Shown: positions 1-36,523 of the stretch, one piece after another
Position numbering within the stretch: the stretch's first letter is position 1
How the letters are laid out: each line of letters starts with the position of its first letter
Assembly (NCBI GenBank): GCA_022729355.1
Contig: JALDAN010000005.1
Location: 1-36,523 of the forward strand
Length of the DNA stretch: 36,523 nt
Direction: 5' to 3'
Source: Candidatus Nanohalarchaeota archaeon
GTDB lineage: Archaea > Nanohalarchaeota > Nanosalinia > Nanosalinales > Nanosalinaceae
The notes under the pieces: generated by a model
Seen by the model: only the letters and a program-made list of their open reading frames with translations
Databases searched by the model: none
Told to the model about the DNA's origin: nothing
Translations under genes and position numbers: made by a program

Positions 1-133
1 AGAAGCTAGGAAAGTTAGAGTTACCTTCAATTAGAATTTTCTTGTCTCTTTCAGAAATTTGAGAGTGGTTTCTTATACTGGTTTTCTGCCTTTGTAGTGT
101 TTGTGATATGTTGTGGATATCGCCTTGAGTCAT
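1..133 (-). CDS. Partial CDS, N-terminus of a possible tyrosine integrase
   Basis: An open frame starts at an ATG at 131-133 and runs off the left edge without a stop (44 codons). The residues around SQISERDKKILIEG resemble the N-terminal SAM-like region of archaeal XerC/D-type tyrosine recombinases, which often begins with an 'ISERNKxLILEF'-like stretch. The catalytic domain lies outside the window, so this is a weak family guess. A GGTGGAG stretch lies 11 bases before the ATG. The gene begins just past the 3' end of tRNA-Thr on the same strand, a classical place for an integrase. The fragment is AT-rich and lacks the AGGCCT hexamer common elsewhere. It could equally be an unrelated small protein. 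Confidence 0.4.
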   Translation of the reverse strand, partial: MTQGDIHNISQTLQRQKTSIRNHSQISERDKKILIEGNSNFPSF

Positions 134-192
134 ATTTCACAGTTCTCCACCCACGTTTAACTTTGACCGAATTGGTTCACAAAAGCAGTAAA

Positions 193-291
193 GCCCCCAG
201 AGGGATTTGAACCCTCGATCTGCCCCTTTCCTGCGTATGGATACTAAATCGATACAAGGGGGCCGCTCTAGCCAGACTGAGCCATGGAGGC
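193..291 (-). tRNA. tRNA-Thr (anticodon TGT) with a 25-base intron
   Basis: The minus strand folds as a full cloverleaf. The acceptor GCCTCCA pairs with TGGGGGC, the D stem is GCTC/GAGC, the anticodon stem GCCCC/GGGGC and the T arm GAGGG-TTCAAAT-CCCTC. The anticodon loop CTTGTA is interrupted after position 37 by an intron at 228-252. A bulge-helix-bulge is visible: exon CTTG pairs with intron CAGG, flanked by three-base bulges TA^T and AA^A, so the splicing endonuclease would leave a seven-base loop CTTGTAA. The mature length is 74 with no encoded CCA. The base after the acceptor is T (discriminator U73), consistent with many archaeal threonine tRNAs. A short T run follows the 3' end. Confidence 0.93.
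228..252 (-). other. tRNA-Thr intron (bulge-helix-bulge)
   Basis: This 25-base intron sits at the canonical 37/38 position. Its own core can form a small hairpin (GTAT/ATAC). The boundaries follow from restoring a seven-base anticodon loop and from the two three-base bulges around the CTTG/CAGG helix. Confidence 0.85.
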
Positions 292-359
292 CTTTTCTTC
301 TATAGTGAAAGTTGAGTGGGCTAATAGTTAAATAACTGAAACCTCCTTGACCTGTGTGT

Positions 360-1334
360 ATGAGTGATTTTCCGGAGCGATTCGTTATTACGTCGGATTT
401 TGATGAAGTAGAGGCCTGTGAGTTGGATGGCGGTAGTGTTGCTGTTGGTTTCAGGCCTTCCGGTGAGTTGCATGTCGGGAACTTGCTGACTCTGGCGTAT
501 TCTGCTGCTGTAGCTGACAGGCTGGGGCTTGAACTGGATTTGATGTGCTGTGATACTGACTGGAGTGCGCATATCCATGAGCATGACAGGCCTGATAATA
601 ATCGTGTGATGAAGCTTTTCTTTGAAAGAAGTGCTGAAGACTCCAGTTACGGGAGTGTTGCTGAGCAGCGTGTGGATGAGATCAGGCCTTTCCTTGAAGG
701 CCTTGAGGAGGAACTGGATGTGGAAGTTGATCCAGGATTCCTGTCCGATCTACAAGGCGATGAGGAGTATGCGGAGGCCTTGAGAAATGTCCTGGAGAAC
801 ATGGAAGCTTTTGACGGCATCTTCGGAGGCGGTTTCAGGAGACGTTATGTTTCTCCGGTTGTTCCGGTGTGCAGGAGCTGCGGCTTTTCACATGCTAAAG
901 GAGGTGCATTTTCAAGTGAGACGGGAGAAGTCGTGGCAGCGTGCAGAAACAGGGAGTGCAGCGAAGGTTTCATGCACGGAGGCCTTGATGATGAGATCGG
1001 TGTCTACTACTTGGTTGATCCTGTGAGAGATCCTTCCAGAGACGTTGCAGTACACGTGTTCGGCGGCGATTACAGAGATGCGAAGAAGGAGCAGAAGACC
1101 AGTAAAGTCGAGAAGGTTGCAAAGATAACGGAACTGGCGAATGATGAAACGCCTGCATACTTTCTGGCGCCGATGATTTCCGATGAAGATGGAAAACCGT
1201 TGTCCAAGTCGAAGAACACGGGGAAGACTGTATCGGAAATAGATGATCTGAAACAGTACGGGAAAGAACTGGTAGGAAAGGCCTCTGAATGGCTTGAAGA
1301 CGAGAAAAAGTATCTTCCAGAGCACAGATTATAG
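360..1334 (+). CDS. Class I lysyl-tRNA synthetase-like catalytic domain protein
   Basis: The 324-residue protein has a Rossmann-type class I aminoacyl-tRNA synthetase signature: HVGN (HIGH motif) near residue 40 within FRPSGELHVGN, and LSKSKNTGKT (KMSKS motif) near residue 280. Between them is a zinc-knuckle-like insert, CRSCGF followed by CRNREC, placed as in archaeal class I LysRS. That enzyme is normally 500 or more residues with a C-terminal helical anticodon-binding domain. Here the protein ends shortly after KMSKS, so it is a catalytic-core paralogue. It may activate an amino acid for a non-canonical acceptor, or charge tRNA without reading the anticodon; both are inference. An upstream in-frame GTG at 354 exists, but ATG at 360 is preferred. 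Its stop is 5 bases from the convergent kinase gene. Confidence 0.7.
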   Translation: MSDFPERFVITSDFDEVEACELDGGSVAVGFRPSGELHVGNLLTLAYSAAVADRLGLELDLMCCDTDWSAHIHEHDRPDNNRVMKLFFERSAEDSSYGSVAEQRVDEIRPFLEGLEEELDVEVDPGFLSDLQGDEEYAEALRNVLENMEAFDGIFGGGFRRRYVSPVVPVCRSCGFSHAKGGAFSSETGEVVAACRNRECSEGFMHGGLDDEIGVYYLVDPVRDPSRDVAVHVFGGDYRDAKKEQKTSKVEKVAKITELANDETPAYFLAPMISDEDGKPLSKSKNTGKTVSEIDDLKQYGKELVGKASEWLEDEKKYLPEHRL

Positions 1335-1339
1335 ATAAA

Positions 1340-2056
1340 TTATTTCTTTACAGTTGTACCTGGCTTTTCTCCCGATAAAAAGTCTTCCAAGGCTTCTGCT
1401 CCGAATATCTGTGCCTTGATATCTTTTTCGAGTACTTCCTGTACTTTGTTTTCCATGCCTCCTGTGACGTCGTCGCCTGTAAGCTTGAGGCCTTCGAATT
1501 CCTCCAATGAGTTGATTTCGTTGACTATTTTTCTTTCGGAGTTGAGTACTCCTTTCTCTGATGTGCAGAATCCTGCGTGGCCTGTCTGCATCTTTCTTTC
1601 AAGTATGGCGAGTATTTCGTCACCTGAGATGACTGTAAATCCCTGGCCTTCTGTTACGATGCCATCGCCGTGTAGTACAGGTGTGAAGCCTTCAGTGTAC
1701 ATTTGCTGTATCTGGCGTGTCATCATCTCTGTCTGAGGCCTTCTAAGTGCTGATGATGATGGATGGACAGGATAGGCCTCTACGTCTTTTTTGTGGAGGC
1801 GTTTTACTATCTCATTGTTCAGTTTTTTGACGGCGGTACTGGTTTCCAGTGCGCCTTCACGTGAGCCTTTGTGAAGGTTGTGTTCTTTGGCGTGTGGATG
1901 GCCGAATGATCCTGCGCCGTGTACTATGATGCCGTCAGGATTCCGGGATATTTTCTGGATTACTGCGTCTAGCTGTGGTGAGAAAGTTTCCTTGGAGGTC
2001 TTGTCAGTCAGTATTGAGCCTCCGATTTTGAGTACGTAATCCGGTCTAGACTTCAT
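1340..2056 (-). CDS. ipk: Isopentenyl phosphate kinase
   Basis: This 238-residue protein belongs to the amino acid kinase fold. It would phosphorylate isopentenyl phosphate to isopentenyl diphosphate with ATP, the last step of the archaeal mevalonate pathway feeding ether-lipid synthesis. Visible motifs are the N-terminal LKIGGSILTDK (phosphate-binding Lys10 and Gly-rich loop), HGAGSFGH near residues 46-53 with the IPK-type catalytic histidine, and a C-terminal DDVTGGMENKV stretch typical of the family's nucleotide-binding side. Length fits the family (about 240-260). Its start overlaps the end of the upstream zinc-ribbon gene by 11 bases, so the two are probably co-transcribed. Confidence 0.93.
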   Translation of the reverse strand: MKSRPDYVLKIGGSILTDKTSKETFSPQLDAVIQKISRNPDGIIVHGAGSFGHPHAKEHNLHKGSREGALETSTAVKKLNNEIVKRLHKKDVEAYPVHPSSSALRRPQTEMMTRQIQQMYTEGFTPVLHGDGIVTEGQGFTVISGDEILAILERKMQTGHAGFCTSEKGVLNSERKIVNEINSLEEFEGLKLTGDDVTGGMENKVQEVLEKDIKAQIFGAEALEDFLSGEKPGTTVKK

Positions 2057-2351
2057 CTAAGTCGACATCTGATGAGTCTCCTGTCTTCTTAACTTTTCTT
2101 TCGTGTGCGTCCTTTATCCGGAATACATTTGTTGAGCGACCGCATTCTGGGCATTCGATCCACCAGGGTCTTGAGCCAAGTTCCTGTTCATCCTCGAACT
2201 CGTGTCCACAGTAAGGGCACGTCATCTCGAAGAAGTATATCTCTGTGTCGTAGGAGAACATCTTGATGTGGCCTGTTTCTTCACCTTCATCGTTTTCAAG
2301 GTTCCTGTTGGTTGCGTATTCAACGCGATCGTAATCAACTTCTTTATCCAT
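2046..2351 (-). CDS. Small zinc-ribbon protein
   Basis: This 101-residue acidic protein has one clear zinc ribbon: CPYCGHEF and, about 20 residues later, CPECGRS (two CxxC knuckles), followed by a charged tail. I do not recognise a specific family. Such ribbons in archaea act in nucleic-acid or protein contacts, so no function is assigned. It overlaps the start of the isopentenyl phosphate kinase gene and follows the 2387-2905 gene at short distance on the same strand, giving an apparent three-gene unit. Confidence 0.8.
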   Translation of the reverse strand: MDKEVDYDRVEYATNRNLENDEGEETGHIKMFSYDTEIYFFEMTCPYCGHEFEDEQELGSRPWWIECPECGRSTNVFRIKDAHERKVKKTGDSSDVDLDEV

Positions 2352-2386
2352 AGATCATCATTTTCCAATTGGTACTGGTTAGACTT

Positions 2387-2905
2387 TTAATTTTCGCCTC
2401 TCTCCAGAGACTTCGGCTGCATAAACCTTAACAGCATCTCAACCTCTTCCTCCGATAAATCATATTCAACCTTCTCCTCCGGGCCCTCATCCAGAAGACT
2501 CTTCTCAACGTCAAAAACATCGCTCCGGCCGGTGCTTAACTGCTTGATATCCGGATTGAACCGCCTCAAAAGCTTCAGTTCCCAGTCAAGGCCTCCCTCC
2601 AGGACAATCAGATCATATCCCTCAATCGTCGCCAGTAAGGCCTCTGCGACTGCCTCGTCGTCCTCAAGTCTTGCGTACATCTTTTCCTGTACAGGCCTTC
2701 CTTTGAGGCCTTCAAATGTTTCTCCGTCTACAGTGTAGCTTTCGACTCCCGGTGTTCTGTCGATGAGCCCTATCTTTTTCTCTGATTCTTCATCTTCTAC
2801 TGCGGCCTCTATTTCTCCGTCCACTATCTGTACTTGATTCAGGTGTGTGGAAAGGTTCTCCCTGAGCTGTTCAGGGTCTTGAGTTGGTTTAATTTTTACT
2901 TTCAT
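2387..2905 (-). CDS. Hypothetical acidic protein
   Basis: This 172-residue protein is not recognised. The N-terminal half (to about residue 70) alternates strands and helices and includes RTPGVESYTVDGETFEGLKGRPV, which faintly recalls a ferredoxin-like or THUMP-type domain. The middle holds a hydrophobic strand (YDLIVLEGGLDWELKLL) that could be a nucleotide- or substrate-binding edge, and the end is acidic and helical. Genuine coding is supported by its conserved-looking acidic composition and its position directly upstream of the zinc-ribbon and kinase genes. The 2906-2984 gap to the divergent gene holds both promoters. Confidence 0.7.
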   Translation of the reverse strand: MKVKIKPTQDPEQLRENLSTHLNQVQIVDGEIEAAVEDEESEKKIGLIDRTPGVESYTVDGETFEGLKGRPVQEKMYARLEDDEAVAEALLATIEGYDLIVLEGGLDWELKLLRRFNPDIKQLSTGRSDVFDVEKSLLDEGPEEKVEYDLSEEEVEMLLRFMQPKSLERGEN

Positions 2906-2984
2906 CGTTTTTTCAAGTTTATTTTTGCTGTATGTAGGAAGTGGCCGGCAAGGTTTTTATTTGAGGTTGAAGTAGTTACTGTTT

Positions 2985-3287
2985 ATGGGTTTGTTCGGCG
3001 GCAGTGGAGAAGATGAACGTGAAGAGGTAAAACTCGGTATATCAGGCGAGGATGAAGATAACAGTGAAAGCGGTGCTGATGTCCGTGATGTTGATCTTGA
3101 TTTCGATAAATCAAGTGATTCCGGAAATGATGATTCAAAGCTTCGTCAACAGGTTGAACAGGAAGTAGGTGTCGCTCCAGCATCCGGCAGTTCTGATGAC
3201 TCCGGTAGAGATATCGACTTGGAGGATGTCTACGAGCAGAACGAGGAGATAAAAAGAAAGCTTGACGCTATTATGTCAGGCCTCTAA
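2985..3287 (+). CDS. Hypothetical highly acidic protein with C-terminal coiled coil
   Basis: This 100-residue protein begins MGLFGGSGEDE, is rich in Asp, Glu and Ser and probably disordered for the first 75 residues. It ends in a short amphipathic helix (YEQNEEIKRKLDAIMSGL). The next gene ends in a similar helix containing an EQN-D/E-E core, so the two look like tandem paralogues or partners. A T-rich element (gtttttattt) lies about 30 bases before the ATG. No known family is recognised; small scaffold or adaptor proteins with such a helix occur beside surface-filament genes in archaea, but nothing of that kind is adjacent here. Confidence 0.65.
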   Translation: MGLFGGSGEDEREEVKLGISGEDEDNSESGADVRDVDLDFDKSSDSGNDDSKLRQQVEQEVGVAPASGSSDDSGRDIDLEDVYEQNEEIKRKLDAIMSGL

Positions 3288-3319
3288 AAAAACTGTAATT
3301 GGAAAGGTGAAACAGGGAA

Positions 3320-3709
3320 TTGAGCTACTATGACAATGTCAAGGAAAATATACGCTCCAAAAACAAAGAAAAAAGAGAAAGTGAAGAAGGTGACGGCATG
3401 ACAGGAAACTTCGACTCGTTAAAAGAAGCAGCACAGCAGAATCAAAACGAGGACGAAGGAGATGATACACCGATCGAAGTGCTGGAAGAAGACGGCATAA
3501 GCACAGAATCACCTTCAAGGAAACAGAAGAAACAGCAGCAACAGCCTCAACAGCGTCAGGAAGAGAACCCGTTGAAACAGAAGGCCTCAAAAGAAAAAAG
3601 TACACAATCTTCTACTGAAGCAGATCTTTCACGTGTAGAGGACAAGCTTGACAGGATTATAGAGCAGAACGACGAATTGATAGAGATTCTGCGCAGCTTC
3701 GCACAATAA
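3320..3709 (+). CDS. Hypothetical acidic, Gln-rich protein with C-terminal coiled coil
   Basis: This 129-residue protein starts at a TTG preceded by AGGTGA about ten bases upstream; an in-frame ATG at residue 26 is the alternative. It is low-complexity (KQKKQQQQPQQRQ) with a C-terminal amphipathic helix VEDKLDRIIEQNDELIEIL. That helix resembles the end of the preceding gene, 32 bases upstream, suggesting co-transcription and shared function. No domain is recognised. The disordered body and short coiled coil suggest a tether or oligomerising partner. Confidence 0.65.
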   Translation: MSYYDNVKENIRSKNKEKRESEEGDGMTGNFDSLKEAAQQNQNEDEGDDTPIEVLEEDGISTESPSRKQKKQQQQPQQRQEENPLKQKASKEKSTQSSTEADLSRVEDKLDRIIEQNDELIEILRSFAQ

Positions 3710-3781
3710 AGCCTCAGAATCACCGTTAAATTTAATCAAAGCGAAATACAAAGGAGGAAAGGAAAGTTTTTAGGCCTTTCT

Positions 3782-4066
3782 TTATTCTTCCACGATTACG
3801 CTGATCTTTTGACGGCCTTCTGTCTCTTCCTGTGTGAAGTTGTCTTGATTCAGTTTGATTTCTAACTCCAGTTCCTTTTCGTTTTTGTCTTCTGAGAAGC
3901 TCAGTTCGATATTGCTGTCCTGATTAGGTTCTATCTGAAGTTCTTCTCTTCCCCGGAAGCTGAGGCCTATCTCTCCTTCTCTCAGTTTCTGGGAGAAGTT
4001 TTCCAGGAAGTTAGCTAGTTCTTCGTTTGAGAATTCAAAGCTTAGTTCTACCTCTTCGCTTGGCAT
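3782..4066 (-). CDS. Amphi-Trp-like domain protein
   Basis: This 94-residue protein matches the pattern of the small halophilic amphi-Trp family: an N-terminal helix (NEELANFLENFSQKLREG), then alternating acidic amphipathic strands ending in a Glu-Leu repeat (EKELELEIKL). The family usually has a tryptophan in the final strand, but this protein has none, so it is a divergent member. Its function is unknown. An AGGCCT copy and a short GAAAG/CTTTC inverted repeat lie just past its stop, possibly a terminator. Confidence 0.6.
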   Translation of the reverse strand: MPSEEVELSFEFSNEELANFLENFSQKLREGEIGLSFRGREELQIEPNQDSNIELSFSEDKNEKELELEIKLNQDNFTQEETEGRQKISVIVEE

Positions 4067-4111
4067 AAAAAAATATATAGGGTGAAAAGTTTTATTTTTA
4101 CCCCTGAATAG

Positions 4112-4414
4112 TTACTCTTCTTTGTCGCTATCTTGTTCTGTTTCTTTGTTCTTGGCTCTGTTCATTAGTCGCTTTGAGAGGAAGTGATCTTTTTCTTCCA
4201 GTTCTCTGATGGATTCCATTGCGAATACGTAGGCGACTCCGATCATTAGGAGGCCTAGGTATACTGCGTTGATTGCTATGAATTCTCTTACAGGATAAGT
4301 TACGGATAGAATCATCAGAACTCCAAGTACGAAGAGGACGTATGAGATAGCGATTTCCATGTTGGTGGTCATCTTTGGTAGTCCAAAGATGTCTCTTGTA
4401 TCATCTTCTTGCAT
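4112..4414 (-). CDS. Small membrane protein with two TM helices
   Basis: This 100-residue protein has a hydrophilic N-terminus and two hydrophobic helices around residues 20-40 and 45-65 (IAISYVLFVLGVLMILSV and AINAVYLGLLMIGVAYVFA). A charged cytoplasmic-type tail follows, ending in an acidic Lys/Glu stretch. No family is recognised. It sits alone between the amphi-Trp gene and the oap cluster on the same strand. Confidence 0.65.
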   Translation of the reverse strand: MQEDDTRDIFGLPKMTTNMEIAISYVLFVLGVLMILSVTYPVREFIAINAVYLGLLMIGVAYVFAMESIRELEEKDHFLSKRLMNRAKNKETEQDSDKEE

Positions 4415-4509
4415 TGTCTGTATAACCTCAAAAAACAGGTTCTTCTAGAATATCGTTGTGAGAGGCAGGATATAAAACCTTTCGTTGAAAGTTTCTTGAG
4501 TCTGATTTT

Positions 4510-4893
4510 TTAGAGGGTGTTGATGTCAACGTCTCCTTTCTCTCTTTTGAAGGCTGAAGGCAGATCGATGTGATAGACTCCCTCGCTTTTCGATATTATG
4601 AGAGGCATTTCATTGAGTAGTCTTGAAATATTGAGTTCGTATACTCCTTCATCTTTGACTTTTATTGAGTCAAGGTCGAACTCTATCTGGATGTTGCCTC
4701 GTTCCTCTTCTCCCTCTATTATCATGTCCTGAATGTCGGATTCTACTTTCTCCTTTTCTTCTTTAAGTTCAGTTTCAGATCTCTCAGGATCGCTTTCATA
4801 CATGAAGAGTGAGCAGCCGCAGTCACAGCCATCGATTATTTTATCGGAGTCATCTTCAAAGATCTCGCCGCAGTTCATACACCTGTGTGGCAT
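4510..4893 (-). CDS. oapC: Zn-ribbon protein OapC (DUF2072)
   Basis: This 127-residue protein starts MPHRCMNCGEIFEDDSDKI with a second Cys cluster (GCDCGCSLF) making the zinc ribbon. A long acidic linker leads to a C-terminal block (VKDEGVYELNISRLL ... GVYHIDLPSAF). That N- and C-terminal combination is characteristic of the archaeal DUF2072/OapC family, named because in haloarchaea it lies with oapA and oapB near a replication origin. Its biochemical role is unsettled. It is the last gene of the oapA-oapB-oapC series, 35 bases after oapB. Confidence 0.85.
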   Translation of the reverse strand: MPHRCMNCGEIFEDDSDKIIDGCDCGCSLFMYESDPERSETELKEEKEKVESDIQDMIIEGEEERGNIQIEFDLDSIKVKDEGVYELNISRLLNEMPLIISKSEGVYHIDLPSAFKREKGDVDINTL

Positions 4894-4928
4894 TTACAGT
4901 ACCTCTTGAAGAAAATAATTATTCATTT

Positions 4929-5315
4929 TCAATCGTTCTCCTCTAGTTTCGCAAGGAAGGACACCGCATCACGTTCCTTCTTGACCTTCTCCATAACACG
5001 TGAATTACCTACAATAGTTATCCCTCCTCTGTATTTTTCATTAAGCACTTTTTCGTAAAACATCTTCTTGGCACGAGTAAACCTAGACTCATGATCGTTA
5101 AGCCCTAAAAACTCAATACCGGGAAAGTCTTCATCAATCTCATCCATAGCGTTCTGAATTAGACGTCTCTCCTCTTCAGGACTCCAACCTTCTTCCAGAA
5201 CCAGTACAGCATTTTCCTTGACTCTTTCAATCACTACTTCGACCTTCTCTTCGAAAGATTTCCCCTGTAACTTGGTTCTTGATAAAAACTCTATGGTAAC
5301 TCCATCGTCTCCCAT
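4929..5315 (-). CDS. oapB: OapB (DUF2073) protein
   Basis: This 128-residue protein matches the archaeal DUF2073/OapB family: an N-terminal strand (VTIEFLSRTKL), a central LVLEEGW segment, and a C-terminal ITIVGNSRVMEKVKKERDAVSFLAKL block typical of the family. OapB is encoded next to an Era-like GTPase and OapC in many Euryarchaeota and has been linked by position to replication origins. The gene directly abuts oapA (stop and start adjacent), so translation is probably coupled. No catalytic residues are evident. Confidence 0.85.
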   Translation of the reverse strand: MGDDGVTIEFLSRTKLQGKSFEEKVEVVIERVKENAVLVLEEGWSPEEERRLIQNAMDEIDEDFPGIEFLGLNDHESRFTRAKKMFYEKVLNEKYRGGITIVGNSRVMEKVKKERDAVSFLAKLEEND

Positions 5316-5951
5316 CTAACTTAACCTTTCGATTATTTCCTCATAAAGTTTATCAATGTTTTCTCCCTCCTTAGCCGAAATTTCAAGGACCGGATGCTGC
5401 GGGAACGCATCTCTAACCCTTTCAGGATCAGAATCCTCCAGATCAGTCTTATTAGCCAATACAAGAATCGGAATATCCTTTGCCTCAAGATTCCCGATAA
5501 TAGTAACGTTAACCTGAGTGTAAGGATCCTCAGTAGAGTCAAAAATCACAAGACAAGCATCCACATCATCCAAGTACTTAACAGCCTCCACAATACCCTT
5601 CGTAGCTTCCTTTGCACGGCCTTTAGCATCATCTTCCTCTATACCATGCTCCTTGAAGTCCTTGAAGTCAACATTTGTTGTGATACCTGGCATATCAAGC
5701 AAGTTGATATCAATAGACCTTCCATCATCAGACTCTATACTTACTTTCTCCTTCTTCTCCACAGCACGAGTCTCATGAGGCACTTCAGAAACATTACTCA
5801 TCTCCTCACCAGTCAAGTCCTGCGAAATCTGATTAGCAAGAGTAGATTTTCCTGCATTCGGAGGCCCATAAATACCGATGCTTATATCTTCATCCGAGTC
5901 TTCAAAAAGACTGGACAGAATCTTTCTCAGACGACCAATCATCTTTACCAT
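5316..5951 (-). CDS. oapA: Era-like GTPase OapA
   Basis: This Era/Obg-like small GTPase has all nucleotide-binding motifs: G1 GPPNAGKST, G2 threonine region, G3 DMPG, G4 NKTD and G5 EISAKEG. A longer frame begins at a GTG at 6021-6023, but the ATG at 5949-5951 (MVKMIGRLRKIL) is preferred. It has AGGTG five bases upstream, a TATA-like AAATATAAAAA (plus-strand reading) at 5984-5994, and the intervening stretch translates poorly. In haloarchaea this GTPase is the first of three origin-associated genes. oapB follows with no gap. A perfect TTGACA-CC-TGTCAA palindrome at 5954-5967 covers the leader and could be an operator. Confidence 0.88.
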   Translation of the reverse strand: MVKMIGRLRKILSSLFEDSDEDISIGIYGPPNAGKSTLANQISQDLTGEEMSNVSEVPHETRAVEKKEKVSIESDDGRSIDINLLDMPGITTNVDFKDFKEHGIEEDDAKGRAKEATKGIVEAVKYLDDVDACLVIFDSTEDPYTQVNVTIIGNLEAKDIPILVLANKTDLEDSDPERVRDAFPQHPVLEISAKEGENIDKLYEEIIERLS

Positions 5952-6133
5952 TTTGACACCTGTCAATAATAAATCAAACAGGGAAATATAAAAACTATTC
6001 GCTCTGCATCCCTTCTTCACCACTTCATATTTGAGGCCTGAAAAATTATTGACGGAAAAATCTGTTGAGATTTTTGAGGCCTCACTGTTTCGACAGGGCG
6101 TAATTAAAAAATGAAGTGTTGAAACTGTGAAAT
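5952..6133. promoter_or_regulatory. Divergent oapA/Nudix intergenic region with inverted repeats
   Basis: This region contains an oapA TATA (about 5984-5994) and a palindrome TTGACA-CC-TGTCAA (5954-5967). It also has an AAAAATC/GATTTTT hairpin (6056-6062 with 6069-6075) and two AGGCCT copies. An inverted pair CACTGTTTCGACA (6083-6095) and TGTTGAAACTGTG (6117-6129; 11 of 13 matching on the opposite strand) flanks TAATTAAAAAATG. The last pair brackets the TATA of the leaderless Nudix gene (ATG at 6134), so an operator is the simplest reading. Because oap genes mark origins in haloarchaea, paired Orc1/Cdc6 boxes around an AT-rich unwinding stretch are an alternative. Confidence 0.5.
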
Positions 6134-6577
6134 ATGAGAACTGAAAAAGGAGTAGCGATTATCGCCTACAAAAAATCACGCGGCTCGAACCGTTTCCTGA
6201 TCCTGAAAAGGAAGAAGAACTGGGAGGGCTGGGAGATACCTAAAGGCCACCTAGAAGAAGATGACTACAGAGAAACAGTCAAGATAGAGCTGAAGGAAGA
6301 GACCGGCCTCAACGAAAGCGAGATAAAAAGTATTGAAGGCCTGGAAGAGGATCTGGAGTGGAGTTTCGAGGATGATGGAGAGGAAGTGAAGAGAGAGTAC
6401 AGAGGCTTTCTTGTGGAGATCAAGGAGGAGGCTTTCGTCGATACTTCAGATAATCCTAGCGACGAGCATGAGACAGGTTTCTTCATGAAGCAGGAGGACG
6501 TGGAAAGCCTTCTGACGTATGATAACCAGAAAGAACTGCTTGAAGAAGCGATTACCAGACTGAAAGCACTGGATTGA
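6134..6577 (+). CDS. Nudix hydrolase (MutT/Ap4A-hydrolase type)
   Basis: This 147-residue Nudix-fold protein opens with RTEKGVAIIAYK and has a Nudix-box stretch GHLEEDDYRETVKIELKEETGL at about residues 38-60. The key KEETG end is intact, while the usual RE preceding it is replaced by IE, so the box is slightly divergent. The WEIPKGH lead-in is typical of diadenosine tetraphosphate hydrolases, so it may clear Ap4A or a related nucleoside diphosphate-X compound. TAATTAAAAAA lies about 27 bases before the ATG, fitting a leaderless mRNA. The glutaredoxin-like gene follows after 26 bases. Confidence 0.88.
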   Translation: MRTEKGVAIIAYKKSRGSNRFLILKRKKNWEGWEIPKGHLEEDDYRETVKIELKEETGLNESEIKSIEGLEEDLEWSFEDDGEEVKREYRGFLVEIKEEAFVDTSDNPSDEHETGFFMKQEDVESLLTYDNQKELLEEAITRLKALD

Positions 6578-6603
6578 AAAACATGTGAAGGCCTTTTTTG
6601 TCT

Positions 6604-6852
6604 ATGACAGAACCGGATGAACTACTGGAGCTTTACCAGTTCGAAGGATGCCCGTACTGCGGCAAAGTAAGGCAGAAAATGACAAAACTAGGCCTCGACT
6701 TCATCGCAAGACAGGTCGACAAAAAAGACAGAACAAGAGTTGAAGAAGTATCAGGGCAGGCAAACGTACCTGTACTGGTGGATCCTAATACAGACACTGT
6801 AATGCCTGAGAGCAGCGACATTGTCGAATATCTGGAAGAGCATTACGGCTGA
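6604..6852 (+). CDS. Glutaredoxin / GST-N-domain protein
   Basis: This 82-residue thioredoxin-fold protein has the redox motif CPYC (FEGCPYCGKVRQKM) near residues 15-18, the cis-proline segment ANVPVLVDP, and a C-terminal SSDIVEYLEEHY helix typical of glutaredoxins and GST N-terminal domains. It should carry out thiol-disulfide exchange or deglutathionylation-like reactions with the cell's low-molecular-weight thiol. The ATG at 6604 is chosen over an in-frame TTG two codons upstream. It lies after the Nudix gene, probably in the same transcript, and is followed by a T-rich terminator. Confidence 0.9.
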   Translation: MTEPDELLELYQFEGCPYCGKVRQKMTKLGLDFIARQVDKKDRTRVEEVSGQANVPVLVDPNTDTVMPESSDIVEYLEEHYG

Positions 6853-6865
6853 AGGCCTCACACAG

Positions 6866-6882
6866 ATTTTTATTTCTTTTTT
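6866..6882 (+). terminator. T-rich terminator after the glutaredoxin gene
   Basis: A run of mostly T residues lies between the convergent glutaredoxin-like and 6886-7302 genes. Archaeal polymerase terminates at such poly-U tracts. The preceding AGGCCT copy sits directly after the TGA stop. Confidence 0.5.
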
Positions 6883-6885
6883 AAA

Positions 6886-7302
6886 TCAAAATTCCTGCAG
6901 TATGTAACGTAAATTAGTGCCATCAACATCTACAAATGCAGTATTTCCAGGTATGCCGACTTCATCCGGTTTATGGCTTCCAGTATATTCGTTTCTAAAG
7001 TTCTCATGCTTCTGTAGAGGGGCTTTTGCAACAGGCCTTCTCGCATCATAGACGTCTTTGTAAAGCACCGCCACGTAACCTTCTATATCGTTATCTCTTT
7101 CAGCTAGGAGTATCTCTCCAGTATCCAACTCCAACTCGCCGTTGTATTCCAGGCCTATGGCTTCAGCTTTCTCTTCAAGAGCACCTTCAAAAAGACTTCT
7201 AACCTTTCCCCAGCCGCCAATGCCGCTGTACTCTACTTCGAAAGTAGAGAAGCCTTCATCTAGAGCATCAGAATAAGTTGGAGGAACCTGTTGCCAACGC
7301 AT
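6886..7302 (-). CDS. Hypothetical protein
   Basis: This 138-residue acidic soluble protein has no recognised motif. It is rich in aromatic and Gly residues (YSGIGGWGKVRSLFEGALEE) with a C-terminal block GIPGNTAFVDVDGTNLRYILQ that looks like a beta-rich core. A clear ATG start and a consistent acidic composition support coding. It shares its strand with the next gene downstream in coordinate, 43 bases away, so both may be transcribed together. Confidence 0.65.
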   Translation of the reverse strand: MRWQQVPPTYSDALDEGFSTFEVEYSGIGGWGKVRSLFEGALEEKAEAIGLEYNGELELDTGEILLAERDNDIEGYVAVLYKDVYDARRPVAKAPLQKHENFRNEYTGSHKPDEVGIPGNTAFVDVDGTNLRYILQEF

Positions 7303-7345
7303 AAGAATTCTTACTTCTCAGTCACAAATATAAGTTTTTCGTCTT

Positions 7346-7867
7346 TCAGTCCGAGGCCTGACCCCAGAACTCATGATATGCTGACTCATTCAGAAAGTAC
7401 TTACCCTCCTCATTTTCCTGAATAACTCCTTGGCCATGTAGACAGCCGAAAGTCGCCCATGAACGACTGTAATCAATTACAGTCTCAAGCTCCCTCTTGG
7501 TGAACGGCTCTCCAAGATGTGTTTGAACAGTTTCAATTAAATCATCGTGATCCATATGATCATCACGTTCAACGATGTAACATCTGGTAGTACAGTTGTA
7601 GCCCTGTGTTTCAAAATACTCTTCTGCCTTCCTCATCTGACGACCAGCCTTACCAGAGGCCTTCTCAGAAGTCTTCACTTCGAGTGAGAGCACCTCCATG
7701 TCATCATAATTGAATAATACAACGTCAGCATCGGTTGAACGGCCGTCCTCAAGCACTACGTCATGATTTCTTTTTACTTCATCCCATCTAACATCGTAAG
7801 AATCTATCACAGTTTCAAAATGTTTGTAAAGATCGAAAACCTCTTCCTCATGCTGCGACCTCACCAT
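7346..7867 (-). CDS. Possible PD-(D/E)XK-fold protein
   Basis: The 173-residue protein has a segment DADVVLFNYDDMEVLSLEVKTS around residues 46-67 that fits a PD-(D/E)XK nuclease core: an Asp before one strand and an E-x-K on the next. A helix with QMRKAEEYF follows, where restriction-like nucleases often place a Gln. The C-terminal half (LGEPFTKRELETVIDY ... GQGVIQENEEGKYFLNESAYHEFW) looks like a winged-helix DNA-binding domain. No methyltransferase lies alongside. The ATG at 7865-7867 is preferred to a TTG three codons earlier. Nuclease function is inference. Confidence 0.6.
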   Translation of the reverse strand: MVRSQHEEEVFDLYKHFETVIDSYDVRWDEVKRNHDVVLEDGRSTDADVVLFNYDDMEVLSLEVKTSEKASGKAGRQMRKAEEYFETQGYNCTTRCYIVERDDHMDHDDLIETVQTHLGEPFTKRELETVIDYSRSWATFGCLHGQGVIQENEEGKYFLNESAYHEFWGQASD

Positions 7868-7939
7868 AAACCTCAAGAGACATCCAAGAGTTATTAGTTC
7901 TACGGATCAAAAACAGCAGACCATCTAAAAAAGCCTCAG

Positions 7940-10123
7940 CTACAGATCAATTGAACGAAGCCTCGCTGAATTAGTGATAACTGAAATACTGGAAGTAAAC
8001 ATCGCAGCAACAGCTATCAACGGATGCAGAAGACCCAGGAAAGCCACAGGAATAGCCAGTGTATTGTAGATAAAGGCCCAGAAAAGATTATGCTTTATCT
8101 TGAAATAAATCGTATTAGAAAGTCTGAAAGCCTTCTCCAGAGATGAAAGACTGCCCTGCACAAGATTGACGTCGCTAGACTCCACCGCTATATCCGTGCC
8201 AGTACCGATCGCTATCCCAACATTCGCCTGCTTCAACGCCGGAGCATCATTAATCCCGTCCCCGACCATACCTACGTTCCTTCCTCTCTCCTGAAGCTCT
8301 TCAACTTTCCCGATCTTATCCTGCGGCAGTACCTCAGCCACTACATTATCTATACCGACTTCATCTGCAATAGCTTCAGCAGTATCCTTATTATCTCCAG
8401 TCAACATCCATATATCCAGTCCGAGGCCTTCAAGCTTCTCTATTGCCTCCTTTGAATCCTCCTTAACAGCATCAGCAACAGCTATCACACCAACTACTCC
8501 TCCGGATTCTGCCACGTATATAGCAGTCTTACCCTGACTCTCAAGCTCCTCCCTTTCTTCACGGAAGCTTTCCTCCAGGCCTTCCTGCTCCAGAAGCTTC
8601 GAATTACCTACAAAGACTTCTTTTCCATCTATCGAGGCCTTTATTCCTTTTCCTGTGAAGCTTTCGAAGTTTTCAGGTTCTGAAAGTTCTACTTCTCCTG
8701 AGGCCTTATTTACTATGGCTTTTCCGAGAGGGTGTTCACTTCCTTTCTCCACAGAGCCGGCGAGATACAGTACTTTTTCCCTAACTCCCACGACGTCGGT
8801 TACTTCCGGCTCTCCCTTGGTGATTGTTCCCGTCTTGTCCAGTATCAGTGTATCAAGATCTTTCATTGTCTGGATGGCCTCTCCGTTTCTGTACAGTATT
8901 CCATTACGTGCTGCGACTCCTGTTCCTGCCATCAGTGCTGTCGGTGTGGCAAGGCCTAATGCGCACGGACAGGCGATTACAAGTACTGCGACAGAAGCGA
9001 ATACTGCCAGTGTGAGAGGATCGTGAGCCAGATCTATCCATGGAACAAAGTTTTCAAAGAGTCCTGCTACAGAGATCATAAGATCTGGTGCAGCAAACCA
9101 CGCCAGGAAAGATGCTGTTGCTATAATGATTACTGCTGGTACGAAGTAGTGTGTTACTCTATCTGCAAGGCTTTGTATCGGTACTTTAGAGCCCTGAGCT
9201 TCCTCAACCATTTCCACCACCTGTGAGAAGAAAGTGTCTTCGCCGACCTTTGCCGCCTCGAACTTCAGGAGACCTGTATTATTGACTGTTGAACCTATGA
9301 CTTCATCTCCTTTCTCTTTGGAGACCGGTTCGGATTCTCCTGTAGCCATCGATTCATCAACGGAAGAACTCCCCTCTATTACTGTGCCGTCTACAGGAAT
9401 CTTCTCACCAGGCCTGACAACCACAGTATCACCTACCTCAACCTCCTCAACATCTATCTCCAACTCCTCTCCGTCACGGATCACTGTTGCAGTGGAGGCC
9501 TTCAATTCAAGTAAATCCTCTACAGCTGAACTGGCTTTACCTTTAGCTTTCTCCTCCAGATAAGTCCCTACAAGATGAGAGGCCATTATCATGGCCCCAA
9601 GGCCTGTATAATTCTGTATACCTGTGAAGAACACCATCAGGCCTGTCGAGTAAGCTGCAAGTGTTCCAAGACTGATCAGAGAATCCATATTGAAGTTGCC
9701 ATGCCTCAAGGCCTTCAAAGCAGATAAATGAGTAGTCCTGCCGAAGTAGAATACAACAGGCGTGGCAAAGACCAGCATCAAAAGATTTAATTGAATCTCC
9801 GTGAACAGATTCAGAGAAGTCCACATCTCCACCATCAAAAGTAAAATCGGGGAAGTCACAATCCAGGCCTTGATCGCCTCGGATCTGTAATCGAATTCTT
9901 CGCCTTCGTCTTCTTCATCATTTTCGGCTACGCTGTAGCCTTCTCTTTCAACAGCAGTTACAAGCTCCTCGTAAGAGGCCTCCTCGGAGTGATGTATAAT
10001 CGCTTTCTCACTGCCGTAGTTCACATTCACTTCCTCCACGTGCTCCAGATCAGCGAGGCCTCTCTCAATCGTGGACGAGCACGAGGCGCAGTGCATATCT
10101 TTTATTTCAAGTTCGGTCTTCAC
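7940..10123 (-). CDS. copA: Copper-translocating P-type ATPase
   Basis: This 727-residue P1B-type ATPase would export Cu(I) from the cytoplasm using ATP. The order is an N-terminal heavy-metal-associated domain with MHCASC (residues about 10-15), membrane helices, and an actuator domain with TGES. The transmembrane metal site CPC ([12 protein letters not shown]) follows, then phosphorylation loop DKTGTITKG, nucleotide-site HP (SEHPLGKA), hinge GDGINDAP, and final helices with FIYN and MFTSS. The CPC, YN and MxxSS combination is that of Cu(I) pumps. It lies 37 bases after the 10161-10835 gene, in a unit controlled by a palindromic promoter and next to a metal-sensing regulator. Confidence 0.97.
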
Positions 10124-10160
10124 AATTACATCATCTCTCGAGACGTATTTATTGGTATCT

Positions 10161-10835
10161 TCAGCAGGCGCCTACCATGCCACCGCCATTTCCACCGGTT
10201 TGTGCTTGCTGCTCGATACCTCTATATTCGTTCGATGTCAATGAAATAAAATCCGTTTCGAGGCCTTCCTCTTTCATAATCTGAGCTTTCTCAAGATGTT
10301 GATCAGGGAAAAACCTTGTCTTCCATTTTCCAAGTTCTTCGAGGATTTCTTCATCCGAGAACTCATCTTCGTGCTCCGTTATCAGGTATTTAGCCAGTCC
10401 TCTCATCGCATAGCTGTGTTCACACCCACAAGCTGGCTCGCCATTCTCAAATATTATTGCAGGAACGTCACAGCAGTATTCACAGCTAATGCTGCCGGCT
10501 ATGCTGACGTATCGCTGTACTTCATCTTCAGAAAGTTCTTCGTGGCTTATGTCTCGATCTATCTCTGCCATTTCATTTATCGTCTCTTCCGTTGAGACCG
10601 GATCTGTCTGTGAAACATCATCATAGGCAACTGCTAGTGTCGGGCCGTACACTTCTGGCTCGCCCTCAGGCATAATATCCTCATAAGATATTTCAGCTGT
10701 TTCAGAGTCAAGAGAAACATCGACTCCATCACCGATTAACAAGAATGAGTTCATTAATGTTAGACCTCCGATAACAAGTACTGAAACCGCCATAAGACTT
10801 TCCGTGGAGTAGTTCTCTTCGATCCTGTCAATCAT
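10161..10835 (-). CDS. Membrane-anchored Cys-rich protein, likely metal handling
   Basis: This 224-residue protein has one N-terminal transmembrane anchor ([20 protein letters not shown]), an acidic extracytoplasmic-type stretch and a conserved-looking Cys block: [13 protein letters not shown], then [17 protein letters not shown], and finally [10 protein letters not shown]. The CEYCC, CGC and His cluster recalls PCYCGC-type proteins of unknown function and could bind copper. The very end, [11 protein letters not shown], adds a Met and Cys. It is immediately upstream of copA in the same direction, so a copper chaperone or metal-sequestering role is inferred. Its ATG overlaps the end of a large palindrome. 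Confidence 0.7.
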
Positions 10836-10869
10836 AAATCATATATCATATATTGATATAATGATTTAT
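10834..10869. promoter_or_regulatory. Palindromic promoter/operator of the copA unit
   Basis: The arms ATAAATCAT (10834-10842) and ATGATTTAT (10861-10869) enclose ATATCA and TGATAT, giving a near-perfect nested palindrome with one extra base on one side. On the minus strand it contains TATATAAATC about 27-36 bases before the ATG of the 10161-10835 gene. Repressor binding would therefore mask both TATA and transcription start. The regulator may be the PadR-type gene at 12588. Confidence 0.6.
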
Positions 10870-10889
10870 ATATCATATGCTGACATAGT

Positions 10890-11327
10890 TTACCAATCTC
10901 TGCAACACTCTATTATCTCATCAACGAAGCCTTCGAATCTGCTGTTCTCTCTATACAGGAAAAGCAGGGCAAAAATCAACCACAATGCAGCAACTATGAT
11001 GATATACTGTGCGTCGATACTCCTTGTGAGGCCTGTGTAGAACACTATAAGGCCTGTAAGGAGTGCTGGCAGTCTGAATACTTCGTATTTTCTCTGCACT
11101 TTGTCCTCCAGCATCTCGTAGAGGCCGTGAAGAGTCATTCCCGCCATGATAGCAATCAATACCAGTGAATCGAATAGATTGAGGAAGTAAGCGGCCAGAA
11201 GGCCTATCCACGTCACTGTAAAGGACAGACAGATGACACAGAATCTGAGGCCGGATACTTTCTTGATCAGGAGCAGTATGAAGAATAAAGCTATAATTGC
11301 AAGGAATGCGTGAGTGACTTGTATCAT
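10890..11327 (-). CDS. Polytopic membrane protein of the metal island
   Basis: This 145-residue protein has about four transmembrane helices (residues about 5-25, 30-55, 58-72, 105-130) and a cytoplasmic-type C-terminus ending IIECCRDW, with an adjacent Cys pair. It also has Cys residues in the second helix (FCVICLS). No family is recognised. It starts 3 bases after the stop of the 11331-11846 membrane gene, so it belongs to the four-gene unit reading from 12531. A role in metal transport or sensing is inferred from context only. Confidence 0.7.
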   Translation of the reverse strand: MIQVTHAFLAIIALFFILLLIKKVSGLRFCVICLSFTVTWIGLLAAYFLNLFDSLVLIAIMAGMTLHGLYEMLEDKVQRKYEVFRLPALLTGLIVFYTGLTRSIDAQYIIIVAALWLIFALLFLYRENSRFEGFVDEIIECCRDW

Positions 11328-11330
11328 TTT

Positions 11331-11846
11331 TTACATCACCAGTTGCATTATGACTGCGGCCAGAATCAGGAGTGTGAGTGTGAGCGTCATTCCCTGGTAT
11401 GGCAGTGTTTCTCCTCTTATTCTTGAGATTTTCTTGCTGAGTGCAGGAGTGCTGTAGACTATCAGGCCTCCTGTAACTGCTCCTATGAGGAAGTTGTTGA
11501 ATGCTACAGTAGTGCCGTATTCTCCGATGAACCAGATAGTCATCGGTGTGGCTTCCGGCATTGTCATGTATCCCGGAACTATTATCGATAGAAAGATAAT
11601 AGATGAGACAATAAAGTTCTGTCTCCGAATCTTGTCGCCGTACCTAGATCTCACCCATTTAGCTGTCCATGAACCTAACGCCCATGAAAACCCGCCTATC
11701 AGGACACCTATAACTGCGAAATCAATTCCAAGGTACGATGCGAATCCTGCAGCCACGCCAGCTCCTGCTGTACAGAGAGGGCAATGCGCCGAGGCCTTTG
11801 AAACAAGAAAAAGAGGTAAAAGGAAGGCAGTCAGAAGTTTTCTCAT
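11331..11846 (-). CDS. Membrane protein with N-terminal signal and CPLC motif
   Basis: This 171-residue protein has an N-terminal signal-like helix followed by AHCPLCTAGAG, then about four further transmembrane segments. The CPLC directly after the putative signal would be exposed on the outer face, a plausible Cu(I) or thiol redox site. Its start overlaps the DUF411 gene stop by four bases (ATGA), indicating translational coupling. No family is recognised with certainty; the position between DUF411 and copA points to copper transport or delivery. Confidence 0.75.
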   Translation of the reverse strand: MRKLLTAFLLPLFLVSKASAHCPLCTAGAGVAAGFASYLGIDFAVIGVLIGGFSWALGSWTAKWVRSRYGDKIRRQNFIVSSIIFLSIIVPGYMTMPEATPMTIWFIGEYGTTVAFNNFLIGAVTGGLIVYSTPALSKKISRIRGETLPYQGMTLTLTLLILAAVIMQLVM

Positions 11847-12310
11847 CTTGTAGTGTATTCACCTGCTATTTCTCCATCCTCAACACTGAAGAACGTCCAT
11901 TCCTCAGACTGTGCTCCCGGCATACCCGGACTTCCCTGAGGCATACCCGGCAAAGTCACCACTTCAGCTTCAGGATCATCTTCATAGGCCTCATTGAATA
12001 CATCCAGAGGCACATGCCCCTTGATATCTGTGTCAAGGCTTTCTACTTCAGTGATGTGACAGGCTCTGAAGTTCTCCGGCACATCTTTCTCGTTGTACAA
12101 CTCTGTTAGCTCCGCGTTAGAGTGTTCTATTACTTCCACATCAACTCCTGCACGTTCAAGGTACTGTGCGTGCTCGATACAGCAACCGCACGTCGGAGTA
12201 AGATGTACTGTGGCTTCCTCGAAATCAGCTTCTGCTGTTCCAGTAGAGGTAAGCATTATTCCAAGCCCAATAAGAACGGCCAGAGCTGCTACTCCGTACT
12301 TCAAGCTCAT
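11843..12310 (-). CDS. DUF411 metal-binding protein
   Basis: This protein has an N-terminal export/anchor helix (VAALAVLIGLGIMLTS) followed by a DUF411 domain. The metal-binding TPTCGCCIEHAQYL, the CHITEVESLDTDIKGHVP histidine block and the LPGMPQGSPGMPGA signature are all visible. DUF411 proteins are usually found with copper resistance genes and are thought to bind copper outside the membrane. A longer frame extends 25 codons upstream, but the ATG at 12308-12310 overlaps the previous stop as ATGA and directly precedes the hydrophobic segment, so it is chosen. The downstream membrane gene overlaps its end by four bases. Confidence 0.9.
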   Translation of the reverse strand: MSLKYGVAALAVLIGLGIMLTSTGTAEADFEEATVHLTPTCGCCIEHAQYLERAGVDVEVIEHSNAELTELYNEKDVPENFRACHITEVESLDTDIKGHVPLDVFNEAYEDDPEAEVVTLPGMPQGSPGMPGAQSEEWTFFSVEDGEIAGEYTTR

Positions 12311-12531
12311 TCCTCTCCACCTCTGTCCATATTCATAGATATTTTCTGTAGTAAATAGATAGTTGCGACAACGACGAAAACCCACAGAGTAATCATGAAG
12401 AACCCCATGAAGAATCCTCCATGCATATGAGCAGTCTCAGCCATGTGATGTGCGTCCTCTCCTGCGTGAGCCGATGCCGTAGATACAAGACCCGTGAAAG
12501 TGAGGCCTCCAAATATACTCTTCAGTCTCAT
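12307..12531 (-). CDS. His/Met-rich single-pass membrane peptide
   Basis: This 74-residue protein has an N-terminal signal-like helix, then HAGEDAHHMAETAHMHGG, then one transmembrane helix (FMGFFMITLWVFVVVATIYLL) and a charged tail. The cluster of five His and two Met residues outside the membrane is well suited to binding copper. It is the first gene of the unit, transcribed from the shared divergent promoter, and overlaps the DUF411 start by four bases. Similar short membrane peptides accompany CopA operons, but I do not recognise a named family. Confidence 0.75.
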   Translation of the reverse strand: MRLKSIFGGLTFTGLVSTASAHAGEDAHHMAETAHMHGGFFMGFFMITLWVFVVVATIYLLQKISMNMDRGGEE

Positions 12532-12587
12532 GATATATCGTATTGTGACACATCGTTTTTATATCAAATGGTGATACATAGGACTGT
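12532..12587. promoter_or_regulatory. Shared divergent promoter with direct-repeat operators
   Basis: Only 56 bases separate the two start codons. A single AT element (TTTTTATATC on plus, GATATAAAAA on minus, about 12555-12566) sits 22-32 bases from each ATG and could serve both directions. It is flanked by direct repeats GTGACACAT (12545-12553) and GTGATACAT (12571-12579), 26 bases apart, plausible sites for the PadR-type regulator. Confidence 0.6.
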
Positions 12588-12980
12588 ATGGAAGATCTGA
12601 AGATATCGAATACCACGAAACTGTACACACTTATGCTTCTGGAGACAGAACCGAAGCACGGATACCGGATAATGGATGACTTGGAACAGATTACAGGCGA
12701 CAGGCCTACAACATCACATATCTACCCCTTTCTAGGAGAACTCGAGGAAAGAGACTACGTAGAAACACGTAAAGACGGAAGGAAAAAAGTCTATGAGCTA
12801 ACAGAAGACGGAGAGGCCTTCGTACAGGAACAAATAAGCTCCTTCACAGAGATACTGGACGCAGCTCTACAGGACAAAATAAAAGAATGCGCACACTGCG
12901 ACTGCAAAATCTACGGATCAGGCCACGAAGAAAACGATAAAATATACTGCTGTCCACACTGCGCAGAAGCAGACAACTAG
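12588..12980 (+). CDS. PadR-family regulator with TRASH-like metal-binding tail
   Basis: This 130-residue protein has a PadR/winged-helix DNA-binding domain (residues about 10-85; LYTLMLLETEPKHGYRIMDDL and TTSHIYPFLGELEERDYVE). A C-terminal Cys-rich tail follows: CAHCDCKIYGSG, then IYCCPHCAEADN. Cys spacing and the Gly-Ser step resemble TRASH domains, which sense copper or other soft metals. It is divergent from the His-rich/DUF411 unit and leaderless behind the shared AT element. Autoregulated metal-responsive repression is the likely scheme. The stop overlaps the convergent 12977-13255 gene by four bases. Confidence 0.88.
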   Translation: MEDLKISNTTKLYTLMLLETEPKHGYRIMDDLEQITGDRPTTSHIYPFLGELEERDYVETRKDGRKKVYELTEDGEAFVQEQISSFTEILDAALQDKIKECAHCDCKIYGSGHEENDKIYCCPHCAEADN

Positions 12981-13255
12981 ACAATCCTCTCCCGTACCTT
13001 GTCAAGAATCAAACCAAGGAAATCACGAGGCCCATAACTCTCATCCTTCAAATGCTGCAACTCTCCAGGCAACTCCACCACGTTAAACTCTCCGTAATCC
13101 CTCCTCTCAACAAAACCCTGCGCCTCCAAGGACTGAACAGCCTGCTTCGCCGCACCTCTAGAACTGTAGATACGGAAAGCATCATTCATATCCAACACCA
13201 TGCCATTCTCAGAAGCCTTCCTGAACAAGGCCTCCTTCTCACCAGTCAAACGCAT
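12977..13255 (-). CDS. Possible winged-helix protein
   Basis: This 92-residue protein has a helix-turn-helix-like core (VLDMNDAFRIYSSRGAAKQAVQSLEAQGFVERRDYGEFNVVELP) compatible with a winged-helix transcription factor, followed by a short helical tail. No metal ligands are present. It ends four bases inside the convergent PadR gene. No specific family is recognised. Confidence 0.65.
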   Translation of the reverse strand: MRLTGEKEALFRKASENGMVLDMNDAFRIYSSRGAAKQAVQSLEAQGFVERRDYGEFNVVELPGELQHLKDESYGPRDFLGLILDKVRERIV

Positions 13256-13314
13256 ACAACATAGTTAGAGGCCTAGAGTGAAATGAATTATGCAAGAACA
13301 TTAGGAGATTATAT

Positions 13315-13388
13315 GGACCGGCCCAGATTTGAACTGGGGATCTCCACGTTATCAGCGTGGCGCTTTAACCTGGCTAAGCCACCGGTCC
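13315..13388 (-). tRNA. tRNA-Ile (anticodon GAT)
   Basis: This 74-base cloverleaf lies on the minus strand. The acceptor is GGACCGG/CCGGTCC, the D stem GCTT/AAGC, the anticodon stem CCACG with loop CTGATAA and CGTGG, and the T arm CCCAG-TTCAAAT-CTGGG. There is no intron and no encoded CCA. A TATA-like GTATAAAAAAA lies 32-42 bases upstream (13420-13430). Confidence 0.96.
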
Positions 13389-13419
13389 GTCACGTTTGTA
13401 GTTGAAGTGGGTGCAGGGA

Positions 13420-13430
13420 TTTTTTTATAC
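13420..13430 (-). promoter_or_regulatory. TATA element of tRNA-Ile
   Basis: GTATAAAAAAA on the minus strand lies 32-42 bases upstream of the tRNA-Ile 5' end, a distance expected for an archaeal TATA box allowing a short 5' leader removed by RNase P. Confidence 0.6.
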
Positions 13431-13494
13431 GTGAACCTGTTTTTTCTCCTGCTTCAGGTGTGAAGACAAAAGGGAAGGAAAAGATAAGGTGTAG

Positions 13495-13511
13495 AAGGCC
13501 TTTTAGGCCTT
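13495..13511 (-). terminator. AGGCCT-built hairpin at the EF-2 stop codon
   Basis: A perfect seven-base stem AAGGCCT/AGGCCTT with a three-base loop overlaps the TAA of the EF-2 gene. A pyrimidine-rich tract (TTATCTTTTCC and following) lies beyond it on the minus strand. It is likely a terminator or a 3'-end stabilising structure. Confidence 0.5.
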
Positions 13512-15696
13512 ATTCTTCTTCGAGGCTTGGCATTTCCTGTTTCATGCCTTTTCTTTCTCTGATGTCCAGGATCTTTTCTTCCTGAAGATTCATTGGAAGT
13601 GGCTCGAAGATGATGTCGATCAGGCTGAAGAATCCCTGTCCGTTTGTAGCTGATTTCAGTGCTGCTTCGAATCCGAACAGTTCCTCTACAGGGAGCTTGC
13701 ATTTGATGACTGAGCTGTCTCCTTCTTCCTCCATGTCGATGACGTCTCCTCTTCTGTTGGAGACTTCTGTCATGGCCTCTCCCATTGTATCTGTCGGTGT
13801 ATCGATTCTCAGCTTCTGCTTCGGCTCGATCAGTTCTGGGCCTGCCTGCAGGAATCCTCTTGTCATGGCATCTTTCGTCGCCGGGATCATCTGTGCAGGG
13901 CCTCTGTGGATTGCGTCTTCGTGCAGCTTTGCGTCGTGAAGCTTGACCTTGAAGCCGATTACAGGCTCGTTTGCAAGCGGTCCTTCGTCACAGAATTCCT
14001 TGAATGCGTCGACAAGGTATTCCTCGATCTCTCGCAGATTCTTGATTCCTCTGGATGCGTTGACAAACATGTTCTCCTCGTATACCTCCATGACGTTGTC
14101 TGCCTCGTCCTTGTCCATTCCTGCCTCGATCAAGGCCTCTTTGATTTCATGCTGTTCATCCGCCTGCATTTTGACTTCCTCGTACTCTTCCTTGAGGAAC
14201 TTTCTGACAGATTCCTCCAAAGGCTCTACGCTGATCTCAAGCTTGTTGTGCCGGTTCGGGGACTTCCCTGTGACTTCCGGGGAGGCCTCTGTGATTCCTT
14301 CTCTGAATACGACGATCGGCTCTGAAACTTCAATGTCGATTCCCTGTTCCTCCAAGTGTCTTTCTACTTTAGCCTCGATGTGTAGTTCTCCAAGGCCTGA
14401 GACTGTTGTCTCTCCTGTTTCCTCATCGATGTCGACTTGGATTGTGTTGTCCTCCTTACTTCTTTTTCTCAGTTCCTCAATCAGCTTCGGTAGATCGCTG
14501 GTACGCTTCGGCTCAATCGCCTTTGTAACGACTGGTTCGAAGACGTGCTCAATCTGTTCGAACGGCTGAATCTCTTCCGCGTCCTTTGCGATTATTGTCT
14601 CTCCTGTTGAGAAGTCAGGTCCTGTGATCGCCGCAATATTTCCTGCCGGTACCTCGTCCACGGTAAGCTTTCTTGGTCCTGAGTAGATCCCTACCTGCTG
14701 TGCTCTTTCCTCTTTGTGTGACTCGATTCCGTATAGTTCATCTCCTTCATGTACGGTTCCGGAGAAGATTCTGGCAGTTGCGATTGTTCCTGCGTGCTCG
14801 TCGTCTTCAACGTTGGTGACGACTCCTACGAAAGGACCGTCTTGGTCCTGCTTGGCCATCGACTGTCCTACTTCGGAATCTGCGTCTCCAGGCCAGATAG
14901 CCGGGATACGGTACTGTGAAGATTCCTGAGGATTGTTAAGGTGTTTAACTACCATATCAAGTACGACTTCCTCAATAGGCGCATCTTCTGAAAGGCCTTC
15001 ATGGTCGCCATTGTTTACTCTTTCAATTATATCTGAGAAAGTGATGCCTGTCTCCTGCATGTAAGGAGCGGAAATAGCCCAGTTCTTCAATGCTGATCCG
15101 AAAGCTACTGTTCCATCATTTACAGCCATCTGCCATCTTTCAGCTGTTTCCTCATCAGAATACTTTCTCAAAATGTTATTTACTTTCCTAATGATCTCAG
15201 TGAATCTTTTCTGCATCTCCTCCGGTGTAAGCTGCATCTCCTCTATCAGTCTATCGACTTTGTTGATGAACAGTACCGGCTTGACACCTTCATTCATAGC
15301 CTGTTTCATGACCGTCTCTGTCTGAGGCATAACACCATCAACAGCGTCAACAAGCACTACAACACCATCAACAGCACGCATAGCACGGGTAACGTCTCCT
15401 CCAAAGTCAACATGCCCAGGAGTATCAATAAGATTTACAAGATAGTTAGAGCCATCGTACTCGTGGACCATCGAGATGTTGGCAGAGTATATAGTGATAC
15501 CTCTCTCCGCCTCCTGATCATCGAAATCCATGAAACGCTGATCTCCAGCCAGCTTCTCCGAAATCATGCCTGCACGGGCAAGAAGATTATCTGTTAACGT
15601 AGTTTTACCGTGGTCAATGTGTGCAGCGATAGCAATGTTCCTGATATGCTCAGGATCATTAATTACCTCCTGAATTGCGTCAAGCTCTTTACTCAT
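13510..15696 (-). CDS. fusA: Translation elongation factor EF-2
   Basis: This archaeal aEF-2 has about 728 residues and drives ribosome translocation by GTP hydrolysis. Motifs seen are AAHIDHGKTTL (G1), RGITI (G2), DTPGHVDFGGD (G3), NKVDRL (G4), and the domain IV loop KLHEDAIHRGPAQ with its His near residue 597, the site modified to diphthamide. The ATG at 15694-15696 (MSKELDAIQ) is chosen over an in-frame ATG nine codons upstream because family members start here. It lacks the usual EF-1A/S10 neighbours; Tat genes separate it from S7. The Dph6-containing fusion at 31307 would act on this protein. Confidence 0.98.
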   Translation of the reverse strand: MSKELDAIQEVINDPEHIRNIAIAAHIDHGKTTLTDNLLARAGMISEKLAGDQRFMDFDDQEAERGITIYSANISMVHEYDGSNYLVNLIDTPGHVDFGGDVTRAMRAVDGVVVLVDAVDGVMPQTETVMKQAMNEGVKPVLFINKVDRLIEEMQLTPEEMQKRFTEIIRKVNNILRKYSDEETAERWQMAVNDGTVAFGSALKNWAISAPYMQETGITFSDIIERVNNGDHEGLSEDAPIEEVVLDMVVKHLNNPQESSQYRIPAIWPGDADSEVGQSMAKQDQDGPFVGVVTNVEDDEHAGTIATARIFSGTVHEGDELYGIESHKEERAQQVGIYSGPRKLTVDEVPAGNIAAITGPDFSTGETIIAKDAEEIQPFEQIEHVFEPVVTKAIEPKRTSDLPKLIEELRKRSKEDNTIQVDIDEETGETTVSGLGELHIEAKVERHLEEQGIDIEVSEPIVVFREGITEASPEVTGKSPNRHNKLEISVEPLEESVRKFLKEEYEEVKMQADEQHEIKEALIEAGMDKDEADNVMEVYEENMFVNASRGIKNLREIEEYLVDAFKEFCDEGPLANEPVIGFKVKLHDAKLHEDAIHRGPAQMIPATKDAMTRGFLQAGPELIEPKQKLRIDTPTDTMGEAMTEVSNRRGDVIDMEEEGDSSVIKCKLPVEELFGFEAALKSATNGQGFFSLIDIIFEPLPMNLQEEKILDIRERKGMKQEMPSLEEE

Positions 15697-15817
15697 TTTT
15701 ACATATACACCGAGTTTATACACCAGAAATTCTTTACAAGATTTAAAAAAGGCCTACTCAAAAAGTAACTAAGACTTCTTCCTGCTACTACTGTGAAGGC
15801 CTATGCTGACAAGTATT

Positions 15818-16504
15818 CTATTCGTTTATTCTTTTGACTAGATAGATACTGAGTTGGTAGAGTACTAGTACTGGCACTGTGATGAGTACCTGTGAAATGA
15901 TGTCCGGCGGAGTAGTCAAGGCCGCTATAATCAGTACCGAAATGAAGAAATGCTTCCTGTATCTGATCATTTTCTCTGAGTTGAGGAGGCCTATTTTTGC
16001 CATTATTGATGCGACTATCGGCAGCTGGAAGAATATGCCTGTGAACGCTGAGAGTTTGAGGGCGAAGCCAACTGTGTTCTGTAGGCCCCATACTGCGTCT
16101 ACTGTGCTTTCTGTGCTGAATGCGAAGAAGAAGTTGAGTGAGGCCTTGACAACGAATTCGTATGCGAATACTGCTCCTCCTACAAAGAGTATGATTGCGA
16201 ACGGCATGTAATTCCTCAAAGTTGTGTACTCTCTTCTTGTGAGGCCTGGCTCCGCAAATTTAAGAGCTTGATAAATTGCTATAGGCAAAGTTGCTATGAA
16301 TCCGATAAGTACTGAAAGCATTATCTGAGTGTAGAATACTTCATAGGCCTTCAAAGCGTGTAGAGTAAATCCCAGGTCACTCTGTACAAAAGCCAGTATA
16401 TCCCCTGAATAATAGAAAACAGTGATAGTTGCCAGAGTCAAGAATACTGCGACTATCGCCAGACGCCGCCGTAACTCCTGAACATGTGTCTGAAGGCCTG
16501 TCAT
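15818..16504 (-). CDS. tatC: Sec-independent translocase TatC
   Basis: This 228-residue membrane protein has about six transmembrane helices. The N-terminal cytoplasmic ELRRRL segment that binds twin-arginine signals is present, as is the conserved region FAEPGLTRREYTTLRN and a late TTPPDIISQ motif. It forms the signal receptor of the Tat pathway for exporting folded proteins. tatA lies 17 bases upstream in the same direction, and two proteins in this window carry Tat signals. Tat is heavily used in halophiles, consistent with the acidic proteome. Confidence 0.96.
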   Translation of the reverse strand: MTGLQTHVQELRRRLAIVAVFLTLATITVFYYSGDILAFVQSDLGFTLHALKAYEVFYTQIMLSVLIGFIATLPIAIYQALKFAEPGLTRREYTTLRNYMPFAIILFVGGAVFAYEFVVKASLNFFFAFSTESTVDAVWGLQNTVGFALKLSAFTGIFFQLPIVASIMAKIGLLNSEKMIRYRKHFFISVLIIAALTTPPDIISQVLITVPVLVLYQLSIYLVKRINE

Positions 16505-16521
16505 CTAGGCTTCAATCCCGT

Positions 16522-16743
16522 TTAATCGTCGGATTCGCCAGTTGTGTCCTGCTTTACATCTTCAACTTCTGATTCCACATCAGGCGCCATCTCTTCCCCT
16601 ACTTCTTCAGCCTCCTTCATAGATTTCTTGTACTCCTTCTTCGACTCTCCGAGTGAACGAGCAAGTTCAGGCAGCTTCTTTGGACCTATCAAAAGTGCCA
16701 AAATCGCTGCTGCAATAAGCAATATTTCCCAGTTTCCAAACAT
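16522..16743 (-). CDS. tatA: Tat translocase subunit TatA
   Basis: This 73-residue protein has the TatA layout: one short N-terminal transmembrane helix (WEILLIAAAILALLIG), the hinge GPKKLPELARSLG, an amphipathic helix with Lys/Glu, and an acidic tail. It oligomerises into the Tat pore. It is 17 bases upstream of tatC. A TATTTATG-like element about 25 bases before the ATG suggests its own promoter. Confidence 0.95.
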   Translation of the reverse strand: MFGNWEILLIAAAILALLIGPKKLPELARSLGESKKEYKKSMKEAEEVGEEMAPDVESEVEDVKQDTTGESDD

Positions 16744-16803
16744 AATATATCCTAGCTCGTTAATACATAAATAGGTTTTCCTAGTTTCTCAGTATTCGCT
16801 GCT

Positions 16804-17082
16804 TCAGTCGAGGTCCGTCCGGTACCACATCTGGGCTACTTCAGGATTAGCAGGATCTGCAGTCCTCCTGTCGAGTATAAAATTCTTGATCTCTCCTGCA
16901 GCTTCTGTGCCTGGAACACTTGAGAAAAGATTCTGACCATCAATATCTATAGAGTCTGAACTGATCCTTACACGAGAAGCAGCAGAAGGAACCATACTCA
17001 TCAATCCCAAGCCTAGAGATCCAACTCCAAGCATTTTCATAAAGCCTCGGCGTGAAACATCCTCTTCAACTTCTTCGACCAT
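16804..17082 (-). CDS. Tat-exported small protein
   Basis: This 92-residue protein starts MVEEVEEDVSRRGFMKMLGVG, a twin-arginine signal (SRRGFMKML) followed by a hydrophobic stretch ending AAS. A 50-residue mature part ends PEVAQMWYRTDLD, a 'NPxxGxxWYxTD'-like motif seen in some phage and haloarchaeal surface proteins. A 19-codon upstream extension exists, but the ATG at 17080-17082 fits the signal and a TTAAAAG promoter element about 30 bases upstream. It is in the Tat gene cluster, so it may be a dedicated substrate; its function is unknown. Confidence 0.75.
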   Translation of the reverse strand: MVEEVEEDVSRRGFMKMLGVGSLGLGLMSMVPSAASRVRISSDSIDIDGQNLFSSVPGTEAAGEIKNFILDRRTADPANPEVAQMWYRTDLD

Positions 17083-17132
17083 ATTAAGAACTATATAGGT
17101 TACTTTACTTTTAATACTTTCCACAATACTAC

Positions 17133-17432
17133 TTACCACAACAACAGGTACATAACAAAAACCAGTGACGCTGGAATAACCACGTAGACAATATACTTCG
17201 CATAGGCCTTGCCAGCACTTGTATCAATTACCTCAGGATCCTCTGCCTCCTCTTCATCGAACTCTATATCTTCTGAGGCCTCTCCTGCCGGCATTATGCC
17301 TGTATATCCACACTCGTTGCAGAGCCATTTGTTCTGATCGAAAAGCATTTCTCCAAGGACGTTTGTACGGCGGAAATCCGGTTCAACATTTGTAGTGCCG
17401 CAGTTAGGGCAGAAACGCTTATCTTGATCCAT
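17133..17432 (-). CDS. Zinc-ribbon membrane-anchored protein
   Basis: This 99-residue protein has a zinc ribbon (FCPNCGTTNVEP and WLCNECGYTG), an acidic linker and a C-terminal transmembrane helix (YIVYVVIPASLVFVMYLLL), so the ribbon faces the cytoplasm. A ten-codon upstream extension is discounted in favour of the ATG at 17430-17432. It lies between S7 and the Tat genes on the same strand. No family is recognised; a translation- or secretion-linked role would be guesswork. Confidence 0.78.
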   Translation of the reverse strand: MDQDKRFCPNCGTTNVEPDFRRTNVLGEMLFDQNKWLCNECGYTGIMPAGEASEDIEFDEEEAEDPEVIDTSAGKAYAKYIVYVVIPASLVFVMYLLLW

Positions 17433-17546
17433 TAAAAACCGGAGGCCTCCTAAAGAATACATTGTTGTAGAAATGTTTTATGAGTTGTCAAAAAGGAAAG
17501 ATAAAGAGATATGTGATAAGGAAAGTGGAAGATGATTGGTAGGCCT

Positions 17547-18173
17547 TTATCTTGCTCCGTCGGCTTCTCTTTCTCTTCTTTCCTTTTCTCTGACGGCTTT
17601 GACTGAGTTGTCGCCGTCTGCTGCTGAGATGAGTTCCTCTGCAAGGGCCTCTGCAGCTTCTTCAGTCGTGTTCATTCTGTCCTGATACTGTCCCTGTACT
17701 AGAAGGCGGAGTGCGAGGTCTACTCTTCGCTGTGGTGCAACTAGGACTGCTTTTCTTGCTCGTGCTCCTCCTCTCTGGTATGTGACTACTTCCTCTACAG
17801 GTGCGCTGTTTTCAATAGCATCTACGAGTACCTGAATAGGGTTCTCTCCTGTTTCTTCTTCGATTAATTCGAATGAGTCTTCGATGACGTTCCAGAGTCT
17901 TTCGCTGGATCCGGTGTTTCTTCCGGATGTCATCAGGTGTTTTTTTCCTGAGTGTCCTGCGACGTACATCCTATTTAGAAGTCTTTCTACGATTGGTACG
18001 TCTGCCTTGTAGAACTGTTTTTCGCTGTGTCTTCCTTTGGAGCGTGGTGATGCGATGTTCTCAAGGTTGATGTATCTTACAAGTCCGTCGTCACTTACTT
18101 CGACTTCTGAGGCGTCCCAGCGACCGAATGTAAGGATCTCGTCGTCGAGTTCAAGTTTAGCTGCGTTTGACAT
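17547..18173 (-). CDS. rps7: 30S ribosomal protein S7
   Basis: This 208-residue S7 family protein binds the 3' major domain of 16S rRNA and nucleates head assembly. The core block VERLLNRMYVAGHSGKKHL and the RRVDLALRLL region of the family are clear, with an archaeal N-terminal extension and an acidic C-terminus. It directly follows S12 (60 bases), as in the classical str operon. An AGGCCT copy overlaps the end of the TAA stop region. Confidence 0.96.
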   Translation of the reverse strand: MSNAAKLELDDEILTFGRWDASEVEVSDDGLVRYINLENIASPRSKGRHSEKQFYKADVPIVERLLNRMYVAGHSGKKHLMTSGRNTGSSERLWNVIEDSFELIEEETGENPIQVLVDAIENSAPVEEVVTYQRGGARARKAVLVAPQRRVDLALRLLVQGQYQDRMNTTEEAAEALAEELISAADGDNSVKAVREKERREREADGAR

Positions 18174-18233
18174 TATTCGAAAACCCTCGGTGTTTTCTCT
18201 GAATCCATAAAATCTGTGATTTTAGTCATTTTA

Positions 18234-18656
18234 TCACCGTGTTGGCTTCTGCTTGTTTCCTGCGACGAGTTCCTTTAGTGAAACTCCATTTACTTTGATT
18301 ACTTTGTAACGAACAGTTGGAATATCTCCTTTCGGTCCGGAGTCTGCTCCTCCGATACCTTCGATAAGTACTTCGTCGTGCTCGTCAATATGGTCGATAG
18401 CTCCGTCGCCCGGAACAAATGCTGTCAATTGTTTACCGTTTTTAAGCAACTGTACGCGCACACACTTTCTTAGAGCGGAGTTCGGCTGCTTTGCCTCGAT
18501 AATACGTTTTTCAAGTACAATTCCTCTTCCCTGAGGCGATCCCTCTAGAGGGTCTGCCTGTTCTTTCAAATTCAGCATCCTTCGCTTGTAATATTTATCA
18601 CTCCAGCGGTACTGCTGGCTGTTCTTCCTCATTTTACGTGCACTATACAGTCCCAT
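18234..18656 (-). CDS. rps12: 30S ribosomal protein S12
   Basis: This 140-residue S12 is a decoding-centre protein. The signature [15 protein letters not shown] and [19 protein letters not shown] are present, with an archaeal N-terminal extension ([18 protein letters not shown]). It lies just upstream of S7 in the str-like order. In most archaea nusA precedes it directly; here a UbiB-family kinase gene is inserted between them. Confidence 0.97.
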
Positions 18657-18714
18657 ACAAACAGGTAATCCATGTTAAACTTTTTATACGGGGAGGTCCT
18701 CAGACCACAGAACT

Positions 18715-20298
18715 CTACCTTGCGAACAGCCATACTGCAACCATTAGAAGGCCTGCGCCCATCAACTGAAGTGTGTCAGTAGGAAGCGTCTGGGAGAAAA
18801 GGAAGACTGCGGATAAAATGAGGCCTGTGACAACTATCTCCTCGTGCTTTTCGGAGTACTGGGCCTGTTGTTGAGGCTGCTGTTGTTGTTTTCCGGCGTT
18901 CTCCATCAACTGGCTTATCTTGGATGGTGCCTTCGTCAGTGTTTCCTTGTTCTGGTAGAAATCTATCATGAACGTCTTTGCAAGCTGTTTCGGTGAGTTC
19001 TGTTCTTTCAGAATCTTTTCCACTTGATTTTTGTAGTCTTCTGTGAACTGGGCCTCTGGATTAATCGTCAACAGGATGCCTTCAATGGTGACGAGTGTTT
19101 TCCCTGTCAGGACAAGATTTGTCGGCAGGTAGACTCCTCTCTGAGAGGCCCTGACAATCATTTTGAACATGGTCTTCGTCAGACTGTGATCCTTGACACG
19201 TGCATTTCGAAGCGTCAGTATCATCTCCTCTATATCCTGTTTGAAGGCCTCTTCCTCCGCATCAGGTGCGACATGTCCAAGATCCTTTATGACTTCAAAA
19301 GCTGAGTCAATGTCCTCATTAGCTATGTGGAGGAAAAGTATGCCGAGTTTTTCACGTGTGGATTTGGTTAATTTCCCGACCATGCCGAAGTCTATCAGTA
19401 TGATGTTTCCGTCTTCATCAATGAAGAAGTTAGATGGATGTGGGTCTGCATGGAAGAATCCGTCTCTGATAACCTGATTGAGACCCATCTTGATTCCAAG
19501 CCTTGTTATCTCCGCTGTATCAATATGCAGTTCCTCCAGTTTATCTGTCTCAGTACATTTTACTCCACTGACTTTCTCCATTACAAGAACGCGTTCAGAA
19601 GTGTACTCATCGTAGACTTTCGGAATCCTGACCCTTTCGTTGTCAGACATGTTTTCACGGATGACCTGTGCATTCCTTCCTTCCCTGTTCAAATCCATTT
19701 CCTCATTAATCCATTTATCGAACTCCTTCACCAGATCAACGAGCTGAACATTCCTCAAATCCTCAGACATACTTTCTCCTCGCTTGGCAAGGAACTCTAT
19801 TATATCCAGATCCCTCTGAACCTTCTCCTTTATACCAGGCCTCCGCACCTTCACAACAACTTCCTCACCGCTCACCAGACGTGCAGAATACACCTGGGCG
19901 ATCGATGCAGCCGCCATAGGCTCATCATCAAACTCACTGAAATGCTCATCGATAAGGCCTATCTCCTCTTCAATTATCTCCACTGCTTTCTCCGTATCAA
20001 AAGGCGGAACGGAATCTTCCAAGGCCTCAAGCTCCTCTATGTATCTCCGAGGCACTATATCAGGCCTCTGAGCCATTATCTGTCCAAGCTTCACAAAAGT
20101 CGGGCCGAGCTCCTCAAAGGCCTCACGGAGTCTCTCAGGCTTCGGCTTCTTATCCCGCGTGGAAAATCTCTTGGAAAAAGGCAGGCGATGCTTGAGGTCA
20201 AGCTCGTCAAGAATGATTCCAAGCTCTTCATCAGCCAGTATATGCACGATCTCATCAAATCTCTTGATATCGTTGATATCTTTCTCTATACGGCCCAT
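18715..20298 (-). CDS. ubiB: UbiB/ABC1-family atypical kinase
   Basis: This 527-residue protein has an ABC1/ADCK atypical kinase core: FVKLGQIMAQRPDIVP (the KxGQ motif), AAASIAQVYSARL (Ala-rich loop), a lysine in VVVKVRRPG, and a catalytic DPHPSNF and DFGMVG. It ends with two hydrophobic helices typical of membrane-associated UbiB proteins. The family supports isoprenoid quinone or lipid biosynthesis through ATPase/kinase activity. It is inserted in the polymerase-ribosomal protein gene string between NusA and S12, with three AGGCCT copies in the 163 bases before nusA's end. Confidence 0.93.
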   Translation of the reverse strand: MGRIEKDINDIKRFDEIVHILADEELGIILDELDLKHRLPFSKRFSTRDKKPKPERLREAFEELGPTFVKLGQIMAQRPDIVPRRYIEELEALEDSVPPFDTEKAVEIIEEEIGLIDEHFSEFDDEPMAAASIAQVYSARLVSGEEVVVKVRRPGIKEKVQRDLDIIEFLAKRGESMSEDLRNVQLVDLVKEFDKWINEEMDLNREGRNAQVIRENMSDNERVRIPKVYDEYTSERVLVMEKVSGVKCTETDKLEELHIDTAEITRLGIKMGLNQVIRDGFFHADPHPSNFFIDEDGNIILIDFGMVGKLTKSTREKLGILFLHIANEDIDSAFEVIKDLGHVAPDAEEEAFKQDIEEMILTLRNARVKDHSLTKTMFKMIVRASQRGVYLPTNLVLTGKTLVTIEGILLTINPEAQFTEDYKNQVEKILKEQNSPKQLAKTFMIDFYQNKETLTKAPSKISQLMENAGKQQQQPQQQAQYSEKHEEIVVTGLILSAVFLFSQTLPTDTLQLMGAGLLMVAVWLFAR

Positions 20299-20461
20299 AC
20301 ATCAAACTAATTGCCGAGGCCTAAATAAAAGAGTGAACTGGCTCAACCAAAAGAGCCGATGCCAGAAGTGTATAGAGGCCTCTGAAGATATGCTGAAATA
20401 TTGGTACTTCTGTTGAGAAGCGAGGCCTTTACTTTCTGGGAAAAAGAGAGAATATATTTTT

Positions 20462-20872
20462 TTATTCTACTTTGACTTCCTTTACGCCGTGTGTTCTCTG
20501 CAGGATTTCTCGGATCGCATCGATTTTCTGGCCGTCCTTTCCTACTACTCGGCCTTTGTTGTTTCTCGGTACATCGATTCTTACTGTGTCGCCGTCGATG
20601 TCTACGCCTCTAATATCAGCAGGCACTAGATTGTTGATGAACTTTCCGAGATTGTCGCTGTACTCGTAAATCTTGATATCTTTTCCAAGTTTTTCCTGTA
20701 CTTTCTGAACTACTTTTCCTCCCTTTCCGATAGCCATTCCGGCCTTTCCTTCAGGTACGATAAAGTAAGCTTCGTCTTCCTTGATGATCGCATCTCTAGC
20801 CTCTACATCCGTGATGGATTCAAAGAGGTTGATGTTTCTGATCATTTCAGTGTCGTAAGTCGCTGTTGCCAT
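20462..20872 (-). CDS. nusA: Archaeal NusA-type KH-domain protein
   Basis: This 136-residue protein has two KH domains, each with a GxxG loop: GKGGKVVQKVQ in the first and VGKDGQKIDAIR in the second. Archaeal NusA lacks the S1 and bacterial acidic domains, so this length is normal. It is thought to bind nascent RNA and modulate transcription. It lies 92 bases after rpoA2; the rpl30e gene that usually lies between them is absent. Confidence 0.95.
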   Translation of the reverse strand: MATATYDTEMIRNINLFESITDVEARDAIIKEDEAYFIVPEGKAGMAIGKGGKVVQKVQEKLGKDIKIYEYSDNLGKFINNLVPADIRGVDIDGDTVRIDVPRNNKGRVVGKDGQKIDAIREILQRTHGVKEVKVE

Positions 20873-20964
20873 AAGATATAACCCTAAAAACGTGTCTTCG
20901 TGTAATTCAATGAGCGTGATTACTCTTATAAATGAATCGAATATTTTTTATTCGCCCCCGGAAA

Positions 20965-22083
20965 CTAGTCGTCATCACCGGGTGCGAATTTAGGTTTTAG
21001 ATCAATCATGCCAGTACCGTTAGGCATCGGCTGACCGACAAGGATGTTCTCAATAACTCCTTCAAGATCATCTGTTTCACCGCGTAGAGATCCTTCACGA
21101 AGATGCTTCTTCGTCTCCTCGAAGACAGACCTTGCAAGGATAGAATCCTTATTGCCCATGATACCGTAACGAGTGGTACCGTTGAGCTCTCCTTCTTTTG
21201 TCATCATATCAGCTAGGAGCATGATATGTCTATCATCAACTCCGATTCCCTGAGCTTCCAGAGTCTCGTTAACTTCATCAACAATAGTCTGCCTCAAGGC
21301 CTCAACTCCAAGCACTGACAGTATCTCGAACAGGTCATTGCTTTTCGTCCTAGTCTCATCAACTTCCTTGATCTTCAGAGTCTTCCTCAAGGAGCTACCT
21401 GCTGTCTGAAGCCTCCACTCGCCATCCTGTTCGTTGACGACTACCTGCTCGATGCCTTTCAGGCCTTTGATCCGGGCCTCTTCAGCTTTTACTTTGATCT
21501 TCTTCAAGTCTCTAAGATCGTAATCATCCTTTGAGGACTCCAGTACGATATTGTTTCCATCTACTGAGACCTTTGACTTTCTTACTGATTCCTCGATACG
21601 GGCCTTGACGTCTTCCGCATCGATGTCGTAGTCATCCAGTAGATCTTCATTAAGCTTGTACTCTACCTGAAGCTGCATTATATCGATTGTATCCTGAGTT
21701 ATCAGGTCTTCAAGTACGACCTGTCTAAGCTTTCGTGCAACCTCAAGAGCATCATCCTTCGAATTATAATCCTCGTGAAGATAAACGTCCATAGCCGGTG
21801 TCTTCGGATTTCTTCTGGCATCGACAATCTCAATTAGACGTGGCAATCCTGCTGTAAGAGATACCTGTGCTCCTCCAGCCTGGTGGTACGTCTCCATAGT
21901 AAGCTGCGTAGCAGGCTCGGAAAGCGACTGAGCCGCAACAACTCCGATCGATTCACCTGGCTCGTACTGCATCTGCCTGTAACGCTCCTCAAGCTTTTCC
22001 TTCTCTTCCTGTGAGAGGCCTCTACCCTGATACAGCTGAGGTAGTTCCTCTGCACGCTCCTTCCATTCAAGTCTATCTGACAT
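20965..22083 (-). CDS. rpoA2: RNA polymerase subunit A''
   Basis: This 372-residue C-terminal half of the split largest subunit carries the bridge-helix/trigger-loop side: EPGESIGVVAAQSLSEPATQLTMETYHQAGG, then LPRLIEIVDARRNPKTPAM, and the C-terminal cleft region. The A'/A'' split is normal in Archaea. It begins 15 bases after rpoA1 ends. Codon pattern and coordinates match the rest of the rpo operon. Confidence 0.98.
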   Translation of the reverse strand: MSDRLEWKERAEELPQLYQGRGLSQEEKEKLEERYRQMQYEPGESIGVVAAQSLSEPATQLTMETYHQAGGAQVSLTAGLPRLIEIVDARRNPKTPAMDVYLHEDYNSKDDALEVARKLRQVVLEDLITQDTIDIMQLQVEYKLNEDLLDDYDIDAEDVKARIEESVRKSKVSVDGNNIVLESSKDDYDLRDLKKIKVKAEEARIKGLKGIEQVVVNEQDGEWRLQTAGSSLRKTLKIKEVDETRTKSNDLFEILSVLGVEALRQTIVDEVNETLEAQGIGVDDRHIMLLADMMTKEGELNGTTRYGIMGNKDSILARSVFEETKKHLREGSLRGETDDLEGVIENILVGQPMPNGTGMIDLKPKFAPGDDD

Positions 22084-22098
22084 TTTATTTTTACACCT

Positions 22099-24573
22099 CT
22101 AATCAAGACTGATAGATGTCGAAAGACGGCCTCTATCAGATTTTTGCGGATCTACTCCGTCCTCTCCTGCACGGAACTGGATGATATCTCCCTGTGCATT
22201 ACGTACAGTCTGATCGTATTCCACGCGTAGATCCTGTAATGCGTTTGCAACACGCCTATACATGTACCCGGATGTCTTTGTACGAAGTGACTTGTCCATC
22301 AGGGCCTTTCTCTGGCTCATCTGGTGGAAAAACATCTCCTGTGGATCAAGGCCTTCAAGGATACTTGAGGAAACAAATCCTCTTGATTCCGGAGTCATCT
22401 CTCCCTTCTTGAAGTGAGAAAGCGTTCTCTCGTTGTATCCTCTCTCAATTCTCTGGCTACGGACCGAGTTCTGTCCAAGCAGGCCCGCCATCGTTGTAAC
22501 GTTCTGCATACTTCCTCTTGCACCGGAGTCTGCCATGACATAAGCTGAAGATTCCTCGCTGAAGTTATCTGAGATCAGATCTCCGATATCTGCGAAGACT
22601 TCGTTCAGTGTCTTCGTGATCTTGATTTCTCTAGTCTCCTCCAGAGTCTTTCCTGTGATGGCCTCCATGTCTCCGGCCTCGTACTCATCAAGAAGCTTGT
22701 TTGCCTCTTCAACTGTATCCTCAATCATGTCTCTAATCTGTTCTGTTGCCTCATCCGGCACTTCCAGATCTTCAAGGCCTATAGAGAATCCGCGCTGTGT
22801 CAGGAAGATTGCCCCGACACGTGATACACGGTTGAGGAACTCTGCGACTTTATCACTTCCGTACTCGATGCTTAGTTGCTGGATAATTTCTCCTCCATAG
22901 TCTCCAAGAGCATCCTCATCAAGCACTCCATCGATCAGTTCTCCGTCTTCAATCACTACTTCGTCTTCCTCTCCCTCATTAATCGTCAGTGAGATATCTT
23001 CAGGTATGAAAAGTGAGACAAGCTCTCTTCCCGAAATCTCTTCCTTATCCGGAAGATCTGCCTCATACTCTCCTGCGTCAGCAAGCAGATTGAAGGCCTT
23101 TTCCCTGGAAATAGTTCTGTCCGGCTGCGTTAGCAGATAAAGGCCTGAAACGTAGTCCTGAAGCATACCTACAATCGGGCCTCCCATCTTCGGAGACTTT
23201 ACGTGCTCCTGGACTTTCATCAGTTCCTCTGCTTCTGCACGGGCTTCCTCTGTCTGTGGTACGTGCAGGTTCATCTCGTCTCCGTCGAAGTCTGCGTTGT
23301 AAGGTGCGCAGACGTTCAGGTTTAGGCGGAAAGTCCTGTACGGAAGTACACGGACTTCGTGCGCCATGATCGACATTCTGTGCAGGGATGGCTGACGGTT
23401 GAAAAGTACTGTGTCACCATCGCTAAGCTGTCTCTCAACTTTCCATCCTTCATCAGGTGCGATCTCTTCAAGTATTTCTTCCTTATTTTCTTCTGTAATT
23501 CTTTTTCTCTTCCCGCTTGGCGGATAAACGTAGTTCGCTCCAGGATGAGTTTCAGGTCCGTTCTCGATACGTTCCTTCATCTCATCAATATTACGTTCAT
23601 TCACTTTCTCAGGGATTGTAAGCTTCTTAGCAATAATATAAGGTACTCCAACCTCGTTGATCCCGATATTCGGATCCGGGGAGATAACCGTTCTTGCCGA
23701 GAAGTTGACACGCTTCCCGATCAGGTTCTCACGGAAGCGTCCCTGCTTCCCCTGTACACGCTCCACCAACGACTTCAGTGAACGGCCTGAACGATGTCTT
23801 GCCGGCGGAACGTTACTCATGTCGTTGTAGAACAGTGTCGCAACGTGGTACTGAAGCAGTTCGTGAAGATCATCGATAATAAAGTCAGGGGCCTCGATTT
23901 CAATATTGTTCTGAAGCCTCTTGTTGATCCTGATAACATCGACAAGTTTATGAGTGATATCATCCTCTGAACGTTCACCTGTCTCCAAGGTGATTGAAGG
24001 CCTCATCGTCACAGGAGGAACAAGAAGCTTCTCGATAATCAGGTCTTCAGGTCTTCCTCCTTCCACTCCAAGCTTTGCAGCCATTTCATCCGGTATCTTC
24101 TCGAATCTTTCTTTAATCTCTCCAGGCAGTATCTTTTCCCCATCCTCATAATATGTGTAAGGCTTATCAAATCCTATATCAGGCACTTCCTCTCCTGTTT
24201 CAGGATCTTCAGTTAATCTATTTGATTTTCTCAAAGGCTTGTCTTCATCTTTCAGAAGAAGCGATACTGATCCATCTTCGTGAACATTTGTAAATCTCAG
24301 AAGGTTTCTAACTTTCTTGGCGTAAAGAGAGTGTACTACAGGCCTTGAAAGAGTAATCTTTCCGAAGTGACCCTGGCATTCTCTCATCTGGCCTCCACAT
24401 GTCTGACATGTCATCCCTGGATCAATTACTCCCAGTGCAGGATCCATGACTCCTCCTTCTACAGGATATCCGTCTGCATCGTAGACCTCTGCCTTATTGA
24501 TTTCTTTTACAGCATTTTCTTCAACTTCTCTCGTGCTAAGGATTCCGAAATCCAGTTCAGTGATACTTTTCAT
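22099..24573 (-). CDS. rpoA1: RNA polymerase subunit A'
   Basis: This 824-residue N-terminal half of the largest subunit has a first zinc site CQTCGGQMRECQGHFG and the catalytic NADFDGDEMNLH (three Asp residues chelating Mg), plus FNRQPSLHRMS. The second, archaeal-type CxxC...CxxC zinc module that normally follows around residues 100-150 is absent: that stretch (LLRFTNVHEDGSVSLLLKDED...) has no Cys, and the protein is shorter than typical A' subunits. It is otherwise complete and co-directional with rpoB1 (19 bases upstream). Confidence 0.98.
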   Translation of the reverse strand: MKSITELDFGILSTREVEENAVKEINKAEVYDADGYPVEGGVMDPALGVIDPGMTCQTCGGQMRECQGHFGKITLSRPVVHSLYAKKVRNLLRFTNVHEDGSVSLLLKDEDKPLRKSNRLTEDPETGEEVPDIGFDKPYTYYEDGEKILPGEIKERFEKIPDEMAAKLGVEGGRPEDLIIEKLLVPPVTMRPSITLETGERSEDDITHKLVDVIRINKRLQNNIEIEAPDFIIDDLHELLQYHVATLFYNDMSNVPPARHRSGRSLKSLVERVQGKQGRFRENLIGKRVNFSARTVISPDPNIGINEVGVPYIIAKKLTIPEKVNERNIDEMKERIENGPETHPGANYVYPPSGKRKRITEENKEEILEEIAPDEGWKVERQLSDGDTVLFNRQPSLHRMSIMAHEVRVLPYRTFRLNLNVCAPYNADFDGDEMNLHVPQTEEARAEAEELMKVQEHVKSPKMGGPIVGMLQDYVSGLYLLTQPDRTISREKAFNLLADAGEYEADLPDKEEISGRELVSLFIPEDISLTINEGEEDEVVIEDGELIDGVLDEDALGDYGGEIIQQLSIEYGSDKVAEFLNRVSRVGAIFLTQRGFSIGLEDLEVPDEATEQIRDMIEDTVEEANKLLDEYEAGDMEAITGKTLEETREIKITKTLNEVFADIGDLISDNFSEESSAYVMADSGARGSMQNVTTMAGLLGQNSVRSQRIERGYNERTLSHFKKGEMTPESRGFVSSSILEGLDPQEMFFHQMSQRKALMDKSLRTKTSGYMYRRVANALQDLRVEYDQTVRNAQGDIIQFRAGEDGVDPQKSDRGRLSTSISLD

Positions 24574-24592
24574 TCAATGAAACACCTCTGCT

Positions 24593-26386
24593 TTAATCCT
24601 CCAGATCGACGTCTACGTCGATCATCAGGGATTTTAGCTCGTCAAGCAGTAGCAGCATCGCATGAGGAATCTCCGTCTCCTCGAAGTTCCCTGTCTCTCC
24701 GCTCTGCTTTACAACCTTGTTGTTCTCTCGGTCAAGGTAACCGATATCGCCGGAGTCCTTATCCACATGTATCTTAGTGGAGTCAGCACCGAACCTCTCC
24801 TTCAACAGTAGAGAGGCTCCATGTCCAACGAAAACGTCCTTTTCCATCTCTCCAAGCCGGAGGCCTCCCTCCTGGCTCCTTCCTTCTGTCGGCTGCTTTG
24901 TAAGTAGTGTGACAGGTCCTCTGCTTCTTGCGTGAACCTTGTCTCCAACCATGTGGCTTAGCTTGAGGTAGAATCCTGGGCCTATCATTATTTCGGCCTC
25001 CATCTCTTCCCCTGTTACACCATTGTACATGGTCTCTTTTCCTGAGGATTCGAAGCCCATTTCTTCAAGTTGATCTCTGAGCTTGTCCTTGTCCTCTCCG
25101 TGGTATGCTGTGGAGTCTACTTTCTCTCCACGCAGTGCTCCGACTTTTCCTGCAATTAACTCGATTATCTGCGACACGGTCATACGGCTCGGGATCGCGT
25201 GTGTCGAAAGGATCATATCCGGAGTGATACCCTGCTTCGTGAAAGGCATGTTCTCCTCCGGTGAAATCATTCCGATAACTCCTTTCTGTCCGTGGCGTGT
25301 AGCGAACTTGTCACCGAGCTCAGGGATTCTGTACTCTCTCAACTTGGCCTTGATCAGTTTGTCACCATCACCTGTCTCTGAAAGCATAACCTTGTCGATT
25401 ACTCCCTGCTCTCCGTGTCTTACAGTCAGGCTTGTCTCCCTTCTCTCTGCAAGCCCCATCTTCATCTCTTCACCGCCTCCTCCAAGGAACTTCGGAGGAC
25501 TTGTCTTACCTACGATAACATCATCTGAATCAACTTCTGTCTCAGGATTAACGATTCCATCCTCATCCAGATGCTCATAGGCCTCTTCACGTCTGTATCC
25601 ACGAACATCCTTGTCCGGGATGCTGATCCTGTCTTTCTGGCCTCCGTAGAAACGTTTGGCCTCTGTCTTGTACGTTCTCATGTAAGTGGAACGTCCCAGG
25701 CCTCTCTCGATAGAGGCCTTGTTCATGATTATTGCGTCCTCGATGTTGTATCCATCGAAGGAAGCCAGTGCGATTATCATGTTCTGTCCGATCGGATGAT
25801 CTCCGACAAGCGTGTCGTAAGTATTTGTATCGACGATCGGCTGCTGTGCGTAGGTCAGCACGTTCTGCCGTGTGTCGAAGCGTTGATGTAGCTCTCTGGA
25901 AGGCATTCCGAGGCCCTGTCCTGCCATCTTTGCTCCGAAGTTCACTCTATCCCCACGATTGTGTTCCGGATAAACTGTCAGTGAAGCTGATACGCCGTGG
26001 ATGATCTCTGAGTCGATTTCCATGTGTGTATGCTCTTCTGTGACTTCACTTTCATCCATAGCGACATAGGCATTCTCTTCTTCCTCTGCGTCGATGTACT
26101 CAACTACTCCTTCCTCAATAAGATCTTCGAGGCCTATCTCTCCTTCGTTAAGTTGTTCTCTCTGATCATCTGTCAAAAGGGCTTCACCGTCTTCAACGAT
26201 TACTACAGGCCTCATGACTCTTCCGGAGTCAGTGTTGATCCTTATCTCGTCACGGTTCTCATTATAGTATACTGAGATTTCCTCCTCAAGTTCTCCTTCT
26301 CTTCTTTTCTCGATCAGGTCTTCCTTTATTTCTTCAGGTGATTCAACGCTGTCAACAATCTCTCCGTCAATGAATACTTCAGTCAT
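24593..26386 (-). CDS. rpoB1: RNA polymerase subunit B'
   Basis: This 597-residue C-terminal half of the second-largest subunit has the conserved ASFDGYNIEDAIIMNKASIERGL, GDKFATRHGQKGVIGMI and GGLRLGEMEKD blocks. The zinc ribbon usually near the end (C-x2-C...C-x2-C/H around 'CELCG ... YVCP') is replaced by KIHVDKDSGDIGYLD ... VVKQSGE with no Cys. The C-terminal helix PHAMLLLLDELKSL is intact. It lies 19 bases from rpoA1 and is preceded by the separate rpoB2 gene, so B is split as in Euryarchaeota. Confidence 0.98.
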   Translation of the reverse strand: MTEVFIDGEIVDSVESPEEIKEDLIEKRREGELEEEISVYYNENRDEIRINTDSGRVMRPVVIVEDGEALLTDDQREQLNEGEIGLEDLIEEGVVEYIDAEEEENAYVAMDESEVTEEHTHMEIDSEIIHGVSASLTVYPEHNRGDRVNFGAKMAGQGLGMPSRELHQRFDTRQNVLTYAQQPIVDTNTYDTLVGDHPIGQNMIIALASFDGYNIEDAIIMNKASIERGLGRSTYMRTYKTEAKRFYGGQKDRISIPDKDVRGYRREEAYEHLDEDGIVNPETEVDSDDVIVGKTSPPKFLGGGGEEMKMGLAERRETSLTVRHGEQGVIDKVMLSETGDGDKLIKAKLREYRIPELGDKFATRHGQKGVIGMISPEENMPFTKQGITPDMILSTHAIPSRMTVSQIIELIAGKVGALRGEKVDSTAYHGEDKDKLRDQLEEMGFESSGKETMYNGVTGEEMEAEIMIGPGFYLKLSHMVGDKVHARSRGPVTLLTKQPTEGRSQEGGLRLGEMEKDVFVGHGASLLLKERFGADSTKIHVDKDSGDIGYLDRENNKVVKQSGETGNFEETEIPHAMLLLLDELKSLMIDVDVDLED

Positions 26387-26465
26387 TCTGTTCTCACCTG
26401 TACGTTGTTTTCAGTTTTTCTGTTTCGTCCTTCTCCTCTGATATTCTGTGTTTTCATTTCTCTTT

Positions 26466-27923
26466 TCACCTTGCGTCGATACCTGCATCCTGAAGCTTTG
26501 CCTTAAGCGAGTTCCTCTCCATATCAGTCATTCCTGTGGAGACATCTGCCGTCATCGCTAGATGGGTTCTAAGTCCGATGTTCATACCTTCAGGGGTTTT
26601 GATAGGGCAGACACGCCCCCAGTGCGTTGGATGGAGGTCTCTGGCCTCGAAGTGTTGTCTGTCGCTTGAAAGAGGGGAGACAATATTTCGCAGGTGTGAA
26701 AGTGTTTTGATCCTGTTGTTTCTCTCCAGTCTCTGGCAGATACCTGTTCTTCCGCCAACCCAGTTTCCTGTAGCCATAGCTCCCATAATCTGGGATGTCA
26801 GCTTGTCGGAAACGATTGTAGACTGCAGGCTTGGAAGTCGTCCTCTCTTAGCTGACTTCTGGAAGTTGTACTTCATACGTGCGACAAGACCCCATTTACC
26901 TAGGAAGACGCTTCTGAACTGCATCTCCAGAAGCTCCCCGGCTAAATTCAGGCGTTTGTTGGCGTAGTGGTCAATGTCATCCTCATTGATGTCTCCTTTA
27001 CCGAGTGCAATAGTATTTCTTATCATCTTCGTCAGGAAGATCGCCTTCTCCTCTCTGTTCTCAGGCTCTTGTCCAAGATGCGGTAGAAGATACTGGTCAA
27101 GAATGTTCTGTACTCTTTCCGGAACATCATTTGTGATTCCAGCTCTATTCGCAATATACTGGAAGGCCTCTTCCTGATCTGATGCGTCTACTTCATAGAG
27201 ATTCAGGTAGACGTCGGATGCATAATCCTCTCCGATAGCCTCTACGATTTCCTTATCTGTTTCCATGCCGAGTGCTCTTACTAATGCGACTGCAGGCGTC
27301 TTCTTCACGTTAGCGAAGCTGATATTTACGATATCTTTCTTTCTTCTGAGGATATGTCTCTGAACGTATCCCTGATTCTCTGAATTGATACGGCACTTTT
27401 CTTCATCATCGTCAAGCTGATATACAGGCTTGTTGTTCGCCAGTTCCTCCATAGCGATGATCGTCTTTTCAGATCCGTTTACGATAAAGTATCCTCCAGG
27501 ATCCTTTGGATCTTCACCTGCCTCTCTCAGTTCATCTTCATCCATCTCTGATGTCCAGCAAAGATCGCTGCCGATCATAACAGGGATCTCTCCGATAGTA
27601 ACTTCCTCAGATTCCTGCTGAATCCCCTCAAAGATAGGCGTCAATGTAACACGAATCTCTGATGAATAAGTAAGATCTCTCATTCGGGCCTCTCTAGGCA
27701 TTATTTCTCTTACAGAACCGTCAGCTTCGTTGATTCGAGGCCTCTTGATATCAACGTCAACGATCTTGATGACGAGGTCTTCTCCTTCAGGTAGTTCAGG
27801 CTCGATTGACTCGACTTCATTCAGTATGGCCTGAATCCTGTCTTCCACGAATCGGTTGTAGGATTCGATCTGGTGTTTAACAAGGTTACGATCAATCAGA
27901 TTCTCCAGGAACTCTTCTTGCAT
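26466..27923 (-). CDS. rpoB2: RNA polymerase subunit B''
   Basis: This 485-residue N-terminal half of the split B subunit contains the lobe and protrusion, with GGYFIVNGSEKTIIAMEELA, the fork region and RKKDIVNISFANVKKTPAVALVRALG, ending just before the B' junction (CPIKTPEGMNIGLRTHLA near the end). The 79-base gap to rpoB1 shows the split is real and not a frameshift. It starts 13 bases after rpoH ends and is probably co-transcribed. Confidence 0.98.
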   Translation of the reverse strand: MQEEFLENLIDRNLVKHQIESYNRFVEDRIQAILNEVESIEPELPEGEDLVIKIVDVDIKRPRINEADGSVREIMPREARMRDLTYSSEIRVTLTPIFEGIQQESEEVTIGEIPVMIGSDLCWTSEMDEDELREAGEDPKDPGGYFIVNGSEKTIIAMEELANNKPVYQLDDDEEKCRINSENQGYVQRHILRRKKDIVNISFANVKKTPAVALVRALGMETDKEIVEAIGEDYASDVYLNLYEVDASDQEEAFQYIANRAGITNDVPERVQNILDQYLLPHLGQEPENREEKAIFLTKMIRNTIALGKGDINEDDIDHYANKRLNLAGELLEMQFRSVFLGKWGLVARMKYNFQKSAKRGRLPSLQSTIVSDKLTSQIMGAMATGNWVGGRTGICQRLERNNRIKTLSHLRNIVSPLSSDRQHFEARDLHPTHWGRVCPIKTPEGMNIGLRTHLAMTADVSTGMTDMERNSLKAKLQDAGIDAR

Positions 27924-27936
27924 TATAGATTAACCT

Positions 27937-28170
27937 CTATTCAACTACTCTTCTGTAGTAAGTTGTTTCCCCTGCTGTAGGGCTGCTACGTGTTATTTCG
28001 AAAACATCACCGACCTCAAAATCCTTCTGCTTCAATGCAGAATCATTACTTTTTATTCGAGGAAGATTCTCCTTCTCTATCTCAAATTTTTCTAGAAGAT
28101 CCTCAACCTCTTCTTCAGACATTTTACGGTGTTCTGGAACGAGCCGGTGGTCACGTACATCCATAGCCAT
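27937..28170 (-). CDS. rpoH: RNA polymerase subunit H (RPB5-like)
   Basis: This roughly 77-residue archaeal RpoH is the jaw domain of RPB5, with DVRDHRLVPEH at the N-terminus and ITRSSPTAGETTYYRRVV at the C-terminus. The longer frame begins at a GTG at 28180-28182. Family members start shortly before 'DVRDH', so an ATG at 28168-28170 or 28162-28164 is the true start. It is the first gene of the rpo operon. A 12-codon open frame (28179-28217) precedes it, with a TTTTAAAG promoter element upstream. Confidence 0.93.
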   Translation of the reverse strand: MAMDVRDHRLVPEHRKMSEEEVEDLLEKFEIEKENLPRIKSNDSALKQKDFEVGDVFEITRSSPTAGETTYYRRVVE

Positions 28171-28286
28171 TTGTGATATCACTCCTTGAGCAGGCAGAAA
28201 ACTTTGCTCTTAGACATGAACAATCAGTAATAACAAACTTTAAAAGGGTAGTGAGACTTAGGGAAAAGTATTTAAAGAGCTTCGCC

Positions 28287-28949
28287 CTAAAATACAGAGT
28301 CCTTCTCACGCATAGAGTAGAAACTCTTCCCAGCTATAAAGTGATCAAGAACCTCCACACCCATCTTATCACCGATATCAAGTAATTCACGTGTGACTTC
28401 TCTACCCTCTGCTGTGGAGGAGGCCTCTCCGGAAGGATGATTGTGTATAAGTATCATTGCAGCTGCGTTGCAGTTGAAGGCCTCACTGAATATATCTCGT
28501 GGATTGAAGCCGACTCTGGATACTCCTCCATCGAACTCTTTCTTCGCCAGTAGCTCGTTGCCAGATGATAGGTAGAGGACTCTGAGTACTTCCTCTTCCA
28601 TGAATTTCATGTCTCCGCAGACAGCTTTTACATCGCTTAGAGATGCTATTTTCTCTCTTTCCTCTTTCTTCAGTCTTCTTGATAGTTCTCCGATGGCCTG
28701 AAGCTGGCCTGCCTTCACACGGGAAACTCCGTCGAACTGCTTCAGCTCTTCGAGGCCTCTGTCCGCTATTTCATCCATAGAATACGTGTTCAGTATTTCG
28801 GATGAGAGCTCCTTGACGTTCTTGCCTTTAGTGCCTGTGCGAAGAAGTATCGATAGAAGCTCCACATCCGTCAAGTGTCCCGGGCCATGCTTCCCAAGTT
28901 TTTCACGAGGCCTCTCACTCTCCGGCAACTCCTTAATCGTGTAATCCAT
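28287..28949 (-). CDS. radC: RadC/JAB-domain-like protein
   Basis: This 220-residue protein resembles RadC: an N-terminal helix-hairpin-helix DNA-binding part (LTDVELLSILLRTGTKG and FDGVSRVKAGQLQAIGEL), then a JAMM-fold domain with MILIHNHPSG. In RadC the HxH histidines and a later Asp (Ser-x-x-Asp) bind zinc. Here the positions read TAEG, so the Asp is replaced by Gly and the Ser by Thr. Enzymatic activity is therefore uncertain, and RadC family function itself is unsettled. It lies upstream of rpoH in the same direction. Confidence 0.88.
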   Translation of the reverse strand: MDYTIKELPESERPREKLGKHGPGHLTDVELLSILLRTGTKGKNVKELSSEILNTYSMDEIADRGLEELKQFDGVSRVKAGQLQAIGELSRRLKKEEREKIASLSDVKAVCGDMKFMEEEVLRVLYLSSGNELLAKKEFDGGVSRVGFNPRDIFSEAFNCNAAAMILIHNHPSGEASSTAEGREVTRELLDIGDKMGVEVLDHFIAGKSFYSMREKDSVF

Positions 28950-28989
28950 CTACTTTAAAATCCGGATTTTCTGCTTAAAAATTATTTTT

Positions 28990-29535
28990 CTACAGTCGTA
29001 TGATATCATCTTCCGGTAGATCATCAAGAGAGGCCTCAGTATCAACTTCTATTGAGGATATCCTGAAAGGCCCCGAATACTTGCTGATGTATGTTTCCGG
29101 TAGTGTGTATGTATCCAGTTCCTCGTGTTCTTCTGCGAAAGGATCTACGTTGTTACCGTTGACAAGCACAAAGTCGCCTTCCTCCAGTTCTTCAGGATCT
29201 TTTCCCGTATACTGCATCTGTGTGCCTGATTCATTTACGAATCTCCAGGCCCGTCTTCCCTTATTCACTAAATCTAGTTGTCTATCGCCTAGATTACGAT
29301 AGGCATCGTAGAAATCTGAAGTCACTCTATCCAGTATGTAGGCTGTCTTACCAGCTTCTTCTGCCAGTTGATCGACTTCATCTACAGGCCTTTCACTTCT
29401 TACAGACATACGCCATTCAGTGACTTTCCTGTAGGCATTATCAATAAGTCTTACGGCCGCCTCCTCAAACTCATCATCAGTGAGATCGTTCTCAAGTAGA
29501 TATTGAGTATCAAGCTCTCCGTTATCAAGATACAT
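28990..29535 (-). CDS. Hypothetical acidic protein
   Basis: This 181-residue soluble protein is not recognised. It has an N-terminal helical half (DEFEEAAVRLIDNAYRKVTEWRMSVR) with a middle resembling a domain of helices, then a beta-rich C-terminal region (MQYTGKDPEELEEGDFVLVNG ... ISKYSGPFRISSIEVD) of a kind seen in small SH3- or Tudor-like barrels. ATG start and acidic composition support coding. It lies between radC and the divergent nucS. Confidence 0.65.
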   Translation of the reverse strand: MYLDNGELDTQYLLENDLTDDEFEEAAVRLIDNAYRKVTEWRMSVRSERPVDEVDQLAEEAGKTAYILDRVTSDFYDAYRNLGDRQLDLVNKGRRAWRFVNESGTQMQYTGKDPEELEEGDFVLVNGNNVDPFAEEHEELDTYTLPETYISKYSGPFRISSIEVDTEASLDDLPEDDIIRL

Positions 29536-29610
29536 GAATTGCTACTTTACAGTCACTACTAAAAGTTTTTCGGGAAGCCTTTAGAATCTAGGCCTCTGAG
29601 TTGTTGACTT

Positions 29611-30405
29611 ATGAAGCATTTGCTTGAAAACCCTGATTTTGAGAAGGCCTCTGAAGTACTGGATGAGTATCTTAAGCGTGATTTCACGATTCAAATGAAT
29701 GGCCTCTGCACTGTTAATTATCAGGGCCGTGCTAAATCAAAGCTTGATAGAGGGGAGAGATTAGTTATCAAGAAGCAGGATTCTGCGATCCTTGTTCACG
29801 GGCCTGAAAACTATCAGCCGAAGAACTGGCAGCCTGAAGTGGACTCTTACAGCGTGAAGGTAGAATATATTGAAGATGAGGAGATGCTTGTTCTTGAGGC
29901 TCGACGTAACAATCCTGATGAAGTAGTGGAGATACGTTTCGAGTCAATAGATTTACTGACAGTGCACAAGCTTGTGGATAAATCTGATCTGAAGATTCGA
30001 GGCCATGAAGTAGACATACACGAAGCCATAGAGGACGATCCAGATATCGTGGAGGAAGGCCTCAACGTTGTTAAAAGAGAGAAAGAGACTCCTGCAGGAT
30101 TCATCGACGTATTTGCACGTGATGAAGATGATCAATACGTTGTTATAGAAGTGAAGAGGAATCCTGACTACAACACGGTACTGCAGCTTCAGAGATACGT
30201 GGATGAGATAGAGGAAGAGTTCTCGGGAGAAATCAGAGGCATACTGGTAGCTCCAAAAATGACGCAGAAGATACTTGATTATCTAGAGGATAGAGGCCTT
30301 GAATTCGTTGAAGTCGAGATGGAAGATGTTATATCAAGTTACGAGGCCATCGATCAGAGTCAGAAAGGCCTTTCAGATTTCGGTGCAGATTACTCTACTG
30401 AATGA
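29611..30405 (+). CDS. nucS: NucS/EndoMS mismatch endonuclease
   Basis: This 264-residue NucS-type nuclease cleaves both strands at mismatched base pairs. The C-terminal PD-(D/E)XK core shows GFIDVFARDEDDQYVVIEVKR (Asp and E-x-K) and downstream LQLQRYVDEI. The N-terminal dimerisation and binding domain is the first 115 residues, with a CTVNYQGRAKSKL-type stretch. Length agrees with the family. It would act in non-canonical mismatch repair with the PCNA clamp; a C-terminal PCNA-interacting tail is expected, and the end here (QKGLSDFGADYSTE) has an aromatic motif that may serve. Confidence 0.92.
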   Translation: MKHLLENPDFEKASEVLDEYLKRDFTIQMNGLCTVNYQGRAKSKLDRGERLVIKKQDSAILVHGPENYQPKNWQPEVDSYSVKVEYIEDEEMLVLEARRNNPDEVVEIRFESIDLLTVHKLVDKSDLKIRGHEVDIHEAIEDDPDIVEEGLNVVKREKETPAGFIDVFARDEDDQYVVIEVKRNPDYNTVLQLQRYVDEIEEEFSGEIRGILVAPKMTQKILDYLEDRGLEFVEVEMEDVISSYEAIDQSQKGLSDFGADYSTE

Positions 30406-30479
30406 ACAGAGATACGAGAGCGACTCCAACACCACCCACTACAAAAGTTACTTAAATCTTGTTACCTTACAGTGAATAC

Positions 30480-30986
30480 ATGGGATTCACTAGGAGGCAA
30501 TTGCTGAAAATTGGTGCAGGAGCCGGAATTATCGGATCAGGCGTCACCTTCAAAGCTACTCAAGAAGAAAGCGAGCTGGACTTCAATATTGAGTCGGACG
30601 GTGTTTCTGGAGAATACAGAGCCAGTGGCGAAGTACTGAACCTGACTTACGATGGAGAAGACCAGCTTGATGAAGAAGCCGGAACTTATGAGATGGATAT
30701 GGACGAATCTCTATTCAGCGCAGAAGTAGCAAACACTTATGCCGTTGTTGATATTGATAGAAATGGAGAATGGATGCTTTCAGTAGGCCTTGAGTCCGGA
30801 GACGAATACAAAGATATTTCGGAGTGTGAGCAGAGCAGTGAAGACGTCTATGCAGATACTGTAGAGGCCTACGGAGCAGAGATAGACAACGGTACCATCC
30901 GTGTGCAAGACAATATGAGTTCATCAGATCACGCTGATGGAATAGCAGGAATGCTGGAAGAAGGAGTTGAGGACGACACCTGTTAA
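30480..30986 (+). CDS. Tat-exported acidic protein
   Basis: This 168-residue protein starts MGFTRRQLLKIGAGAGIIGSGVTF, a twin-arginine signal (TRRQLLK) with hydrophobic core and Gly-rich region. The mature part is very acidic and beta-rich with two Cys residues (SECEQSSED and the C-terminal DDTC) that could be a disulfide. ATG at 30480 is favoured over a TTG seven codons earlier. No domain is recognised. It would be exported by the TatAC system encoded at 15818-16743. Confidence 0.75.
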   Translation: MGFTRRQLLKIGAGAGIIGSGVTFKATQEESELDFNIESDGVSGEYRASGEVLNLTYDGEDQLDEEAGTYEMDMDESLFSAEVANTYAVVDIDRNGEWMLSVGLESGDEYKDISECEQSSEDVYADTVEAYGAEIDNGTIRVQDNMSSSDHADGIAGMLEEGVEDDTC

Positions 30987-30989
30987 TCC

Positions 30990-31003
30990 AATTTTTTATT
31001 ATA
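30990..31003 (+). terminator. T-rich terminator between convergent genes
   Basis: AATTTTTTATTATA follows the Tat-protein stop and precedes the end of the convergent 31035-31232 gene. It is the only T-rich run in the gap and would act as a poly-U terminator for the forward gene. Confidence 0.45.
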
Positions 31004-31034
31004 AGAAGAAAAAGAATGTGTTGAACGAAGTCTC

Positions 31035-31232
31035 TCAGAAGTCCATATGGATCCAGTAACGCTCTACTTTCTCCGGGTTGACCCAGTGAATCTCATCGTC
31101 TGCGTCCACTTTGATCATTCCATTGTCAAGGAATTCGGCATTATGGAGATGTAGTTCTCTGTCCTCTCCAGAATCCATCCTGATCATCAGTTCTCCGTTC
31201 TCATTCAGTGCTTCGTGCAGCTGGTCGTACAT
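31035..31232 (-). CDS. Small acidic hypothetical protein
   Basis: This 65-residue protein starts MYDQLHEALNENGELMIRMDS. ATG at 31230-31232 is chosen over a TTG fourteen codons earlier because AGGGGTG lies just upstream. It has alternating strands and a C-terminal WVNPEKVERYWIHMDF that suggests a small Sm/SH3-like barrel. No family is recognised. Its divergent neighbour is the AsnB-Dph6 fusion; the 74 bases between them hold both promoters. Confidence 0.65.
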   Translation of the reverse strand: MYDQLHEALNENGELMIRMDSGEDRELHLHNAEFLDNGMIKVDADDEIHWVNPEKVERYWIHMDF

Positions 31233-31306
31233 AGAAATTTTTTCACCCCTCAAGAAATCTATAGTATTGAACAATCAAAAAACTTCCCTTTGAACCTGTA
31301 ATAATC

Positions 31307-33259
31307 ATGTGCGGCATAGCAGGAGCAGAAAAACAGGAAACAGTAGAACAATTAGTGCATCACATGGAGCACAGAGGCCAGAGCTGCCACACACAGAAAG
31401 CCGGAGGCCTTTCAGTAGGACACGTTCTTCACTCCGTAGTCGGCACCGTGGAACAACCACTTGAGGGCGAAGGCCTGCTGTCAGCCAACTGCGAAATATA
31501 CAACTGGAAAGAGATAAATAATGCATATGGCTGGGAAACAGAGAACGATGCCGAAACACTTCTGAAGCTGCTTGATAGAGAAGGAGTAGAAGGCCTCGAA
31601 CAGATAGACGGAATATACGGCTTTGCATACATCAGGAACGGCGAACTTGTACTGGCACGTGATAGACTCGGCGTAAATCCTGTCTGGTACAGTGAAGAAC
31701 CCTTCGCATTTGCATCAGAGAAACAGGCACTTGAGAAAGAAGAATACGAGGCCCAGGAACTCCACCCACGACAGATACTAAAATACGATATAGAGGAAAA
31801 AGAGATAAGATTTGAGAATAGGCCTTTTTTCGAGTTAAATGAACAGGAGAAAGAGCTTGAAAAGGCCTCTGAGGAGATAAAGAACTTGATACTTGAAGCA
31901 GTTGAAAAGAGAGTTCCTGAAGGTGAAGTCGGGCTTCTTTTCTCTGGAGGCCTTGACTCCACAGTAGTGGCTGCTGCTTTACAGGAGCTTGGAAAAGATT
32001 TCACTGCGTACACAGCAGGTATACAGCACGGAAACGTTTCTGCTCCTAGAGACTTTGAGAAAGCGCAGGAAACAGCAGAGAAAATGGATTTCCCACTGGA
32101 GAGTTACGAGGCCTCTCTTGAAGACGTGGAGGATGCGTTACCGGATCTCGTTGACTGGATTTCCAGCAGTAACGTGGTGAAGATCGGTGTTGCACTGCCT
32201 TTCCATTTCTCACTGAAGCAAAGTGGAGATGAGCAAGTGGTTTTCACCGGTTTTGGTTCAGAGCAGCTTTATGCAGGCTATGCCCGTCAGCAGGGTTATC
32301 TGAATAAGGAGTGTCTCTCTGATCTGCGAGGTATCTTTCATGAAGATCTCTACAGAGATAACGTCGTAGCTTTCCGGCATGGAAGAGAATTGCGAGTGCC
32401 TTTCCTTGACGAAGATCTAGTTGAGCATGCTCTTTCCATTCCGGATGATTTGAAGAGGAATGAGGAGTATCGAAAGTATGTTTTGAGGAAGGCTGCGGAG
32501 AAACTTGGGGTTCCGGAAGATGTTGTATGGAGGAAGAAGGTTGCAGCTCAGTATGGGTCAAACTTCGATAAAGCACTGAACAGATTGACGAAGAAGAACG
32601 GATACAGCCAGAAACAGGCCTTCCTGAACAGCTACAGAGAAAAAGAGAACAAAAAACTCGTGGCACTGACTTCCGGAGGCAAAGACTCTAACGCAGCTCT
32701 TTTCCGGATGTGGAGACGGAACAACGATCTCTCCTGTCTCCTGACATTGAGATCAGAGAATGAGGCCTCCTACATGTTCGACTCCAAGAAAACAGATAAA
32801 GACCTAGAATGGCAGGCAGAGCAGCTCGATATCCCGTTGATAAAGCAGCGTACTGAAGGAGAGAAAGAGAAGGAACTAGAGGATCTCAGGGAAGGCCTTA
32901 AGAAAGCAAAGAGCCGGTACGGCGTAGAAGGTGTTGTCGCCGGTGCAATAGAATCCAGTTATCAGAGAGATAGAGTTGATAGAGTGGCGGATGAAGTTGG
33001 ATTGAAGGTTTTCACTCCTCTCTGGCAGTTCAATCAGGATCAATACATGAAATGGCTTGTAAGGAACGGTTTCGAAGTTGAGATAACTGAAGTAGCAGCC
33101 AGAGGCCTCTCAGATGACTGGAAGTCTAGAGTACTGGACGGTGACGCAGTTGAGGAGTTACTGGATCTTGCGGAAGAGTATCGTTTTCATCCAGCAGGTG
33201 AAGGCGGAGAATATGAGACACGGGTAGTCGGTTTCCCCTGCGAATTACTGGATAATTAA
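31307..33259 (+). CDS. Fused class II amidotransferase / asparagine synthetase / Dph6
   Basis: This 650-residue three-part protein has an N-terminal class II glutamine amidotransferase: MCGIAG with Cys2 as the nucleophile, EHRG, NCEIYN and the DA-E residues that bind glutamine. Then comes an AsnB-type PP-loop domain (SGGLDS at about 213, FTGFGSEQLYAGYAR, RVPFLDEDLVEHAL, then VWRKKVA). A Dph6-type diphthine-ammonia ligase domain follows (SGGKDS at about 455, GVVAGAIESSYQRDRVDRV, FTPLW, HPAGEGGEYET). All active-site motifs look intact. Standalone archaeal Dph6 is about 220 residues and uses free ammonium. Glutamine-fed amidation of diphthine on EF-2, or asparagine synthesis plus diphthamide formation, is inference. 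Confidence 0.93.
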   Translation: MCGIAGAEKQETVEQLVHHMEHRGQSCHTQKAGGLSVGHVLHSVVGTVEQPLEGEGLLSANCEIYNWKEINNAYGWETENDAETLLKLLDREGVEGLEQIDGIYGFAYIRNGELVLARDRLGVNPVWYSEEPFAFASEKQALEKEEYEAQELHPRQILKYDIEEKEIRFENRPFFELNEQEKELEKASEEIKNLILEAVEKRVPEGEVGLLFSGGLDSTVVAAALQELGKDFTAYTAGIQHGNVSAPRDFEKAQETAEKMDFPLESYEASLEDVEDALPDLVDWISSSNVVKIGVALPFHFSLKQSGDEQVVFTGFGSEQLYAGYARQQGYLNKECLSDLRGIFHEDLYRDNVVAFRHGRELRVPFLDEDLVEHALSIPDDLKRNEEYRKYVLRKAAEKLGVPEDVVWRKKVAAQYGSNFDKALNRLTKKNGYSQKQAFLNSYREKENKKLVALTSGGKDSNAALFRMWRRNNDLSCLLTLRSENEASYMFDSKKTDKDLEWQAEQLDIPLIKQRTEGEKEKELEDLREGLKKAKSRYGVEGVVAGAIESSYQRDRVDRVADEVGLKVFTPLWQFNQDQYMKWLVRNGFEVEITEVAARGLSDDWKSRVLDGDAVEELLDLAEEYRFHPAGEGGEYETRVVGFPCELLDN

Positions 33260-33262
33260 ATT

Positions 33263-33742
33263 TTAGATTAAGATAGTGATCAGGAAGCCTAAGAGAATAG
33301 CTATTGATACAAATACTTTGAAAGCGACTGATGCCACGATTCCGAATGCTGCGTAGATTCCTGCTTTCCTGCTTTTCTTTACATCGCCGGTTCTGAAGTA
33401 CTCTCTGATAAAAACTGCAACTGCCGCCGCAACAACTACTCCGACAGGCCCTCCTATGAAGAAGCCCAGGAATCCTGCTACTCCTGCAGCTACAGAGGTT
33501 TTATCCGATGCTCCACCAGCCTTTGCAGTCATACTGGAGGCAATCCAATCAAAGGCCATCGAAGTCACTCCTAGAAAAACAGTGATTGCGATGAAAACGT
33601 TGCCCGGCTCAGTGAATCCTGTGCTCCACCAGTACAGCAATACACCAGCCATGGAGACTACCACTCCTGGTAGTACAGGTATCAAGCTTCCCGCTATTCC
33701 GAGCACCATCAAAAGTATTGCTGCAATGAGAAAGTAGTCCAA
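33263..33742 (-). CDS. DUF456 membrane protein
   Basis: This 159-residue protein has the DUF456 pattern: hydrophobic helices with LVLGIAGSLIPVLPGVVVSMAGVLLYWW at the N-terminus, the glycine-rich ASDKTSVAAGVAGFLGFFIGGPVGVVVAA region, and a final hydrophobic helix after a short cytoplasmic loop. About four to five membrane spans. The family is widespread, small, and of unknown function. It is convergent with the fusion gene three bases away. Confidence 0.9.
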   Translation of the reverse strand: MDYFLIAAILLMVLGIAGSLIPVLPGVVVSMAGVLLYWWSTGFTEPGNVFIAITVFLGVTSMAFDWIASSMTAKAGGASDKTSVAAGVAGFLGFFIGGPVGVVVAAAVAVFIREYFRTGDVKKSRKAGIYAAFGIVASVAFKVFVSIAILLGFLITILI

Positions 33743-33777
33743 ATTTTTTTACCTCAGTTTGTAAGAATATGTGTAGC

Positions 33778-33938
33778 GGGTCCGGTGGGATTTGAACCCA
33801 CGACGGCCGGGTATCTTTCGACTTTGAACCGGAAATCAGTTGTCGGAAGCCATAATTGCTATGACTTGTTCCGTATCAACCGAGCACAACCAGTTGGCGT
33901 TAAAAGCCCGGTGCTCTGCCAGACTGAGCTACGGACCC
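33778..33938 (-). tRNA. tRNA-Lys (anticodon TTT) with an 88-base intron
   Basis: This 161-base gene makes a 73-base mature tRNA: acceptor GGGTCCG/CGGACCC, D stem GCTC/GAGC, anticodon stem CCGGG/CCCGG, T arm GTGGG-TTCAAAT-CCCAC. The loop is split after A37 by an intron at 33813-33900. A bulge-helix-bulge is visible: exon CTTT pairs with AAAG at the intron's 3' end, with bulges TA^A and AT^A, restoring loop CTTTTAA. No CCA is encoded. It follows the Lsm gene in the same direction with an AGGCCT hairpin between them. Confidence 0.93.
33813..33900 (-). other. tRNA-Lys intron
   Basis: At 88 bases this is long for an archaeal tRNA intron. It lacks an obvious homing endonuclease or small RNA box and is mostly unstructured to my eye. 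It contains a T-loop-like TTCAAAG without pairing stems, so it is not a second tRNA. Confidence 0.8.
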
Positions 33939-33940
33939 AT

Positions 33941-33975
33941 CAGAAGGCCTCAAGTAGAATGTTGGAGGCCTTCTG
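33941..33975 (-). repeat. 11-bp inverted repeat built from two AGGCCT copies
   Basis: CAGAAGGCCTC (33941-33951) and GAGGCCTTCTG (33965-33975) are perfectly complementary with a 13-base loop. The hairpin lies between the Lsm stop and the tRNA-Lys 5' end, both transcribed on the minus strand. It may terminate or process the Lsm transcript before the tRNA. Confidence 0.6.
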
Positions 33976-33996
33976 CAGGTTTTTGTAGTACGTTTT

Positions 33997-34236
33997 TTAC
34001 TCTGGGCTTACGAATAGTACGTTGTCTCCTCTTACGAATAGTCTTCCGTATTCTGTAGTGTTTTCTTCGCCTTTGACTGTTGCGTTCTGCAGCCAGACGT
34101 TTAGGTGTTTGTCGAAGGCCTGTAGTTCTCCTGATACAGTTGTTTCTTCTCCTCCGAACTTCTTGAGTTTGATCAGTACGTTGCCTTCTTTTGCCTTATC
34201 TAGTACGTCGAAAGGACGTTTGTTGTTGTTAGCCAT
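33997..34236 (-). CDS. lsm: Sm-like (Lsm) archaeal protein
   Basis: This 79-residue Sm-fold protein forms hexa- or heptameric RNA-binding rings. Sm1 (KRPFDVLDKAKEGNVLIKLKKF...ELQAFDKHLNVWL) and Sm2 (YGRLFVRGDNVLFVSPE, the RG-G signature) are present. Its usual partner gene rpl37e is not adjacent in this window. An ATTATATAAAT element lies about 40 bases upstream of the ATG, divergent from the S8e promoter. Confidence 0.95.
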   Translation of the reverse strand: MANNNKRPFDVLDKAKEGNVLIKLKKFGGEETTVSGELQAFDKHLNVWLQNATVKGEENTTEYGRLFVRGDNVLFVSPE

Positions 34237-34389
34237 TCAAAGCTGCACCTGTAACAGTGGATAGGCCTACCAAATTATATAAATGCTGCCGGCATCCGGT
34301 TTTTCTGAACGGTTTTTCCGGACATCTACAGAAGAAAGGCCTCTGATTTTTTCATCTGATTTAAATAATTTTGTGGCGATGTTTGAGCT
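34237..34389. promoter_or_regulatory. Divergent lsm/rps8e promoter region
   Basis: The lsm side has ATTATATAAAT at about 34274-34284. The S8e side has TTTAAATAATT at 34360-34370, about 25 bases before its ATG, so that mRNA is probably leaderless. Between them lie direct repeats CGGTTTTTC at 34297-34305 and 34310-34318 (13-base period). Two AGGCCT copies flank the region. Confidence 0.5.
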
Positions 34390-34767
34390 ATGGCTGTAAG
34401 ACATAATGGATCTCTAACTAAGAAATCCGGAGGAAGTACTCGCCCATACAGAAAGTCCAGAAAGTACGATCTAGGAACAGAGTTCACAAGCCCGGAAGTT
34501 GGAGAGGAAAAAGTTGTAACGAGAGAAACAAGAGGGAACACATCTAAAAATACTGTAAAGAGAGCTGAAGAAGTAAATCTCTCAGTTGATGGAGAAGTAA
34601 AGAAGGCAGAGATTGAATCAGTACTTGAGAATCCTGCAAACGCGAACTACGTACGCCGAAGCCTCTTAACCAAGGGCACAGTGATTCAGACATCGGAAGG
34701 AAAGGCCAGAGTCACATCAAGGCCTGGACAGGAAGGAGTAGTCAACGCAGTACTCGTAGAAGAGTAA
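34390..34767 (+). CDS. rps8e: 30S ribosomal protein S8e
   Basis: This 125-residue S8e is an archaeal/eukaryotic-specific small-subunit protein. The basic N-terminus (VRHNGSLTKKSGGSTRPYRKSRKYDLG) and the C-terminal NYVRRSLLTKGTVIQTSEGKARVTSRPGQEG block are characteristic. It starts at an ATG with no leader behind a TTTAAATAATT box and is divergent from lsm. Confidence 0.96.
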   Translation: MAVRHNGSLTKKSGGSTRPYRKSRKYDLGTEFTSPEVGEEKVVTRETRGNTSKNTVKRAEEVNLSVDGEVKKAEIESVLENPANANYVRRSLLTKGTVIQTSEGKARVTSRPGQEGVVNAVLVEE

Positions 34768-35148
34768 TTCCATTTCCCACTCATATCTTCCTAACTTTCT
34801 TCTATAGAGGCCTATAATTCATTATTTTTCCTTGTTCTAGAATGCGGCAAAAGTAAAGAAAAATAGATACGTAGGGAGTTGCCCTGTTCCACTTATCCAA
34901 GGATGCCTTTAGCGGCCGTCAGTACCTTGTTAAGAAGTCTTTCTTCCTGGAACTGGACTGGAATCTGATGTCCGGTATCGTCAAGAAAATCTGACTCAAC
35001 CATACTCTAAACCTGTCCACCAAACCTTATAAGCATTATTCGAAAACGGTGCTGACTGTTTGAAAACGTTCAGAAACGTTTATACAGGACTCTTTAATCA
35101 ATTCAGAGAATCTAAGAATAATATCTGCTGAAAACGCATTCAGAGGCC
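34768..35148. other. 380-base gap between rps8e and drg
   Basis: Besides the 36-residue frame at 34893-35003, this gap has one AGGCCT copy at each end and a palindromic CTTATAAG at 35026-35033. The right part holds short repeats: GAAAACG at 35042, 35062 and 35130 and GAAACG at 35073. No tRNA, rRNA or obvious structured RNA is seen. Confidence 0.4.
34893..35003 (-). CDS. Possible 36-residue protein
   Basis: ATG at 35001-35003 opens a 36-codon frame to a TAA at 34893-34895. It begins MVESDFLDDTGHQIPVQFQ and ends with AAKGILG. The palindromic TATA-like CTTATAAG lies 27 bases before the ATG, the spacing expected for a leaderless archaeal gene, and its acidic N-terminus suits the proteome. I recognise no family. 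It could be spurious. Confidence 0.4.
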   Translation of the reverse strand: MVESDFLDDTGHQIPVQFQEERLLNKVLTAAKGILG

Positions 35149-36225
35149 TCATATGTGCCTAAGATTGAGCTGAAGGATATCCTCATCCTGAAGTTCGTGT
35201 TCCTCTCCTACCTTCTGTTCCGGGAACTTTGAGCTTGGGCCTGTTACTCTGGCGTGTTTGAAGCGGTCTTTCATGTCGCCAGGCAGTATTTCAAGTGCAT
35301 CAGCTACTTCATCTCCCTCCCTCAAGATTAAAGGCTCTTCTTTATCCGGTTCTTCTCCTTTCTCCTTCATGTACACTCTGATAAGGCCCATCCTGTCGAA
35401 TATCATATCCTTCAAGTCGTCAAGGCCTTCCTCCTTCTCTGCGGAGATCAGTAGATCGTATTCTTCATATTCAGACTTGTCTTCGATCATATCTGCCTTG
35501 TTGACTACTTTGATACCTGGAAGATACTTTCTGTTATTCATGAGTGCGTCAATAAATCTATCAAGATCCAGATCCTCTCTGATTATGACTTCAGCGTTAC
35601 TGTATCCGTTATTGTACATCAAATCCTGAATAGTCTCCTCTTCCACATCCAAGTCGACTGTGGCTGACACGTTTATTCCACCACGATCTTTCTTCTCCAC
35701 GCGTACTTCAGGTGGTTGCTTGTTCATCCTGAGGCCTGCCTTGTAGACTTCGTTCATTATCTCCTCTTCACGCATCTCCTCCGGATCCAGAACTATCAGT
35801 ATGAGATCGGCGTTTCTGACGACCGAAAGCACCTGTGTGCCTCCTCCTCTGCCGTCAGCTGCTCCTCCTATAAGGCCTGGGACGTCAAGTATCTGTATAT
35901 TGGCTCCTTTATGTTTCAGCATCCCGGGATTTACTTCAAGAGTGGTGAATTCATAGGCTCCTGTATCCACTTCAGCGTTAGTGAGTTTGTTCAAAAGTGT
36001 GGATTTCCCTACACTTGGAAAGCCTACAAGTGCGACAGTTGCGTCTCCTCTTTTCTCTACAGCGTATCCTGAGGTGTCTCCCGTACCTTTCGCCAGTTTC
36101 TGCTTCTTCTCCTTCAGCTTCGCTATCTGGCTTTTAATCCGGCCTCTCTCCTTCTCAGTAGCCTTGTTCACCGGCGTCTTCTGGAGCTTCTCCTCCAACT
36201 CCTCAATACGATCCTCAACACCCAT
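35149..36225 (-). CDS. drg: Drg-family GTPase with TGS domain
   Basis: This 358-residue Drg/Rbg protein is an Obg-like GTPase associated with translating ribosomes. It has the N-terminal helical EERLQKTPVNKATEKERGRIKSQIAKLKEK region, P-loop GFPSVGKST, DVPGLIGGAADGRGGG (G3 with Gly-rich stretch), NKADMI (G4), SAEKEEG (G5), and a C-terminal TGS domain (IRVYMKEKGEEPDKEEPLILREGDEVADAL). A TTATAATAT promoter element lies about 33-41 bases before the ATG. A complete copy. Confidence 0.95.
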   Translation of the reverse strand: MGVEDRIEELEEKLQKTPVNKATEKERGRIKSQIAKLKEKKQKLAKGTGDTSGYAVEKRGDATVALVGFPSVGKSTLLNKLTNAEVDTGAYEFTTLEVNPGMLKHKGANIQILDVPGLIGGAADGRGGGTQVLSVVRNADLILIVLDPEEMREEEIMNEVYKAGLRMNKQPPEVRVEKKDRGGINVSATVDLDVEEETIQDLMYNNGYSNAEVIIREDLDLDRFIDALMNNRKYLPGIKVVNKADMIEDKSEYEEYDLLISAEKEEGLDDLKDMIFDRMGLIRVYMKEKGEEPDKEEPLILREGDEVADALEILPGDMKDRFKHARVTGPSSKFPEQKVGEEHELQDEDILQLNLRHI

Positions 36226-36372
36226 ACATACAGAAAACCCTGCAAACTTGAAAAAACCATATTATAACAGATAATCTAAACAATGTGGGAACAGAAGGCC
36301 TATCAGATAATCTAGCCACTATTTGCTGGAAAGTGAAATTGAATAGAAAATGAGGGATATGGAGGCCTATCT
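36226..36372. promoter_or_regulatory. Upstream region of drg with direct repeats
   Basis: The drg TATA lies at about 36258-36266 (minus strand). CAGATAATCTA occurs at 36268-36278 and again at 36304-36314, 36 bases apart; its core AGATAATCT is near-palindromic. Two AGGCCT copies are also present. The repeats may be binding sites for a regulator. Confidence 0.35.
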
Positions 36373-36523
36373 TTATTCTGTCTGCTGGATGCTTCCGTCT
36401 CTGCTGATGTTGAGCTGGATGTCATCCGCCCATTCGCGGACGTAGGCTCCTTCGATCTCTACCTTGGCTCCTTCTTCTATTGCATCGATTTCTTCTTCCC
36501 ATAGTGTGAGATCTACTCTCCCT
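36373..36523 (-). CDS. Partial CDS, C-terminus of an RPA-like OB-fold protein
   Basis: The frame enters from the right edge and stops at TAA 36373-36375. The 50 visible residues read GRVDLTLWEEEIDAIEEGAK followed by VEIEGAYVREWADDIQLNIS and a short acidic tail. The 'GxxDLTLW' and 'V.I.GAYV.EW...IQL.' spacing is that of the last strands of an OB fold in archaeal RPA/SSB proteins, which bind single-stranded DNA. The start and the rest of the domain lie beyond the window. Confidence 0.65.
   Translation of the reverse strand, partial: GRVDLTLWEEEIDAIEEGAKVEIEGAYVREWADDIQLNISRDGSIQQTE

Follow-up and report, generated by a model that had tools for sequence, protein, structure and literature searches.

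The window, the 36,523-nt stretch of DNA analysed here, belongs to the genome (G000) of a Nanosalina-type nanohaloarchaeon of the DPANN. It carries genes for elongation factor 2, four RNA polymerase subunits and a NucS/EndoMS mismatch endonuclease, and the hexamer AGGCCT recurs throughout (Table 1). The 138 copies, about one per 265 bp over the whole length, rank AGGCCT first among all hexamers and agree with the 135–140 copies claimed in a first-pass annotation. All three reading frames are used (51/40/18). Genes on the minus strand hold 78 copies and genes on the plus strand 31, and further copies lie between genes, as the same annotation had described. Density is 5.1/kb outside the gene list vs 3.5/kb inside. 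The annotation had also called other GGCC palindromes rare, and TGGCCA occurs 2 times, GGGCCC once and CGGCCG 5 times.

Table 1. Genes and AGGCCT copies located in the 36,523-nt window
Feature	Coordinates	Strand	Remarks
AGGCCT copies, earliest	1..36523	.	First-base positions 288, 412, 453, 588, 684, 698, 775, 980, 1279, 1488, 1736, 1774
AGGCCT copies, final	1..36523	.	First-base positions 35144, 35423, 35732, 35873, 36296, 36363
Elongation factor 2 gene	13510..15723	-	Name from reading the protein, not from a family search; orthologous DNA in Ca. Nanosalina sp. J07AB43
RNA polymerase subunit genes A'', A', B', B''	20965..27923	-	Names from reading the proteins; orthologous J07AB43 stretch (L155)
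NucS/EndoMS mismatch endonuclease gene	29611..30405	+	NucS_C and NucS_N; NCBIfam NF003270 above cut-off; PDB EndoMS 5gke, E=4e-39
Dense AGGCCT run, example beyond annotated genes	33945..34342	.	Copies at 33945, 33966, 34116, 34263, 34337

Base composition of the window predicts 7.1 copies, in line with the 7–9 given earlier. Simulated Markov chains of order 1, 2 and 3 yielded 7.4 +/- 3.1, 28 +/- 6 and 65 +/- 8.5 copies. An order-4 chain yielded 131 because the AGGCC and GGCCT 5-mers are already inside it. The suggestion of a genome-wide signal was borne out, with 3601 AGGCCT in the 886,350 b of G000 vs 459 of the reversed word TCCGGA. Synonymous-codon shuffling of G000 coding sequence left 23 copies vs 198 observed. 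In the complete genome G016, coding sequence holds 2098 vs 257 +/- 18 in the codon-shuffled null, and the excess after such shuffles is still 8–9-fold. Intergenic density is higher, not lower, than coding density (in G016, 5.2/kb vs 0.15/kb expected). That the word is a side effect of codon choice, amino-acid content or low-order composition has practically no chance of being the explanation: the order-4 chain matches the count only through the word's own 5-mers, and the idea is refuted by the synonymous shuffles, the density between genes, the sister species and the gains seen in proteins. The codon artefact was thus rejected, and the earlier remark that amino acid use is insufficient stands.

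Coding positions able to carry AGGCCT are about 80% filled in G016 (81% for Arg-Pro, 82% for permissive x-Gly-Leu, 70% for [KEQ]-Ala-x) and 47–54% of permissive positions are filled in G020. The word is uniform across genome tenths, strands and ortholog conservation classes, with the ribosomal cluster no exception. AGGCCT is upheld throughout the genome by a pressure that is strong, directional and near-uniform over the chromosome, both strands, genes of any conservation and intergenic DNA. This pressure is strong enough to alter proteins. In aligned orthologs, Arg-Pro pairs are found in G016 only at 105 positions vs 27 in G017 only (p 5e-12), and Gly-Leu pairs at 358 vs 151 (p 2e-20). Recently acquired islands lack the word; in an island at 388–400.6 kb of G020 it occupies 1 of the 41 permissive sites vs about 52% genome-wide (p 6e-12).

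The specificity is a GGCC core with A/T outer letters. With G017 as reference, one-base deviants at an outer letter are 2.4–13x more frequent, and deviants inside GGCC are at 0.8–1.0x. A search for an extended motif around AGGCCT found none, just a purine preference immediately before the hexamer. Close sites are under-filled: G016 x-Gly-Leu positions are 50% filled within 25 bp of another copy vs 88% at >=90 bp (p 4e-21). This could be explained by avoidance of 6-bp hairpins. The spacing effect in intergenic DNA is restricted to 15–25 bp, and filling is flat beyond a surrounding gap of about 400 bp. Divergent promoters of G020 are depleted, with 0.68/kb vs 2.5–4.7/kb elsewhere.

Relatives proposed for comparison gave a divided answer, with very strong enrichment in some and none in others. 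AGGCCT is 9–25x enriched in 6 of 28 phylum genomes, which span four genera, and about 7x in one further genome; the remaining genomes are near or below chance. Degree varies by species, from about 7x in G012 up to about 25x in G014. Of the enriched genomes, G016, G019 and G020 are complete, and the three unfinished ones are 68–90% complete. Within the window's own genus, G000 has 3601 copies vs 325 in G021 and 292 in G022, and the pressure thus appears and vanishes between species of one genus. GGCC is depleted in relatives G015, G017 and G025. Non-enriched relatives were scanned for an alternative over-represented hexamer and none was found. When the kinship of G016, G020 and G017 was checked, the signal split almost evenly three ways, so gains and losses can be counted only as at least two changes.

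The A' subunit is 89% identical to that of J07AB43. The copies are missing from the orthologous DNA of that genome, with 3 of 61 aligned sites shared over all aligned stretches (elongation factor 2 and RNA polymerase genes). The odds ratio for conservation at orthologous positions was 3.7; it stands above the control median of 2.1, but the control 90th percentile is also 3.7. Conservation exceeds the codon background only modestly, as expected if AGGCCT sites are interchangeable.

Methyltransferases were sought with five main DNA-methyltransferase families from Pfam. PF00145 is absent from all enriched genomes, and PF02086 is absent from G000, G013, G014 and G020. In the same four, PF01555, PF02384 and PF07669 gave only weak, short matches, which by length and position read as Trm11-like or HemK-like. 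A motif scan of the G020 proteome found no DNA-type motif IV. G016 encodes only a broken Eco57I-like gene, and G019 carries genes for an HsdM and for a type III Mod protein. By these families no enzyme is common to the enriched genomes and four of the six have none, a result based on Pfam families and motif scans that an unrecognised kind of enzyme would escape. A self-encoded methyltransferase was rejected on these searches, the GGCC-family enzyme suggested earlier as a search target was not recovered, and the proposed role as a solitary methyltransferase's mark is not supported.

The MutS_V profile (PF00488) matched 0 of 28 phylum genomes, and MutS repair was rejected. No MutL-like motif was found in G016 or G020 besides topoisomerase VI. 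NucS/EndoMS is the sole mismatch-repair nuclease recognised, and for AGGCCT it is context and a candidate only. An AddB-like protein (PDDEXK_1) is encoded by 7/7 enriched genomes and 5/12 other family members (Fisher p 0.017, uncorrected for kinship). In G016 it is paired with an AddA-like UvrD helicase-nuclease. The AddB of non-enriched G017, G018 and G026 is equally similar, and those genomes have no comparable over-represented hexamer.

About 290 genes were common to G016 and G020 and unseen in sampled non-enriched DNA. Of these, 73 were tested in five non-enriched genomes, with G017 compared over half only; the remainder looked like core genes. Nearly all 73 occur in non-enriched genomes, and a few are absent from both G000 and the five. 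A single gene, encoding an 86-aa protein, is present in G000 and absent from 5/5 non-enriched genomes. The 86-aa protein, seen solely in enriched genomes, and the AddAB-like nuclease are leads for the agent. Among 76 stretches screened for viral contigs dense in AGGCCT, none of at least 10 kb is enriched like G000; the one higher short match (L310) carries regularly spaced, tandem-like matches.

AGGCCT is almost certainly a highly iterated palindrome (HIP). We infer either a uniform site-specific bias of repair or conversion or a selection for binding sites, in each case one that reads GGCC flanked by A/T. As the preferred mechanism, a repair or recombination step recognising (A)GGCC(T) would bias mismatch repair or conversion toward AGGCCT. 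Any one-step neighbour mutating to the word would then be retained, and over time AGGCCT would fill nearly all protein-permitted positions, changing some amino acids as well. The bias would come from neither a conventional self-encoded methyltransferase nor MutS-type mismatch repair; for the responsible enzyme, NucS/EndoMS and the AddAB-like helicase-nuclease are no more than candidates. We put this whole account, palindrome and bias together, at an even chance, and a repair or conversion bias as the cause somewhat short of that. A purely local bias would not predict under-filling near another AGGCCT, and the searches gave no enzyme of AGGCCT specificity; both observations count against it. 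Weak, uniform binding-site selection would yield most of the same statistics.

Such selection, with AGGCCT bound by an abundant protein of the nucleoid, of segregation or of replication and kept at one site per 100–200 bp, fits the palindrome, the graded specificity of core plus flank, the under-filled close sites and the depleted divergent promoters of G020. The spacing effect reaching only 15–25 bp in intergenic DNA, the lack of a further rise past about 400 bp and the close relatives that manage without any such word make it rather unlikely. Quite unlikely is a HIP1-like process, in which AGGCCT or GGCC is methylated by the organism's solitary methyltransferase and the sites grow in number through methyl-directed repair. 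GGCC is a frequent methyltransferase core, Elhai ties HIP1 and sporadic alternate HIPs to orphan methyltransferases, and the end-biased deviations match the HIP1 pattern (PMC4390886), but the Pfam and motif results for G000, G013, G014, G016, G019 and G020 and the lack of MutS oppose it. Methylation from another source is, as a cause, an unlikely one. Its specific form, in which a haloarchaeal host enzyme acts on symbiont DNA or the symbiont has recently lost an enzyme of its own, with the sites as a by-product, seems decidedly improbable. Protein passage between nanohaloarchaea and hosts is possible, since in co-culture host DNA gains symbiont-type methylation and methyltransferase export has been proposed, but the reported transfer runs from symbiont to host and reaches only 2–3% of sites (PMC11001535). 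The missing self-encoded enzyme and the range from G012 to G014 would suit this reading. Even G020 shows no increase in decay products within the GGCC core, and there is therefore no sign of recent enzyme loss.

A Chi-like hotspot of an AddAB-type helicase-nuclease would account for AddB in every enriched genome and its AddA-like partner in G016; we consider it very unlikely, given the equally similar AddB of non-enriched relatives and the directional, non-palindromic and much rarer known Chi sites. Still less probable is the DNA uptake word suggested at first. AGGCCT is short and lies in coding and non-coding DNA on both strands, genes for type IV pilus-type ATPases are present, and acquired islands lack it as they would lack uptake words. 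Against this, it is a bare hexamer whose context is the preceding purine only, its 4–5/kb and about 80% saturation go well beyond one signal per fragment, and non-enriched genomes carry the pilus ATPase segment just as the enriched ones do.

To our knowledge, the cause of HIP1 has not been agreed upon for decades. The case of AGGCCT is stronger: this archaeal hexamer occupies about 80% of possible sites, the expected partners are missing, and close relatives without the word act as controls. It may be, at a little under even chances, a saturating, protein-rewriting word driven by a repair, recombination or DNA-binding system that is site-specific and works without DNA methyltransferase or MutS, gained and lost within archaeal symbiont genera, possibly with the 86-aa protein. 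If true, such a system would be a new cause for highly iterated palindromes. Enriched Ca. Nanohalovita haloferacivicina BNXNv (G019) is cultured together with its host, and the need of HIPs for methylation is therefore directly testable. Non-enriched SVXNc (G018) has a published methylome, with GDGCHC as its motif. The word also warns that DNA-level pressure can skew the codon statistics of these reduced genomes and the sequences of their proteins.

Known cyanobacterial words are HIP1, GCGATCGC, and the alternate HIPs GGCGCC, rCCGGy, GCsGC, GGGATCCC and TCGATCGA; the leading idea for them combines orphan methyltransferases with MutS repair (Elhai, PMC4390886). Like these, AGGCCT is the dominant over-represented palindrome genome-wide, occurs in coding and intergenic DNA beyond codon usage, is patchy in relatives and deviates at its outer letters, so the likeness to HIP1 drawn initially holds. 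Unlike HIP1 proper, GCGATCGC in a cyanobacterium, it is a hexamer in archaeal DPANN symbionts, and it reaches 2–5 per kb vs about 0.5–2.5 per kb. A methyltransferase directed at AGGCCT or at the GGCC core was not found by Pfam and motif scans, nor was MutS in the 28 genomes or MutL in G016 and G020; with MutS absent, Elhai's model is therefore inapplicable as it stands.

Uptake words of Haemophilus and Neisseria are also short, repeated, genic and intergenic, and missing from new islands. AGGCCT is six bases, palindromic, several times denser and without the extended motif of about 9–12 bases and preferred flanks. Chi sites of RecBCD/AddAB have a direction, are no palindromes and occur far more rarely. 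AGGCCT resembles them as an over-represented short word beside an AddAB-type enzyme (all seven word-bearing genomes, yet also five of twelve others) and differs in being palindromic, far denser and more enriched, with similar AddB in relatives without the word. GGCC is a common methyltransferase core, and type II restriction sites such as GGCC share it with AGGCCT. Restriction targets are normally under-represented, whereas AGGCCT is about 20-fold over-represented: as the first-pass annotation had argued, it is enriched, not avoided.

AGGCCT is the commonest hexamer of the window (n = 138), with 7.1 copies expected from base composition and 65 ± 8.5 from a third-order Markov chain. A fourth-order chain predicts 131, near the observed count because that model already includes both 5-mers of the word. 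Copies lie in several frames, on both strands, and at 5.1 per kb outside listed genes versus 3.5 per kb within them. In the coding DNA of the source genome (G000; 886 kb, 48 contigs, 90% complete), 198 copies were observed versus 23 expected with protein sequence and codon usage kept constant. The whole assembly contains 3601 copies versus 459 of the reversed word TCCGGA. The first-pass annotation had claimed a high copy number in mixed frames, on both strands and between genes, possibly as a genome-wide signal; all of this was borne out, and neither the third-order nor the codon-preserving null accounts for it. The source is a nanohaloarchaeon and belongs to the reduced DPANN archaea of the type living on haloarchaeal hosts; the window's RNA polymerase A′ protein has 89% identity to Ca. 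Nanosalina sp. J07AB43 (G021).

AGGCCT counts were compared over 28 genomes of the phylum. Enrichment is strong in G000 (genus g1), G013 and G014 (g3), G016 (g5), and G019 and G020 (g8), and moderate in G012 (g3). Composition-corrected excess in samples is 21x in G000, 23–26x in G013 and G014, 16x in G016, 15x in G019, 10x in G020 and 7x in G012. The remaining genomes carry 30–340 copies each. Enrichment in relatives, which the first-pass annotation took as a test of the signal, is strong in five genomes besides G000, moderate in G012 and absent from the rest, even from same-genus G021 and G022. In orthologous DNA, J07AB43 keeps AGGCCT at 3 of 61 G000 sites, and AGGTCT/AGACCT is its most frequent counterpart (10 cases). 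No substitute over-represented word was found in non-enriched relatives, some of which deplete GGCC. GGCC falls to 0.15–0.4 of expectation in samples of G015, G017 and G025 (stretches L045, L043 and L046). In G018 (Ca. Nanohalococcus occultus SVXNc), for which a GDGCHC system is published, TGCA stands at 0.09 of expectation; both depletions fit restriction avoidance. In coding DNA of the enriched G016, G019 and G020, some of the strongest depletions affect words with GGGAC/GTCCC, perhaps because these are a further restriction target or as a secondary effect.

Two enriched genomes, G016 and G020, were analyzed over their whole length. Conserved genes of G016 hold 2098 copies versus 257 ± 18 in shuffles, and its intergenic DNA holds 5.2 per kb versus 0.15 expected. 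Permissive positions, where the amino acids allow AGGCCT, are occupied in G016 at 81% of Arg-Pro, 82% of x-Gly-Leu and 70% of [KEQ]-Ala-x, and in G020 at 47–54%. Filling is even across genome tenths, strands and degrees of gene conservation, and is reduced only at gene starts. The pressure also shifts amino acids. Among 256 aligned G016–G017 orthologs, 105 Arg-Pro pairs in G016 lack a G017 counterpart versus 27 in reverse, and 358 Gly-Leu pairs are G016-only versus 151 G017-only.

Full-genome excess of the complete word is 19.3x in G016, with 1.3x for GGCC plus one A/T flank and 0.4x for GGCC without either; the corresponding values in G020 are 9.2, 2.75 and 0.81. The flanks act independently in G020 and cooperatively in G016 and G000. 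Relative to G017, one-base deviants in an outer letter are up 2.4- to 19-fold, ratios inflated because G017 itself depletes GGCC. Deviants inside GGCC are not raised (0.6- to 1.0-fold), and their lack is independent of that depletion. No extended context was found beyond a purine just 5′ of the word.

In x-Gly-Leu positions, 50% are filled with another copy within 25 bp and 88% beyond 90 bp (p 4e-21); intergenic under-filling is confined to 15–25 bp. The simplest reading would be avoidance of RNA or single-stranded-DNA hairpins, since AGGCCT pairs with itself. Conservation of copy positions, also raised in the first-pass annotation, proved only mild: the odds ratio for shared AGG-CCT at conserved amino-acid pairs of G016 and G020 is 3.7 (control median 2.1, 90th percentile 3.7), so density is maintained rather than place. 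The word is nearly absent from a metal-resistance-type island in G020 (1 of 41 permissive sites occupied, p 6e-12) and can therefore date horizontal transfer in these genomes. Elsewhere in G020, almost no copies occur around a plasmid- or virus-like element or in a gene cluster for large surface-type proteins; tRNA genes have none. The putative copper/heavy-metal cluster of the window has normal AGGCCT density, in contrast to the G020 island.

Coordinates of word-poor, candidate and other features
Feature	Coordinates	Occurrence
AddA/AddB-like helicase-nuclease pair	G016:C1:621456-626764; G020:C1:352179-357489	DPANN archaea, patchy in phylum
86-aa acidic protein	G020:C1:585363-585623; G016:C1:325166-325417; G019:C1:139887-140144; G000:C40:24572-24826	
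Metal-resistance-type island (L127 region)	G020:C1:388172-400623	
Cluster reading as copper/heavy-metal P-type ATPase plus several small membrane and regulator genes	window 7940-12980	
RadC-like JAB-domain protein with UPF0758 N-terminal domain	window 28287-28949	in archaeon
Gene of unknown family adjoining RadC-like gene	window 28990-29535	

A solitary self-encoded methyltransferase, suggested in the first-pass annotation, is not supported: searches with five Pfam families and motif scans revealed no enzyme common to the enriched genomes. PF00145 matched only the non-enriched G017, G018 and G025, and PF02086 had no match in G000, G013, G014 or G020. Matches to PF01555, PF02384 and PF07669 in those four genomes are short and weak, and by length and position are probably RNA or protein methyltransferases. 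Motif scans of G016 and G020 proteins agreed with the Pfam result. An Eco57I-like gene in G016 is broken, while HsdM and a type III Mod occur in G019. Any methylation of AGGCCT may come from an unrecognized or host-supplied enzyme. Exchange of methyltransferases between nanohaloarchaea and haloarchaeal hosts has been proposed (PMC11001535), but in the opposite direction, from symbiont to host. MutS was found in 0 of the 28 genomes, with control genomes scoring. The scheme of Elhai (PMC4390886), in which methylation directs MutS repair, is therefore not workable here as written. The window contains a gene for NucS/EndoMS, the alternative archaeal mismatch nuclease, which is also alignable in non-enriched J07AB43.

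The pressure towards AGGCCT is strong, uniform, core-specific and reversible, and acts without a recognizable methyltransferase or MutS. Its most likely source would be repair or gene conversion that recognizes (A)GGCC(T) and is biased towards it, in an organism with mismatch repair of a kind not based on MutS. The main rival is that AGGCCT is the binding site of an abundant DNA-binding protein and is kept by selection. Among candidate agents, an AddB-like nuclease subunit occurs in 7 of 7 enriched genomes and 5 of 12 others of the family (p 0.017, ignoring kinship). In G016 the subunit is paired with an AddA-like helicase. The 86-aa acidic protein matched no known family and occurs only in G000, G016, G019 and G020, all enriched. 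Its gene adjoins GlyRS in G016 and G020; at the G017 GlyRS locus the following gene is 68 bp away, too little space for it. This link may be chance, since the protein was picked from 73 tested segments in a partial gene-content comparison and was not found in the g3 genomes (68–92% complete).

A search of open-access literature gave no earlier account of AGGCCT for these archaea, and the consulted parts of the genome paper on Ca. Nanohalovita haloferacivicina BNXNv (G019; PMC10266531) do not appear to mention it. AGGCCT behaves like the highly iterated palindromes of cyanobacteria and shares their descriptive features, but differs in the methyltransferase and MutS features of their proposed cause.

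Follow-up and report, generated by a model that had tools for sequence, protein, structure and literature searches.

The question raised by this locus is what a single protein could do with a glutamine amidotransferase, an asparagine synthetase-like ATP pyrophosphatase and a diphthine-ammonia ligase (Dph6) joined in one chain. The gene belongs to a salt-lake archaeon and lies at 31307..33259 (+) of the window, by which we mean the whole stretch of 36,523 nucleotides analysed. It runs from an ATG at 31307 to a TAA stop at 33257-33259 and encodes 650 amino acid residues in a single unbroken frame; homologues of the same architecture exist. In the Pfam comparison the order from the N- to the C-terminus is GATase_7 (residues 49-143, 8e-17) with GATase_6 (residues 34-138), Asn_synthase in two stretches (1.4e-39) and Diphthami_syn_2 (residues 450-644, 3.8e-51). 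Three domains can be delimited: a class-II (Ntn) glutamine amidotransferase or glutaminase domain, residues 1-175 (31307..31831, +; PF13537, PF13522 and the AlphaFold2 model), an AsnB-type PP-loop ATP pyrophosphatase domain, residues 180-445 (31844..32641, +; PF00733 and the Foldseek match to 1ct9), and the Dph6 domain, residues 449-650 (32651..33256, +), recognized by Pfam, NCBIfam and PDB matches and by its catalytic and EF-2-interface residues. The sequence-only reading of an intact amidotransferase with Cys2, an AsnB-type PP-loop and an intact Dph6 in one 650-residue frame is borne out by Pfam, NCBIfam and the reading of the frame.

By sequence, residues 452-644 match P. furiosus PF0828 and P. 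horikoshii PH1257 in the PDB, and the rest of the chain matches asparagine synthetases and beta-lactam synthetases. The AlphaFold2 model of the whole chain, built on an alignment of 80 sequences, has a mean pLDDT of 92.7 and a pTM of 0.90. Foldseek aligned it with E. coli AsnB (1ct9) over 478 columns with a TM-value of 0.77 by target, and with P. furiosus PF0828 (3rk1) with an rmsd of 1.5 Å. An assembly error joining two genes is ruled out, since the same joint is found in more than 90 other archaeal sequences, including complete genomes, single-contig genomes and isolates.

It is important to note that this architecture is already known, although the sequence-only reading was aware of no described example. 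In 2012 de Crecy-Lagard et al. reported an AsnB-DUF71 (Dph6) fusion in Methanohalophilus mahii, Methanosalsum zhilinae and 'Ca. Nanosalinarum' J07AB56 (PMC3541065). They likewise put forward glutamine as the source of ammonia, with the GAT-II domain feeding both PP-loop domains. These fusions have the same order of GAT-II, Asn_synthase PP-loop and Dph6, with no architectural difference from the window fusion. A reviewer of that paper, Aravind, asked which PP-loop takes the ammonia and what the AsnB-like one catalyses. A search of the later literature found no answer to this question, and a literature search for biochemistry on any fusion member found none. The residue and lineage evidence presented here sharpens both halves of the question, the PP-loop that uses ammonia and the product of the AsnB-like domain. 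The new points are the single origin of the fusion, its split into adjacent genes, the loss of the AsnB glutamate, the replacement of Arg49, the repeated death of the glutaminase and the genome context in which the fusion is the only Dph6; all but the last are absent from the available part of the 2012 text. Yeast YLR143w is a eukaryotic Dph6 which is likewise fused to a proposed ammonia supplier, RidA-like domains (PMC3541065). The partner domains of YLR143w are unrelated to those of the archaeal fusion and are C-terminal.

The C-terminal domain scores 174.1 bits against a cut-off of 23.2 bits for Pfam PF01902, and its 221.9 bits for TIGR03679 (Dph6_archaeal) are above the equivalog cut-off of 197.3 bits. 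PP-loop 2, SGGKDS, is formed by residues 456-461 (32672..32689, +), as seen in the translation and the residue check. All 15 of the PF0828 ATP-binding and EF-2-interface residues that were checked are retained in the window fusion, among them the PP-loop and interface set S44, Y45, E78, Y103, Q104, A149, E183, E186 and E188, which rules out a degraded Dph6 in the fusion; the list of EF-2-interface residues comes from PMC3541065. The archaeal Dph6 proteins PF0828 and PH1257 (3rk1, 2d13) share the PP-loop, ATP and EF-2-interface residues with this domain, but they are free-standing and extend further at the extreme C-terminus than the nanohaloarchaeal fusions do. The domain of the window fusion covers Pfam positions 2-190 of 219, and the same shortfall of about 28 final positions is found in nearly all other nanohaloarchaeal fusions. 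In the window this end falls at 33200-33259, about 28 profile positions before that of free-standing Dph6 and of fusions outside the nanohaloarchaea.

The window genome comprises 886 kb in 48 contigs and is 89.6% complete. A second PF01902 gene was sought in it and was not found, so that the separate Dph6 elsewhere that the sequence-only reading had raised against itself did not appear, and the fusion is the only Dph6. Both Dph2 and Dph5 were detected. The same reading had placed EF-2 with its modifiable histidine in the window, and this is correct: the gene is at 13510..15723 (-), and its diphthamide target loop LHEDAIHRGPAQ keeps the target His; this EF-2 is the probable substrate. The two genes are about 15.6 kb apart on opposite strands, and their proximity is therefore of little weight. 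In the nanohaloarchaeal family f5, Dph6, Dph2 and the fusion are all absent in 5/5 genomes; Dph6, fused or not, thus goes with the diphthamide pathway. This is a sister family that lost Dph2 and Dph6 jointly. The residue and genome evidence makes it very likely that the fusion has a diphthamide function, and we regard participation of its Dph6 activity in diphthamide synthesis as nearly certain.

Two observations on EF-2 may be added. In the family f5 (genomes G022 and G024-G027; EF-2 loci L138-L142) the loop DAIHRG has become DPAHRG or DHVHRG, in both of which the His is still present, and the pattern looks like a loss of diphthamide within Nanohaloarchaeota. In another nanohaloarchaeal species (L144, G021:C11, approximately 168108-170276) EF-2 has an open frame of 1234 aa and apparently contains an intein before TTLTDNLLFRAG, the GTPase P-loop.

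The residues of the AsnB-like domain were surveyed in 92 non-identical fusions, numbered by E. coli AsnB. PP-loop 1, which is SGGLDS in the window fusion (residues 213-218; 31943..31960, +), reads SGGxDS in 92/92, and the ATP-binding Lys449 is likewise kept in all 92, as is Tyr357. The site of AsnB Glu348 (human Glu364) is occupied in the window fusion by Phe316 (32252..32254, +). Across the survey this position is Leu in 62 fusions, Ser in 25, Phe in 3 and Met and Asn in 1 each, and is acidic in none of the 92. The alignment has no gaps across this motif, where GEGSDE of AsnB is compared with GFGSEQ, GLGSEE or GSGADE of the fusions. In human ASNS Glu364 is essential, and the E364A and E364Q proteins are inactive (PMC6748925). 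The fusion also scores only 225.3 bits for the asparagine synthase family TIGR01536, below the cut-off of 267.1 bits. In summary of the comparison with E. coli AsnB (1ct9) and human ASNS (6gq3), the fold and arrangement of glutaminase and PP-loop are common, as are AsnB residues Cys1, Asn74, Glu76, Asp98, SGGxDS and Lys449, but the fusions differ at Glu348, at Arg49 (Leu, followed by His) and at Gly75 (Cys), and in falling under the TIGR01536 cut-off.

Since no acidic residue is found at the Glu348 site in any of the 92 fusions, the name asparagine synthetase is probably wrong, and these residues give us good confidence that the AsnB-like domain is not a normal asparagine synthetase. The loss of Glu348 would be decisive only if the rest of the pocket is not rearranged. 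Stand-alone archaeal AsnB-like proteins also lack Glu348, with mostly Gln in its place, and some of them may still be asparagine makers. A functional asparagine synthetase attached to Dph6, the reading implied by database names and by PMC10266531, would agree with the AsnB fold and PP-loop, and the fusion is the one PF00733 (Asn_synthase) gene of the window genome. However, the non-acidic Glu348 site, the replaced Arg49 and the inactive human variants all argue against such an enzyme. In addition, the window genome contains two GatB_N genes whose frames measure 481 and 623 aa and which by these lengths are probably GatB and GatE of tRNA-dependent amidation, so that asparagine need not come from the fusion; and one fused species (G023) has a separate AsnB-type frame of 631 aa. 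We therefore consider a tethered asparagine synthetase improbable. The link between asparagine synthesis and diphthamide formation offered by the sequence-only reading is disfavoured with it, as the catalytic Glu of AsnB is absent from every fusion examined.

The few amino-acid genes named in a nanohaloarchaeal genome paper of 2023 include an asparagine synthase AsnB (PMC10266531). In our survey of the genus and family of the window the fusion is the only matching gene. Attributing asparagine synthesis to nanohaloarchaea on the basis of this gene calls for caution. Short stand-alone AsnB-like PP-loop proteins of about 270-340 aa, which have no glutaminase, were also observed in archaea (L129, L128, L187-L191 and others). 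They have mostly Gln or Leu at the AsnB Glu348 site and a KKAAQYGS-like motif.

The glutaminase domain of the window fusion has a full set of active site residues, with Cys2, Asn61, Glu63 and Asp81 corresponding to AsnB Cys1, Asn74, Glu76 and Asp98. The nucleophile Cys2, in the sequence MCGI (31310..31312, +), is Cys in 88/92 fusions, and Asn74, Glu76 and Asp98 are each kept in 90/92. The fragment Arg49-Leu50 of AsnB, in which Arg49 is a contact residue for glutamine, is replaced by Leu41-His42 (31427..31432, +), with Leu in 89/92 and His in 90/92 fusions, and AsnB Gly75 is Cys in 90/92. Arg48 of human ASNS can make a direct contact with glutamine (PMC6748925). The loss of Arg49 could mean an amide donor other than free glutamine. 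As a signature of the fusions alone this loss is ruled out, since Leu is found at the same site in Methanosarcina-type stand-alone AsnB-like proteins; the His after the Leu is characteristic only of the fused and split class, plus one stand-alone protein (G050).

In at least three lineages the glutaminase is inactivated while both PP-loop domains are kept. Within the nanohaloarchaeal family f3 the Cys is replaced by Gly at one locus (L016), and by Ser together with deletion of the glutamine pocket at another (L019). The domain is degenerate or truncated in L024. In the species read of genus g71, where the gene is split, neither the Cys nor the LH and NCE motifs survive, and the AsnB-like motifs stay, PP-loop 1 being mostly SAG instead of SGG. 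Residue identity to the fusion L004 within Nanohaloarchaea is 193/266 for PP-loop 1, 144/195 for Dph6 and 103/175 for the glutaminase, so that conservation is about the same in the AsnB-like and Dph6 domains and lower in the glutaminase. Most fusions retain the glutaminase, which has nevertheless been lost repeatedly, whereas none of them has lost PP-loop 1. Judged from these alignments, PP-loop 1 and not the glutaminase is the constant partner of Dph6.

These data bear directly on the possibility of a channelled glutamine-dependent diphthamide synthetase, in which ammonia would pass through the AsnB-like domain, as a nucleotide-gated conduit, into the Dph6 site. The retention of the Cys, Asn74, Glu76 and Asp98 in 88-90/92 fusions is consistent with this scheme, as is that of Glu398 in 91/92, which we take to be the equivalent of Glu-414 in the C-domain of human ASNS. 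The latter residue nears the glutaminase pocket (PMC6748925). The glutaminase and PP-loop 1 are predicted to hold the AsnB arrangement within the three-domain model of pTM 0.90, and Glu364, which in the human enzyme borders the tunnel at its synthetase end, is replaced in the fusions mostly by L, S or F. Channelling was already proposed in 2012 (PMC3541065). However, lineages with a dead glutaminase still have both PP-loops although they would have no use for an ammonia conduit, and PP-loop 1 has complete ATP-binding motifs; we hold this scheme only tentatively. Glutamine-derived ammonia may reach diphthine, though this is somewhat short of probable. The channelling of glutamine ammonia to diphthine, as suggested by the sequence-only reading, is weakened by the replacement of Arg49 by Leu in 89/92 fusions and by the death of the glutaminase in at least three lineages; it is possible and not obligatory.

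Alternatively, the AsnB-like domain might be an independent ATP-dependent ligase, with an acceptor other than aspartate, which is tied to Dph6 via EF-2 or the pathway and is itself the main client of the glutaminase. The invariance of SGGxDS and Lys449, a conservation of PP-loop 1 equal to that of Dph6 in Nanohaloarchaea and the stand-alone archaeal versions of 270-340 aa devoid of glutaminase all point in this direction, but there is no candidate acceptor and the stand-alone versions may be another subfamily, so that the proposal is a tentative one as well. A further, rather unlikely reading would make the AsnB-like PP-loop, instead of an asparagine synthetase, a second ATP-dependent ligase of the diphthamide/EF-2 pathway, which stays with Dph6 even in lineages with a dead glutaminase. 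If so, archaeal diphthamide synthesis would include an unrecognised additional step or acceptor, and the glutaminase may take an amide donor other than free glutamine. The glutaminase-AsnB half could also be a scaffold devoid of catalytic activity, which might for instance confer stability or recruit EF-2. The repeated decay of the glutaminase and the change of SGG to SAG in most g71 species read would suit a scaffold, but the full PP-loop and Lys449 in 92/92 fusions and Cys2 in 88/92 make it improbable.

The explanation that we moderately favour is that the fusion is the only diphthine-ammonia ligase of the cell, with an unconventional AsnB-like half and a glutaminase that serves as an optional ammonia feeder. 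According to its family membership and residue conservation, the Dph6 domain would adenylate the diphthine carboxylate on EF-2 with ATP and amidate it with ammonia. In the N-terminal half a class-II glutaminase packs against an AsnB-type ATP pyrophosphatase, and the constant core of the protein is formed by the two ATP pyrophosphatase domains. Where the glutaminase is intact, as in the window fusion, it probably frees ammonia for use inside the protein, with glutamine as the presumed amide donor and Dph6 as the presumed recipient; members with a dead glutaminase are presumably ligases acting on free ammonium.

The scan of genome contigs gave 80 loci, nearly all of them full-length fusions. They belong to Nanohaloarchaea, Woesearchaeota/Nanoarchaeota, Diapherotrites, an Altiarchaeota-labelled bin and Methanosarcinaceae, and include isolates such as Methanolobus bombayensis DSM 7082. 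The fusion is present, as a whole or broken frame, in 17 of the 18 other genomes of the genus and family of the window, and the one genome that has no fusion is incomplete. Among 150 genomes of the Methanosarcinaceae order, 38 of the matches listed lie in frames of 708-769 aa, and most others are free-standing.

Trees of the Dph6 domain were calculated with 117 and with 126 rows; these are quick trees in which many deep forks are open. The window domain groups with other fusions and forms a pair with the domain of G001, which belongs to the same genus. Fusion L004 of G001 and L032 ('Ca. Nanosalina' J07AB43) have identical scores, and the genus is therefore probably Nanosalina. On the trees the distribution of fused and unfused forms requires two changes: the fusion event was essentially a single one, and a split came later. 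The split clade (97, starred) consists of two Methanosarcinaceae genera nested in the fused Methanosarcinaceae. In these genera the inter-domain linker holds a stop codon and the Dph6 frame begins at once; the two halves adjoin in 10/10 species placed on the 126-row tree. Genus g67 has an intact glutaminase half although its gene is split, and splitting alone is thereby ruled out as the cause of the death of the glutaminase. The split lineages, one genus having a live glutaminase and the other a dead one, are natural constructs for testing glutamine-dependent diphthamide synthesis. In one split-genus Methanosarcinaceae species (L171, G206:C35, reverse strand) the free-standing Dph6 contains a single in-frame TAG at 3981-3983 with both halves well-matching; this may be a pyrrolysine codon, or else reflect a sequencing error or a gene that is broken.

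A DRG/Obg-type GTPase gene is located near the window fusion at 35149-36225 (-), and such a gene is found near the fusion in 15/80 loci, mostly upstream and on the same strand. DRG proteins act on ribosomes, and this neighbour therefore fits a role in translation. The link is weak, as the loci are mutually related. The GTPase recurs beside the fusion at L049, L057, L060, L072 and others, often immediately upstream in the same orientation, and at L060 the two are found in one open frame of 1045 aa.
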